From positions 99,062,566 through 99,126,565 of the forward strand of contig NC_060251.1 in NCBI RefSeq assembly GCF_921293095.1: a stretch of DNA of 64,000 bases. The letters run 5' to 3'. Both the position numbers and the translations under genes were made by a program. How positions within the stretch are numbered: the first letter of the stretch is position 1; every line of letters starts with the position of its first letter. This document shows positions 1 to 64,000 of this stretch, piece after piece. Under the pieces are notes generated by a model, which made no database searches, was not told the origin of the DNA, and saw only the letters and a program-made list of their open reading frames with translations. This stretch comes from Ischnura elegans. Lineage: Eukaryota; Arthropoda; Insecta; Odonata; Coenagrionidae.

Positions 1-1075
1 AAAAGTTTGAACTATCTTGCTGAAAGTTTGAATGTAAAATTTCTAAATTTTATTTTTTTAATAAAGTAATCAAAATGACGATAGATGATGCTTTTAAAAT
101 ATTTTAGAGAAGTAAATATCATAAATAGTGATTAACTGAGAAAATTACCAATCAACCACAACTTCATCTTTTGAAATTTCAATATTTTTCTAACCCATGG
201 ATTCGTATCCATCTTAGACAACAAATTAGGCTCACGAATGAGTAAAAAAGGGAATTAATTACTAATGCATATTTCACTGCAAAAATAAACATATATAACA
301 GCTGAAAATATTAGTTACGTAGTAGTGTGTACAGGAATGTGATATAAGACGATAAAACGATTGCCATGCAAATTTTTCTAGCTCACAATCGTATAACAAG
401 CGAGACTAAATTAAAATTGAAGGAAGTAACTGCTTATGGTAAAAAAGGTCAACTTGCGTGAAATCAATTTAAACACAATAAGATTGTAATTACGAACGAA
501 CAGGAGACCAGAAAAATATGTTCAATGACAAAAAAACCATAAGTACGTAGTTAATGGGACAAATATTCTTCGGAGGCAGAAGAAACGTTTTGTGAGACAA
601 TAATCCTTAGGATTATTCTCTCACTCTAACCTTAAATACGAAAAATCTTAAGTTTAGCTAAACATTATGGATTGAATGGCCAGATTTACTATGGGTGCAC
701 ACTGACATGAACCTGTAGATACTGATTTGCACACCTGCACAAGTTCATAAAATTTTAAGATATCTCTTTTCAAGCCCAGGTCATCATGATAACGAAACAT
801 GATTTTATCAAGCCGACTCCACTTCTGTTCTTATTAAGTGACCTTATCAAAAATAAACAGACGCCAATTATTTTTTCATTCGCCGGGCACATAAAGACCC
901 GCGGGAGATGACCCTTTGAATCAGAATCAGTGGGCGTTGTGGAAGCAAACACGAAAACCGCTTCCATGTCTATAAAAATATAGCCGACGTAACTTATTGC
1001 AATTATTGACGTCATTTTCCACCCACTCGAACGAACTACCGGACAGAGAAATAAATTTCCCATCAATACACGAAA
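1..1075. other. AT-rich gene-free DNA
   Basis: No protein family, tRNA or repeat recognised. A 103-codon open frame on the minus strand around 770-1081 has no recognisable motif and is not called as a gene. Confidence 0.5.
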
Positions 1076-1086
1076 AAACAAGCATT

Positions 1087-1282
1087 ATAAAATTGTTTCA
1101 GGCTTAATTTTGTGGAATAATGATATATCCATGATTAAGGCACAAATGGAAATATCCACACTATTTTATTTGACACTTAACCGACCATGGTTTCACCTTG
1201 TAGATGACACAAAGTGTCGAAACCATGGTCGGTAAAGTGTTAAATAAAATAGTGTGGATATTACCATTTGTGTTTTAATCAT
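1087..1282 (+). mobile_element. Snap-back hammerhead-like element H-a (Penelope-like type)
   Basis: A 196 bp non-coding unit lies between exact 11 bp direct repeats AAACAAGCATT (1076-1086 and 1283-1293), read as a target-site duplication. From 1131 to 1282 it is a near-perfect palindrome: 64 bp arms at 1131-1194 and 1218-1282 differ at about five positions. A one-sided extension of about 44 bp precedes the left arm. The loop carries TAGATGA, then the small stem GACAC/GTGTC, then GAAACCATGGTC, a spacing that recalls a hammerhead ribozyme with a very short helix III. The extension resembles that of H-i at 53.6 kb (shared GTTT-AGGC-TAA-TTTG pattern). The link to Penelope-like elements is inferred from this layout; no reverse transcriptase is attached. 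Confidence 0.72.
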
Positions 1283-1293
1283 AAACAAGCATT

Positions 1294-1496
1294 GATTTCC
1301 ATATAATTTATTTCTTCTCCATTCGAAAGCTAGGGAAATTAACACTAAACAAGTGAAAAATCGTGCTTCGTGTTTTCACTTTCTCTTCAAATTTAGATCG
1401 ACAAAAACTAACAAAATGATCTAACAATTGCTACCTACGACAAAAATAATAGCAAATAGCAAAGAAAGAGATTTAATAATATAAATAGATGAAGAT
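1294..1496. other. Unannotated AT-rich stretch
   Basis: Nothing recognised between element H-a and the SINE that follows. Confidence 0.4.
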
Positions 1497-1499
1497 GGC

Positions 1500-1680
1500 T
1501 TTGGAAGAAGACGGCTTGGTGGACGGCTGTTAGCACACCAGACCGGTAATCGGGATATTCGGGTTCGTTTCCGGCTGAGACAAATGATTTTTTCCGCGGT
1601 GAATTCGATCGTTGGTGTACTACATAACTTTGCTTCCGTGCGCTTGACTGCGTACAAAGATACTTATTTAAGCAGTTTTC
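1500..1680 (+). repeat. tRNA-derived SINE, family S2
   Basis: A tRNA-like head with a B-box-like GGGTTCGTTTCC near 1560 is followed by a tail block, AAATGATTTTTTC then GTGAATTC...TTGGTGTA then TAACTTTG and GTACAAAG. The same tail block occurs at 2465-2510, 27950-28090 and 55490-55630, which defines the family. The internal Pol III promoter and LINE-dependent movement are family knowledge, not shown here. Confidence 0.7.
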
Positions 1681-1689
1681 TGATAGACT

Positions 1690-2460
1690 TATTTTATACA
1701 CTTAGACTTATAGACACCAAATTCATAGTTGGGCGCGAATGGGCGCAAATTGGCCCAGTGAATTGAAAAGAAAATGAAGTTCAATGCAAGAGGGAGTAGG
1801 GAGGCCTGCGTGATTCGTGAAAGAGATGTCCCCAGAATGGCTACCACAAAAAATATAATATCTTTTATATACAAAGAAAATTTGATGGGATTTTTTTTTA
1901 ACCACCTTGGACATAAAAGCTCGCGGGGGAGTACTGTTTGAATGTGCGTGGGCGAAGGGGACGCAAAAATCCCTCCCTCCCTCCCTCCGTAAGTAATAAA
2001 GTCCTTCTCGTGGCAGGTGGAGATACGCTGGTCGGTAGATAAACGGGGGAGGAGGTGGGCGGAAGGGGTGGGTGGGTATTTGGGAGGGGTAGCGTGGGTG
2101 TATGGATGGATGTTGGGTTTGAGAGATTGCTCGGCGAGGGTCCGAAGGGAATCTGCGGCAGGAACAGCGCCCCCGCGTGGGCGGACGAGGAGAAGACGTA
2201 ACGAGGGCATCTGATAAAAATGGGCTCTTTATTTAACGTGCCCCGCTCCGAAATTTTCATCCCAACTTCATATTTCACTTAGTATCAAGAGGAGCGGAGT
2301 GCTAAAATAAAAAATACTTACATTTTTCACAGATTTCCCAAAGTTTTAGGTAGCAGAAAAAAATCTATAACTGTCAATGAATCATTCTTTATCTCATACA
2401 TGTTCGGTATGATTTTTACTTCACTCGCAAAAATAAAGAGAATGACGTTACTAAATCCCG
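1690..2460. other. Gene-free stretch with simple repeats
   Basis: Contains a short (CCCT)n tract at about 1971-1988 and G-rich stretches around 2045-2100. Overlapping open frames on both strands here are low-complexity and resemble no protein family. Confidence 0.4.
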
Positions 2461-2461
2461 G

Positions 2462-2515
2462 CCGAGCCAAATGATGTTTTCACGGTGAATTTCATCCTTG
2501 GTGAGTAAAAGGTCT
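2462..2515 (+). repeat. SINE S2 tail fragment
   Basis: GCCAAATGATGTTTTCACGG then GTGAATTTCATCCTTGGTG matches the S2 tail block. It abuts an S1 SINE, so one SINE probably inserted beside or into the other. Confidence 0.6.
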
Positions 2516-2519
2516 ATCA

Positions 2520-2860
2520 ATTCCCAGAGTGCTGGCTTCCCACCCGGCGGGCTCGGGTTCAAATCCCAGCAGTGACAGAGAATTTTCAGAGACTGCCCGA
2601 TCCCTACTTGACTGTTGTGTGGAGGACATTTCAAGCGCAACACTCCGTCCGTCGGATGGGACGTTAAGCCGTGGTCCCCTTGGCGCCTTTCCTTTAGAGC
2701 AGGCAAATGCCGACGCCGGGTTTCTCTCCACCCTTCCTTCCATACCCTTCCCTCATGCAGTAAATGATCTCAGCTGTCGGTCGCCTCCTCCAAATACCAT
2801 ACCATCAATTCCTAGAAATAAGAAATTACACTGTAGGCTTAGTGTTGCACGGGTTCACTC
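2520..2860 (+). repeat. SINE, family S1, plus-strand copy
   Basis: The head contains GGGTTCAAATCCC (B-box-like, near 2550). The body contains CTCCGTCCGTCGGATGGGAC and GTTAAGCCGTGGTCCCC, then a pyrimidine-rich end (CCTTCC...CCCTTCCCTC). Near-identical copies occur on the minus strand at 3108-3370 and 22515-22790, with a 3' fragment at 48255-48345. Reading frames across this block arise from the SINE and are not genes. Confidence 0.8.
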
Positions 2861-3107
2861 CGAGTTGTAGTATAATTTACGAGAATTTTGCAGTAAAATA
2901 TTTCCGTTCAACAAAAACAGAAATATTTTCCTGTGATGTTCCGTTAAAAGAGAGTGACGGTATGTTGAAGAAAGATAAAGAGTTGATAAGCGAATTTATA
3001 CGATAGCGCAGACACAAAATTGATTTTAAAGTTATGGAGTTCAATTAACACTATATGATGCAGGAAAACTGTATAGTATTAGGAGGAGATCACTGAAAGC
3101 TGAGGTT

Positions 3108-3370
3108 ATTTGCGCCATGAGGGGAAGGGTAGGTAAGGAAGGGTGGAGAGAAACCCGGCGTCGGCATTAGCCTGCTCTAAACGAAAGGCGCCAAGGGGAC
3201 CACGGCTTAACGTCCCGTCCGACGGACGGAGTGTTGCGCTTGAAATATCCTGCAGACATAATTCAAGCACGGACACGGCAGTCTCTGTAAATTCTCTGCA
3301 ACCGCCGGGATTTGAACTCGAGCCCGCGGGGTGGGAATCCAAAACACTTTCTTAGCACACCAATCTGATT
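3108..3370 (-). repeat. SINE, family S1, minus-strand copy
   Basis: Reverse complement of the S1 unit at 2520-2860, including GGGACCACGGCTTAAC, the paired GTCCGACGGAC block and a B-box-like TTTGAACTCGAGCCC. The two copies lie about 250 bp apart in opposite orientation and could fold into a long hairpin if transcribed together. Confidence 0.8.
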
Positions 3371-4380
3371 CCCATGTAAGATGATAATTACTCATTTAAG
3401 TATGTAATATTTCGACCCTGCAGCAGTAAATTCACACGATTTACCTCAAGAAAAAATATCCCTGGGAATGGAAACACATTCCTATTGCTTTCCGGGACAA
3501 TGCGCAGACCTCTCTATTCAAGTTCCTGACAACCCATGGAAATTGTACCTTGGATCATGGTACCAGATGTTGGACTCTCGCCGTCCATCAAAGATGACGA
3601 CGCGAGGGAGAAAAGACTGCAATAAAACCCCAACGGGCTGAAAGCCTCAATCCTATGTTAAAGCCAACCTTGGCGAAAATGTCATCACATGACATTGAGG
3701 CGTCCTCCCACACGGTACTTTCGGGCTGACTGCAGTGTCCCCGATGCTCTTACCTGCGAAAGAGAAACAAATAATTATTAAGCAACGAAACGCATTCTTT
3801 TCAAAGAGGATACCACTCTTTACACACCATAAAATTAGGGAAAGAGTGTGCTCTAAATTCAAGCGAAGATAATAAACGAAAAAATTCAGGGGCAGGATGA
3901 AAACGCGATGAAAAGATACAGTTTCAGAGAGAATGTTACGTGCGAAATTCGCGCTCAAAAAATGTTTACCTGCTCTCCGTTCACGAAGCTCTTCATCGTT
4001 CAAATTGTCTTTTATTTATGAGAGTCAGCACAATCAAGCTGTGAAAGGTTCACGCGAAAAATGTGTCAGAAAACTTAAAAATTCATACCGTCAAATATTC
4101 ATTATTGTACGTAAAAAAGATAAGCAATCCCTACCATTAAAAAAATCAGAGGCACAAAAAGACTGTTTAAAACAACGATCGCTCCAGTAACGGCAGAAAC
4201 GAGTTTTAATTTAATTATTCAAAGGTGCAAAAGGACTCTCAGGCAAGAGAATACGAATTCATTACGGTAAAATTAAAGCGGTCCAACAATAGCATACTTG
4301 CAAAGGGATGCAGAACTATAATTACCTTTCCATTACTAAGCGAACACAAATGCTATTTTTTAACTGTGTGCAGTGCAAGG
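3371..4380. other. Gene-free stretch
   Basis: No recognised gene or repeat. A 116-codon minus-strand frame at 3653-4003 has no motif I can place. Confidence 0.4.
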
Positions 4381-4392
4381 TTGATTTCTGTT

Positions 4393-4629
4393 AAGAAAGA
4401 TCTGAGGCTTGAACGGCGTATGGTGATGTTGAAGTTGTTTTGGGTTTCCCACCGGGTGAGGCTCTCCATCTCTGCCGACGTTTCGAGTCGGCGTGTCGTC
4501 CATCTTCATCAGGACTTAACAACAGCTTGGCTACATCAAGCCCTGATGACGATGGACAACAAGGCAATCGAAACACCGGTAGAGATGGAGAGCCTCGCTC
4601 AGTGGGAAACCCGAAACAACTTCAATATC
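4393..4629 (+). mobile_element. Snap-back hammerhead-like element H-b
   Basis: A 237 bp unit flanked by exact 12 bp repeats TTGATTTCTGTT (4381-4392 and 4630-4641). After a 32 bp left extension containing CTGAGGCTTGAAC, the region 4425-4629 is a palindrome about 205 bp long; its ends read TTGAAGTTGTTTTGGG... and ...CCCGAAACAACTTCAA. Both arms carry CTGATGA (4507-4513 reversed; 4542-4548 forward) followed 20-25 bp later by CGAAAC, and the left arm continues GTCGGC. This resembles hammerhead boxes, but with one extra base between CTGATGA and helix II. Related arms occur at 23.5, 35.6 and 45.5 kb. Confidence 0.78.
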
Positions 4630-4641
4630 TTGATTTCTGTT

Positions 4642-5340
4642 GCCACTTCCCTCGCTTAACAATCGTCTCGTGCGAATGCCGGACCATAAGCCATCAAGTA
4701 AGAAAATAGTTTTAGATTATTTTTATTTTTTGCGTGTCGGCCACATGATCAAAATGCATATATATAATTAGTAATTTATAGAAAAAACCACGAAGAGAAA
4801 TATTTCCTATGATAGATTCCTTGATATACATTTGTACTGAAACTAAAATTCTATGTCAATATTTATGTACTCTGGCAGCAAGGGAAATAAATAGTGTTGA
4901 GTTGAAATGAATTGAAAATGAAACATTATGTATAAGCCCACTGGAGAATCTTCTATTGTAATATTCGTGGTTCCTCGATGCCATATTTAACGAATATAAC
5001 AACAGAGGGTACTTCTTTTGGGTACTACATGAGCTGTCACTCACCGCGCATGGAAATGGGTTTACAGAGGTCGCTGACGATCAAAGCGATCCGAATCTGG
5101 GGGAGAAATTGGCTATAATCAGGAATTTTAATCATAATATATGCTCTAAAAGCATTTCACAGATAAATAAATAATTCTCAGGGATGTTGATCGAAAATTA
5201 TTTTCTTGATAAAGTGATCTATTCAATAAAAAAACTATTCAACACTGTTCCTCGCGATTGTAAATAACATGAAGCAAATATTGAAATTAAATCGATGGCC
5301 CTCCACTCATCGCTTCGCAGCGGAAATCTTTGAAAACCAA
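4642..5340. other. AT-rich gene-free DNA
   Basis: No recognised feature between the snap-back element and the TIR element at 5343. Confidence 0.4.
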
Positions 5341-5342
5341 TA

Positions 5343-5977
5343 GGGTAGTTTCCTTCATCAAGGAAAACGAAATGCATTGATTGCGATTCGTTACCCACCA
5401 TTAGTGTATTCATAATATACAAATTATTTGGTTTTAGAAATCCCAGTTTAGACGAATGTTAATGGTCAATTTTAACCGCATTTGAAAAAGGCCAGATTGG
5501 CGCCCATGCGATGCCACTCCACGTGACGTCACATGGACCTATTTTCTATACGAGCAGATAGGAGTTTTACATCGTCCGAGATTACCAATGCATGCATGAG
5601 GCATAGAGCTCAGGGAAACATGTCTTAATAATCACCTATTAAAACTGCCTATGGTCGGAAAGTTTCCTTCGTTTGATAAGATATTAATAATCCTTATTTA
5701 AGCCAAGCGCTACCTGATGTCAGCCTGCGTCGTATCAGCGCTAAAGCCTCGCCCGAAGGTCACCTCACAGGGCGGCTCCGGGAACCAGAAATACGTCACA
5801 CGGACTTTTCCCATCATTCCTACTTAGCCGTCGCGTTTTCGCGCGCTTGAAAATTTCCACTTTTCATTTAATCGCGAAAAATGGATATCGTCATTTAAAA
5901 ATCTAAAAGCGTGAAATATGTACTCCAGGAGTAATAATCTTTCGATTTAGGCAATAAAAAATAATAGGAAACCACCC
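5343..5977. mobile_element. Non-autonomous TIR element D (635 bp, TA target site)
   Basis: Ends are inverted repeats GGGTAGTTTCC (5343-5353) and GGAAACCACCC (5967-5977), each flanked by TA; the palindromic match extends outward to CAATAGGGT/ACCCTATTG. A second, partial copy of one end lies at 38310-38530 on the opposite strand. It shares the block GGCGCCAATCTGGCC, the CTAAAACCAAATAATTTG stretch and the terminal GGAAACTACAC followed by TA. There is no coding capacity. The TA target suggests the Tc1/mariner group, but the superfamily is uncertain. Confidence 0.62.
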
Positions 5978-6204
5978 TATTGAAAAGCGATGGAAGAGGT
6001 GACAGAAATCAATCTTTCACCGTGCACACCTAAAAAAATAGCTTACGTGTTTGCTCAGTCACTGAAAGGTAGTAGTATTTACGCATCCCTTTGCCAGTAC
6101 ACTATAATGGTGGACACAACTGTTCCATTTTTACCTCAACGAATTCATTTTCTCTTCCATGATAGAGACAAACGTTTCTGCGGCACGACCCCAGGGCCTC
6201 CTCT

Positions 6205-6622
6205 GTGTAATAATAATAATAATAAATAATTTTATTACTCCACACACAAATTACATGACAATAGCAAAATTGAGTAATTTTGGGTAGCCGCGAAGGATAG
6301 CCTGTTTGAGGCCACCATCCAAAATAATAATACATTATGCTTTACATATAGTGTAGCTCATTTTGTGTTAATACCTTGATAATCTATACTAACAAAGCTT
6401 AAGTGCGTACATGAAAAAACAACTAAAGCAGTATTTATAATTCGGTAATTCATTTACATCAATATTTTATAACAATTTTTGTTCTACATTTTCTTTAGTG
6501 AGAAGCCAAGAATGTGCATTTTGCAAAAACTTTTTCAAAGACTTTGAAATACAGCATGACTGGGGTAACAAATTAAAAACCTTTGGTCCTACGTACAAAA
6601 AAATCTTTTAAACAAAGTAGTC
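6205..6622 (-). mobile_element. LINE C 3' end, 5'-truncated copy (uninterrupted)
   Basis: The reverse complement matches the 3' end of the LINE at 14815-15134 plus 21474-21870 over about 390 bp. Here the sequence runs straight across the site where a 6.3 kb element sits in the other copy: TTTAAAAGA, seven T, GTACGTAGG. The 3' tail is a (TTA)n run at 6207-6232. It is non-coding except for a few codons at the truncated 5' end. Confidence 0.82.
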
Positions 6623-8660
6623 CCCATAGGTCGTACGCCTTCTTAATCCGCCCGCCACATGGAGAAAAAACAAGCGAACGCGGATGTGCGAGAGAGGGAA
6701 TTTCCAAAGAGAGAGGGAGGGATTCGCAATGATTCCACGACCGCCGATGGCAACATCCCAGCCATCCATCATTCAGCCGGAGCGGAACGCGGTTCGCCCG
6801 TAAATCAGACACATGACCACGCACCGCGCAGGCACACAAGCGAATGAAATGAGGAAGAGAAGACCGCGATTATTAAGGGGTTGGCCGCTGCCACAGAAAA
6901 TCCCATCGCAGCGGCGGCGATGGATCGAAAGGGGATCGACCGCCAAAAATCACGACCAAAAGTCCCGCGGAGAGAAAACAGAATATGGGGTCCGCCGACC
7001 AGTGGACCGAATAAAAAAAAACTGAATGTATACCGTCAAGCTGAAACGGCAAACCTCACTTGAAATTTACGCAGAAAAGCCTGATCGATCGCTCAAAAAG
7101 GTAAGAAATACAGCTTTCTCGGGGAATATGTTACGACGAAATAAAATTAAGACATACGAGCGTGATGCGCCCGCTCCCAGCGGGCTTCCCCCGCTCTTTT
7201 CAATGCAGGTCCACTTAGGGATAGGCGCGTTTCTAATTTTAAAATGTAGAAAAAATGCTGGGTCTTATTTACAAATTTAATTGGAATGTCCATGCACAAA
7301 TTGAGGTCAGAGGTCCTCTTTAAACACAACATTGGAAGTAATTACACTATCCTCTGTTAAACGCACATGATGGCTCATACTTAACGTATTAACAGGAGAC
7401 TTGAATGTGGAATCAGCCGCATTTTGATAAAAGTTATTTAAAGAATGCGAGATATTGTTGCAATGAACAAATGTATCAGTTTGTGCGCCGTTAACGTCCA
7501 GAATATTTCCCGTTTTTTTTTCTTTTTTTTAATTATTTAAAAACCAATTTTAGGAAACAATAGCAATATTTAGGAAGTAAGATATGCCGTCGCATGTTCT
7601 CTGATAAATTCTGTGCATTTTGGTACCTCATTTGTAGAGTTTGGTTACGTACAAGTTGAGAAAAAGGTATATATACAATAGAAATAATATAGAAGATAGA
7701 CGCTTCTAAAATTTGGAAAAATGGCTGAAAAATATATTTATAAAATTCGTGCAAATACATTCATAAAAATATACTTATAATAATTTTTCGTTTAAATAAA
7801 AATTTAACGGCAAAAATTTTAATTTTACTTCCTGTCCGGTTCCAATGCATTTTTATGTTATTCAAGTGCCATCTCCAGAAGATAATACAAATAAAAATGA
7901 TTTTAAACGGACGTGTAGAGAAATTGAAATAGGCACCTGTGGAAATTTTTGAGTAACCTTCCATTTACTAATATACTATAAGTCCACCAGATTAAGTCTG
8001 AATGAACTGTCTATGCTATTTCGGTATTATTCCTTCAGGCAAAATGAGTTGAATCTGATGAATGTTTGAATGAATGTTCGCCGTAGTTATCGTGTTTACT
8101 TATCTACCTCATTATTTGCACACAGAAGCGACGTGGTTGTTGCCTTAAACACTAAATTAATGATTCTTAAGAAAATTTATCTTGGTTCGGACACTTGATA
8201 ATGACGCGATATTGCGGATTTGATACTGCTTAGACTAGTTATTAGGACCTTTAACAACGAGACGAAAAGCTTGAAATGAATTATTATACCTGGGGAAATT
8301 AATAATAGCCTTGTTGATTAACAGAAGTGCACTGCTACTGTATTGAATAAGTACAATTTTTCAGGGATAATATTTCTAACAAGATATGATGTACTCTTTA
8401 CAATGTGCAGTGAAATGCATTCTCTGGGTTAAAAAGGAAATCTATAAGTCGACATACAGGACATTGCATATCATCATAAAATACAAGTTATATAATTGCT
8501 TATTCTAACAATCATGATGACATTTGTTTTTGTTTTAAAATTGGAACCGTTAGATAATATACCATTTCATAAATTACAAGGCAGAGTAACTTTAAATGGT
8601 ATTTATGTTTGTTTGCGAGCGAGTTGACAGTTTCATTAAATTTTTTGTCACCTAAAATAT
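6623..8660. other. Gene-free stretch
   Basis: 6660-7000 is somewhat GC-richer, the rest AT-rich. Several 60-90 codon frames on both strands have no recognisable motif. No tRNA or repeat identified. Confidence 0.4.
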
Positions 8661-8669
8661 TCTTTGTAT

Positions 8670-8722
8670 GTACCTAGTCCCGACGATGCAATATAATATG
8701 TTCCGAAACGTTTGCAGAGAAA
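8670..8722 (+). repeat. Possible diverged hammerhead-like motif
   Basis: CCCGACGATG, an AT-rich spacer of about 14 bp, then TTCCGAAACGTTTGC resembles the box order of the H elements. No palindrome or target-site duplication was found, so this is a weak call. Confidence 0.2.
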
Positions 8723-10830
8723 GGTTGTTTTCATTTTACCGACCGATGCTCGATATCATCGAAGAATTAAGAGAGAAAAGGGAGACTGGCGGGTGTTAAT
8801 GAAAATTACTTTCTCAGGTTTGAGATTAAAAAGACTATTTCCCCTTCTCGTCCGTCCTGAACGCGGTGCGCCTCCGATGTTTGCCAGTCTTCTGTTTTCA
8901 CTGCCGTGTTTTTAGGTGAAGGGACGACGGGCACATGGCTTTTCGGCGGACAAACGACAGTCAGGGGGGATAACAAAAGACAGGCGGGAGGGTAAAGAAA
9001 AATAAAAACGTCCGTGCGTACACAATCACCTGCGCAAGCAATACAGGCCTATGAGCGTCAACAAAGGAGAGGTCCAAAGAAGATAAAGTCTGTTTTCCTT
9101 TTTTCGTGAGCCGCGAATGTTATGAAGCTGGAGTCAATAAATCTGGATTACTAAAAAACAGAAGAATAAAACGCGGGGGTATGAAAGAGAGAGAAAAGAG
9201 GGGAAGTAACTTGTTGAGTCGTGAATAAACATTCGAAGTAGTTTCTACAATGAGGAAGAGATGAGATTGGACACCAAAGTAAAGACTTCACCAGAAATTG
9301 TGAGTTTTTAATGCGATTTAAGAGTCTCGTACAAGTTTTTCCTGAGCAAAAGGATCTCTTTTCTGAGATGGGATAATTACAAGCGATATCATCCATGCAA
9401 TGATTGATGCAATGCAAGGATTTAATTTTTCCCTCAATTATTCTTACTCTGAAAATTCTCATTAGACCTATGAATGAAAAATACCCCAGAACTTGGAAAT
9501 TTGAATTTGAACTATTGTATTCAATTTAACTCCTTTAATATAAATCCATCAATAACTCTCAAAAGACAAATGAGAAAGACAAAAATAGAAAAAGTACTGT
9601 ATTCTAAAATGGAACTAGTCCACTTTGTAGGAATATTAGATGAAAGTTTCGAAGCACATCTTTCGGGATAAGCTCTTCAGCTGTTGCTTCTTTTTCTATG
9701 AATATATATTTCATAAAGCAATATATCTACTCATGATGTCAAATAGAAGTAATGACTTAGGTACCTTCGCAGAAGATGAAAACCGTGGTTTGTTTTAAAT
9801 ATTTAACGAATGGATCAGAAAACGCGGATTAATTTTTGAAGCAGGATCGACAAGAAGTTAGAAAACACTTAGTTTTCAGCTTTCACGAAAGCCCTAGCGA
9901 CGTTAATACGCAACTTAAGCATTTGAGGCTTTTTAATGCAAAGAAGACGGATGCATACGAAGGTTTGTTTTGTATAAATAACTTCATGTTTTCATTCTTC
10001 TCCGTCGCAGGAGCAGGGGAAGGCGGCTAAAAATTGGCTTCTTTTAAATACACCTCAGAGCTGATTCATAAAAATTTTAGAATTGAATGACATTTTAATG
10101 AGAGAATTTCTTCATTCACCTTACTTGTGCATTGATTTCTCTGACAATTTGTGAAAAATGAAAACGAAAGAGTTGACAGAAAAATCACTATCGGACTCGT
10201 CAGCATTGTTAGCAAAAGCCGCGTTTACGCATTTATATAGCACACATAAATATTCGCAGAAACCAAAGCAAAGAGAGGCGTTCAAAAGAGAATGATGAGT
10301 AAGCAAAGAGAATCGTTCAAAAGAGAATCGAGGAGAAGTTCGTGAAACGTCCGATTTCATTCGGATAAGGCATTTCCGCAGGGCGCAACACTTGGCATCC
10401 CAGCGTCGACCAAAACAAGCCGTCAATTATTCACGTGAACTTGCCGTGACGCGGAGAGTGACAGACAACGACGTGGAGAGGTGGGGGGTTTGGTTACCGT
10501 CGTCAACCGCCCTCTGTGCATCAAGGGGGACACTGTCGAACTCCTTTCCCTGTACCCTGGACGCACCCTGTCACCCCAACACCCCCTCTTCATCGATCGG
10601 GGACCCCAAGCAACAGAACCCCGAGTCCCTAGTCACCCTAACAACTCGATTGATTATTCGCAGCCACGAGGGACAGGTTGGGCAAACAGGGAGATTAGGT
10701 TTATGCTCACGCAAGGGACCATAGGGAATCAAATGCACGTTAGTGCATACATAAACGGGTATACGGTGCATCAATTTGGCCTTAAAAACATATTTTTCAA
10801 GGTGGTATCACCGTGACAAGGTGATTCCAA
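8723..10830. other. Gene-free stretch
   Basis: 10450-10740 is GC-rich with overlapping 110-codon frames in two phases but no protein motif. The remainder is AT-rich and unplaced. Confidence 0.4.
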
Positions 10831-10832
10831 AC

Positions 10833-10899
10833 AAATAAAGAAAGCTAAAAACTTTGTAAGGTTCACTGTGAACCTTACAAAGTTTTTCTTTCTTTATTT
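10833..10899. repeat. Long hairpin, 32 bp arms
   Basis: Left arm 10833-10866 and right arm 10868-10899 pair over 32 bp with one 2 nt bulge and a 1 nt apex at GTTCAC-T-GTGAAC. Nothing coding. It may be a fold-back insertion, a hairpin RNA source or an assembly/replication artefact. Confidence 0.75.
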
Positions 10900-11399
10900 C
10901 CAATATGGAGAGGTTTCACAAAGTAAAGCCTGAAGTTATTAGTTAGATTCCAAACAAGCTTAAACACGAATTCATTTTAACTGCCAGGGGAAAAAAATCC
11001 TCAGGACCGGGATTCAAACTGCACGAATAAAAATTAAAGAAAATAAAGTTCAAAGTCATAAATTCCATTTTAAAATTATTATTACTTACAACACATTGCT
11101 GGAAGTAGGCTATTTCCTGGTGGCAGCATTGTATTTACACAAATGAATAACACATCTATCTATCTAATAACAATGTAAGAAACAGAAAAGACACCTATAG
11201 TAAAAAATAATAGATTGATTCTAGATATCATACAACTAAAAAATGAACATTGACCCGATTATCCCAAATTAAAACACTCCTTTATAAACCACAGAGTAAT
11301 TAACCAATACATGATGAGCACTTATTCTTAAAAATTTTCGCATTTGCGGGAAAGATGTTAAAAATAACTTCAGGTAGGTCATTCTACTCCCTTATCCCT

Positions 11400-12000
11400 C
11401 TATGTAAGACGGATTTATTTTTCAAAATACCTATTTTCCGTTTTTTAACTTAATTTTGAATTTATGATCTTTCCTTCCTACGTAGAAGGGTGAGTCCAGC
11501 TTTAGACCTATTTCTTTCCAACCCCGTTCTTTAGAAAAGGCTTTGTACACCCCGCATAACCTATTTATGGTTCTTCTCACTTTTAGAGGTTTACATCCTA
11601 AACACCTTAGCATAGCTGTTCCCTTCTATGATTCCCTAGCTGGCTGCCTTTCACTGAACTTTTTCAAGCTTTAAAGATCAATTTTCACAATGGGGATCCC
11701 ACACTGAAGTAGAATATTTCTAACACAGGCCGAACCATAGTCATGTAGGGCATTTCTTTGGTTTCTCTATTACTCTCTTTTATATTTCTCATGATCCAAT
11801 TGAGAGTTTTAAACGATTTCCCTACCACCTGATCAATATGATCAAGTTTGTATGTGAAATTAACCCCCAAGTATTTTAAGTCGTTAAAGTTGGAAATATT
11901 TTCCCCGAGCAAGAGATATGACCGATTGTCCTTGTTTCTCCTTCTCGTGAATGTAATTTGACACCATGCGCAGAAATGCTGCTTTAGGTAATACATATAG
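11400..12000 (-). mobile_element. Jockey-superfamily LINE remnant (LINE E), end of the reverse-transcriptase ORF
   Basis: On the minus strand the translation holds the block after the RT palm typical of Jockey/CR1-type LINEs: CQITFTRRRN, then LKYLGVNFTYKLDHIDQVVG, SFKTLNWIMRN and MVRPVLE (about 11990 down to 11700). Downstream, in other frames, come LGCKPLKVRRTINRL and VYKAFSKERGW. Only the C-terminal third is present and several frame changes separate the pieces, so it is a pseudogene. No close second copy was seen in the window. Confidence 0.8.
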
Positions 12001-13985
12001 AGAAAAAATCGGAGAAAGAGCCCTAATAAGATCCCTTAAGATATGCTTTGAAACCGTGCATTTCAAATTCCTACCGAGTGGACTAGTTCCAATTTAGAAT
12101 GAAGTACTCTTTCTATTTTTGTCTTTTTCATTTGTCTTCTGCGAATATTCTGCGATTTACGACGACTTTATATTCAATGTGTACGGAGAAAACTACCCTC
12201 GAGCGGCCAATAATTCAAATTATGAGGTGAAAATTAGTGTAAGTTTCACATTTTAGCGTAGTAAGTATAACTGAGCTATTCCCATGCTGGTACTTGATAT
12301 AAGTGGAAATCAATGCTCTTATTGAAGTCGCACAATTGTTAACTAAATGATTTAATGCAATCTGCTGTCGGCAAAAAATTTGGAAGGGGTAGTATATAAG
12401 GGCTTCGGGTAATATGGGTACTTGCAGATGTAAAAAACTGTGTAGTCTTTAAATAGGATCGAAGTTTTTCCCGGCGAACAAGATGAAGAATTCCTTGTGT
12501 AGTCTATTGCGCCACAAGGTTATTTTCAGTCATAGTTTTTCCATTAAATTTGTTTTCTCTTTTATTTCATAAAATATGATTCAATATACTATATAGATAG
12601 AACAAAAATATAAATTAAGAGTAATTAATTTATTTTTCCGATTATGTCATCACAATAGTATACAAAGTCACAATAAACCAAATATTTCTGTCCTAAGATG
12701 CTTCCTATCATACCTTATTACTCCATAATACCAAGGGATCTATTCGCTCGCCTCTACTGCATTGATATTCCTCGAATACCTTCAGAGACAATTAGAGAGT
12801 TCCACGTCTCCTCGTTGCCACAGCTACGCTACCATGCTGCTCCACGCTCAATTACAGTCAAATTTCCAACCCTTTCTTCACGTCGTTATTCTGACTTTCT
12901 GCTGCATTCCTACTCTTCATTTATGAAAATCTCGGGTTCTAACACTAATTTCAGCATTTTCTTCGAGAAAAATGATTCTATCAACACTTCTCCAGCCTCT
13001 GCATCTCATCGGGGGTCAACGTAATCCACGTATGACGCAATATTACATTGACGACGCTGCATACATTGCATGATCGAAATACGCAAAACAATAGATTACT
13101 ACGTCACAGCAATCATGTGACCTTTTTTCCATGTAAACGAATGCATGAACACTCAAATAACCGTTTAGTGCGCATATTAAACCCATATTCCATTGAGAAC
13201 GGTAATATATTACTATTTAAATACGAAATTATTTCAATGTGCTAGGTCAGAACGTAACAAATTGCAAGCAAGAATTAATCATCATTGAATTGTTTCAGGT
13301 CTTATTGAACGACACCATTATATGAACTCACTCAGTGGACAAAAAGCACCTTAATTAGCTCAAAAATAAGGTCGGAATGAATTATCTTCTGGAATCTTGG
13401 CCCTTGAGAGCGCCAACAGGTGACTTCAAAAGGGGTCTTCACTCCATATCCAAGGGATGTTTCTGAATTCAGACCAGTGAGTTGGCTGGGTACAAGGAAG
13501 GAAGTTAATCATTCGAAACACACACATCACTGCCCGCGAAACGAATTTACGAACATTTCGCAGAACACAAAAGTTCAAGCAACTGTGAACAGAGGGGCAA
13601 GCAAGCAAGAATCAGATTCTCCATTTCCTTAGGGTGTCGAGGGAGAACTAACCACCTAGCTCCCCGCGTAATTAATTAACGTGTTTCGACTAATTAAATT
13701 CATAGCGTCACAGGCTAGGGGAGACTCATTGCATTCTGTTTCCATTGTTTTAACCTTGCATGGATTTGCCACAAAAATAAATTTAACCTATTCAGGTGTG
13801 ATGAAGTTCATAATTATAAATATATCGGCATAAAATAAAATGTAATTGAACTTATCCACAATTTTTTTAAGGCGTAACACACCAGATTGTGTCTCTGTTA
13901 ACGTAGTGCGCACTAAAATAATTGTGACAAAGTGCAATTAGATTTTATTTCCATATGCTACATTAATTACTAAACATTGGGAAAT
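12001..13985. other. AT-rich gene-free DNA
   Basis: Frames of 60-108 codons (e.g. 12698-13024) have no recognisable motif. No repeat identified. Confidence 0.4.
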
Positions 13986-13992
13986 TTTGGTT

Positions 13993-14300
13993 TATTACCC
14001 CGCAAGCCGCCTAAAAGGTGTGTGGCAGAGGGTATTAGGACACCAGCCATTTGCACATAAAAAGGAAATGCACTAACGAAATTACGACTGGCATTTATTA
14101 AAGTCATTTATGGTTCGGGGGAAAAAGGAATTCGCATATCTATCCGTTCGGCAAAATATCTCTCTTAATTTATCGCTTCGGTCGGAGCTGGAAATATAGT
14201 GGGGCTCTAATATTATGTTCTCCATGTCGCTCTTGAAGATATCCATTCTCAATTGTTCGAGGTATCTAAGCCTAGCGCGCAGCCTCCGAGTCTCGAATGC
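13993..14300 (-). mobile_element. LINE B 3' end, minus strand
   Basis: Begins with the LINE B 3' hairpin in reverse (CCCCGCAAGCCGCCTAAAAG, then the GTGT-GGCAGAGGG arm and TTAGGACACC). It continues into the reversed C-terminal coding region, recognisable as R-S-D-R...FPRTIKD compared with the better copy at 52245-52762. The (GATGTA)n tail is lost. 5'-truncated and decayed. Confidence 0.75.
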
Positions 14301-14457
14301 ATCTCAGTCCAAATGTGTCGTGGTATAAAGTTGCATGAAGCGATGCACGCTATAGGCTGGATCTTACACGTCCTTCAAGGATGTGCCCTTACTCTTTTGT
14401 TATTACTATGGTATGGCACATGCTTGAGGAGGCGACTGACAACAATGGTCATTAAAT

Positions 14458-14640
14458 AGTGCTGTGCGAGTCTCGTCTCGGCGGTCGAGACGAGACTTTC
14501 ATTTCTCGGCGGGTTGGGACGAGACTCTCGGCGCGGCGAGAATCTCGCCTGGATCGAGAGTCTTGACGAGACTCGACGCATCAAGACTACTCGACACCCG
14601 TCGAGACTCTCGGGAAAGGCGAGAATTTCAAATGAGGATC
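14458..14640. repeat. GC-rich block with repeated GAGACGAGACT-type motifs
   Basis: The motif GAGACGAGACT, its reverse complement and close variants recur several times, making a highly self-complementary block in an AT-rich setting. It could be a short non-autonomous transposon; no clean TIR or TSD was found. Confidence 0.45.
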
Positions 14641-14814
14641 ACCAACAGTCGACAGTAGAGTTTACAGTGGTTTCTTTTACGGATTTGTTAACAGAACAAA
14701 AATATTTCGTTCAATGAGTTTTCTTATGCATCCATTATTTTAGTGCGCCGTCAAATTATAAGGATATCCTCATAGGTGGCCTTCCGATCAAATTTATATG
14801 ACTCTCAATGAGTT

Positions 14815-15134
14815 CAACAGATTCAGGCTTCAATTGGTGGAAGTATAAACATATATAAAAGGCATATTTAAACTCCTTGAAACCTGCCGTATTTTTACAA
14901 AAAAGAATTGTACGTATTATTTTGAAAAAAGACAGATTTGAGAGATCCTTCCCACTTTTTCTTCATTTGCGTTTGCTTCCGTTGAGGCATATATATATTA
15001 ATAAGGTCCTACGATGTTTTTATGCTAGAAGTGGCAACTCTAAAATATTTCAGTCCCTGCTTTCTCCCTTTACCCTGAGTAAAATGAGTGTGCCCTTACC
15101 ACAACCAAATTTGACTTTGTTTAAAAGATTTTTT
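14815..15134 (+). mobile_element. LINE C, C-terminal part of the RT ORF (left part, interrupted)
   Basis: The frame at about 14877-15134 reads LQKRIVRIILKKDRFERS, PLFLHLRLLPLRHIYINKVL and SGN, the signature at the end of the RT polypeptide in CR1/L2-type LINEs. The element is 5'-truncated at about 14815, just after GACTCTCAATGAGTT (14800-14814), whose exact 15 bp copy lies at 22390-22404. It is split at 15134 by the 6.33 kb TIR element and resumes at 21474. Confidence 0.78.
15127..15134. repeat. 8 bp target-site duplication, left copy
   Basis: GATTTTTT here and at 21466-21473 flank the 6.33 kb TIR element. The related uninterrupted site at 6600 carries the same sequence once. Confidence 0.85.
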
Positions 15135-15764
15135 GGTTAAGGTGCGTTTGGTGGGGACATGGAGCAAGTAGTCCGAAGATGGGCGTGGTACACCCTCCGT
15201 TGGGTCTCTAATCCCGCGAACCCTTTCCTCGACGCGTTAGCCCTCGCTGCCCCATCTCTTGGACCCTCACAGCGGGGGGCCTTACTCCCGGAAACCGACC
15301 GCTGTGACTGCAATTTGAAAATCATTCAATCAATCCAATAATAAAAAAATGATTGCTTGCATCGTACTCCCGTTAATCGTGCGATCAAGTACGTCTTTGA
15401 AGCGTGTTTCTGCGATGAAAAATAACGATTTTGTTAACTTACCTAAACACGTGGCTGCGGACCACTGGAAAATGGCAACAGCGCTTTGGAATGGGCAAAA
15501 GTAGCGGGTTGTTTGAATGAGTTACGAGCATGATTTGGCCATCTGCTACCGCTCATTTGCACGCCAAGGCTTTAGTTAATTTGCCTACAGTTCCTCAAAG
15601 TCACCAATAGATAACCTGCGTCGAGATAAAGGGTCAATTATTCCATAAGGCGGATACTGAAGGGTTAAAGCAGTCGAACTACTTCGAAAAGTCGAAAAAT
15701 ACCCTAGAGGTGGCTAGGCTGTGTGAGTTTTAGACGGTGACTGCGAGTACCTTTACGTATTTTC
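15135..15764 (+). repeat. Left terminal inverted repeat of the 6.33 kb element
   Basis: Non-coding apart from a chance 60-codon frame. Contains AATACCCTAGAGGTGGCTAG near 15705, close to the LINE A 3' hairpin arm. Nearly identical to 20838-21465 in reverse, implying a recent origin or arm-to-arm conversion. Confidence 0.9.
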
Positions 15765-15977
15765 TCCAGAGAAATGAAAGAAAAAAAAAGTTCCTTGTTG
15801 ATAAGGAATCTTAAGTGTTGACAAAAATGCATCCCATGAATTACCATCCATTCAAAGAGACGCTGCCAGGTACGTTAAAATTCTTTACGTCAGTTTTGTT
15901 AGTGTTAATACCTCATCGATAGACTCGAATGGAAATCTCTATGAGACCGCTGACTGAAAAACAAACTTAACCTAATA

Positions 15978-16235
15978 GATACGTTCAAGAGGAATGTATT
16001 TTCTGACGAAGGTAGGCATATCTTACGAAGGCCAGCATACTACACATATCGAATCGTTAAAGTAATATAAAAGAGATAGACTGTAGAACAGACATGTTCA
16101 GAATGTCTTTTTTCCACGATTTATAAGAGACCGTACAGACAGCATTAGAACTCACAAATAGATTACATGCTTTAGTATTGTAGCTTACTAACTTATGTAA
16201 ACATTAATGCATGTTTCCAAATTTTCAAGACGGCC
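15978..16235 (+). mobile_element. LINE A fragment, C-terminal coding plus start of 3' UTR
   Basis: Matches other LINE A copies: ATGTATTTTCTGACGAAGG, then TTTTTTCCACGATTTATAAG and TAGCTTACTAACTTATGTA, parallel to 19135-19345 and 33395-33500. Decayed; the 3' hairpins are absent. Confidence 0.7.
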
Positions 16236-16396
16236 TAAAATGCTTGGAAAAATGATTGACAAATTTATATTGCTATTAGAAGACTATAATGAAAAGTATG
16301 AAACAATTGACCCAATATAATTTCTTTTTATAACTTTTTCTAAAAACTTACTGAATGACCCTCGTATCTCATTAATAAGCTGAATACGATGTATTC

Positions 16397-17535
16397 ATCT
16401 ACATCTACATAATAACCTGCGAGCCAACTCTACGGTGTTTGACAGGGGGTGATCGATCACCACCATGCATTAAGTTTTACATAGGTTAGTAGGCTACACT
16501 ACATGTCATTTAATCTACTTATGAGTCTATTGCTGCCGTTATAATTTCTTATTGATCGATAAAAAAGTTGAGAAAATCGATCGTTTTACATTGCACTTCC
16601 CGGACATAAGACAAAAATTCTCTTGGGTTATCCTGTAACTCCTCTACCAGCGTTTTTCTTTTAAAATTCGTGAATGCATTCCTGAACGCTTCGTACGTGG
16701 CGGCTTCGGACAACTTTATTGTTCATTTATTAACTTGCGCTCATTATCGGATAAACTCATGCCGACTTTTTTAATTTTAGCATTGCTCGTTCTCTGTCGC
16801 CTCAATGATTTTCTCACTTCCGCATCATACCATCTCGGTTCGCTGCCTTCTTTTTTTTATTTTACTTGGGAAGTAGCTTCGTATTCCAGAAGCTACGAGC
16901 TCAACAAGCCCTTGCTAGGTACCCTCAACATTAAACTTTATTATTGCTTCTTGAAACGCGGGGAAAGAATTACCAGGTGAATCTTAAAACGATCAATATG
17001 AGATCTTTTAAAAATGAAAATTTTACGTTCTTCATTAAAATTTTCAGCAGTATTTAGAGAAAGCTTTGTAGTTATACACTATGGTCACCCATTCCTTCGA
17101 GTGTGCTCACGTTTATTACCTGATGAGGTATATTTGTCGCTAATAAATCAAGAATAATTTCTCCTGAGGCTGAGTTGGTGGTCTGTAATACGTTCATACT
17201 AATATGGTTTTGGATTTTGGGCAACTAATTGAGCACCACACAGATTCCACGCTGGTCTCAGTTACGGTTACCGCTGGGTTGACGATTGGATTCTTTACAG
17301 AGTATAAATACTCCGCCTCCAGCTCGATTAATTCTATCTTTCCTATTAACGGTGAACGATTTTGGGAGGATCTCATTGTCTGATCATCATCTGTTAGCCA
17401 ACTTCCTGCTCCAATAATAACGTTACACTTCGTACGATGAGTAAAATGGTGGAAATCGGGAATCTTATTTATTAAACTACGGATATTGACCTCAGCCAGG
17501 GTTATTACCTTGGAACTAGTTGCGATTTAGATTGC
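16397..17535 (-). mobile_element. LINE A copy, minus strand, endonuclease kept but RT missing
   Basis: The 3' end is at 16397 with CATCTACATCTACAT (reverse of the GATGTA tail) and the reversed hairpins. On the minus strand from about 17530 the frame gives an apurinic-type endonuclease: SLINKIPDFHHFTHR, then SWLTDDDQTM, ESVWCSISCPKSKTILV and LLATNIPHQVINVSTLEG. A linker WYDAEVRKSLRRQR...FKRKTLVEELQDNPREF follows to about 16590. The sequence then jumps to the end of the ORF and 3' UTR, so the RT domain has been deleted. Several stops and frame changes; dead copy. Confidence 0.75.
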
Positions 17536-17574
17536 GATTCGGGACTTTCGGTATAATTCGTTATTATGCTTCAC

Positions 17575-17695
17575 GATCTGTGTACCATTTGATGTGCATG
17601 TGGGAATTCTGTTGCATACTGCTTGGTCGTGATTGATAACCTATTGCCAAACACATTAGACGTGGGTCGCTAGGTATTATGTAGATGTATCTAAA
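17575..17695 (+). mobile_element. LINE A 3' UTR end, plus strand
   Basis: GTGGGAATTCTGTTGCATAC, then a diverged two-hairpin block and GGTATTATGTAGATGTATCT, as at 33650-33757. It lies back to back with the minus-strand LINE A copy. Confidence 0.7.
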
Positions 17696-18304
17696 TGACT
17701 TTAATTTACTGAAATCTGATACTCCCTGCCTTTGAAATAATGACAGTAGACCTTTTTTCCAGTAGATCTTTTTCCTTCGGGGCCCCATGGCCAAGCACCT
17801 AGATTAGCGCCAAGCAATTAGGCTCGCGAATTTTGAACTAGTTTTTTAGAACTAGATTTTTATTCGATCGATATCTCACCAGGATCCGGGTAACATTAGT
17901 TAGTATCAATGTACAGTATTGATACTATTGTACTGTACCGACTAATGCTCAGAATATCGATAAAGGCGGTTAAAGTTCATTGTATGAATTACTGTCTCAT
18001 ATGCCTATGGAAAAATTATGTAAGCTTTTGAGTTATCCTTGAGACCAGCCAATTTTTTTACCTGGTCGAAACCAAAGCTAGTCCTGACCGACAGTCACTA
18101 GGCTGAGTCCAGACCGGAATTTCCGGCATCGCCTTCATTCCTGCTACCCTCCCTGTACAATGCAAATTGCACGACCATTCTGGATGGTCATTAATGGTGT
18201 GCATTTTTATTAGCGCTTTAGAGTCCATGTCTACAAAGAACTTCGCCACAATGGCTGAAAGAGGACTGAGTAGTAAATGAGTGCATTTATGTGTGACAAA
18301 TTCA

Positions 18305-18520
18305 AAGAATACTTGTCAGTGTAACCACCTCTAGGGTGTTTGGCTGGGGTTTTTCAACCATTATTTGTTACAGCGATTTAATAACAGCGCTATTTCCCTG
18401 AACCTCTCTTACGAATATTCGGAAAGGCTTAGGGTTCACGTCTAAATATTCGCCCAATATTTTTCGTTTGAATTCATTCGATTCCCCCAGAAGAGTTTAC
18501 TTTGTCTCATTTTTAGATTT
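18305..18520 (-). mobile_element. LINE A fragment, minus strand (3' hairpin joined to EN-RT linker)
   Basis: ACCACCTCTAGGGTGTTTGG (hairpin arm) is followed by a minus-strand frame SNEFKRKILGEYLDVNPKPF, homologous to FKRKTLVEELQDNPREF in the copy at 16.6 kb. RT sequences are missing between them, so this too is an internal-deletion product. Confidence 0.62.
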
Positions 18521-18579
18521 TTATGATTGTCCCGCATTTATTTTATTTTCACACAAGAAAGATCCACACGTGCCTTTTT

Positions 18580-18705
18580 CATTTTAGTGAGAGAAATTAG
18601 CTACTTCGCCCTCATAAGACTCCATTTAGAATACGCTGCCAGTGTTTGGGGTCCTCTTGAAATAAGCTTAAAAAATAGAGTTAGAACGCGTGCAAAGAGG
18701 AACCG
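18580..18705 (+). mobile_element. LINE A/B RT C-terminal fragment
   Basis: The frame gives ALIRLHLEYAASVWGPLE, the conserved LVRPHLEYAASVWDP block seen at 52264-52320 in LINE B. Only about 120 bp are present. Confidence 0.65.
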
Positions 18706-18764
18706 CCAGGTAAGTGAAAAGTCGTTACGATAGCCTTGGGTGACTGTTGCATGATACACATACG

Positions 18765-19120
18765 ATGTGGGTATGGAGAAGAATGGAGAACGTAAAATGG
18801 ACGGAGAGGAAAAGGAACGACGAAGTGCTGGATATGCTGGCGAGGAGAGGCAGCTTTTGGATGAGATAAGGAGGAGTCAGAATGTATGGATGGAGCGAAT
18901 ACTTAGCGCGGAGGGGATGTTGAAAATGTTGTTAGAGGGTATAATGTTCGAGAAACGAGGGAGGGAAAGGAAAAGAATAGGATTTTTAAATAGATTGAAA
19001 AGGAGTAGGCCTTACAGTGAATTAAAGATGGTAGCGCTGGACGGAAAGTGGGGTTTCCAAATCACTTATTAAGTACTCCATGGAAACCTACCTTAATCGG
19101 TAAAATACTATAATAATATA
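18765..19120 (+). mobile_element. LINE F 3' end
   Basis: The open frame contains ERQLLDEIRRSQNVWMERIL, EGMLKMLLEGIMFEKRGRER and RKRIGFLNRLK, matching the minus-strand copy at 53815-54300. The 3' end ...CCATGGAAACCTACC-TTAATCGGTA and a short (TAA)-like tail also match. This C-terminal type occurs in arthropod endonuclease/RT LINEs annotated as craniofacial development protein 2-like, which I take to be RTE-related; clade not certain. Confidence 0.75.
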
Positions 19121-19134
19121 TGATAAATTGAAGA

Positions 19135-19345
19135 GCAGTGTATTTTCCGACGAACTCAGCCATATATTACGAGCGCCAACGTACTACAGAAGATCCGAAT
19201 ATATGAATAAATTAAGTGATATAGGCTGGAGGACAGATTCATTCATAATATCTTCTTTTCCACGATCAAAAAGAGACTATAACGGCAGTGTTAGGACTCA
19301 CTAATAGGTTAGATGACTTGATTTGTAGCTTACTAACTTATGCAG
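19135..19345 (+). mobile_element. LINE A fragment, C-terminal coding and 3' UTR
   Basis: TGTATTTTCCGACGAACTC, then TTTTCCACGATCAAAAAGAG, ACTATAACGGCAGTGTTAGG and GCTTACTAACTTATG parallel 15978-16235 and 33395-33500. Confidence 0.65.
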
Positions 19346-19399
19346 AGCGATGGCTAAGTTCTAAAAACAAGTATCTAAAAAACTACTATACGGGAGAGC

Positions 19400-20710
19400 A
19401 AAAGAAACTATTCATATTTTTAACTGTACGCTGGAATTCAAAACCAAAATTCATATATTAAATAATAAATTCAACAACAACGTCAGAAGGGAACTTTGGA
19501 AGCAGAGAAAACTATACAACGCGTACAGTCCATTACGTCATGAAATAAATTGAAGGCACTTGAAGCTAAAAAAAAATTACGCTGCAAAACGTTCAATAAC
19601 TAAGAAATCAATGCGAAAGTTCAAGAAAAGTACTTCTAAGTAACGTTCAAGCAAAGTTAAGTTCAAGTAAAAGTACAAGAAGAAGTACTCGAAGAAAATC
19701 CTAAATCATTTTGGTCATACTCGAGAAAGCTTCAGGTATAACACTCAACCGTTGATTCGTTATTTGACAAAGATGGTGAACTTGTCACCAAAAATATTGA
19801 CAAAGCTAGCACATTAAGCTCCCACTTCGAAAGTGTCTACACTACTGACGATTTAATTTAGAAATCCCATGTAGAGAGGAATCGATGGAAGAAATATCTA
19901 TACAGCGTGATGGGATTACGAAACAACTACAATCGATTAAGAATAGATAATCTCCGGGTCCGGAGGGAATACCCTTGCGTTTCCTCAAGGAGTAAGCTCC
20001 ACAAATCACACCTTACTTAGAGATTATATTCAAGAAGTCTCTATCAGAAGGAGAGTTACCGCTAGATGGGAACATTGCAAGCGTTACACCCATATTTAAA
20101 AAGGGAAACAGACATCACCCAGGCGACTACCGTCCAATTTCATTAACATCGATCATAAGCAAGATACTTGAGCATATCGTCGTTAGCAATATCATGACTT
20201 TCTTCGACAGACGTCACTTCTTCCATGGCTGTCAGCACGGATTCAGAAAAGGTAGATCATGCGAAACACAGCGCTCTTTCTTAACGATGTTCTTAACGCT
20301 TAATCTTTCTTAACGCGTTTCGTCAAAAACTGCTACGGACGTACAGATAGCGTTTCGCTGATGTTAAGAAAATTAGGCTGGGAGCCGCTGGGAACTCGGT
20401 GGCTGAGCGCAAGGCTAAGATTACTTGAACAATTGAGAATGGATGTCCTTAAGAGCGACACGGGGAAAATAGTATTAGAGCCGAACAATATCTCCAGGTC
20501 CGATAGAAGCGATAAATTAAGAGAGATGTTTTACCGAACGAATAGATATGGGAATTCAATTTTCCCCCGAACCATAAAGGACTTTAATAAATAATAGTAA
20601 CGACTTCCTAGAGCACTTCATTTTGCATGCGTAGACGGCTGGTGTCCTAACACCCCTTGCCACACGCCTTTTAGGCAGCTTCCGGGGTATTATGTAGATG
20701 TAGATGAGCC
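19400..20710 (+). mobile_element. LINE B copy with internal RT deletion
   Basis: Translation in successive frames gives SPGPEGIPLRFLKE, ITPYLEIIFKKSL, ASVTPIFKKGNRHHPGDYRP, SLTSIISKILEHIV and QHGFRKGRSCETQ (about 19930-20270), the N-terminal half of a CR1/L2-type RT. At about 20300 it jumps to RFVKNCYGRTDS, then LRKLGWEPLGTRWLSARLRL and ISRSDRSDKLREMF, IFPRTIKDFNK (20320-20594), so the palm with the catalytic acidic pair is missing. It ends with the two-hairpin 3' UTR and ATGTAGATGTAGATG at about 20690-20705. Confidence 0.82.
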
Positions 20711-20837
20711 ATGAGGTTTGAAATATGTGAATTGTGGTCAATAATAACAGCCTCGGTTCTGATGACGCACTCTGAAGTATTCGCTGTCAAGGGGACAAGG
20801 TTCATGTTACCCCTGGTAGGTGTAATTTACGTAATAA

Positions 20838-21465
20838 TAAAACACGTAAAGGGACTCGCAGTCACCGTCTAAAACTCACACAGCCTAGCCACCTCTAGGG
20901 TATTTTTCGACTTTTCGAAGTAGTTCGACTGCTTTAACCCTTAAGTATCCGCCTTATGGAATAATTGACCCTTTATCTCGACGCAGGTTATCTATTGGTG
21001 ACTATGAGGAACTGTAGGCAAATTAACTAAAGCCTTGGCGTGCAAATGAGCGGTAGCAGATGGCCAAATCATGCTCGTAACTCATTCAAACAACCCGCTA
21101 CTTTTGCCCATTCCAAAGCGCTGTTGCCATTTTCCAGTGGTCCGCAGCCACGTGTTTAGGTAAGTTAACAAAATCGTTATTTTTCATCGCAGAAACACGC
21201 TTCAAAGACGTACTTGATCGCACGATTAACGGGAGTACGATGCAAGCAATCATTTTTTTATTATTGGATTGATTGAATGATTTTCAAATTGCAGTCACAG
21301 CGGTCGGTTTCCGGGAGTAAGGCCCCCCGCTGTGAGGGTCCAAGAGATGGGGCAGCGAGGGCTAACGCGTCGAGGAAAGGGTTCGGGATTAGAGACCCAA
21401 CGGAGGGTGTACCACGCCCATCTTCGGACTACCTGCTCCATGTCCCCACCAAACGCATCTTAACC
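20838..21465 (-). repeat. Right terminal inverted repeat of the 6.33 kb element
   Basis: Reverse complement of 15135-15764. Visible differences include a 2 bp indel near 21388 and a few substitutions. Confidence 0.9.
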
Positions 21466-21473
21466 GATTTTTT
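21466..21473. repeat. 8 bp target-site duplication, right copy
   Basis: GATTTTTT, matching 15127-15134. Confidence 0.85.
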
Positions 21474-21870
21474 TTGTACGTAGGACCAAAGGTTTTTAAT
21501 TTGTTACCCCAGTCATGCTTAATTTCAAAGTCTTTGAAAAAGTTTTTGCAAAATGCACATTCTTGGCTTCTCATTAAAGAAAGTGTAGAACAAATACTGT
21601 TATAAAATACTGATGTAAATGAATTAACGAATTATAAATACTACTTTAGTTGTTTTTTCATGCGCGCACTTAATCTTTGTTAGTATAGATTATCAACGTA
21701 ACACAAAATGAGCTACACTTTATGTAAAGCATAATGTATTATTATTTTGGATGGTAGCCTCAAACAGGTTATCCTTCGCGGCTACCTAAAATTACTCAAT
21801 TTTACTATTGTCATGTAATTTGTGTGTGGAGTAATAAAATTATTTATTTATTATTTATTTAAGTTTGACG
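21474..21870 (+). mobile_element. LINE C 3' UTR (right part, after the interruption)
   Basis: Resumes the LINE C copy begun at 14815: GTACGTAGGACCAAAGG onward matches the reverse complement of 6205-6600 almost throughout. Ends in AATAAAATTATTTATTTATT and further TTTA/TTA repeats, a LINE-like tail. Confidence 0.82.
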
Positions 21871-21875
21871 TATTT

Positions 21876-22389
21876 AAATAAAATATCGTAGCACTTTTCC
21901 ACAATATTTGGCAATTTCCTCCCGGTACCCCCGATAATTCTCACTCCTTCTCAGCTAACCTAAAGGGACTCCTCACCCCCGTCTCTTTTCCTGCGTCGCT
22001 ACTTACTCCTCTCCCTTTCTAAAGACACGCAGCCTCTCTTTTTACCCTAACTCCCCCCTCTTTTTTCACTCTTCTCGACCCCCCTCCCGTTTTTCTATGG
22101 TTCTTCCCCACGTGTCGTTATTTTACAGTTATGACTAGAGTCCTCCGTCCAACGTGGGTTCCCCACATCCCGTAGTTGTATCATTTCCCACTGTCTCTAC
22201 TCTGTACGCCTGTTCCCACCCCCTTCTTCAAAGATGTCAAATCCTCCCCAACCCCCCTTTCTCAAGGGTATAAAGGAGATTTTCATAAGTTTTGCAGTGT
22301 GTTGTACCAGATGATGGCTCAGTGAGCCGAAACGCGTTGTACGCATTAAAAAATCTTGTGGAAGAGTGCTACGATCTTTCATTTAAATA
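21876..22389 (+). mobile_element. Longer hammerhead-like element H-c
   Basis: Outer inverted arms of about 40 bp: ATTTAAAT...ATCGTAGCACTTTTCC near 21880-21915, and GGAAGAGTGCTACGAT...ATTTAAAT at 22357-22388. Near the right arm lies CAGATGA-T-GGCTCA, the complementary TGAGCC, then GAAACGCGTTG (about 22305-22335), the same box order as the other H units. The interior is C-rich and non-coding. The family is inferred; boundaries at the LINE C tail are uncertain. Confidence 0.55.
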
Positions 22390-22514
22390 GACTCTCAATG
22401 AGTTATAATTGTCGGAATTAATAGCGGATGGTTATTTAACTTTTTAAACCACAAGCAATTATTATATGGAGCGGGAGCCGTAATTCTGTTGAAGCAAATT
22501 AATCTCTCCTCCAA

Positions 22515-22790
22515 CTTAGGCCATGAGGAAGGGATATTATAAGAAGGGTGGAGAGAACACGGTGCCGACATAAGCCTGCTCTTACGGAGAGGCGTCAAGG
22601 GGACCATAGCTTTACGTCCAATCCGACGGACGGAGTGCTGTACTTGGAGGTGTCCTTACACGAATAACTGAAAAAGGGATCGGGAAATCTCTGAAAAAGT
22701 AACCATCAAACACGGAATTTGAACCCCGAACCACAAGTTGAGAAGCCAGCACTATATTCACCACAACAAACCGATCCCCAATATTTTGTA
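22515..22790 (-). repeat. SINE, family S1, minus strand
   Basis: GGTGCCGACATAAGCCTGC, then CAAGGGGACC and ACGTCCAATCCGACGGACGG plus a diverged B-box ATTTGAACCCCGAACC match the S1 unit at 2520-2860. More diverged than the 3.1 kb copy. Confidence 0.72.
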
Positions 22791-23072
22791 TTGCTTTTTA
22801 CCTCGTGGCGAAAAATCGACGGGCTTAACCCTTCCCCCGATAAGTTAATGACGTCAATAACTTTTTCCCAGCGACTCACCACTTCTCCGTCACTCCTCGT
22901 CCTTGCGCATTCATCTCAGGTGGTATTCTGTTATTAACGCTCTAGTGAGTCATTACTTCCGCCAAGGAAGAGCTAATGAGCTAAATCTCCACTGACGTCA
23001 CTAGCTCTTGAAAAGTGGGTCGCAGTTTTTCGCATTTTTTTGATTTTTAAGTCATGAGAAAATGGCTGAATG

Positions 23073-23423
23073 CAGTGGCGTAGCTAGGAATTTCTTTCGG
23101 GAGTGGGTCCAAAACCAGGGAAGGAAATTTTTGAAAAACAGAGCACTAAGTATCTACATCTACATAATACCCTGCAAGCCACCTCTAGGGTGCTTGGCAG
23201 GGGGTGATCAATCACCAGCATGCAGCATACAAGTAATGGGTTCTAAACTAATCTTAACACTTTTCATAATCGAAAAAACTTCATTCGTAAAGAAATATTT
23301 TTAAAATTCATGAATTTTCAATATTTTGCTTTCTTTTATGAAGGAAGATAATTGTGTTTTTATATTTCGGGGGGGGGGGGGGGTGGTCCGGACCCCCGAA
23401 CCCCTCCCCTGGCTACGCCACTG
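23073..23423. mobile_element. hAT-type MITE containing a LINE A insertion
   Basis: Termini CAGTGGCGTAGCTAGG (23073) and GGCTACGCCACTG (ends 23423) are inverted repeats. They are flanked by GCTGAATG (23065-23072) and GCTGAAGG (23424-23431), an 8 bp duplication with one mismatch, as expected for hAT elements. No transposase. A LINE A 3' end in minus orientation lies within it at about 23152-23228, and a 15-nt G run lies near the right end. Confidence 0.85.
23152..23228 (-). mobile_element. LINE A 3' end inserted in the hAT MITE
   Basis: TCTACATCTACATAATACCC, then the reversed hairpin arms and GGGGGTGATCAATCACC and CATGCAGCAT match LINE A 3' ends. Only about 75 bp, a severely 5'-truncated insertion. 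Confidence 0.8.
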
Positions 23424-23436
23424 GCTGAAGGAGTGG

Positions 23437-23690
23437 ATGTGGGAATGCTGTTGCATATAATTGGTCACCCACTGCCAAACACCCTAGAGGTGGCTGACGA
23501 GTTCTCGGAGTCGCCACCGGGTCGGGAACTGCATTTTTGCCAACGTCTCGATGGCCAAGTCGGTTTTCCGAATATCGGCAAAAATGCATTTCCATAGCCG
23601 GCCGCGATTCCGAGAACTCTTCACGCAGTCTGCTCGCCGGGAAAGCACTCCACTCCAAGAGGTGGCTCGGAAGGAATTATGTAGATGTGA
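23437..23690 (+). mobile_element. LINE A 3' UTR end split by a snap-back element
   Basis: Left part 23437-23495 (GTGGGAATGCTGTTGCATA, then ACTGCCAAACACCCTAGAGG and TGGCT). Right part 23658-23690 (AGAGGTGGCTCGG...ATTATGTAGATGTGA). The AGAGGTGGCT shared by both parts is the target duplication of H-d. Confidence 0.8.
23496..23657 (-). mobile_element. Snap-back hammerhead-like element H-d, inserted in LINE A
   Basis: A 162 bp unit between exact 10 bp repeats AGAGGTGGCT (23486-23495, 23658-23667). Inverted arms run from GAGTTCTCGGAGTCG (23500) to CCGAGAACTC (ends about 23619), with TGCATTTTTGCC/GGCAAAAATGCA inside. A ~37 bp one-sided extension lies on the right. The left arm, read in reverse, matches the 35.6 kb unit (CATCGAAACGTCGGCAGTTG type). 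The hammerhead-like boxes are poorly kept here. Confidence 0.78.
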
Positions 23691-24412
23691 TTTCCCCATT
23701 ATTATTCGCGTCGAGGCATTCTCTCGGTCGATGGTGGTTTACGAGGGCGGAAAGAAAGGGCGCCCTCACCCAGGCAGTGGGGGAGGAACGAGTCACGGAC
23801 ACTGAAGCATGCGCATGATTATGCAAGGAAGAGGACCACCGTCCGAGCCTCCCTTATTAATGACTCTCACGCGGTTGCGAGGCAAATGAGTTGTGGCGCT
23901 TTACGGGATAGCTGAAGCGTCGACCACGGAGAAGGTTGACACAAGGAGAGGTCGGTGCGAAAGTCATGCATCACATTTGGCAGAAAAATCGATTTTGACC
24001 ATAGTATGTCACCACAACTTTACGAGTTAACCCTTAATAACCCAATGTTGCTTGTGAGCAACATAAAAAATGTATAAATTTTCAGCCCTATTTGGTGAAT
24101 ATCAAAACTACACATTATTTTGCGGTGTAAATTTTAATGGCGAAATATTTAGCTACCATGATAAACATGATTTGATGGAAAAATTTCAAGTTTTAAAAAT
24201 GAAAAATCTTGATTTTTTATTTCTCCCTGAAGTAGCTCTGGGTTGGGAAGGATTAAGACACAAAATACAATAGGTCTATGGTATTCGGTAGTGGCAGCAA
24301 AAAGAGGCCTTGGTGGTTCCAATCGGTAGAAAAACTGGCGTGAACTTGGGAATTTTGATCAATTTAAGGCTGGTAGGCGATACTTGGTGGAACTTGGTGG
24401 CAGCAAACATAA

Positions 24413-24480
24413 TCTACATCTACAAAATACCCTGCGAGCCACCTCCAGGGTGTTTGGCAGGGGGTGATCAATTACCAGCT
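24413..24480 (-). mobile_element. LINE A 3' end fragment, minus strand
   Basis: ATCTACATCTACAAAATACC, the reversed hairpins and GGGGGTGATCAATTACCAGC. About 68 bp, inserted in otherwise unplaced DNA. Confidence 0.78.
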
Positions 24481-25037
24481 GAAATAAGATACACTGATGT
24501 AAGTTCCACAGAAATTTACTTAACCGACCTAGTTTTCGACATTACACTATGTCTAGGGGATATACAACAGTGTATCTTTCATTATATTTCTTGGGAACTT
24601 TGGGTTCAAACTCCGTTCTAGACAATTGATTCCTCGCCGGTGGCATTCGTGATACATGAGAACAAGTACGGAGGGAGCTTATGTAAAGGGAGAGTTATGA
24701 TACATAGCTTAGAAGTTAAGAGTTTGCTCATCATGTACGCGTGATCTATAAAAAATCTCTACTCCTTCAATGTTTTCATTTAATCCGTGGATGAAATATT
24801 AGTCATCCCTCTACCGTTTTTCTGGTCCGTCACTTTTCACAGTTAAAAGAAGCCAGAAGATATTTGCTGCAATGTATTTCGATTCGTCTATTCCTAAGAA
24901 CGTGAAAATTTTCCATAATGCCAAAATAAAATTTGCAATCGCATGCGCAATAATGCAATCGCAAACTTTAATAATGGGAAAATATTAAACGACATACATA
25001 ATAAAAAAACAAAGACGTACGAAGGTATAAAAAGTTT

Positions 25038-25151
25038 GTCAGAAGTGGGATTCGAACCCACGCCCTCTTACGAGGACCAGAATTCACAAGACCCACATGG
25101 CGGGCAAGAATTTCTTGAGTCTGGCGCCTTAGACCGCTCGGCCATCCTGAC
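25038..25151 (-). tRNA. tRNA-Leu (CAA) with intron, copy 1
   Basis: The minus strand reads GTCAGGATGGCCGAGCGGTC...TCTGAC, 114 bp. The 7 bp acceptor GTCAGGA/TTCTGAC pairs with one G-T, the A box is TGGCCGAGCGG and the B box GGGTTCGAATCCC. The anticodon stem CCAGA/TCTGG holds CTCAAG with anticodon CAA, followed by a ~31 nt intron containing a CCCGC/GTGGG hairpin, then a long variable arm CCTCGTAAGAGGG typical of leucine tRNA. A T5 terminator (AAAAA on the plus strand, 25029-25033) follows. Flanks match the copy at 40586. Looks functional. Confidence 0.95.
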
Positions 25152-27720
25152 GACTGAATTAACTAATCAATGTTGGTCAACTGTTGCTAAACTCAGAACC
25201 CTTTCCGTTTTCCTGTAGTTCTACAAAATATCTTTAATATTAAATGGATGCTGTTAACCTTAGCCACACATTATCCCAATAGTGTAGGATACCGAAAGAC
25301 CCCAGAAGAACAAAGTGACCGTATTTATACTAATCTTTCGCTGCTTGGCAGCTGAAGGCTGATTCAGACGATGCGAAGAAAAACCTCGCTACCAAAATTT
25401 TAATATAGAACCAAAGAGCATTGTTTTTTCTTCAGGTCGGGAACCTAAATATTTTTTCAGAAAAGAGATGCTTTTCTTTCATCCGGAAAATATATCTTGC
25501 GTTAAACCAAACATAATCGACAATTACATCAATCCGTGGGACCAAAAATTTTCGTGGAATAGAGAGTACAAGAAATAGTCAGTGGAAACACGGGAATAAA
25601 GGAGAACAGGAAACGTTACTTGAAGTGTATACAGGTAGGGATAGTAAATGCAAAGAATTCGCAGTGTACGTGGAATCGCGAGTACCAAGTAATCGCTAAT
25701 CAGTACTTGGTTCGGAAATGTACCAGGATCATTAGTGTTCGATACAGGAAAGTGCTCGTTTCGCCCACCCCTTGTACTGCGCACACACCATGAGTGCTCT
25801 TGTTCATATTTACTCGGACAAGGAGTAGAAACATTGCATTAAAGTCACCCTACGGTACACACCGTCCGCGTCACTTTACCACCACGTGCACAGACAACCC
25901 CCTCCCACCTTCCACCACCCCTTCCACTCCGAATTCCCAAATGCACCGCGGCGACGTCACGTGCCACTCGCGATCGACCCGTGCTGAAAACGTGAAACGG
26001 TCCGGAATGGCCAGGACGGATTCATAACGGAGTGTCGAGGTCAACAATGCATGAAATGAGCGGTGGCTCACAGACTGTCCAGGAGAACAAAGGCAGTGAG
26101 CGGGGGAGAGGTTTGTCCAGGCACGGGAAAGACTGGAAGAGGACGGGTGACGAGATGGAGCCTTGAGGTACACCCCGGGCTTCCATTTATTTTCATACTA
26201 TTAGCGGGCTTTTTCGGGGGTGGGGAGGGCGGTATTTACTTTATCAAATCCACGTCACGCCATCATCATCATCATATGGCTAATAACCCTTCTGATCGTA
26301 GAAAAAGCCTATTACTACTTGTTGAACAAGTATTTATATGATTAAAATTATCAACATCGATATTGGAAATGAAAAAATAAACAAATGGCTCCGGATCGAT
26401 TAATACAAAAAAAAAATGGACTAAATTAATTTTGATTTTGAATTGTAAATGATTATCCATGGCGTCAAAAAACGTTGAAAATAGGGCCAAGCGAAACATA
26501 TATCCAATGAATTATTTTTTGGAATATTAATAAGATTTTCGACAAGAATATTTGAATAATGAGATGATTTTCTACCATCAAAGGGTGAATTATTTACAAG
26601 AATGTGGATGCATCAGATAAAAATATAAATGTAAAATGTTTTTCACGTAAATTTTATAAAAATATCCACATTATATTCCCTCTACCAGAAAAATACGAAC
26701 ACAATACAGAATCGGAGGAGAAGAAGGGTTATAATTTCATCCAATTACATGACTTATGTGATGTTAATTACTCAAATTCACTCCGTTTACGTACTAAGTG
26801 ATGAAAGAACTCATACAGATAAAAATTAGCAGCGAAAGCATTCGTTACATGTCCCTAGTAGATTCCATGTTTCGTAAAATTTCATATTTTTCGGGGGAGA
26901 GTAAGAAGCCAAAGAAACACGCCAACGACTAACCGGGCCAGATAAATGCTGAAGACAGATAAATTAATCGTTGAGCAACGCTGAACACGCGGTCGGCCAG
27001 CAGAGATTTATACGCTATATTTTATACATTTCCCGACACTTTTTAAATCACGTAACCGCCACACTGAACACACCAGATTGTCGGCGATACCGCAGGAGTG
27101 GGCGTTGGGAGGGGCTAACGCCACGAGAATCGTTTAATCCACCAAAACGACAGTTGACGTTCCCGTCAAAATGGCATTACTCCAGAGGGCCAGATTAGAA
27201 CCATTTCACGTTCGTTTCCATACACATAATTCCCACGGACGAAAAAAAAAATAAGTACGACCGTCATTAATCATCGAACTTCATCTTGAATGAAAGTCAC
27301 ACACGCTCCATCTCTCGCCACACGTTACTGTGTGTGAGTGTCAGCGAAATACGTGGACCAATCGAGACACGTATTTTGAAAACGGTCCGATTAATGGAGG
27401 CATTTTCCACCCATCTCGAAACCTCGTTAAAATGAAGCACACTCCACTGGCTTATGTGTCATAATGCGGGATGATGATTTTGCGGGAGAGCTCGCATATT
27501 GAAGCGGGGCATAAGGGCGGAAATTTTACCCGGCAATGATAATGGAAGCAAAATTCTAAATTGAAGAAGAGTGACGAAATTAAATCTGCGAGATGTAATT
27601 TCGCGCGGTGGCAAGCGATACGCTGCACCAGATATGCAATATCAACGACATAACATTATTATGTACAAACCAGGGATATTTTTATGATAGGCATAATTTT
27701 AATAATTGGATATAAGTGAT
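25152..27720. other. Gene-free stretch
   Basis: 25152-25320 is the duplicated upstream flank of the tRNA. 25840-26170 is GC-richer, with 77-100 codon frames on both strands but no motif. A (CAT)n run lies at about 26261-26274. The rest is AT-rich and unplaced. Confidence 0.4.
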
Positions 27721-27723
27721 ATT

Positions 27724-27800
27724 TTGCCAAACAGATAGGTAATATGGGTAATCGTTTTTCCCCCGAACAATAAAGGGCTTTAACAAATGCTAATAGGAAC
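27724..27800 (+). mobile_element. LINE B coding fragment
   Basis: GCCAAACAGATAGG...TCGTTTTTCCCCCGAACAAT, then AAAGGGCTTTAACAAA matches the C-terminal end of LINE B (compare 52580-52645). The 3' UTR is absent. Confidence 0.6.
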
Positions 27801-27874
27801 ATGCAACAATGCGCTGCAGCCACTCATTTCATTTTATTTGTTAACGGTTGGTGGCTAATCGACCCCGCGGTAAA

Positions 27875-27962
27875 AAAAACAACTAGGCTCACCCGAGAAT
27901 CGAACCCGGATCATCCTAATTCCGTTAATGTGTTCTACCAGTTTCACCATCTAGCTCTGCTG
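27875..27962 (-). repeat. tRNA-like SINE head, minus strand
   Basis: The minus strand carries CTAGATGGTGAAACTGG (A-box-like) and CCGGGTTCGATTCTCGG (B box), but the acceptor ends do not pair, so it is read as a tRNA-derived SINE or decayed tRNA rather than a working gene. Confidence 0.5.
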
Positions 27963-28095
27963 GCATACCATTACGGCAATCTGGAGATCCTGGTTCGAAT
28001 TCCGGCAAAACCAAATAATTCTTTCATATGAAATTTCATCCTTGGTGTACCTAACTTTGGACACCTGACTTTATACAAAGTTACCTGCTTCATGC
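27955..28095 (+). repeat. SINE, family S2
   Basis: B-box-like TGGTTCGAATTCC, then CCAAATAATTCTTTC, GAAATTTCATCCTTGGTGTA, CTAACTTTGG and TACAAAGTTACCTG match the S2 tail at 1560-1680 and 55520-55630. Confidence 0.72.
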
Positions 28096-29755
28096 AATGC
28101 TTGGGAAAACTTTATTACTATGTCGGAATTACCCGAGATATTGTGACATGATGCATTTAATTTGTACGTTTCACGGTCATAATTTGTATCATATCTACCC
28201 GGGTTTCATTCTTATAATCAGGTCATTGACTTATTGCAGTGAAGGATTTTTTATGACAAAACCTGGGCAGGTAGAACAAAAATTATAGCTTCGGAACATG
28301 CAATGCTGTTGTATTTTTTCTCTGTGCAGTGGTTCCACCGAGTTATTTCGAAAAGCACTGATTTTTAGCTATGTAATCAACAAATAACGGCAGAATTTAA
28401 TGAACACAATATATATAATGACAGTCACATACAGATGCTCACTCATTATTAAGAACACCACTAATTGGTATCGGAGAATCACCGTCACGTTATTTAATCA
28501 AAAAATGTCGAAACTAGGAAGCAAGCGACGACGCTTAATGGCTCAAAATCGAAAAAAATATCAAAAGTTGGTTTTTTGGATATTTTTCAAGGAAGTGTAG
28601 AGAGATGTATTCGAAAGCTATACGATATGAAACGAGATTCTATAGGATAAGTGCCTCACTTAAACATATTAGGCTAATATTCGTTATATTATTATTGCAT
28701 TTCAGAGGAATTGAATTTACCGTTTACGCACAACGTGCGTCGGTACTGAAATGACGAAAACCTTCGAATTGATATCAGAATTTTTGCCACATAGCTTTAT
28801 CTTAAATTAGGCCAATAAACAAGGTCGAGATAAAAATACTAATTTAGAGTATTAGCATTTTTCCCTTCCCAAAGTATAAAAATGGAGATGCTTTGAATAC
28901 ACGAACTTGGAAAATATATATAAATAATGAATGATAATATGCCTAAGTTGTTCTCTTTTTTTGGTTAACCTACGTATAAATATCTGCTTCACCCAAAAGG
29001 CTTAACAAACTAGTTGCAAGTGTAAACAAGCATCTAACTAAGCCACGCGTTTGACCTCTGAGCGGTCAAAACTCAAGAAACGGCTTCAAAACTTGGTACC
29101 CATAATCTGGAAAATGAGATAAATCGACTACATCCTGCTATCCACTGGATCAGCGGAATTTGTGGCGCCCACAAATACAACTGCTTCGACGCCACAGAAC
29201 TGGACACAACTGGAAACCTGGAGGCCGGCGCTTCAATGTCTTCAATTTAGATTATTAAGCCAAGGAAGCTTAAAGGCCAAATCATGCAACAGGATTGCCA
29301 AGAATCCTCCAAGGAAGACACATATGTATCACGAACTTCTATTACCTTGAACACGCAAGCACTACTTTCTTAAAATGCCTTGATACAAAACAAATTTTAT
29401 CACCATGCATATCGCTGGCTAAGTTCTAGCAACACGTATCTCAAATTCGGCCGGTTTGAAAGAGGTATCTTTAACAAAGTGTATTAACATTAAAAAAATA
29501 AAATACAAGCAAAAGCAACTCTTAGTTTGCATTTATAAATGCTTCTTTTTCAGTTTTATGAACTTTATGTTTTTCATTTCAGCGTACAAGTACAATAAAA
29601 TAATAATTTTGTTGCTCTCCTCAAAAGTTGTTATTTTTGAGATACAGGTTGTTAGAACTTTGCCATCGATATACTGATTATTTGATTAAACGGGGTTAAA
29701 TATCGGTAGTGTTAATAACAACATAAAGGAAAAAAATGCTTTGAAAAAAAATTCG
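28096..29755. other. AT-rich gene-free DNA
   Basis: No recognisable gene or repeat; short frames only. Confidence 0.4.
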
Positions 29756-29758
29756 CCT

Positions 29759-29814
29759 CGGAGTAGGAGGATGTTGGTATAAGCAGATGCTTATACCAAC
29801 ATCCTCCTACTCCG
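29759..29814. repeat. Perfect 27 bp-arm hairpin
   Basis: Arms 29759-29785 (CGGAGTAGGAGGATGTTGGT...) and 29788-29814 are exact reverse complements with a 2 nt apex GA. No mismatch in 27 bp. No coding content and no clear flanking duplication. Confidence 0.9.
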
Positions 29815-31300
29815 CTTTGTAGATGCAATAATTTGCCATAGTTTCTGCTTTCGCCGCGCTGGACTGCATTTCTCTCCATTGCTTTTCCTATGACGATGTT
29901 TCCTTCCTGATGTGACCAGCGCACAGTGGGCGGAAATCGAAAAAAGTGTGACAAAACCTTAAATTTTCACAATTTTTTTGGTAAACAAAAATGGTACAGT
30001 CCAATAGAATAATGTCCAAGGATCAAGGAACTATGGCTATTTAAATATTTGGTTCACCCATTAAATCATTAGAAGCCGTTAATGACGAGAAAAAATTATA
30101 AAAAATTTCAATTCTGAATTTCTGCAAAAATCGAGTATTTACTTTCGCTAGTGAGCCGTTAATATGGTTTTCCATAAATTTCAACGCATATTTTGTAAGA
30201 GAATAAACTTTTTCTAAGAATTATAAGGGATAGTTTAATTATTTTTATCAATTTTTCATATAATAATTAAACATTCAAAAGTGCATTGTTTTTGGACTAT
30301 TTTTGACATAAAGTGGAAAATAACTTTATGAGGGCGACGAGACTCGATCGTAAAATTCATATGGAAAGAAAGACCTGAATATTGACTAAATGATCCAAAA
30401 GAAAAATCTTGCTCCAACTTGCTACCTTGCTTTTAATGATGGGATATGTATAAAAAGTCAACGCAGCCGGCCGGCCCGGCCGCGGAATATCCTGATTTGG
30501 TTTTTGCTCCAGTTTAAAGCAAATAATGGTTCCACCACTATTATTTTTACCCCAATTGTCAAGAAATATGTGACATCTAAAAGTAAAGGCAATGTTTTGT
30601 CCAAAAAAACTTTCGTACTCTCTTGTGGCACATAGAAAGTATAAAATTCGCCGCTGCCGCCGGTCACCCAGGAGCCCGATGAGGACGTGTGACCATACGT
30701 CTGCAGCGTAGGCCACGAAACGTCATCTGGACTCAACTTCGACGCAGCTAACCCGAAAAACAATGAGGAGAAATGCAGATTAGCCTGAGTACCCAAAAAA
30801 TAGTAGGTAATGATGAGTTGTTAGAGTTCATTCCTGGAGCCAGAATGTATAGGAGCGAGGAATTCGTCCGTGAATATTCTAGTGCTTATCAATCGGCTCT
30901 TGTCGTCCGACATCACTCGAATTTCTCGCCTGCCCGTTAATCGATCAAATAATTCACTCTCACGTGCCTTCGCAACCTGTGTGGAGTGGAGGTTGGAGTG
31001 ATTCCACAGCGAGATAGCATTAAAATACTAACTCACTACCGAAGCCGCCATTTGCAAAATGCAATCTGCATCAAAATCAGCAAACAGATTTTCGGATATG
31101 ACCAAAATATACAGCCAGCTGAGTGACGAATTTCGACGGAGAGAATAAAACCCCATTCAACATAAAAGGTATTTATCACTGAAATTGTTCATAAATATAA
31201 TTACATAGCATTGCATATATATAGAGTATGTAAGTGAGGAACAAGTGTAGAAGTGAGGACACAATTTATAATATGCTAAATATGGAATATGTTTTTCCAT
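29815..31300. other. Gene-free stretch
   Basis: Includes a short GC cluster GGCCGGCCCGGCCGCGG near 30468-30484 and a 119-codon minus-strand frame (30357-30716) with no motif I can assign; probably not a gene. Confidence 0.4.
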
Positions 31301-31304
31301 TGGA

Positions 31305-31700
31305 GCGAGGATTGGAAGTTTACAGGTGCAGAGAGTAGAAGCATTATGAATGAGGTACCATTGATGAATGATTAAGATAAAAATGGATCGCCCGAGTAAG
31401 TATTGAGATAGTGCTTAGAGGAATGGGAGAAAAGGGAAGACGTCTAAATAGGACTCTTAATATATGATGGCCCGATGAAAACAATCACAGTAGGACAGGT
31501 GGAAGGGATGAAGGGCAAAGGACGGCACCGAATGAGTTATATAGGATAGGTTATAAAGGCATAAAAGAGAAGAAATACGTCTCTATGAAAAGGTTTGCGG
31601 ATAAGAGAGAGGAATGGAGAGCTGCGTCAAACAAATCTTATAATTGTCTAATCTTAGCCCGTAATAAATCTTAGCATTGTTGACTTAATGATGATGTTAG
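31305..31700 (+). mobile_element. LINE G 3' end, plus strand
   Basis: Matches 44578-44885 and the reverse of 50924-51256: GATGGCCCGATGAAAACAAT, GTAGGACAGG, GAGTTATATAGGATAGGTTA, AAAGAGAAGAAATACGTC, GGATAAGAGAGAGGAATGG, AGAGCTGCGTCA and a final TTGACTTAATGATGATG. Coding content has decayed. Confidence 0.75.
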
Positions 31701-33385
31701 GTACAGTATCGACGGATAAAGACAAGGGAGGAGTCCATAATAAAGAATCTAAGTTAGATAGCTACCATTCAATATTCCTTGCAATTGTCTAAACCTTTCC
31801 TTCGACACAATTAAGGAGGAAAACACCGCCATAATTTTCGAAAAACTAACATTTTATTAATGTTAGTTAAAAAATGTGTAGTTCACCTACCGTTTCTAGA
31901 AAGGGAGGTACGATGTTGGCTCATTTATATCACACTATAATCCTCACCTTAGGTGTCAAGCTGTTGGACACATGGTCTTTACAGTTAACCCTTTCAACAG
32001 AAATATAAAATCATTACCACCATGAAATGCAGCCACTAAAACGTAATGAATATGACCCATAATTTTCAACGAATTCATCCAAATTGAAAACACGAATGCC
32101 CTGACACAGACATTTTTATCATTTCTCTTAATTTAAACACGAACCTTGTGACAGTTAAAAAATTAATGACATTTCCTTCCACACGTATAGCCATGCGGCA
32201 CACAATGTGACAAGAGGATAAAAAATGGATGACATAAAAATTGTCCCTATCGGGACCTGTCCGATTCAGCCAGCACCACATCAGTGGCTGACTTCAGACC
32301 CAAAAAAAAAGCGCAGAGACCGCAGAGGATAAAAATAAACGAGATGAGGGGACATAAAAACAAATACGAAACAGAGCGCGAAACGTGAGTGACCACACGC
32401 ACTCCGTCGCTCGCTTGTCCAACGCATACGGACCAAGGGGAGTGAAATATATGGAGGCGATGTTTCCGAGTGTTTTTTTTTCGTGATTCAGCAATCTACG
32501 TTTTTGGACAATATTTGGGCTTAAGCTGTGTCCTAACTCATTAGGAATTAGAGAGCATGGATTTGGGCGGCTAAATTTTGGGGGGCCAAACCAAAAGGGA
32601 GCATGCATTGGGACATCCTATCATAAAATGCTATTTTATGATGTAAAAAAAGTTACAATTGTGGTTCTGCAATATTGGGCAATGTGGGGGGCGGACCCTC
32701 AAGGGGGGGGGGGGGGGTGCCGCCGCGTCCCCCATCTGCATTCGCCACTGGCACGAACTCGAGGAGAGGACTCGTACTCTACAACTCTCATTCTGTTTTC
32801 AGTGTCTTTTTTTTCACTCGATTCGCGCGAAACGATGCTATTTTCGTGAGTGACACAGCCGCGAGGGGGGCTGCTGATGGGATCATCGCTCCATCTCAGG
32901 GCGTGTGGGAGGAGGGGAAGGGCAAAGAGAAAGAGGGAAACATGGGAAGAGGGGAAAAACATGAAAGAAAAAAAAGAAAATCGCATCAAAGGACAGTGGT
33001 ATGGCCATGGCTGGCTGGAAGGGGGGAAGCGGGCGGAGGCGCATGTAAACAAATCGATTATCCTCCCTCAAGCCCGCGAGCATACAAAGAGGAGGAGAAG
33101 AGAGGGGAAGGGGAAAAGGATAACAGGGAAACATTAAGGAGGTAGCATTAAGAGGGGGTGGAGGGTGTGAAGATAAGGGAAGGAGGGGATTCCAGAAAGA
33201 GGTTTAGATTAAAGCAGCACCACACCCCTCTTGAGACCTCGAGTGGCGGTTGGGTGGGATATTAAAGGTTCGCCACATCGTTAATTCCACCACGGCTCCA
33301 TCTTTGACCACGATAAGGGCTGAGGCATCGTTTCAAGTACATCTACATACTACTCCACCAGCCGCTCCAATAGGCGTTTGCAGGG
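31701..33385. other. Gene-free stretch with possible hAT end
   Basis: A 14-nt G run at about 32705-32718 is followed by CATTCGCCACTGG (32737-32749), like the right end of the hAT MITEs, but no matching left end was found. 32890-33140 is purine-rich with long chance frames. Confidence 0.4.
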
Positions 33386-33389
33386 GGGT

Positions 33390-33757
33390 GGCTGAAGTCA
33401 GAATGTCTTTTATTCCAAGATCAATAAGAGACTATAACGGCAGCAATAGAACTCACAAATTGATTAGATGACTTATAATGCAACCTACTAACTTGTGTAT
33501 ACATAAATGCATGTTTCTGAATTTTCTTATTATTTCTAACGGCATGTTTTGTGTGTTCTAGCTTTATTCGTAGATAACCTTAATGATTAGTTGGCATGTT
33601 TTGCCATTTCATGAATGTGGTAGTATAATTTGTTAGCATGCGTAACGTTTTTTGTACCGTGTGGTGAGCATGTGGGAATCCTATTGCATGCTGGTGATTG
33701 ATCACCCCCTGCCAAACACCCTACAGGTGGCTCGTAGGGTATTATACAGATGCAGAT
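33390..33757 (+). mobile_element. LINE A 3' end, best 3' UTR copy
   Basis: The coding end reads MSFIPRSIRDYNGSNRTHKL up to about 33466. It is followed by a ~290 bp 3' UTR with TAACGGCATGTTTTGTGTG, GAGCATGTGGGAATCCTATT and hairpin 1 GGTGATTGATCACC. Hairpin 2 follows (CCCTGCCAAACACCC paired with GGTGGCTCGTAGGG), then ATTATACAGATGCAGATC. 5'-truncated. Confidence 0.82.
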
Positions 33758-33831
33758 CTAAAGACACCAGCCGTTACCAAATGTAAAGGAATCTCCACGT
33801 CATACATCTTCTTACAGCTGAGAATACAAGT

Positions 33832-34195
33832 TGGTGCGAAGGCTTCCGCGGTGCGCTGGTAATGCAGGCTGCATTTTCCGGGTTTCACCGCGTCGTGGTT
33901 GCGTTGGGAACAACAGTTTCTCCTGCATTCCAGCAGACTTCTTCAGGTCGAAATGATTATGCAGTGTTTTGGCCGCCATTATATAGGCAGCCCCGTGGTG
34001 AATGTTCTCCCTGATTATATTGTATATGTTCTCCGCAAGGCGACCAATCAGGTAGAACATACACCACGGGGCTGCCTATATAGTGGCGGCCAAAACACGG
34101 CATTATCACTTCGACCTGAAGACGCCTGCTGGAATGCAGGAGAAACTGTTGTCCCCAACGCAACCACGACGCGGTGAAACCCAAAAAATGCTGCC
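33832..34195 (+). mobile_element. Large snap-back hammerhead-like element H-e
   Basis: A 364 bp unit between exact 12 bp repeats GAGAATACAAGT (33820-33831, 34196-34207). A 34 bp extension (33832-33865) precedes a ~330 bp near-palindrome, the largest in the window. The arms include GGTTTCACCGCGTCGTGGTT, GGCCGCCATTATATAGGCAG and their reverse complements. Both arms carry CTGAAGA, a CCTGC/GCAGG stem, GAAAC-TGTT-GTC; the right-arm copy is at about 34120-34153. The box order is hammerhead-like, but pairing for helix I is not evident. Non-coding. Confidence 0.82.
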
Positions 34196-34350
34196 GAGAA
34201 TACAAGTATTGAAGTAAGGAAACAATTCATCAGATGCTACGTGCGGAGGCTTGGGCGTAGACAGCTGAAAAGATTGGTGATTCCTGGAGATAGTAAAGGC
34301 CCATATAGTTAGTAGACGCAGCAAGAGAAAAAACTGAAAATACATGAGAA

Positions 34351-34505
34351 CAGTGGCGGATCTATGTACATCCAATGCATCCATCTTTTAGACATCCAAT
34401 TTATACTAGATAAAATGGTCATTTTTGTTCGGACCCGCAATACTTCTGGGAGTTTATCCCATATTTAGCCCCCCCCCCCTTGACCCTATCCTGGATCCGC
34501 TACTC
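34351..34505. mobile_element. hAT-type MITE, 155 bp
   Basis: Inverted ends CAGTGGCGGATC (34351) and GGATCCGCTACTC (ends 34505), with an exact 8 bp duplication CATGAGAA (34343-34350, 34506-34513). No coding capacity. Confidence 0.88.
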
Positions 34506-34536
34506 CATGAGAACATATCTTCAGAGTGGTGAGAGG

Positions 34537-34850
34537 CATTGGCGCAGCGAGGGGGGGGGGGTTTGGGGGATAAACCCCCCCCCCCCCAGAGCTAAGAGAA
34601 ATTTTAAAGTTTAATCCATTTTACTTGATGGATTAGTATTACTTATAGAATAGTGTTAGGATTATTCAAATGTCTCTCATAAAGCGGTAAAACTCGCCAT
34701 TTAGAACCATTATTCTTAAAAATTTTCAGGAGGAGGGCCCCCGCAACTCCCACTTGCTCTGGTGGGTATGCAATATCCCCACACCCCAAAGATTAGTTGC
34801 ACCAAAACCCCCCCCCCCCCCCCCAGCCTTCATTCCTAGCTGCACCACTG
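34537..34850. mobile_element. hAT-type MITE, 314 bp
   Basis: Inverted ends CATTGGCGCAGCG (34537) and CTAGCTGCACCACTG (ends 34850), with an exact 8 bp duplication GTGAGAGG (34529-34536, 34851-34858). Interior holds poly-G, poly-C and a second poly-C run next to the ends. Lies 31 bp from the previous MITE. Confidence 0.88.
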
Positions 34851-34859
34851 GTGAGAGGT

Positions 34860-35580
34860 CTCCAGTGCAGAAAAAAGAGGATTATACTCGTAAAGGATCA
34901 CAGGCGTTGGTGGGGAAAGATATGAAAGCAAAGAAAGGTAAGGTTAATGAGGAAAAGATTTTTAAGAGGGAAGGTTGGAGGGAATCGATCAAGCGAAAAC
35001 AGCCCTCGGACGGGAAAAGAAAACCATTGATTGAAATGGACATTTTGTGAATCTTTTCAAGAGAGGGAGCGGAGAACAAACTTGAATCTGAAAATCCAAT
35101 TATCGCAAAACAAGCAATCCCAAACTTATTACGAAGAAATGGAATCGAAAACGCCCAAGCCCTGGAGTGCTATCCCGATTAAGGGAATATAAAACTTTAT
35201 TGTGATTAATTTAAGATAATCAACTGAAGTCAAAATGAGAATTTGAAAACGGGATGACGTGGTCTTCCATCACAATGGTTCGGTGCTAATGAAATGAAAC
35301 CCTCGAAGGAGGTAAGCCATTCACTTTTCCCTCTCTCTTTAAATACAGCGGCATCTTTTGATATCCATGTGTGAGCGTCCCACGGGGAAAGATACTGGCA
35401 TCAAAAAGGATATAAAATTCATCAAATACTTATGAGGAGGAAGACAGTATTTTTTTCTAATAGATGGAAGGGAATAGGCATCTTCTTCTCTAATCTACAA
35501 AAAGGCAAGGTGAAATCATCACAAACACGCTAGCGAATCAGAGCGCGCCGCTGAAGACAACCAATTAGCAGACACCTGAC
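34860..35580. other. Gene-free stretch
   Basis: A purine-rich 98-codon frame at 34754-35050 is low complexity and partly inside the MITE; no gene called. Confidence 0.4.
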
Positions 35581-35588
35581 AACCAGAG

Positions 35589-35725
35589 TGACTATATTTA
35601 AGCGAGGAAAATTCTCGCTCGACATTCATAGGTCTTGAGGGCGATGGCCGAGTCGGACATCGAAACGTCGGCAGTTGTATGCAGTTCCTGTCCCGGTGGC
35701 GAACCAGAGAACTCTCCACGCGATA
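35589..35725 (+). mobile_element. Single-arm hammerhead-like element H-f
   Basis: GGTCTTGAGGGCGATGGCCG, then AGTCGGACATCGAAACGTCG and GCAGTTG...CCCGGTGGCGAACC, AGAGAACTC match the H-d arm. The CGATGGCCG/CGGACATCG hairpin is well kept, but the CTGATGA box is degraded. Only one arm, no palindrome. AACCAGAG at 35581-35588 and 35702-35709 may be its duplication, though family homology runs past the second copy. Confidence 0.6.
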
Positions 35726-35729
35726 GACA

Positions 35730-36680
35730 AGTCCTTATCATTATGTTAAACGACATAGATTTGGTGGACAGCAGAGCATCAACCTTGCTGGGGGTATCAT
35801 TGTCCCAGCAGAGCACAATAGCCTCACTCCTCCTCTCTCCGGGAATCGTGGCCGTCACCTCCCAACGAGCCAACCGCTCGCTCCACTGATTGAATAAAAT
35901 TAGTTCCGCCCGGAATCCTCAACACCCCGCTGATCTAACCTTAATTTCCCCACTCCGGGCCACCGCCCTCACCACACAACATTCATCCCGACCATTCCAG
36001 ATACAATTCCAGCGAGATCCACATGATACTCCATTTGTACCAGTTGTACCTACACTGATTTTTGCCGGATGAATCCGATGCTATACCTATATTTCTTCCG
36101 CTAAGTAAACCGTGTTGATTTGAGGTAGACGGGTTTCAGATAAATTTTAAGAAGAGGGCGAATTTCGTAGTAACCTGATCAAATAAAAATGAATAATAAA
36201 TAAATAAGAAAAAATCAAAATGAAAAACCACTTTGATACAAAAAATTATTAAAAATCAAAACTAAAAAAATAAGTAATTGTAGTGGGAGTGACTTAGTGG
36301 AAATCCCTTACCGTAGGAGTCGAAGGATTAAACACTTCATTCATTCATGGGTGTATAAACATTGCTTTGTAAAACGTATACACTTTGTAAATTTACATAT
36401 ATATAATGTTTAAAGGCTTTTAGCCATATAAGGTTATATTAGAGAATATAAATATCATCGTAAGCCTTCTCACCCTCGCTCTGTTACAATAAACCGATTT
36501 CTATTAGGAATAAAAGTTAATTTCAACGACGCAATCGGAACAAAGCCAGGGGTGATTAGTAAATTATTTCATATAAACTTAACTAAAGGTTAATGATACC
36601 TTCAATGATAATATCTAATTAATTATTCGTCTTCGCAAAAATCTTTTAAAAAAAGTAGTTAAACAATTTCCCGTAATGAC
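35730..36680. other. Gene-free stretch
   Basis: No recognised feature; mostly AT-rich after 36100. Confidence 0.4.
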
Positions 36681-36683
36681 GTA

Positions 36684-36750
36684 GTGAGTGTTGGTTAAAA
36701 CACCCCATGCCATACACCCTGGCAATGACTAACAGGGTATCAAGTAGGTT
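36684..36750 (+). mobile_element. Decayed LINE A/B 3' hairpin fragment
   Basis: GTTGGTTAAAACACCCC, ATGCCATACACCCTGGCAAT, ACAGGGTATCAAGTAGG keeps the spacing of the two hairpins and the GGGTATTATGTAG end, though heavily changed. Confidence 0.4.
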
Positions 36751-37189
36751 CGGATGAATTGTTGGACTCGTATCGTGGCTGACACATCTCTTTACCCTGA
36801 CTCCGCATTACCGCAAAGAGTCAAGGGAGGTCACCCCCTCGTTAGTGTCGGAAAATATCCCACAAGGCTCAATGGTTTAGACTTTCACGTGGTCAGCGCA
36901 TGCGCGGGGATGGAGCCGAGTAAAAACAACCCCCCGATTACCCCCGGAACGCATCCCACACACCCAGGGTTAACTGCCGCAGGGGAGAAGTCAACGGCAT
37001 AGTTTCGTATTCATGCCAGGGTTGCAGCGACTCGAAGAAAGAAAGCTTATTTTTATCACCGATAATTTACATTACCATTTGTCCGATGGGAATGTTTGAG
37101 TTGTAAGAAGAAACAATAAATCAAGCGAGATATTTTGCAATATGGGATTGGTGCATTCTCATTATCTCTTTTTATTCTTATTTTGCTAA

Positions 37190-37255
37190 AGGCGGTAGTC
37201 ATAACACCCAACGTCACACTCGTATTGAGGAGGCTTGCGGGTTAGTAAGTACATA
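37190..37255 (+). mobile_element. Decayed LINE B-like 3' hairpin fragment
   Basis: GTCATAACACCCAACGTCAC, then TTGAGGAGGCTTGCGGG, TTAGTA resembles the LINE B 3' end and the variants at 51305-51350 and 58650-58700. Confidence 0.45.
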
Positions 37256-37689
37256 AAGAGTAAGACGAGGAGTCAACAATTAATAAGCACATTAAATAAA
37301 AATTTTCTTAAGTTATCTTATGCTAAGGCAAAGTAAAAAAAACTAATTTCATGGATACATTCAGATATGAGATTTTAAAAAACTAATCCTTTAGGGCGAT
37401 TACATAAAGGAAAATGAGCAAGTGAATTAATAGACTATTGATTGTTTTTCAGCATTTTGGATGCATAGAAGGAAAGGAAGACCGATGGGTTGAATGAAAC
37501 ATTCTCTCTTATTACTTTAAAGTATATCACGTTGAACGATGGATTTTATGAATGCGTTCAAAGTGATGAAATAAAAATATTAATGAAAGTTCGCAGGAAA
37601 ATATCTACGAAACCTGTTTTTAGGTACACTTATAGCCACTACACGGCACACTTGCTTTTACCATTCTTTCTCAAAATGTGCACAAATGA

Positions 37690-38020
37690 TTACATCTATA
37701 TATTCATAATACCCTGCGAGCCACCTCTAGGGTGTTTGGCAGGGGGTGATCAATCACCAGCATGCAATAGGACTCCCACATGCACACCACACGGTCCAAA
37801 AAGCTTCACGTATACTAACAAATTATACTACCCTATGCTGTTAGAAATAATGATAAAATTAAGAAACACGCATTAAGTTTTACATAGGATAGTAGGCTAC
37901 ACTACAAGTCATACAATCTATTTATGAGTTCTATCGCTGCCGTTATGATCTCTTATTGATCGTGGAAAAAAAGACATTCTGAATCTGTCTGTTCTACAGT
38001 CTATCTCTATTATTTTATTT
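37690..38020 (-). mobile_element. LINE A 3' end, minus strand
   Basis: Starts ACATCTATATATTCATAATACC (tail region, interrupted), then the reversed hairpins, GGGGGTGATCAATCACCAGC and the 3' UTR in reverse up to TCTTATTGATCGTGG and AAGACATTCTGAATCTGTCT. Parallel to 33390-33757, with an internal gap in the UTR. Confidence 0.78.
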
Positions 38021-38309
38021 ATATGATCTGATCTTCCATTTTTATGATCTAATTAGTTCAAATGCGAAGAAAATTTCGAGTATTACACAATTATATGCTC
38101 CAGAAATTAATATCCCTGTTCCATTTCTATCCAATACAACTCACAAAACAAATGCCTAATAATTAGTAGATTTCTGTTCTTGCCATCGAGTGACGGGGAT
38201 AGACGGCGTCAACCTAGAATCTCAGCTTAAACACCCACGGATTCAAAAACATTTTATTTACACTGTTGAACTTGCAGATTCCAGTCGCATATCGCGATTG
38301 TCTGATGAA

Positions 38310-38530
38310 ATTTTCGAAAAAACGTATAGAAACGGTCCCTGTAACGTCACGTGGAGTGGCATCGCATGGGCGCCAATCTGGCCTTTTTCAAATGAGGTTA
38401 AAATTGACCATTAACATTCGTCTAAACTGGGATTTCTAAAACCAAATAATTTGTGTATTATGAATACACTAATGGTGGGTAACGAATCGCAATAAATCCC
38501 TTTCGTTTTCTTTGATGAAGGAAACTACAC
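38310..38530. repeat. Partial copy of TIR element D
   Basis: GTCACGTGGAGTGGCATCGC, then GGCGCCAATCTGGCC, CTAAAACCAAATAATTTG and ATGAATACACTAATGGTGGG match 5343-5540 in reverse; it ends GGAAACTACAC before TA. The other end is missing. Confidence 0.7.
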
Positions 38531-38532
38531 TA

Positions 38533-39735
38533 TTCAACTTTCTCCAACTAAGTATTCGACAACTTTTACTGTGCAAAAATAATTGTAACTTCACAATACT
38601 CAATTGCACCTCGGAATTACGGGGAGAAAATCGTTTCCATTGTGAGCCTAGTGCTTTAGGCGAATCTCGATCACAGTGAGGAAAGCTGCTTATCCTAGCT
38701 GAATTTCTCCGCAATTCCATGACTTCCGCGTGCAAATATTCCTATCCACAGATGCATCACGCAATTGTTCCGTCAGTTCCCAAGTTCCATAATTGAATTT
38801 CATCGTCTTCAGATCCCATTTGAAAATCTGAGACCCGCACTGCATTAAATTACTTCACCGTCAACTTCGGGGCGCAAGGACACCTTATCCGTCGGAGGCG
38901 GCTGCGCGTTGTCAATTGTTCTCTCCTTCTTCTCACTTTTTTTACGCTCACGCGCTCCAGTTCCCCCATCCAATCCGCGACCCCTGGATATCATAATTAA
39001 ATCTCCACGGAGATATTTCCCGCCCCTGCGGTAGGGTCATTATCAACACCGTCCGATCCTTCAAGAACGCAGCCCTATGCAACGCAGATTGCTTTAATTA
39101 ATTTCGTAGCCTAAAATCGCACGTGAGCAGATTAAAAAATAATTCAGTAAATTATTTTTGGACGAGAAACACACATAATCACACGCAAAATATAATCTTT
39201 CTTGATTGGAGAAGAATTAAAATTCTGGTTAACTCTGTGCCAGAGGAGAAGTAAAAAAAATTACTCCCCTGCAAGAAAGGTGACATTTTTGAAAAGTTAT
39301 TAGCATTATGTAAAACTTTATTTTTTTCGTCAAAGAGAAATAATATAACTGAAACTAGGGCGGCGACGTAGACAAGTACGTAGTCATCACAGAAAAAAGT
39401 ATTTAGTCATCAAGAATAACTTCAAAGTACACGAAAAAGCGTAGGTACCAATACCACGCAATTTGAAAGGAATGTTTCAGTAAACGGAGCCAGAGAATAT
39501 GCTTAGAGCTCTCAGTGAGATTACAAAATTAAATAAATGCGAATTATTTGGGATTAAGACCTGAAAAGTTCAACTAAAAGGTCATCTCTGATGGCAAAAT
39601 AGAAATGAAAAATACAATGTTTTCATCACGGAAAAATACAACGTTATCATTACGGAAAAATACATCACAGAAAAATGGGGCATAGATGTTAGACGTGACA
39701 CGCAATAGAAAAAGGCAGATGCACATGGCGAGGAA
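38533..39735. other. Gene-free stretch
   Basis: 38760-39080 is GC-richer; no motif recognised. 39590-39680 holds short imperfect repeats of a GGAAAAATACA type. Confidence 0.4.
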
Positions 39736-39742
39736 AAAAATT

Positions 39743-39856
39743 GTCAGAAGTGGGATTCGAACCCACGCCCTCATACGAGGACCAGAATTCACAAGACCCG
39801 CCTAGCGGGCAAGATTAACTTGAGTCTGGCGCCTTAGACCGCTCGGCCATCCTGAC
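39743..39856 (-). tRNA. tRNA-Leu (CAA) with intron, copy 2
   Basis: 114 bp, same architecture as the copy at 25038: anticodon CAA, ~31 nt intron with a CCCGC-TAG-GCGGG hairpin, variable arm CCTCGTATGAGGG (one loop change from the other copies), A box TGGCCGAGCGG, B box GGGTTCGAATCCC. A T7 run follows in transcript sense (AAAAAAA at 39734-39740). Upstream flank is related to the other two copies, downstream flank is not. Confidence 0.95.
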
Positions 39857-40585
39857 ATATAAATTAATGCATAAATTTGAGTGAAATCTTGATACTCCTA
39901 CATTGAATGTCTTTGCGTTCTCTCATGGTCACGAAAAATATCCTTAACTCTAAATAAGTGCTGTTAACCCAGCCACGCATTATTCCTCCTGCATTGATTG
40001 CTGAAAGATTAGCAAGAAGGGAAATGTGACCCCATGCCTGAACGGGTCAGGTTCAAAATTATTCGCTTGAGAGATAGACGAATTATTTCAAAAGTAATTA
40101 GCGGAATGTGGAACTTTGTTTTGCGTCAAACAGAAATAATATAACCTAAGTCATTGTGATGAAGTAAATAAGTACGCAGTTGATACAGAAAAATGTATGC
40201 AGTAATCAGAATCACTTCAAAGGATGATAATAAGTAGAAGGGCACAAAGTAAGTACCAACAACGGACAATTTCAGAGGAAAGTTTATTAGAGGAGTTAGG
40301 GGATGTACTTGAAACTCGACATTTGATTGCAAATACAATGCCGACGCAGGTTAAATTAAGAACATGGTCATCTTCCATCTGTAAAGCCTGGTAATTTTGG
40401 GAAGTCAATAAAAATATATAAATGTATCTTAAGATAAAAAATAAATAAACATATTTTGGGATAGAAACATAATGGAAATCTCCGAAATCCAGGTTAGTAA
40501 AATTCAAGACACAACTTTAATATTGGGAAAATGTTAAACGACATACATAATAAAAAACATAGACGTACGAAGGCATAAAAAGTTT
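39857..40585. other. Spacer between tRNA copies 2 and 3
   Basis: The first ~170 bp are the shared tRNA upstream flank (ATATCCTTAACTCTAAATAA, GTGCTGTTAACCCAGCCACG). 40505-40585 is the shared downstream flank of copy 3. No gene between. Confidence 0.6.
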
Positions 40586-40699
40586 GTCAGAAGTGGGATT
40601 CGAACCCACGCCCTCTTACGAGGACCAGAATTCACAAGACCCGCATGGCGGGTAAGAATATCTTGAGTCTGGCGCCTTAGACCGCTCGGCCATCCTGAC
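40586..40699 (-). tRNA. tRNA-Leu (CAA) with intron, copy 3
   Basis: 114 bp: acceptor GTCAGGA/TTCTGAC, A box TGGCCGAGCGG, anticodon CAA in CTCAAG, intron 40631-40661 (31 nt) with CCCGC-CAT-GCGGG, variable arm CCTCGTAAGAGGG, B box GGGTTCGAATCCC. T5 terminator in transcript sense (plus-strand AAAAA at about 40577-40581). The ~80 bp downstream flank (GGGAAAATGTTAAACGACAT, ACATAATAAAAAAC) matches that of copy 1 closely. Confidence 0.95.
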
Positions 40700-41540
40700 A
40701 TATGGTTTGTATGATTAATTTTACATTAGTCTTGATACCCCCTGCCTCGGTGTTCTCCAATTGCACCGCAATATCTTTAACTTTGAATAGGTGCTGTTAT
40801 CCTTAGCCACAAATTATTCCTATAGTAATGGTTGCCGAAAGTTCTTCAAAGAAGAAAATGTACACCCTCGAATTATTGACGGCAGGTACCAGTTTTGGAA
40901 AGTTTACATAGAGGGTTTTGTGAGGGTTCAGCCCCTTCTTCAAGAATGCTTTTTGGCACTGTTTTAACGATGCTATTTTTAAATTTTACCATTCTTCCTC
41001 AAAACGTGCATTCATAATTAGTTCAAATGTTAAGAAAATTTCGAGGATTACACAATTATATGCTCCAGAAATTAAGATCCCTGCTCCAATTCTATCTAAT
41101 ATAACTCGCAAAAGAAATTCTTAATAAATAGCAGATTCTTTTGTTGCCATCTAGTGTCATGTTTTTGTATCTTTTTGTGTCAAAAGCCATGCAGTTTTAT
41201 GAAGGATAATTGTCTTTAAAAGGTTGGCGTAATTCTTCAGAATCTTTTTTACGTGTGGATCTTTTTTTATTAGCCGAGGCTTTTCACAGATGACGAGGAA
41301 AATGATAACCTTTTTGAATTAAACAATCTTATTTTTTCAGGGTAAATTATCCTCTACCGTTGTTATGGCTATTGATAAAGATTTTTGCCTGTTGAGGTAA
41401 GCATGTTTACATGGAGCATTCTCTAGATTACCCCGGTTTATCTGACCTTTCTTCAAAGATTTACCTATTTAACTCCCGATCTCTAAGACTTTGCTGGCCC
41501 TCTTTCTTCATTAGTAAGGTACTTTCAAGTAGACGCAACA
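40700..41540. other. Gene-free stretch after the tRNA
   Basis: 40700-40850 is the shared upstream flank. The rest is AT-rich and unplaced. Confidence 0.45.
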
Positions 41541-41546
41541 TATTTA

Positions 41547-41698
41547 GATAAAAAAAGATTTATAACCTCGGTACGACATATTTCAACCTCAAAAGGTCAT
41601 TTTCAACGTACTTGAAAATGATCTCTTGAGGTTGAAACATGTCGTACCGAGATAATATCTATCCGTGGAAGAAAACGAAGCCGTTTTTTCATTTGTAG
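41547..41698 (-). mobile_element. Snap-back hammerhead-like element H-g
   Basis: Inverted arms of about 45 bp: CCTCGGTACGACATATTTCA (41566 on) and TGAAACATGTCGTACCGAG (ends about 41651), with a 6 nt centre ACGTAC. A ~45 bp extension lies on one side. Each arm carries GAAA(C/T)ATGTC. ATATTTA at 41540-41546 and 41699-41705 could be the duplication, but 7 bp of A/T is weak. Confidence 0.6.
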
Positions 41699-41704
41699 AT
41701 ATTT

Positions 41705-42550
41705 AATACTGCATTTGATTTTCAACTCGATGTCAGCACAGAAAAGTGACTCACTCGTATCCCTATGCCACCGATTTTTTGTACATTTCCTAAATTCACA
41801 TCAATTTCTGTACCTAACTCTGTCTAAAACAAAAATCACTTGTACCTCTTGGTTCCTTAAACTCTTATATATGATAGATCAACAACGTTTTGCCACCTAA
41901 TTCTACTGCAAATCTTGTAATGACGTGCGCATAAACATTGAATGCTCTTGGTTCGAATTCCACTTCCAGCTATTTCTTTTTCACTTTTTACCATTTCGCA
42001 TAGCAAATCCAATTGACGATAGAGTTTAAATGTTGACTTCAGCTTTGTTTGACTCGGCAGCCACCTTAAGGCTTCGAGTTCGCCTCTCGCATCGGTGGCT
42101 TGGGCAGAATAACTTCCGCTCGACCAGTCAGCCACCGTCAGTATCCCATCGGAGTTCGCTCGCTTAATGGACTTCCCAGTCTTGTAATGGAAACGACCGG
42201 AATCGCGGGACGCAAGAACTTTCACCTCCTTCATTTATGTAAGCGTGCGACCACATGCATACACACTCGCTTTCGGGTTTTCAGAGGCGGAAATCCGCCC
42301 CTGGGCGGGAGAACAAAGAGACGATCGTAAAATCGGGTCCACCCACCAGCCAACGATAAAGGGATAATGGTGTCAGGAGTTTACAGTTACGTGCGGTAGC
42401 CGGTGGAGCTATTTCCAGCCTCGGAGTGAGTGCACTTCTCGTTGACACAGCTTCCATCAGCATCCATCAACGGCAACTGGGCGAATATCATTATTATACC
42501 AAAACACTATGGTTGATCAGACCATAAAAAGAAAATAAGATCGATATAGG
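41705..42550. other. Gene-free stretch
   Basis: TTGGTTCGAATTCC near 41950 is a B-box-like SINE scrap. 42050-42480 is GC-richer with a 125-codon minus-strand frame (41857-42234) that matches nothing I know. Confidence 0.4.
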
Positions 42551-42552
42551 GT

Positions 42553-42820
42553 GGAACAGATAGAAACATATTGCCGTTTATCCACAATCGATAAGAGACT
42601 AGCGGCAGCGTTAGGCATTATTTAATACGTTAGTTGACAAGTAGTATAGCCTACTAACTTATCTATTCCATAATGCATGTGTCTGAGTTTTCCTAATATC
42701 GCTAACTGCATGTTTCGAATGTTCTAGCTTCATAGGCACATTGCCTTGGTGAGTAGTTGGCAAGTTTAAGGCCATCGCTGTCATTGTTGTATTATCTTCT
42801 AATAGCTAGTTCTTGCTAAC
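42553..42820 (+). mobile_element. LINE A fragment, coding end plus 3' UTR without hairpins
   Basis: CACAATCGATAAGAGACTAG, then GGCAGCGTTAGG, TAGCCTACTAACTTATCTA, AACTGCATGTTTCGAATGTT and TTGGTGAGTAGTTGGCA follow the order at 33410-33620. The terminal hairpins and tail are missing. Confidence 0.72.
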
Positions 42821-44340
42821 AGCAGAGTCCAGTTAACATATTCCATACGGATGATGACGATTCTAGTTATTCAGGTGAGTCAACTCAAACAAATTTAAAT
42901 CACTCTATAGATATTATGTAGTGTTTTTTCAGTCGTTAGTTATTATGAGTGGAAACATCGTGCTATTTGAATAGGTGGTTATAATTTAAGAATTGAATTT
43001 TTAACCATTTTAAAACCAAGGAGATAGGCCCAAATTAGCAAATATTTTCAATCTTAACACCTCTACCCAGATACGTCCTTCCTCTTAAGTTTTATAACCC
43101 GGTATGCAACATATTAATGTTAGGTGAACCTAGCCTTACTGTAGAAAGAACAAGAATAAATTCTCATATTTTCCGGTCAGTCGGCACCCAGCAATAGAAA
43201 GCCTAGGGATTTTGCTAGTTCAGGTACCATGAAAACTGAAAACTTATGCGCTCATACTCCCCATTAGGCTGGAGATTAAAATTTGAATGAGGCGGCGTTA
43301 TCCTCGCATGCGAAAATTCTATTCCCTATAGAATGCAGGAGACTTTCGTCGCCTCGAAATTAATCCAGGGGCACGAGAGGCGGGCGTGACAAACCCAATC
43401 ATCTCCGTGGCCTCATTATTTCTCATCGCCCGCGAAGGATCCTTAATCCGACGAGGCGGCTCAGAAGCACTTTCATTCCGAAAGCTCGTTCAATTATATG
43501 ACAGCGAGGACGCGTAAGCTGTTTCCTCAAAGGGAAGACATCAAAATGCGATGAATATACTTGCGAACGGATGGTTACGCCTAAAATCCTATCTAAGGTG
43601 GAATTCGCTGGAGAATTTCTCTTTTAATGTAAAACGAGATTCCAAGACAACACTTCTACCTAAACAATACCCCATAGTACATCGTAATTGGCGCCTTTTT
43701 CTCATTACTGGCGGCGCTGCAGTCGCGTACAGACGCTGCCACGGTAAAAAAAAATTTCACTTCAAACAGCCAGAGAACAATAACATATAATTTTTAATAC
43801 GCGCTTGTCTGTGTTATGTAGAAAGTGTATTGTTTGTGTTAGCGAAAGCTTAAAAGTTCAATAATGAAAACATGAATTGGAGCCATTTTTTAAAGAACTG
43901 TAGAAAGAATGCCATTTTTTCATCTTTTTAATTTCCACCATTTTTTTAATTGTCCAAAATTGTATCCCATTTTTTGCCATCACCTCCTATTTTTTTACTT
44001 TTTCGTTGCAAGTAACAATTTTCATCATTTTAAAGTTTTTTTATTTCTTTATTGTATTTAAAGTACAATGAACATATTATAAATGACAATATTACGCCTA
44101 GAAGAAGTGGGAAGACATAGGAAAGACTCATAGAAGATTAACGTGATCAGGTCGTATGCATGCTGTAACAACTGTGAAGTCATAGTTCACAATGTCTATA
44201 AGTTGTGTACTACTGCTGGGTAACGGAGAGTGCAGATAAACAAAATATTACCCTAACAGAAAATACATATGTGGTACGAAATTAGTATGTGCTTTCTGAC
44301 TGATTCAAGTATTTCAAGTAATTTACAGAATTTAAATCAA
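42821..44340. other. Gene-free stretch
   Basis: No recognisable feature; 43300-43520 is GC-richer, the rest AT-rich. Confidence 0.4.
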
Positions 44341-44344
44341 TTAT

Positions 44345-44575
44345 CTATATACTACCTCACAAGCCGCCTAAAAGGAGGGTGGCAGGGGGTGTTAGGACAC
44401 CAACCATTTATACATAAAAAGGAAATGCTCTAACGAAATTACGACTAAAATTTATTAAAGTCCTTAATGGTTTGGGGGATAAACGAATTCCCATATCTAT
44501 CCGTTCGGCTAAACATCTCTCATAATATATCTCTTCTGTCAGACCTGGAAATATAGTGAAGCTCTTATATACACC
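44345..44575 (-). mobile_element. LINE B 3' end, minus strand
   Basis: CTCACAAGCCGCCTAAAAGG, the second hairpin arm and GGGGGTGTTAGGACACC are followed by reversed coding sequence: minus-strand reading ...ISRSDRRDILREMF, RTDRYGNSFIPQTIKDFNK. Adjacent to LINE G at 44578. Confidence 0.76.
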
Positions 44576-44577
44576 AA

Positions 44578-44885
44578 CGAATGAAATTAGCCATGAAAAG
44601 ATATTTGAACCTCCTAAAAACCTTGAGCAGAAGACGGGACAACTTAGTTGGCCACATTATTAGGCATGATGGCCTGATGAAAACAATCGTAGAAGGACAG
44701 GGTAAGGGAAGAAGGGCAAGGGATAGCCCCAGATGCGTTAGATAGGACACGTTATAATGGATGTAAAAGAGAAATACGTCGCTAATAAAAGGCTAGCGGA
44801 TAGGAGAGAGGAATGGAGAGCTGCGTCATACCAATCTTAGGATTGTTGACTAATGATGATGATGATAAGAAGAGTTAGCGTATAA
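44578..44885 (+). mobile_element. LINE G 3' end, plus strand
   Basis: Decayed coding for LLKTLSRRRDNLVGHIIRHDG (approximate frame), then GATAGGACACGTTATAATGG, AGAAATACGTCGC, GGAATGGAGAGCTGCGTCAT, ACCAATCTTAGGATTGTTGA and an ATGATGATGATGAT tail. Matches 31305-31700 and the reverse of 50924-51256. Confidence 0.8.
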
Positions 44886-44889
44886 CATG

Positions 44890-44962
44890 CTGCATGTTGA
44901 TGTATACCCACTCAGCCTTGAGGAACATCATTGAGGTGGCTCGCAGGGTAGTATGTAGAGTT
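44890..44962 (+). mobile_element. Diverged LINE A 3' end
   Basis: ATGCTGCATGTTGATGTATA, then GAGGTGGCTCGCAGGGTAGT and ATGTAGAGTTAG; hairpin 2 is recognisable, hairpin 1 decayed. Confidence 0.6.
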
Positions 44963-45003
44963 AGGGTCTCAGATTCCGATGAAAATTTCTGTATGGGCCC
45001 ATC

Positions 45004-45396
45004 CAGGGCCGGAGAAAAAGCAAGATACCAGAGTTTGAAGAGCTCTATCGTCTAAACTAAGAGATCAATTTCAATGAAACAAATAGCAATGAAAGTTTAC
45101 TTCTACGTTGGTTTATTTTCTTAAAAAAATATTCGGCATTATTGTATTTCCTGCTCTTAATTTTTTCTCATAAAAGTACCCTTTTTCGCCCGTCAAATCA
45201 AGTTGCCCAACTTTCAGCGCATAGTTTTCGTTCCAATAAATTGAAATTTTGTAGTAAGAAAGAGAGATCTATTTTTAACTAATTTACTCTTCAAAAAGTT
45301 TTTTTTTAAACTAACTAACTTTTCAAATTTTGACGCCACGTGAAATCTGCCGCCCGGGGTACGTGCCCCCTCTGCCCCTCCCTAGTTCTGGGTCTG
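45004..45396. mobile_element. Possible hAT-type MITE
   Basis: CAGGGCCGGAG at the left, and a right end with GCCGCCCGGGGTACGTGCCC and CCTAGTTCTGGGTCTG, give a short imperfect inverted repeat. The flanks GGCCCATC and AGTTCATC agree only in part, so the 8 bp duplication is not convincing. Confidence 0.35.
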
Positions 45397-45428
45397 AGTT
45401 CATCTCAAATGAAATAGCCCGAGACTGA

Positions 45429-45568
45429 AGTAAAGATTTCTCGGGTTTTGCTCCGGGTCAGGTCCTCCATGTCTCCTTCCAACGTTTCGATAAGCAACTC
45501 GCCCATCGTCATCAGGGATTCAGGAATCCAAAGTTCGCCGGGGGGGAAATATACAAAAATTATGTAGT
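45429..45568 (-). mobile_element. Single-arm hammerhead-like element H-h
   Basis: A 140 bp unit between exact 10 bp repeats CCGAGACTGA (45419-45428, 45569-45578; the match extends leftward with one mismatch to TAG). It has no inverted arm. On the minus strand, after about 50 bp, comes the core at 45476-45518, then GACCCGGAGCAAAACCCGAG, the same 3' segment as H-b and H-f. Confidence 0.8.
45476..45518 (-). ncRNA. Best hammerhead-like motif in the window
   Basis: Minus strand: TCC, CTGATGA, one extra C, helix II GATGGGC (loop GAGTT) GCTTATC with two G-T pairs, GAAAC, GTT, GGA. TCC/GGA gives a 3 bp helix I, and ACGT would be a self-complementary helix III of the dimer-forming type reported for Penelope-associated hammerheads. 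The extra base after CTGATGA departs from the canonical core, so activity is uncertain. Confidence 0.4.
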
Positions 45569-45579
45569 CCGAGACTGAT

Positions 45580-47690
45580 TTGTGAAAAATTAATTTTGGT
45601 ACGTTTCTTTTGCGCATTTTAATCATTAAATTTTGCCAAGTATATTACAAAAAAATTTCAAATGAAGCCGTCCCGAGCTGCATCGAACACGACAAGATTC
45701 TCAGAAGTCTTGATTGAATCTGACTGAACCAAGAATATTTGCACGTGTTCGCACAATTAGTTGGACAATAGGAGTGGGAAAAATTCCTGTACCATGCATC
45801 ACCGCCCATCTCCGGATATCTTCGGAAACTTGAACGGAGCCGAATCACGGACATCGAGGACGTCACGTGACTGCAGTGCGGGATCGTGACCCTTCCCTCT
45901 AGCCAGCCCCTTAACCCTTCATTAAGGCCCCTGTCTCTTTTAAAAAGGAGGAACGACGACGAACGACCGACTCCACGACAAGAGCGCGTGACCAGAAAGG
46001 CAAAACAAGACACGGGTGACGTCACCAATGGAACGATTTGTGCGCTCAAGGAGGTGAGAAGGCGCTGTTTCCTATTTTTTAGCGTGGTCAAAGTTCTGCC
46101 ATCTTGGTTTGCCAATTTTTGGACTTTATCTCCGACTGATATTTCGAGGTGACCAAGTTTTGTTCTGAAAATATATTAAATTAAGCGAAAAATGCTACCA
46201 TAATCATTATTATTTCGCCGTTGATCGTCATCCGATTTTTCCCATCATTCGCGATACTTTAATAAATGCATGAACTCTCTGACTGTTAGCCACTTTATTT
46301 GTAGGGATATCCTTCGACAATAAACTTCTTTGCTGTAATTGTTACATTTCAGTTGGCTATAATAAAATTAAATACCTGGATAAGTTAAGGGAAATGGCTA
46401 GTTTACACTCGAAAATTTTTATTTTCAACTGAGCTGGTTTTAGAACGTAACCGTGGTGATTGATAATAATTTTTCCCACGGAAAAGACGTTTGAGTCATA
46501 CCAACGGCGTAAGAAAAAAGGCTGAGATTGTGCGCTCCATAGTTTATATTTAATGTGTTAACGAGTTGTGACCAAAAATTTCCCCAAATACCCTTATGGT
46601 TTTGTCAATGCTTTAGTCAAAGTGAGCTTTGCTGATATTATCGTAGTTTTCGTTCCAGTAAATTGAAATTTTAATTATTATATTTAATTATATATTTAAT
46701 TATTATAATTTATAAAATAAATTAAAAATATTTTTTTAAACATGCTCAAATGCATTACTAACGGAAAAAAATTAAAATACTAAATTTAAAAAATTGTTCG
46801 ATAAAGATGAGGATATTAAAATACAATTAAAATTTAATTATATTTAGTCAACTAATTATTATTTATGATTAATATTAAATAATTTATTGATTTATTAATT
46901 TTAATTATTTTTTATTTTTTTATTTGGGCAGTGTTGGACTTGTCCTACCCAAGCACCCCTATTCAGGCCACATTGCTCTCCACGCTCGGAACCAGTGGTG
47001 CCCTCTCCAGATATTTACAACCTCCTTGTGTGCGCTGCGGAAGTCATTCCGGCCATGTAAAGGTGGCGGAAGCGACTTCTGAAAAAACGTGCAGAATTTC
47101 GTTTAAAAAAACAACCTCGCACGGTGTCCTTTATTTGCGATATTTCAAGGAAAACTAAATATCCCAAGCATACCAAAGAATTACAAATACAAAACCGACT
47201 ACTATTACGGATATTCAAAATAATGTAAACACTTAGTATACAGAACTATTTTTGTACAATATAAAATATTAATGAAAAAATAATCCTCTAAAGAAATACA
47301 TGCGATATTCTAGGAGAGTAGAAAAATCCCTCTGAAAAAAATTAAATAACCGACTAGATTTATAGATATAGCGACCAAATTTAAGAATCAAAACTTAAGA
47401 GCATGACATTGATTAATGTTTAACGTAATTTCGAACGAACTAATCACCTTCTGAGCTTTAAAGTGCGTCCATTTGTGAATTTTTACTTCTTACATTTCAA
47501 CCATGTATTCTCGGTGGATTGTTTGGGATTTCTTTTTACAACTCAAAAGTGTATTCCTTCAGTGTGTTTAGAATAAATAATAAACAATTTTTGTACGAAC
47601 TGTATATTTCTAATAAAAGAGACGTCGATTTTTCCGAATTATCGATACATACTTCGGTTAAAATTTCGATTTTCGTTGAAAATTCGTGCT
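45580..47690. other. Gene-free stretch
   Basis: 45780-46030 is GC-richer with a 156-codon minus-strand frame (45645-46115) without motifs. 46660-46925 is very AT-rich low-complexity DNA. Confidence 0.4.
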
Positions 47691-47795
47691 TTTCATTTCG
47701 AAAAAAAAATCGATTGCTCGAAAAATTGGCCGACATTTTTTCATCGCCTGGTGTGTCGTCCCATCTGACGGACGGAATGCTTTCCACAAAGAAAT
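47690..47795. repeat. Repeat shared with 48705-48762, plus an S1 scrap
   Basis: AATCGATTGCTCGAAAAAT and CCGACATTTTTTCATCG occur here and at 48716-48760. It is followed by GTCGTCCCATCTGACGGACG, a short S1-like motif. Confidence 0.55.
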
Positions 47796-48254
47796 CAAAC
47801 AGGAATCTGTGAAAAAACAGTAAATTCTTTGACGGAGGTAGTTGTTCGTACGGTTTCTCCAGAAACCTGCGATAAACGAATCGACCAGCACAAGATAAAA
47901 AATATTCTCTCCGACCGGAATTAGACTGCGCGTCTTCCCTGCGGGGTCATATCTAGAGCGAGGGCACGCCATTGGCGTATGGCGCGATCGGAGATGATAG
48001 GAATCTCGCTAAATTGACTCTTAACTTGAGGGAATCACGGGATTGGAGTCCTGATGGCGACGTTTAGCTGGATGATGAGCTCTGTTTAACGGCATCACCC
48101 TTTCACTTTGCGGGAATAAATAATGTCGTGACTGCCGACAGTTAAAAGCGACCCTGAGCGAACCTTGCTCTGCGAACGTGGCTGAACAGGAAATGAGAAA
48201 ATTTGGATCTTTGGCAAAATTCACTTTGCGCTCCTAAAATACTATTCAGTCTGA

Positions 48255-48345
48255 TATCTGCGCCTTTCATTTAGGCCAGGCTAACGTCGACGCCAGGTTT
48301 CTCTCCAACTTTTTTTTCCCTACCCTTCCCTCATTATATAAATTG
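48255..48345 (+). repeat. SINE S1, 3' fragment
   Basis: GCGCCTTTCATTTAGGCCAG, then GCTAACGTCGACGCCAGG, TTTCTCTCCA and CCCTACCCTTCCCTCAT match the last 90 bp of S1. Confidence 0.7.
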
Positions 48346-48735
48346 GTAGTATTTATCCTGCAGAACATGATAAAATTTGCTGTGTTAAATAATTATTATA
48401 GAACAAATCTTCTTTTACATTCGATATCATGCATAAAACACGATAGTTGAAGTTCTCAAAATAATTGAATTAACATATCGTTAACAAGTGTAGTATATAA
48501 ATGTTCGAATGCTATATTTACGGAAAATAAGATACTATATTTAAAAATTGTTCCACGAATATGAAGATATTAAACTGCAAAAGTCTTTCACAACTTCCGC
48601 CGCTACGAAGTTACTTTGTCCCACCGTACAAGTTTTCGCAGATTTTTTTCGATTATTTGACCTTGTGGTTCGAATTTTGATTTAAGTTTAAGAGCAAATA
48701 TTTCGTTTCGATTAAAAATCGATTGCTCGAAAAAT

Positions 48736-48774
48736 CGATTTTGACCGACATTTTTTCATCGTCGGTCAAAATCG
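48736..48774. repeat. 14 bp-arm hairpin at the SINE S3 start
   Basis: CGATTTTGACCGAC (48736-48749) and GTCGGTCAAAATCG (48761-48774) are exact inverted repeats with an 11 nt loop. Confidence 0.8.
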
Positions 48775-48895
48775 GTGGCGTAGGGGTAATGTCCCCGTCT
48801 TCCAATGTCGCGGGTTCGAATTCGGCCAGAATGAATTTACCACTATCCAGAGCATGGATGTGTGTGATTGTCAAACGTAAATTATAAGAAAGGAA
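48772..48895 (+). repeat. tRNA-derived SINE, family S3
   Basis: CGGTGGCGTAGGGGTAATG (A box), CGCGGGTTCGAATTCGGCC (B box), then ACTATCCAGAGCATGGATGT. Same head and body as 56371-56730 and the reverse of 51435-51545. Confidence 0.75.
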
Positions 48896-49019
48896 TATTT
48901 AGTCCTAAATTCGCTAATGCTAAAGATGAAGCTATTATAATAATTAAATGACCACAGCCGTCGGTCCCCTTCTGCAAGTATTATACTATGCCAATAATAT
49001 CCGAGCTTGCACAGATCAA

Positions 49020-49210
49020 CTTGCACATCATTTCAAATATCGGTCGTCAATGCAGTAAACTGGATACGCGACTTTCTGAGTGATCGCGGGCGAAAATGAG
49101 TTCTTTTGGAAATTAGCTGAGATGTAGTTTAAGTGACATCAGATTACACAAGGAAGCGTGATCGGCCCCCTTTTGTTCATTATATACATTAATTATCTCT
49201 GCCACTGAAC
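49020..49210 (+). mobile_element. LINE RT-domain fragment
   Basis: Plus-strand translation gives VNWIRDFLSDRG, then V-TSDYTRKRDRPPFVHYIH, corresponding to W-RDFLSDRGQ...VTSGVPQGSVIGPLLFIIYIND of CR1/L2-type reverse transcriptases. This is the central RT region missing from the 16.4 and 20.3 kb copies. Frames are broken. Confidence 0.68.
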
Positions 49211-49707
49211 CAAGCTTTAGAAATTTCATTGAATTTCGATGTCATCGTGAAACATGAAATTGAGGATAAATAAGAAAACAGAACACAACCAGATACAGAA
49301 TTTTTTTCGGGCTCAAAACTAGTGCTTTATGAAGTATCCTGTCTTGCTAAACACGAAAATCGCCATAAAACGTTCATAATAGGTTTTTTTTTTAAATATA
49401 CACACCGCATATTTACAAAAAATAATTCACGGGTGTTCTGGGCCCGGCGCCATGTGGCTAGTAGTTTGGATAGGAATTACGGTAGTCACTACTCAGAGGT
49501 ATTTATAATAGCTGTAATTCCCTTCAGCTTTACTTTTTGACATTATTATTCCTCAGCTGATGTCCACAGAGACTTGACCGACTCATAGCTCGAAGATATC
49601 ACAATTTTGCGAGTAATTGAACACTGCACACATTTAACGGAGGTAGTGTCAGTTATTCAAATCAAACAGTGAGAAATGGGGAATATGTAATCAGAATCTT
49701 GCACCTG

Positions 49708-49960
49708 GGGAGCGTGTTAGCCCAGTGGGTAGAGTGCTCGGCTGCTTATGGAGGGATACCGGGTTCAAATTCCGCGTGAAGCCATCAGACACCCCCAAAA
49801 AATCCTCGAAGTGCGAGGTGGGTCAGGGTAAAGAACTGGCTCCTCTACCTTGTAAAATTTACACAACTGTGGCTTAGATCGAGGTGAGCTCTACCCTGAC
49901 CTATCAAAGCCAAACTATGGGTTGAATCACTGGGTAAGTGGGTGAGTCAGAAATGGATAA
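49708..49960 (+). repeat. tRNA-derived SINE, family S4
   Basis: Head AGCGTGTTAGCCCAGTGGGT, AGAGTGCTCGGCTGC and ACCGGGTTCAAATTCCGCG carries A and B boxes. The body (AGTGCGAGGTGGGTCAGGG, GAGGTGAGCTCTACCCTGAC) contains a loose inverted repeat. The only copy in the window, so the family is inferred from the tRNA-like head. Confidence 0.6.
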
Positions 49961-50920
49961 CTTTGCCCGGTCGTAAACCCGAGCAAGATCCATCGCATCA
50001 GTTTACTGGGATAACATTGAATCCTTCTAGTTGGTAAACTATTAACTACACGAAAACTAATAATCTATCGCGTTTTAACATAAAATGAAAAATTGAGAAC
50101 GGTCTTAAATTCAGGCAAAACAGACGCCTACATTCCAACCCACTTTCTTATTTGTTTAAACTACTTGGGCAAAAGAAACAGTTCCATACATTTCAAAGAA
50201 CACGATGATATTGGATGCGAAACTTCGCTGAAGAAGACGAGGAAAATCTAAAAGGTATACGAGTCCAGATGATTCTTCTCAGAAAACCCTGAGGATATTG
50301 GGTGAATCCTTTTATTCCCGGAACTCACGAAAAAGGTGGGAAAGGAAGAACGAAACAGGCTTGTGGAATATTTAAGGTCAATGGACATGGAAAATCAATC
50401 ATATACGGGATGCGATAATTTAAACAAGCATCAATTAGCTCAGAGCTTCATTAAAAATATATTGGTAATGTAGTCCACAAGCTTACCCATTTTCCTTTCA
50501 GTTTAAGATGAGTATCTATTTTCGCTATTTTTGGAAAATAAATTGATGGATGAAATAAGGATTTACGATATAAAAGTCTTCAATTCAGACGGTCTTAAAC
50601 CCGCGATAAACGATTAATCGCCGTGTAGTTATCAGTTTAACTTCAAGAGGGATCATCACATTTGAACATGATAAATACCAATTAAGATTTTTTTACTTAT
50701 TTTCAAGCATTTCTTTCATTATTTAGGGTCTTTTATCCGGCCTAACTCCGCCAAATCCGCAAAACTTTATTTGAACCCAATACTTAGGAGTTGTGAATAC
50801 TTAAAAATTAATAAGTTTAGCCGACGAGTGAAATGTGGAAAGTAAATTAATGTTAGTTATTACTTTGACAGTTACAAATTGGGTGAAGTTGTTGTGGTTG
50901 TTGGCCATACTTCTGTCTAC
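49961..50920. other. AT-rich gene-free DNA
   Basis: No recognised feature. Confidence 0.4.
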
Positions 50921-50923
50921 TGG

Positions 50924-51256
50924 CTAATGTCATCATTATTCGTCAGCAATCCTAAGATTGGATCAGCTCTCCATTCATCTCTCCTATCTGCTAGCCTTTT
51001 CATAGCGACGTATTTCATCTCTTTTATATTAAGTTATAGCCTGTTCTATGTAACTCATTCGGGCTGTCCATTTCCCTACTTCCCTTCCTCCCACTTGTCC
51101 TTCAACGATAGCTTTCATCAGGCAATCATACCTCATAATGTGGCCCAATAAGTTGCCCCGTCTTCTCCTTAAGATCTTTAGGAGAATTCTATTTTCTCCC
51201 ACTCTTCTTAGCACTTCCTCATTACTTCCTCGATAGATCCATCTTATCTTCATTCA
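50924..51256 (-). mobile_element. LINE G 3' end, minus strand
   Basis: Minus-strand frame (51253 down to 51032): MKIRWIYRGSNEEVLRRVGE, then RILLKILRRRRGNLLGHIMR and IVEGQVGGRE...ARMSYIEQA, the C-terminal block of arthropod endonuclease/RT LINEs. The 3' end is AATGTCATCATTATT in plus sense, the reverse of the GAT-rich tail. Best-preserved coding copy of the family here. Confidence 0.82.
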
Positions 51257-51304
51257 ATATTATAATATATTTTACTTTTACCTTTTTATGTGCTTACGCT
51301 TGGT

Positions 51305-51352
51305 GTCCTAACACCCCCCGCCACTCCCCTGTTAAGGAGGCTTGAGGAATTT
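51305..51352 (+). mobile_element. LINE B-like 3' hairpin fragment
   Basis: GGTGTCCTAACACCCCCCGC, then CTGTTAAGGAGGCTTGAGG follows the LINE B 3' end; the tail is replaced by AT-rich sequence. Confidence 0.55.
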
Positions 51353-51434
51353 ATTTTATATATTTATTTCCCACTTCCCTGTAATCATCTCAGAACAGCA
51401 TTTACAACGGGTGTTTAAACATTAACAATAGAAC

Positions 51435-51545
51435 ATCAAAAACATTCGTGCCCTGGATAGGGACCACCTACCCAGGCGGGATTCGAACCCGCGAACTATG
51501 GATTGGCAGGAGAGGATTTTACCCCTCCGCCACCGAGGCCGGAGT
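51435..51545 (-). repeat. tRNA-derived SINE, family S3, minus strand
   Basis: The minus strand reads CGGCCTCGGTGGCGGAGGGG, TTCGCGGGTTCGAATCCCGC, GTGGTCCCTATCCAGGGCAC. Clear A and B boxes; truncated before the LINE-like tail. Confidence 0.78.
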
Positions 51546-52240
51546 ATGTAAACCCAAATCAATTAGTTAATTTAATCGCTATTTCGAATGAGGGGAAACG
51601 ACCCCTAGCAAGCCTCTCTCTCCGGTCTTCTCGCTATAAGGTGAGATATTGTCGAGAAAGAAGGAGACGCGCGCCTTCAGGGCGTGGGCCGAGAAATTGG
51701 TTCGTATTTGAATCGGAGAGGATTGTGTTTTCCTAGGAAGAGGCTCGCGAAGTGTTACATGGAAAGCGGAGGTGTTGGTAGGTAGGGAAGCTATTTCTTT
51801 CTCTCTCCCTCGCCGTTGTTGGATTGTTGGGCGTGGCACCTCTCACACCCTTCGCGTTTCGCGGCGTTATTCACAGAGGAAACGAAAGGGAAGAAAAGAG
51901 AAATGAACGCACGCACACACTAACAAACAAGTGTCTTGAATGGGCTGCTCTTCAGGAAGTCGGGGGTGATGCGAACCAGCACGTTCGTGCCGAAATTGTG
52001 AGGGAATTCGGACGAAAATAGGTTTTTCGAGGATTTAAATGAAAGGTCCAAGCACGTAAGAGGGTGTTACCTTCACAGGGACGGAACTAATTAATTAAAG
52101 AAGCCACGTTTTATAATCTCAAACGGGATAAATGGATGGATTTTTCCGGTAAAAGAGTTAACGGAAGTATTGTATATTAATGCATTGATTTTCTCTACTT
52201 TTTGTTGCAAGTAGTAAGTAGCAAATAAGCAAGTAGCAAA
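51546..52240. other. Gene-free stretch
   Basis: Moderately GC-rich (51590-51900) with 65-86 codon frames on both strands and no motif; no feature called. Confidence 0.4.
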
Positions 52241-52244
52241 AGAA

Positions 52245-52762
52245 AGTAAAAGAAAGGTGCTATTTCGCTCTCGTCCGACCGCACCTTGAATACGCAGCGA
52301 GCGTATGGGATCCGGTGCAGAAAGACTTAATCCGCGAACTGAATAAAATACAAAGGAAGGCTGCGCGTTTCGTCAAAAACTGCTACGGGCGTACAGACAG
52401 TGTTACCCAGATGTTAAGCGAATTAGGCTGGGAGCCGTTGGAGACTCGGAGGCTGCGCGCTAGGATTAGATTGCTTGAACCATTGAGAATGGATATCTTT
52501 AAGAGCAACACAGATAACATAATATTAGAGCCACACTATATTTCCAGGTCCGATAGAAGCGATAAATTAAGAGAGATGTTTTGCCGAACGGATAGATGTG
52601 GGAATTCGTTTTTCCCCCGAACAATAAAGGACTTAAATAAACGCTAGTCCCAACCTCGTTAGAGCAATTCATTTTTTTAAAGCTGTAAACGGCTGGTGTC
52701 CTAACACCCCCTGCCACACGCCTTTTAGGCGGCTTGCGGGGTATTATGTAGATGTAGATGAA
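52245..52762 (+). mobile_element. LINE B 3' end, best coding copy
   Basis: An open frame from about 52255 to 52647 encodes ALVRPHLEYAASVWDPVQKD, LIRELNKIQRKAARFVKN, YGRTDSVTQMLSELGWEPLE, ISRSDRSDKLREMF and FFPRTIKDLNKR, the C-terminal end of a CR1/L2-type RT polyprotein. The ~110 bp 3' UTR has hairpin 1 (GGTGTCCTAACACC), hairpin 2 (CCCCTGCCACACGCC with GGCGGCTTGCGGGG) and ATGTAGATGTAGATG. 5'-truncated but otherwise little decayed, hence a younger copy. Confidence 0.88.
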
Positions 52763-52764
52763 TA

Positions 52765-53570
52765 TGGAATGAAAAAATCAAACTGTCGTGTATAACATAA
52801 AATATTGTACCACCATTTGAGTTTTTAATACAATATTGCACCTTTAAGGCCACAGAGCTCCATTGATCTTCTGTTTCAACTTTTCGAATTATTTCCAATT
52901 AATCAACAGATTTTCCAGCGAAAAATGCTGTAGCTTCACCAGTACTACCACGGAACGAGGAAAATGTCCTTTAAGTCATAATTCCCAAGTATGCCACTGA
53001 CAATGAGTGCGAGTTTCGATAATCTATCTATAATTTCATTTCAACGGGACATTATGATTGATGAAGTACTATAAGATATGTCTTAAATCTTTCTCCTCGT
53101 CCCTTCAGCAATTACTGCCTAATTAAAACACTAAAAAAGTAATTTTTTTCCACTATCTGGCCTCAAAATTTCCTTTCTTGAATCCCACAACTTCGACCTC
53201 TAATTTCAAATCCTCCCTAAAATGTAACCGAAAGAACACTACGCACTCCAACGCCAAGGCCTCTTTGTTACTTTTGATACATGAGTTATGTTAAATTCTT
53301 TATTCTCTGTTAGTTTATTATTTATCAACCCGATGCAAAAGGTCTTGTAACATTTATGAAGGCGAAAAGTTAAATTAATTAAAACGTTAATGTTATGCTG
53401 TTCGGCACTTCATCATGCAACTTTCTGAGCTACCAGAGCATGCAAATTCTGTTGAAGACGCCAAAATACTGGTTGACTGCAAATGACTAAAGCCACCACA
53501 AAAAGTTGGAACACATTAAAATTAATTTGCTGGAACATTCGTTTGACAATTATATTCTCTGGAAAAGTTA
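52765..53570. other. AT-rich gene-free DNA
   Basis: No recognised feature. Confidence 0.4.
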
Positions 53571-53585
53571 CATAATAGGTGGATT

Positions 53586-53776
53586 GTTGAAAAAGAAGAA
53601 ACTTTGTGCTTTCACGTGAACATGTATTCACACTATTACACGACCATGGTTTCAACGTCATCATCAAGTGGACTTTAGTTCATGTGAGTTAAATATTCAT
53701 GTGAAAGTGCAAAGTTACTTCTTTTTCAATTTTCATAATGAATCGCTTTCGCAAAGTTACGCCTCAAACCATCAAC
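53586..53776 (-). mobile_element. Snap-back hammerhead-like element H-i
   Basis: A 191 bp unit between exact 12 bp repeats AATAGGTGGATT (53574-53585, 53777-53788). Arms TTGAAAAAGAAGAAACTTTG... and ...CAAAGTTACTTCTTTTTCAA are inverted over about 36 bp. On the minus strand the centre reads TTGATGA...GTTGAAACCATGGTCG, sharing GAAACCATGGTC with H-a. The ~46 bp extension on the right, read on the minus strand, contains GGTTTGAGGCGTAACTTTGC, resembling the H-a extension. Confidence 0.78.
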
Positions 53777-53814
53777 AATAGGTGGATTAAAATTTCTCGG
53801 AAGTGTTAGGTACA

Positions 53815-54300
53815 TTATTATTAAGGTATTCTACCGATTAAGTTGGGTTTCCATGGAGTGCTAACGAAGAATTCCCGGAGCCTCCCCTTACATCATGCAC
53901 TTCCCTCTCCAGTGCACAATAAGACCTATTCCCTTTCATTCTATCTAAAAATCCTATTCTTTTCCTTCCCCTCCCTCGTTTACCTAACATTCTTCCCTCT
54001 AACACTGTTTTCAACATCCCATCCCCGCTAAGTACTCGCTCCATCCATACCTTCTGTCTCCTCCGTATCTTATCTAAAAGCTGCCTCTGCTCACCCACCA
54101 TATCCAGCACTTGGTCGTTCCTCCTCCTCTCTGTCCACTTCACCTTCTCCATTCTTCGCCACACCCACATCTCGAATGCCTCGAGTCTTCTCTCGTCCTC
54201 CTTCCTAAGGGTCCACGTTTCTGCACCGTAAAGCGCTACCCTCCAGATCAGACTCTTCACTAACCGTTTCTTCAAATTCTTACATAGCGAAGTTAGGTAA
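53815..54300 (-). mobile_element. LINE F 3' end, minus strand, long open frame
   Basis: A 145-codon frame (54275 down to 53838) reads KRLVKSLIWRVALYGAETWT, LRKEDERRLEAFEMWVWRRM, KVKWTERRRNDQVLDMVGEQ, RQKVWMERVL and GRGRKRIGFLDRMKG, the C-terminal region after the RT in arthropod endonuclease/RT LINEs (RTE-like type, tentative). The 3' end CCATGGAAACCCAACTTAAT then CGGTAGAATACC and a TAA-rich tail match the 18.8 kb copy. 5'-truncated; uninterrupted over this length, so fairly young. Confidence 0.85.
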
Positions 54301-55490
54301 ATGATAAGAGTAAAATGTTTTTTTTATTAAATATTTTTCATGGATCTCGCAGTCATGTCGGAGTCTTATTAATTTACATACCAGATGAAAACCATGTGAA
54401 CCAAGAGAACTAACCCCCGATTTCAAGACTTACTTTCGGGAACAGGGGTAGAGTGAGTAGAGATATCGAACGGGCAAACGTTTTTTTTTCTGGAGAGTGC
54501 GAAGTGATCCGTTGCCGTTTTCTCCAGCGTCCGGAATTCGTCTCAAGAGAGGATAAAGACGCTCCCTTATCCGTCTCGCCAGGGCCTTAACGCAGCCGAT
54601 CGTTATGTTTTCTTTTTCTTTTTTTAACAGTTCGCAAAAATATCCGCGGCACCAGAGATGCGAAGAATTGCGGCGCTCTCGCGCGCGAAGGAACACCAGC
54701 GCCAGAGGCGGGCATCCGCGGAATTCCATTCAAAGAATCGCAGCGAACAGGAAGCTCGTTGCTTTCCATTCGTAGGAAACCCTGGAACCGTCGGCCTAAT
54801 TGCTTCATTCTATCTCTTTCCCCAAGCTATGCATCCATGGAACTGCATATCGGAGGCCCAATTCCATCCCATAGATGGCTGATTCCTGTTTCCACTTCGG
54901 TCGCATTTTGATCGGCATTTCAAAAATGTCCGTGGCGCGGTGATGAGTGTCATGCGATCCATTTTTTTCCGATATTTTGCCGCACGATATTTTTTTTATT
55001 GCGAGGAATAGAATTGAAAATTTATGAATTTGATAGATCACAACATCATGTGTATAAATTTCGGTTTCCACGACAAATGATACCTTATATCCCAGGGAAA
55101 CTCGGATCACTTTGTTCGTCAGAGACGCATGTGGCGACTTTTGTAAACTCATATAGATGCGTGGTGAGTGACAGCAGATTTAGAGGCCACCTTCAGGATC
55201 CTCTTTCGATATATTCGTGGTCCGCACTGTCGGACTAATTGCTTCATTCTAACTCTTTCTCCAAGCTATACGTACTCCCCCACACAGGGCCAGCATGGCG
55301 TGAAAGCAGTTGAATTAGGTTCACACCTATACCGTAAAATACTCCCTCTTTTCCATAACAAACTTCTTGTTGTTACGTCACGGATGGAATTCGCCAAGAA
55401 AAAATCATTCGCCTTTGCGTGGATTCGAGCCCATAATATTTCCCGATTTTCTTTATGCTACCAGTTACTCTATAGACCTCTGTAACTAGT
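54301..55490. other. Gene-free stretch
   Basis: 54430-54900 is GC-richer with overlapping 73-99 codon frames on both strands but no known motif. No gene called. Confidence 0.4.
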
Positions 55491-55635
55491 AGCATATCTT
55501 ACCAGCAATCAAGAGATCCGGGTTCGAAACCCGCCACAGCCAAATGATTTTTTGATGGTGAATCCCATCCTTGGTGTATATAGCTTCACACCCGTGCGCG
55601 TAACTGCGTACAAAGTTACTTGTATCATCCAGAGC
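55490..55635 (+). repeat. SINE, family S2
   Basis: GATCCGGGTTCGAAACCCGC (B box), AGCCAAATGATTTTTTGATG, GTGAATCCCATCCTTGGTGT, CCCGTGCGCGTAACTGCGTA and CAAAGTTACTTG; the best S2 copy in the window. Confidence 0.78.
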
Positions 55636-55884
55636 TTATTTGTTCTTAGATAAGGACAAATCGTTGCTCGACAATAATGTACAATAATCGTATTCTGTAT
55701 CAACACAGACAATATTCAAGTACCTACTTCATCGAAAAAATGACTTAGTACGGAATGCAAACACACTTTTTTCATGGATTTCACCCATTAGGTAAATGAA
55801 CACAATTAAAACAATCCTCACCAAGTGTACTTGGTGGAATATTGGCGATATGAAAACACGACGCTGTATGCCAAAATATCGTGC

Positions 55885-56013
55885 GAGGATTCATGTGACG
55901 TTGTGTAACCAATGCCTTCATTTTTTCGGGCTCTACCACGTCGGTTGCTAAGGTGATGACAACTTTGGGGGTAGTAGTGCCACACCAACCGACGCGGTAG
56001 AAACCGAAGAATG
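55885..56013 (+). mobile_element. Snap-back element H-j
   Basis: Inverted arms CTTCATTTTTTCGGGCTCTA...GGTTG (55917 on) and CAACCGACGCGGTAGAAACC...ATGAAG (ends 56013), loop containing GTGATGACAACTTT. The arm end GGTAGAAACCGAAGAATGAAG-like resembles the 3' segment of H-b. No target-site duplication found. Confidence 0.5.
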
Positions 56014-56370
56014 AAGAAATTCGTTCCAAAAATATAAATATCTCACTCTATCGATTTTGGCCACCTCAGGGCATTTCAAAGGTACAACGATACATTTTGA
56101 CACGTAGAAGGCCAAAATTTAAAACATACTCTCGAAAATGACCAGAAGAGGTGCACATGGAGTGCCTTAAGTTTATTTTTGGGGTACAACAAATTACGCT
56201 TACCAAAGTGCGGGAAAGAATTACTGGAGTGGGCATATGCCGTGGATCCATTGAAAAGGCACATTAAGCACTTATACCTTGGAAATAAAAATAAAGTTCT
56301 GAATTAGCCTTCAGTACGAATATAATTAGATGATTTTATACTTTTTGAAGCATATACCATTCCTTATTCT

Positions 56371-56730
56371 TCCTCGGTGGCGGTGGGGTAAAGTCGTCGC
56401 CTGCCAAACCGTAAGTCGTGGGTTCGAATCCCATCTGAGTGTGTAGTCCCTATCCAGGGCATGGGTGTTTGTGTTGTATATTGTTTATCCTCCGTTGTAG
56501 AGGCCTTAAAGTGCCGTTTACAAGGAAATTGGAAATTAATAAAAAAAATAAGAAATCGGTAAAAACCTTGTTTGAGATAAATTGGCTCAAGAGATTGGTT
56601 AAAATTGTAAAAAGATAATAAATACGTAAACATGTCAAGATTAGCTGACAAGAAAATTATGTAAGGAGCATACAGAGAGATCCGCGTCAAACCAAGCTCA
56701 GACTTGCTGGCCATAGATGATGATGAAAAC
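56371..56730 (+). repeat. tRNA-derived SINE S3, full length, with LINE G-like 3' end
   Basis: Head CGGTGGCGGTGGGGTAAAG (A box) and GTGGGTTCGAATCCCATC (B box). The body has GTAGTCCCTATCCAGGGCAT and an AT-rich middle. The 3' end GAGAGATCCGCGTCAAACCA, AGCTCAGACTTGCTGGCC, ATAGATGATGATGA resembles the LINE G end at 44815-44880. This implies the SINE used LINE G-type machinery. Confidence 0.8.
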
Positions 56731-57154
56731 TAATGAAACTACATTTTTTGGGAGATCCATTCTTTTACGACAATAGGTATAACCCTCGAAGACAATATGT
56801 TGGCATCGAAAGTAAGTGTATCACTGAAGTTATTAGCATCCTCCACTTCAAACGACCGTGACACTTCTTAATGGGGAATAACGCAGGAACAAGGAGATGG
56901 GACTTAATGAAGAACCTCGGCGTCCCCTTTTATCTTCCTCGCTCGCGAATCCAAAGAAGAGTTCAAGGCTCCGTCCCTAATGGGTTTTGTTTTTAAGGGA
57001 GGCGACCACGTGGATAAGCACGCAAGAGAGACCCCAGCTCGGCCGGGAACCTTAGCTGCCTTCCACCGGATACGCCCTGTTACCCCAACGCATTACCGAA
57101 ACACGAGCTACCGCGAAGCGATTCAAAGGCACGAGGACGTAGAAGAGGGGTACG

Positions 57155-57250
57155 GGAAGGCCTCTTCCCAGGACATGTATTGCAGGAGTTAAAAGAACAT
57201 ACACGGATTATCTTCGTGGCTTAGAAAACACTACAACCAATCTAAAAATC
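57155..57250. repeat. Dispersed repeat R, copy 1
   Basis: CCAGGACATGTATTGCAGGA, ACATACACGGATTATCTTCG, AAACACTACAACCAATC recurs at 57780-57890 and, more diverged, at 58700-58770. Family unknown; possibly part of a LINE 3' UTR, as copy 3 abuts LINE B. Confidence 0.55.
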
Positions 57251-57397
57251 AGATCTCTCTACATTCTTCTTATATAATTTTCTTGTGTGTTAATCTTTAC
57301 ATGTTTACGTATTTCTTTTCTCTTTACATCTTTAACCAATTGGTCAACTTCTCTCAGACAAGGTTCAAGGAACTCTACCGGTCCTATCTTTTTTGAA

Positions 57398-57455
57398 ATA
57401 TTATTATTATTAAAGTATTCTAACAATTAAGGTAGGTTTCTGGAGTCTTTAATTG
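57398..57455 (-). mobile_element. LINE F tail fragment, minus strand
   Basis: ATTATTATTATTAAAGTATT, CTAACAATTAAGGTAGGTTT and CTGGAGT are the reverse of the LINE F 3' end (53815-53860 and 19050-19120). About 55 bp. Confidence 0.6.
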
Positions 57456-57499
57456 AGTTTTTAAGAAGTATTCTGGCAGTATCCCTCTTTTCATTTGAA

Positions 57500-57648
57500 G
57501 CATATCGATACCTCCACTGCCCAACCGCTCAACAATCGCCCACCGAATCAAATCGGCTCATCTATCTAGTACTACTATGGCTCCTAGATGAGCGGATTTG
57601 ATTCGGTCGGCGATCTTTGAGCGTTTATGCAGTAGAGATATCGATATG
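57500..57648. repeat. Fold-back palindrome of ~149 bp
   Basis: Arms GCATATCGATACCTCCACTG, CCGAATCAAATC-GCTCATC and their reverse complements pair over about 65 bp, with an ~11 nt centre near 57570-57580. No GAAAC core, no coding content, no clear duplication; a MITE-like or snap-back unit of another type. Confidence 0.7.
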
Positions 57649-57779
57649 GTACTGTTAAAATATTTAAATAAAAAAAGGACAAAATTTTAGAATTATATTT
57701 CGTACATAAGACTAATACATGACATTTTTTTTTATTACCATGACACAAGTGCTAATTGAGCCTTTTCGATCGACATTTA

Positions 57780-57890
57780 GAGGGGATCGGGAAGGACTTG
57801 TTCCAGGACATGTGTTACAGGAGGGCGAACGACATACGTGGATTATCTTCAGATCTTAGAAAAAGCTACAACCAATCCACATCTAAAAAG
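57780..57890. repeat. Dispersed repeat R, copy 2
   Basis: GTTCCAGGACATGTGTTACA, GGCGAACGACATACGTGGAT and CTACAACCAATCCACATC, matching copy 1. Confidence 0.55.
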
Positions 57891-58096
57891 CTACATCTAC
57901 ATTTTTAAAAGTATAAAATTCCTTCAATATTTTTCTTCAGAAAATGAGAAAATCTTAAGTTTTATGTTTTTTTTTCATTTCCGCATTTAAGAATTTTGCA
58001 GTTACCCTGATTACAAGCTTATTGCATTACAAGCTACCTTACTTCCCTAAATGGAAATAATTACCTGTCTCAGCATATGCATGGGAAAAATATATA

Positions 58097-58634
58097 CAGT
58101 GGAACTTGGTTATAACGTCATCAAAGGGACCAGAAGATTTTTAACGTTATATCCGAGTGACGTTATAAAAAAAGCAGCCTTTAATCTGAGTGAAAGGACA
58201 AAGTAAAAACGCAAATGTTCTGCTCTTTATACAACACTATTTATTGAAATCTACTCGTACACTGGAATATGTATAATAAAAAAAACGTTAATAAAAAAAT
58301 GATATTCACAAATGGGCTGAAGAATACTTGTACAGTTGGCAGGGGAAAAACAAGATTTATGTTGGTTAAATTTAATTTCGGATGTGCTGCACAATTGTCA
58401 AGTAGAAGAAGAATTTTTCTGTTTTTTTAAAGATAACTGTTGATCCCAATTCCTTAACTCTTCTTCTAATATGGCAAAATTTTTGACGCTATACCCGAGC
58501 GTCGCAATATTTGTTGACGATATAAACGGGTTTTCGTACAACATAAAATGTTCAATTTTGGCTGGTCTATATAAATTGTTACGTTAAACCCGAGTTGACG
58601 TTATAGCCGATGCCGTTATAACCAAGTTCCACTG
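58097..58634. mobile_element. pogo-like MITE, 538 bp
   Basis: Inverted ends CAGTGGAACTTGGTTATAAC (58097) and GTTATAACCAAGTTCCACTG (ends 58634) are exact over at least 20 bp and flanked by TA on both sides (58095-58096, 58635-58636). The CAGTGGAAC-TGG-TATAACG end is typical of pogo/Tigger elements of the Tc1/mariner superfamily. The interior repeats GACGTTATA-type motifs and has no transposase. Confidence 0.88.
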
Positions 58635-58649
58635 TATTATTATTGCATA

Positions 58650-58770
58650 CAACCAGGCAAGTCTCCTCAATGTGTGTTTGGCGGGGGGTGTTAGATATTA
58701 ATGCAGGTAGGCAAAGAACATGCATGGACGATCTTCGGACCGTAGAAAAACCAACAACCAATCTAAATTT
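58650..58770 (-). repeat. LINE B-like hairpin fragment followed by repeat R copy 3
   Basis: AGTCTCCTCAATGTGTGTTT, GGCGGGGGGTGTTAG (reversed LINE B-like end), then AAGAACATGCATGGACGATC, TTCGGACCGTAGAAAAACC, ACAACCAATCTAAA. Confidence 0.5.
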
Positions 58771-58771
58771 T

Positions 58772-59075
58772 TATACTAACCCGCAAGCCGCCTCAATAGG
58801 CGCGTGGAAGGGGGTGTTAGGATACCTGCAGTTGACAAAAATAGGAAATGCGGGTAATTAGGTCCACCAAGCATCTATTGAGGTCCTTTGTAGTTCAGGG
58901 GAAAAAAATTTCCATACCTCTCTGTTCGTCAAAATATCTCTTTTAGTTAATTTTTTTTTGTTTGACCTGGAAATACAGAGGGGTTCTGAAGTGATTCTCT
59001 CCGTATCTCTCTCGAAGACACATCTTTATTTTCAATCGTTCAACCATTCTATTTGTAAGCCTAGCTGCTTTAAAA
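58772..59075 (-). mobile_element. LINE B 3' end, minus strand
   Basis: ACCCGCAAGCCGCCTCAATA, then AAGGGGGTGTTAGGATACC and reversed coding sequence related to the best copy at 52480-52645. Diverged; no tail. Confidence 0.7.
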
Positions 59076-59079
59076 TATT

Positions 59080-61840
59080 TTTTTTTACTAATCAATTATC
59101 TGATTCTAGCAAACCTTATCTGATTCCACATGAAGGTGACTGTCCTTGAAACTGCGGAACACGAAGGTCAGGTAATGGGTAGGTATTTACACTCACCCTG
59201 GAAAAAAAGAGAAATTGGAAATTAAAAGTCATGTATGGAAAACATTAGGCATATAAAATCCCTTTAAAAACAGAATGGTACAATTTATGAATAATAAAAA
59301 CCGATATCAACAGAAATATTAATAACAATTAGTGTAATTTCGGAAATGTATAATTAGCCGAACAAATTTCTGATAGAATATGCGATTAATCGCTTAATAT
59401 CCAACGCATTAACTTTTTAAAGGGTGAAAAAAAAGAAAAAGATTGATGTCACAATTTTGACACTTAAAATGAATGATTTCCAAATGCATTCAGTGAATTG
59501 GGTGAAATCAATATTTCACATTCACCGTTCAAGTGTACGTATAAGGTTGAAAATATCTTTCGTAAATAGACAAAATTCTCATCATTAAAAGTTACAAAAA
59601 CCATTCTGACTTATCTCTCACCATTGGGTAAGCTAACATAACCACGAAGAAGTTTTTGATTGATATGTAGGTACTTCGCAAAGCTTTGCTGGCTGAGCAA
59701 ACAGCCGCAGCTAAGCTCAAACGTCTTTCCCAAAGAGTGAAGTGTATCCCAAAGAGAATGCATCATGCTTTTACAAGCCGTCATTTTTCACCCATTCGAA
59801 TCCCTTTAGGCTCGGTAGATCGAATGATATCAGAAGAGAGCCAACTAGAAACTTGGAGGCATTCTAAAAATAATTAAAAGCCATCCTAAGGGCAGAATGG
59901 GTGTTGCAAAGTCAAACGAAACAGCAACTGCTGGGCAAAACAATTACTTTTACTATCTAATTTTATTTAATATTATTTTTAATTATTTTAAAAATCTGTA
60001 AAATTACACGGGTTAACGAATTATATTTTTACAATAACCGTGCTAATAAATTTTTTAAAGTTTTATCGTCAAATGTAAGTTTATATCAGTGATTGTTAGA
60101 TTAGATTACTTTAAGTTAAAGTTGGCTGCAATTATTCGTAGATGTTAAAGATTTTAGCTTAGAAAATATTTAGTAACTACCCCTCTCCGTAAATTTAGCG
60201 TGAAGTCAATAATTTCAAGTCCCCAGTAAAACAAAATGAATTCTAGACTAACTAATTAAAAAGTTATAAGTACGCTGGCATTTTCTTCTTTCGGGTCATT
60301 TTTCATAAGATAACTTAAAAAAATATTAAACTTCATTTAATTCATTACAGTGCGATTATTTTAACGATCGAAAATATTTCAGCCATTACATTACATTTGT
60401 CAGCTAGTGAAATAACTGCCATGCGTTCCTGCCACTCTCAAATAAATGACCTTGCATCGAGTTTTTCCCTCATATTTTACGCGATACAATAGCTTAAATC
60501 CTAAAAATATATTTACATTCTTACAATCCATTTGGATTCAACGAATTGTACTAAATTAAGTACCATTTTTTTTAGTGATTTTTCAGTTCTCGAGGGCCAT
60601 TTTGTTTTGTTATAACCTCATAAAACCATCAACACTTCCTTAAACCATCTTTACGTATTGCTTCCGCACGTAAACAATTAATCTTGGCATTATTTAAGGT
60701 CAAATGCTGAATGACAGGTCCCGTATCGTGTATCGTCTACACAAAGTCGGATTCCTACATTTATGGAAAAGATAGGGATAAAAAATATTTCTATAGAGAA
60801 AAAAATACTCTAGGTAGTCCTTTTGCCCTTGAAAACTAATTTCCATTAGGAGATGAATCCAACTCCAAGACACGAACATGCAAACCTTCTCGGGAAGAAG
60901 GATTTCCCCTCTCACAGAGTGACTATCTTTAACAGTTCCTGGAAGCTCCATTTGCCTTTTAGGGCTCGATCGAGGTAAGGGAAGAGGAGGAGAGATTGTC
61001 AATAATTCATCGCCGCAAACATTTGTCTTTCCCTCTGACTCCCTAGGCAACCTTTGAATCCTTCGCATCGCTCATGACTACTTCTTTGCAGACGCAGAAA
61101 AGAAACCCTTATCCGGGTTAGCTGCCGCCTCTGCATTTTTCAGGGAGAAGATTAAAGGGAGGAGGTGCAAAGGTGCTCATTTTCACCCCAAGCTGCGGTT
61201 TTGCTCTTTCTTTTTTTTTAACATATCTTCCCCACTCGGGTGGAAGAGCCTAATTTCACCCTTTGCAACAAACCTCATTCTCCGGGACTCGTGCGAGAGC
61301 AAACTAATGGAAGCACATCAAAGCAATCATGCGATTCAAATCAGACAAAATTAGTACCTACTTCGCTGTAGAAAGTGGACAATAGTCAGGCTAAATTTCA
61401 TGCAAAAGTAAATATGTTAAATTGAAACACAACAATCTAAGTGCCCACCACTACTGACTTTCAACTTCATTCATATCTGATACAATAAGTGCGTCGCTGT
61501 AGATTAGTCCACACCTACAAATACTACAAAAGCCGCCTAAATAAATATCTGCGTGCGTTTTTATGCGTTCAATTCAGCATTTGGATCAAAGGCTATCTTT
61601 TTCAAGCCTAAAAAAATTCGCATTGATCCATTTCCCGAAAATAAAGACAAAAATCAAAGTTTTACACTGCCTAAGAACTGCATCATTATTAAAATCAGAT
61701 GCAGCCCTTCGCTTAAAAAAAAGTTCTCTAGATTCCATGAGATTAGCCTACGTATACAAAGTGCCCCATAAGTCCCACAAATACGCATCCATTTTGTTAA
61801 AAGACAAAAATCATACGCACTAAAACAGAACGTTACACAT
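59080..61840. other. AT-rich gene-free DNA
   Basis: No repeat or gene recognised. 60860-61160 is GC-richer, with a 122-codon minus-strand frame (60700-61068) lacking known motifs. Confidence 0.4.
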
Positions 61841-61844
61841 AACA

Positions 61845-62285
61845 CAGGGGTCTCCAAATTATGGCCCGCGGCCCATATCTGTCTCCCGAACAAATTGAAA
61901 AAAATAATTATCGTACGGCTGGTATAGCTGAATTATTCAAATCTGGAACTGCTGACTGGTATATGTATTTATAAGCATGTGAAATCTATCTATCGAGCAA
62001 AGTTGTCTGAGGATGATAATTTGAAATCAATTCTTGCAATTGACTCGTCTAGTCTGTAACCTGATTTTGATGAAATTTTGAAGGCAAAACCACAGTAACA
62101 CTCGTAACATAAATTTGATTACATAAAATAAAGACAGAAATCTATTAAGTTAGCCTAGACCTTTTCCTACAAAGATATATTTTTTTAAATTTCCCATGTT
62201 TATACTCTAATTTTTGAAGAAATTAAACTACTGGTACTGATTGTTTTTTATTTATTTTTTATTCCTTCGGCCCGCATTAATGAGG
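61845..62285 (+). mobile_element. hAT (Charlie/Zaphod-like) deletion derivative
   Basis: The left end CAGGGGTCTCCAAATTATGG, CCCGCGGCCC is the classic hAT terminus of this group. At about 61975-62103 the plus strand reads KHVKSIYRAKLSEDDNLKSI, LAIDSSSL and PDFDEILKAKPQ, corresponding to the C-terminal K-YR-RL-DE-L...PDF region of hAT transposases, with two in-frame stops. TCGGCCCGC at 62269-62277 probably marks the approach to the right end, but the terminal CAGGGG match and an 8 bp duplication were not found. Confidence 0.7.
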
Positions 62286-62399
62286 TAAATATATAATACC
62301 ACAATGAAAAGTCTAAAGACTCCTGATTAACACACTACAACAGAACTGCATATTTATTCCAAAACAGCAGGAGGGCATTTGGATGATACATCAACGCAA

Positions 62400-63258
62400 A
62401 TAGTTTTTTTTTAATGCAGTCCATACATTGAAAACTTCCTGATAAAAAGCAATTAAACCGAGGGATTAGAGCGATCCATGAGTGACTCTTACACAATTAA
62501 ATTTTCCAGGAAAGGGGATGCATTCACAATTTTTTAGAACGGTATATTTATACAAAGAACCACTAAAAAAACTGACTAAAAATCAACATTAAATGGGGTA
62601 ATTTCATACTAAACACCCAAAAGCATAAACAGTCGTTAGTCGCGTAGTGTTAAACAGCCAAATAGCAGATACTCATAGACAAAATTACTAGTATTGATTC
62701 ATAAACTTATCAATGATTAATGATAAAAGTATGCAACTGCAAAGTAATGATTCGTTCGCATGCCAAGAAAACCGGATTAATCTCCAAATAAAATACAAAA
62801 ATGGGCATAAAAAAGGACATATCAGTCCAGATGGTTTGTTTTTTATTACATCAATGCATTGAAACTCTACAGATAAAACCTATGAAATTGAGCAATTAGA
62901 GCGATCTAGGAGTGATTTTTAACCAATAATGATATCCATAAAAAGGGATATATTAACAACTATTCAAAAATATATATTTATCCAAAGAAAGTACTGAAAT
63001 TTACAAAAAAACTGACAACAAATTAATGTTTAATGGGATGGTTTCATAAAAAAACATACAATGGAATGAATAAACAGTCATTAGTCACGAAGAGATAATC
63101 TGCCAAATCGAAGATGTGCATACACAAAATTACAAGTATTTTTTCCTCATAAAATCACCGATTACCAATTAGAGCATTCAACCGCACAGTAATGATTCGT
63201 TCGAATGCAAAGAATAGCGGACTTATCTCGCGATAAAGTACGCGCATGGGCGTAATGA
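62400..63258. repeat. Diverged two-unit tandem duplication (~430-445 bp period)
   Basis: Unit 1 about 62400-62816, unit 2 about 62834-63258. Shared landmarks in order include TTAGAGCGATC (62466 and 62896) and GTAATGATTCGTTCG (62744 and 63189), with AT-rich sequence between that is alignable but much changed. No coding content. Confidence 0.75.
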
Positions 63259-63259
63259 A

Positions 63260-64000
63260 GGCAGGAAAACGTCAGAGTATTATATTTCCCAGAGAGAGCC
63301 CCGCCTTCGCTTGCATAATTAAAAGTGATGATACCGCCTCCCAGTGCTCTAATTAAAAAAACGAAAAAGATACTCAGGGCGCGCGCAATTCCTCGCAGCA
63401 GTGATAAGAAATGTGAAGGGGAAAACAAAAACTAGGGATAAAAATAAAGAAATTCCATTAGGCGCAAACCTTTTTGCTGGACGGGAGCTATAGCAATGGA
63501 GTCCTAATGAGAAGAGTGCGGCGTGCGGGAAATGAATGGAGAAATGCGGGAGAAGGTAAACCACGCGGATAATTATTTCAAAAAAAGGAATTCCGTTCCG
63601 CATACGCAAATTGAAGGACTGAAAACGTTATTGTGGTTAAAGTAAGAATATGTGCGAGACCGGTATACATTTCATTAAGAAAGATAGGTTAAGAAAAGAT
63701 GTTATGATATCAGGTAACAGCAGGCCACCCGACGTTGCTCGGGGAAGGATAGTAACCAGAGAAGTGGGAAACTTGCGACTTGGAATTCATGGTCATATTG
63801 CAGGACTGTTAGGAAAAGGAACAAAACAGATATGATTATAGCATTCGTACGTAACAGTACATTTTAACAGCAACGTATTATAACTTCCTCATCAAACCTA
63901 TTTGAAATTTCAAATAATTTAAGAATTGTGCCCCGTTATTTTCCGTTGGATAAAAAAGAAGTAACTATTTTTAATAAAACTTGTTTTTCATTTTTGTTAA
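63260..64000. other. Gene-free stretch
   Basis: Short frames (61-88 codons) without motifs; nothing recognised. Confidence 0.4.

Follow-up and report, generated by a model that had tools for sequence, protein, structure and literature searches.

Six short fold-back units are dispersed over a 64,000-nt window of the 1.72-Gb genome of Ischnura elegans (NC_060251.1, 99,062,566-99,126,565; the window is the whole stretch of DNA analyzed), and the question they raise is whether they constitute a family of their own or were left behind by some other element. A sequence-only reading had taken them for a stand-alone, non-autonomous class bearing ribozymes. Our analysis suggests that they are probably insertion products of Penelope-like elements (PLEs) in the same genome, and not a separate non-autonomous class. 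We consider it quite likely that the units are two-armed stubs of PLEs, consisting of pLTR only, in which each target strand primed one cDNA and the two cDNAs were joined head to head.

Anatomy of the units in the window

The units (U1-U6, Table 1) are 140-364 bp long and contain no more of a reading frame than its start. All six proposed loci were verified in the window, together with their flanking repeats and, in five of them, palindromes and one-sided tails. The flanking repeats, claimed to be 10-12 bp, were exact in six of six units (11, 12, 10, 12, 10 and 12 bp from U1 to U6). By themselves they prove little given the background of the window, in which exact repeats of at least 10 bp at a spacing of 100-420 bp numbered 44, compared to a mean of 25.2 (maximum 37) in 20 first-order shuffles. 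They are convincing because they coincide with the palindrome ends and are seen again in other copies in the genome.

Genome-wide copy searches covered the U1 and U2 families, and U3-U6 are described from the window. Three DNA queries returned 1688, 1435 and 1564 first-look candidates, 40 of which were scored for each; 28 of the 40 scored places were analyzed for U1 and 29 of 40 for U2, where L053 proved to be the same place as L030 and was counted once (29 distinct copies, not 30). Tabulating the flanking duplications, as the earlier reading had proposed, gave a repeat score of at least 9 in 25 of the 28 U1 copies, versus 1.6% of 252 mismatched pairings, and in 21 of the 29 distinct U2 copies, versus 1.4% of 290, so that the controls stood at about 1.5%. 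Nine later U2 copies (L098-L106) all had exact repeats of 9-15 bp. Duplication length thus varied among copies, at ~9-15 bp, which fits the short, variable target-site duplications (TSDs) of PLEs.

Palindromes were detected in U1, U2, U3, U4 and U6, five units as had been claimed, and a search of the U5 unit in the window found none. The same five carry a one-sided extension, as proposed, of 32-47 nt rather than 32-46; its position is better read as a 3' continuation of the sense strand of the tailed arm than as lying 5' of the core strand. This corresponds to a known PLE trait, a pLTR with an optional tail of 30-40 nt. The assignment of U3, U5 and U6 is based on window anatomy and weak homology. 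A palindrome scan of the window for a second arm of X2, a lone pLTR-like arm, did not find one.

The pattern CTGANGA-N10-34-GAAAC matched seven times in the window, compared to 0.75 expected, and none of 100 shuffles scored as high. Five matches fall in both arms of U2, both arms of U4, and U5, and U1, U3 and U6 had no match to this pattern. A GAAAC(N0-4)GTC-like core had been attributed to all six loci. Two further matches lie outside the units, at 9646-9680 (-) and 38302-38333 (+). Stem I reached at least 3 bp in 121 of 137 core matches in the loci, most of these being related copies, and the core has one extra nucleotide ahead of stem II. A covariance search, which had been suggested as a check, yielded no match to the Rfam hammerhead models, whether the input was the window or either of two single pLTRs; other Rfam matches in those two pLTR stretches fell short of the gathering scores, and in L035 the better of them track the palindrome. 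The hammerhead is accordingly described here as a candidate at motif level only, its full core being absent from three of the six units.

Table 1. Positions of the units and their parts, numbered from the first letter of the window.
Feature	Position	Strand	Remarks
U1 left TSD AAACAAGCATT	1076-1086; second copy 1283-1293		exact repeat, 11 bp
U1 tail, 44 nt, 3' extension of tailed arm	1087-1130	-	found in 28/28 aligned copies, which had been chosen by match to the whole unit
U1 tailed arm, 5'-truncated	1131-1194	-	arms 92% complementary
U1 untailed arm	1195-1282	+	first bases ACCTTG, predicted transcription start
U2 left TSD TTGATTTCTGTT	4381-4392; second copy 4630-4641		exact repeat, 12 bp
U2 tail, 32 nt	4393-4424	-	
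U2 tailed arm	4425-4517	-	hammerhead-like core at 4480-4512
U2 center filler, 20 nt	4518-4537		unlike the 28 other fillers
U2 untailed arm	4538-4629	+	first bases AAGCCC, predicted transcription start; hammerhead-like core at 4543-4574
U3 whole	23496-23657		TSD AGAGGTGGCT, 10 bp, at 23486-23495 and 23658-23667
U3 untailed arm	23496 to ~23571		left side; center limit set by eye
U3 tailed arm, truncated	~23577-23623		center limit set by eye
U3 tail, 34 nt	23624-23657		
U4 whole	33832-34195		12-bp TSD at 33820-33831 and 34196-34207
U4 tail, 35 nt	33832-33866		
U4 tailed arm	33867-34016		core 33916-33946 (-)
U4 untailed arm, beyond center	34046-34195		core 34116-34146 (+)
X2, lone pLTR-like arm of U2/U3/U5 group	35589-35725	+	77.6% to U3, 71.6% to U5
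U5 whole	45429-45568	-	10-bp TSD at 45419-45428 and 45569-45578
U5 untailed arm	~45429-45520		core 45484-45515; 73.9% identity to U2
U5 second arm	~45521-45568		apparently down to tail-like sequence, judged by eye
U6 whole	53586-53776		untailed arm on left; 12-bp TSD at 53574-53585 and 53777-53788
U6 tailed arm, truncated	53690-53729		
U6 tail, 47 nt	53730-53776		

Predicted promoters, reading frames and Penelope-like elements

The U1 and U2 arms begin at a predicted transcription start (ACCTTG and AAGCCC, respectively). In longer copies, a TATA-like box lies 28-31 nt upstream of 7/8 U1-type arm starts (six copies) and of 5/6 U2-type arm starts, three of the U2 boxes being variants admitted to the pattern after inspection. 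Because the arms begin at this predicted start, they are without a TATA-like box of their own. U4 differs in that its arms extend beyond a TATA-like stretch. The sequence-only reading had denied the units any coding capacity, which was wrong in detail: an intact CTGATGACGATGG is present in the tailed arm of 21 of the 29 U2 copies, the frame is open from its ATG through the end of the tail in 18 of those 21, and an open start also occurs in U4, U5 and X2 in the window. The units hold a frame start at most, and neither a reverse transcriptase (RT) nor an endonuclease of their own; they are products of PLEs, not autonomous members.

The suggested link to Penelope was borne out by frames with RVT_1 and GIY-YIG in copies built in the same way, and by longer U1 and U2 copies that join the pLTR to an endonuclease. 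Three loci (L089, L090 and L091) contain both domains in one frame, each above the curated cut-off; these frames represent PLE-A, PLE-B and PLE-C, and not the U1 or U2 family. The PLE-A protein gave 95 protein matches at E <= 0.001 (7997 candidates scored). One of them is an 857-aa protein from D. virilis, at 32% over 98%, which we take to be Penelope itself. Upstream of the U2 pLTR, two copies (L112 and L115) carry the C-terminus of a PLE endonuclease that matches the GIY-YIG frame of L067 in blastp (1.7e-6 and 2.1e-7), and the L115 piece also matches the public protein P0076 (3e-5). In a U1 copy, L118, the C-terminal half of a GIY-YIG endonuclease is flanked by U1 arms and matches the genome's own PLE at 1.9e-9; the E-values of these three pieces come from a protein set of only 99, and a Pfam profile search of the partial U1 endonuclease piece found no match. 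The U4 arm shares 73-75% identity over ~90 nt with the pLTR downstream of the L067 GIY-YIG frame. Judged from these copies, the U1 and U2 pLTRs adjoin PLE coding sequence, and we read the U1 and U2 units as by-products of autonomous PLEs.

Coding PLEs were drawn from 30 of the 149 GIY-YIG matches, with their flanks, and from nine fetched regions. In PLE-A, 14/14 copies with both ends carry the tail at one end and lack it at the other, the arrangement being head to head, and have exact flanking repeats of 12-15 bp (single-end copies L063, L075, L079/L089 and L083/L084 were left out). PLE-B has the same layout in 6/6 copies with repeats of 11-13 bp, those of L065 and L069 being of low complexity or offset (L059, with three hits, L060, L070, L072, with one end, L090 and L091 were left out). 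Overall, the anatomy of the units is seen in 20/20 coding copies for which both ends are available. The 149 GIY-YIG matches include 16 neighboring pairs within 10 kb, all in -/+ orientation, two of which look like one duplicated region.

Origin of the two arms

In the mechanism that we propose, transcription of a PLE would be driven by a TATA promoter within the pLTR, and the 5' end of the RNA would lie just 5' of the hammerhead-like core. Approximately 90-130 nt into this RNA, close to where the reading frame begins, there would be two fixed start sites for reverse transcription, site 2 lying ~30-45 nt downstream of site 1, and the interval between them would constitute the tail. Staggered nicks by the endonuclease would produce duplications of ~9-15 bp, and each target strand would prime one cDNA, with site 1 used by one cDNA and site 2 by the other. 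Both cDNAs would extend toward the 5' end of the RNA, or terminate before it, and a head-to-head junction would then link their free ends, often through a short filler derived from arm sequence. A short fold-back stub of ~200-250 bp would result from start sites close to the 5' end of the RNA, and a coding PLE with ends of the same kind from start sites in a downstream pLTR. Three elements of this scheme are inferred: that both target strands prime, that a single RNA is the source of both arms, and the route of joining. We lean toward the view that PLE insertion is routinely two-ended in this manner, with two strands priming, two start sites used once each, and the cDNAs meeting head to head; as part of the same reading, we are inclined to regard the short stubs as pairs of run-off cDNAs of the mRNA 5' end.

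The ends of U2 copies are informative here. Among 40 tailed U2 arms a second arm was present in 27, and in this survey second ends had played no part in selection; 26 of the 27 end at site 1, the other is a fragment, and none of the 27 extends to the end of the tail. The 13 unpaired arms, 11 of which were fetched, include L108, L110 and L113, which have unassigned 5' neighbors and count against the model. At the level of sequence, each resolved insertion is seen to bear the tail at one end and to lack it at the other.

It is conceivable, but in our assessment unlikely, that insertion is primed once: a cDNA from site 2 would reach the RNA 5' end, fold back, and copy itself until site 1, making the untailed arm a DNA copy of the tailed one. 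Self-priming on an antisense template has been proposed for inverted PLE junctions (PMC3846280). The tailed arm is the longer in 10/14 PLE-A copies, explicable if synthesis halts at site 1, and the nine later U2 copies, which are among the 27 paired arms above, share one filler-free junction at which the untailed arm begins at nt 7 and the tailed arm is longer by 6 nt in all, each copy with a flanking repeat of 9-15 bp. This common junction fits fold-back self-priming of a tailed cDNA, or descent from a single palindrome. However, the untailed arm has 5' sequence that is missing from the tailed arm in 4/14 PLE-A copies and in 26/28 U1 copies; in the latter each arm holds sequence absent from the other, which means that neither was made from the other by snap-back. 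For the 29/29 copies of the first U2 set, neither arm falls more than 3 nt short of the start, 29 different fillers lie between the arms, and the 5' ends are equal in 17, the untailed arm longer in 7 and the tailed arm longer in 5, by 1-3 nt. The fixed end of the untailed arm would also need an extra block to copying. As read from these positions, the arm ends are independent of each other. Fillers also contain more arm-derived 6-mers than expected (123/393, compared to a mean of 15.2 and a maximum of 34 in mononucleotide shuffles).

A self-standing family, in which a palindromic, ribozyme-bearing unit is transcribed and copied whole by borrowed PLE enzymes, is considerably less plausible. High copy number (the first-look candidates given above) speaks for it, as do the center common to nine U2 copies and the TATA-like stretch inside the U4 arms, since with the latter a U4-type copy would be transcribable in principle. 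For U1 and U2, however, the stand-alone ribozyme class is not supported: the arms begin below the promoter, and the same pLTRs occur in copies joined to PLE endonuclease sequence. The palindromes appear mostly to have been formed anew rather than inherited, with the nine U2 copies a possible exception, because tailed and untailed arms show no difference in consensus, subfamily variants are common to both arms of a copy (the list covers variants that two or more copies have in their two arms), and U2 centers differ. For U1 and U2 alike, within-copy arm identity exceeded every one of 2000 permutations. The own second arm was the single best match in only 5/28 U1 and 7/29 U2 copies, and derivation of both arms from one RNA is therefore a weaker statement than derivation from one subfamily. 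A fold-back or MITE-type DNA transposon with terminal inverted repeats is scarcely credible and was refuted by the variable, newly made centers (29/29 first-set U2 fillers differ, where a MITE has a fixed center and a fixed duplication length): inverted repeats and target duplications are present, but duplication length varies over ~9-15 bp, the ends are asymmetric with one tailed, and the arms hold a reading-frame start and are linked to an RT/GIY-YIG element.

Relation to known insertion systems

The proposed two-ended insertion by PLEs resembles LINE-1 twin priming, in which the RNA serves as template for priming by the second target strand, and inverted segments with variable junctions arise within target duplications. 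Twin priming is a minority outcome that uses variable internal sites, whereas here the process is apparently routine and has a fixed second site. If this reading is true, the head-to-head layout of PLEs follows from the reaction itself, and not from accidents of self-priming. The stubs would then be single insertion events recorded at base resolution, and would yield its rules: one start site per end, independent arm ends, run-off at the transcription start, and filler copied from the arms. They also suggest caution, since PLE debris in animal genomes, in the form of short hammerhead-bearing fold-backs, could be mistaken for a MITE or a non-autonomous class.

The PLE Poseidon of Anolis carolinensis is alike in that RT starts at two internal sites, which set the limits of the tail, and in that the frame begins within the hammerhead, here a candidate one; its protein cuts and extends both strands (PMC11167929). 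That in vitro study from 2024 found the start site to be alike on the top and bottom strands, whereas here each site is apparently used once per insertion, and the rule of one site per strand is therefore not reproduced in vitro; later steps of insertion are described there as yet to be validated. According to PMC3846280, Pen2a_Av of Adineta vaga shares a pLTR with a TATA motif and frame start, head-to-head inverted pLTRs, an optional 31-bp tail and short target duplications. In comparison, the pLTR-only units here are numerous, each resolved insertion bears the tail at one end but not at the other, and most centers are formed by two separately ended arms instead of a common palindromic junction. 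Metazoan non-LTR retrozymes (PMC7229834 and PMC7761336) are likewise short and mostly non-coding; they bear hammerheads and are thought to be mobilized by PLEs. They consist of tandem repeats of ~150-300 bp with canonical type I hammerheads, unlike the units here, which are arranged as inverted pairs, had no Rfam hammerhead match and show only a minimal core that is partly decayed.

Probable Penelope-like parentage of the units

The sequence-only reading suggested that units U1–U6 may be a stand-alone, non-autonomous, ribozyme-bearing class with flanking duplications and Penelope-like traits; it saw a real pattern, and is right on the Penelope connection and wrong on the stand-alone class for U1 and U2, the two families followed through the 1.72-Gb genome. 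The terminal repeats (pLTRs) of both adjoin endonuclease sequence of Penelope-like elements (PLEs). Five longer U2 copies (L107, L109, L112, L114, L115) run past the arm start into upstream sequence with a TATA-like box, and in L112 and L115 the C-terminus of a PLE endonuclease lies further upstream (by blastp, with E-values for a set of 99 proteins); L114 has the same peptide, at an E of only 0.14 in that set. Some of the 40 places scored in a search derived from locus L025 have a module next to U1-type pLTRs, and L118 holds the C-terminal half of a GIY-YIG domain between U1 arms, a partial piece without a Pfam match. The U4 arm is 73–75% identical to the pLTR behind the L067 endonuclease, and U3, U5 and U6 are assigned, as candidate PLE products, on anatomy and weak homology.

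The proposed search for a coding relative returned 149 GIY-YIG matches and three long frames (840, 824 and 779 aa) with RVT_1 and GIY-YIG above cut-offs, the 840-aa frame matching PLE-type proteins from insects and others; coding PLEs share the tailed/untailed anatomy. No intact RT frame joined to a U1 or U2 pLTR was seen in the fetched stretches, which are short. Beside the PLE of L091, a 450-aa open frame at 3–1352 (minus strand) contains the LINE-like motif WKSPGPDGI.

All six units have the exact 10–12 bp flanking repeats first described, repeats that are not rare alone (44 of at least 10 bp at unit-like spacing in the window, 25.2 expected). Genome-wide, 40 of 1688 first-look candidates were scored for U1 and 40 of 1435 for U2, giving 28 and 29 distinct aligned copies; the flanking repeat score was at least 9 in 25 and 21 of these, respectively, a level that mismatched pairings reached in 1.6% (n = 252) and 1.4% (n = 290) of cases. 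Inverted arms stand in five of six units, and the one-sided extension measures 32–47 nt. The core, ascribed to all six, matches CTGANGA-N10-34-GAAAC in U2, U4 and U5 and fails to do so in U1, U3 and U6; the three matching units account for five of seven matches in the window (0.75 expected; none of 100 shuffles as high). In U2, U5 and the coding families PLE-A and PLE-B, stem I has 3–5 pairs of differing sequence and one extra nucleotide separates CUGANGA from stem II; stem I reaches at least 3 in 121 of 137 core matches within loci, mostly related copies. Rfam covariance models leave the core unrecognised, and we regard it as a hammerhead-like motif with putative self-cleavage. In an anole PLE study, hammerhead cleavage in vitro required the presence of protein, and the ribozyme was dispensable for insertion (PMC11167929).

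Among longer copies, 5 of 6 U2-type arm starts (AAGCCC) and 7 of 8 U1-type starts (ACCTTG) have a TATA-like box 28–31 nt upstream; three of the U2 boxes are variants that were admitted to the pattern once inspected. U1 and U2 arms thus begin at the predicted transcription start, and the units would therefore be without promoter; the longer U4 arms contain a CTATATAG stretch and therefore extend beyond that predicted start. In 18 of the 21 U2 copies whose start is intact, an ATG within the core opens a frame that continues through the tail end.

One tailed and one untailed end

A tailed arm ends at site 2, and an untailed arm at site 1, 30–45 nt short of it. All 14 PLE-A copies for which the DNA examined spans both ends have one of each, in opposite orientation, with an exact 12–15 bp repeat, as do 6 of 6 PLE-B copies (11–13 bp; two repeats are weak, L065 being A-rich and L069 offset by 28 nt). 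Free start-site choice at each end would give two tails or none in at least half of copies; none of these 20, picked by endonuclease and not by ends, shows either. L025 looked two-tailed, but a tandem pLTR lies within it and, judged by eye, one outer end is tailed and the other untailed. U2 pairs are weaker evidence because they were found via the tailed arm: with a tailed U2 arm as query and the second end unselected, a second arm lay near 27 of 40, of which 26 end at query 89–99 (site 1), one fragment ends at 41 and none reaches 122. Of the 149 endonuclease matches, 16 pairs of neighbours lie within 10 kb of each other; all are −/+, or head to head, and two of the pairs resemble one duplicated region. 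Two head-to-head pairs on G000:C9 (~105.12 and ~105.56 Mb, 442,644 bp apart) are both spaced 2862 bp, suggesting a large regional duplication.

PLE-A arms end independently: in 10 copies (one by 2 nt) the tailed arm is the longer, and in the other 4 (one by 7 nt) it is the untailed arm. Mean identity is 0.994 between the two arms of a copy and 0.976 between copies, one too-short copy left out. Untailed arms have 5' sequence absent from the tailed arm, yet no tail, in 26 of 28 U1 copies, and such 5' sequence in 4 of 14 PLE-A copies, so that each arm there has sequence absent from the other and neither is a DNA copy of it. In U2, both arms lie within 3 nt of the start in 29 of 29 copies. Two separate cDNAs, one primed per target strand, would account for both the paired end types and the independently ended arms. 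In the anole study, the PLE protein cut both strands and extended each of them, and two start sites define the tail; in vitro it shows no strand difference in start site (PMC11167929), whereas here each end appears to use one site. We found no statement of this one-site-per-end rule in the literature searched, where coverage of key papers is incomplete.

Arms and centres of the palindromes

In the first U2 set no two of the 29 copies have the same centre filler (8–35 nt, median 18), and 123 of the 393 filler 6-mers are arm-derived, where mononucleotide shuffles average 15.2; 27 of 28 U1 centres were read, giving 26 different strings, some apart by point changes only. Nine further U2 copies (L098–L106) share one identical, hairpin-like, filler-free centre, a second junction class, each with its own 9–15 bp flanking repeat. 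Fold-back priming fits these nine of 27 U2 pairs, but the extra 5' sequence of the U1 and PLE-A untailed arms argues against fold-back copying there. Both the two-cDNA and fold-back routes may occur, or the nine junctions may stem from microhomology that is favoured, or from a centre shared by descent.

The two arms show no consensus difference in the aligned U1 or U2 copies. Among variants that two or more copies carry in both arms, U2 subfamily variants are common to both arms at positions 61 (10/10), 55 (5/5), 59 (4/4) and 80 (13 of 13–14), with only 7 of 10–11 at position 27, and U1 variants at positions 35 (6 of 6–7) and 68 (5 of 6–7). Arm identity within a copy is 0.942 (U1) and 0.956 (U2) versus 0.927 and 0.936 between copies, unmatched in 2000 permutations; the own second arm is the single best match in only 5 of 28 U1 and 7 of 29 U2 copies. 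The palindromes thus appear to have mostly formed anew. A palindrome inherited as in a MITE is a misfit because centres vary, arms lack a fixed difference and variants are common to both arms, although the nine U2 copies do share a centre.

Other features of the window

Features located in the window
Feature	Position	Strand	Observation
U1	1087–1282		
U2	4393–4629		
U3	23496–23657		
U4	33832–34195		
U5	45429–45568		
U6	53586–53776		
X1	21876–22389		39-bp inverted ends, GATGATGGCTC..GAGCCGAAACGCG motif
X3	41547–41698		fold-back
X4	55885–56013		fold-back
Further fold-back	57501–57648		64-nt arms, 86% complementary, 20 nt between
Hammerhead-like match outside units	9646–9680	−	pattern search
Hammerhead-like match outside units	38302–38333	+	pattern search
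tRNA-like repeat, 115 nt	25037–25151	−	Rfam tRNA, 48.2 bits
tRNA-like repeat, 115 nt	39742–39856	−	Rfam tRNA, 48.2 bits
tRNA-like repeat, 115 nt	40585–40699	−	Rfam tRNA, 48.2 bits

None of the PLE ends and arms that were compared with the window matches the further fold-back, which is absent from the sequence-only reading. The 115-nt repeat, no copy of which ARAGORN reported, is possibly tRNA-derived.
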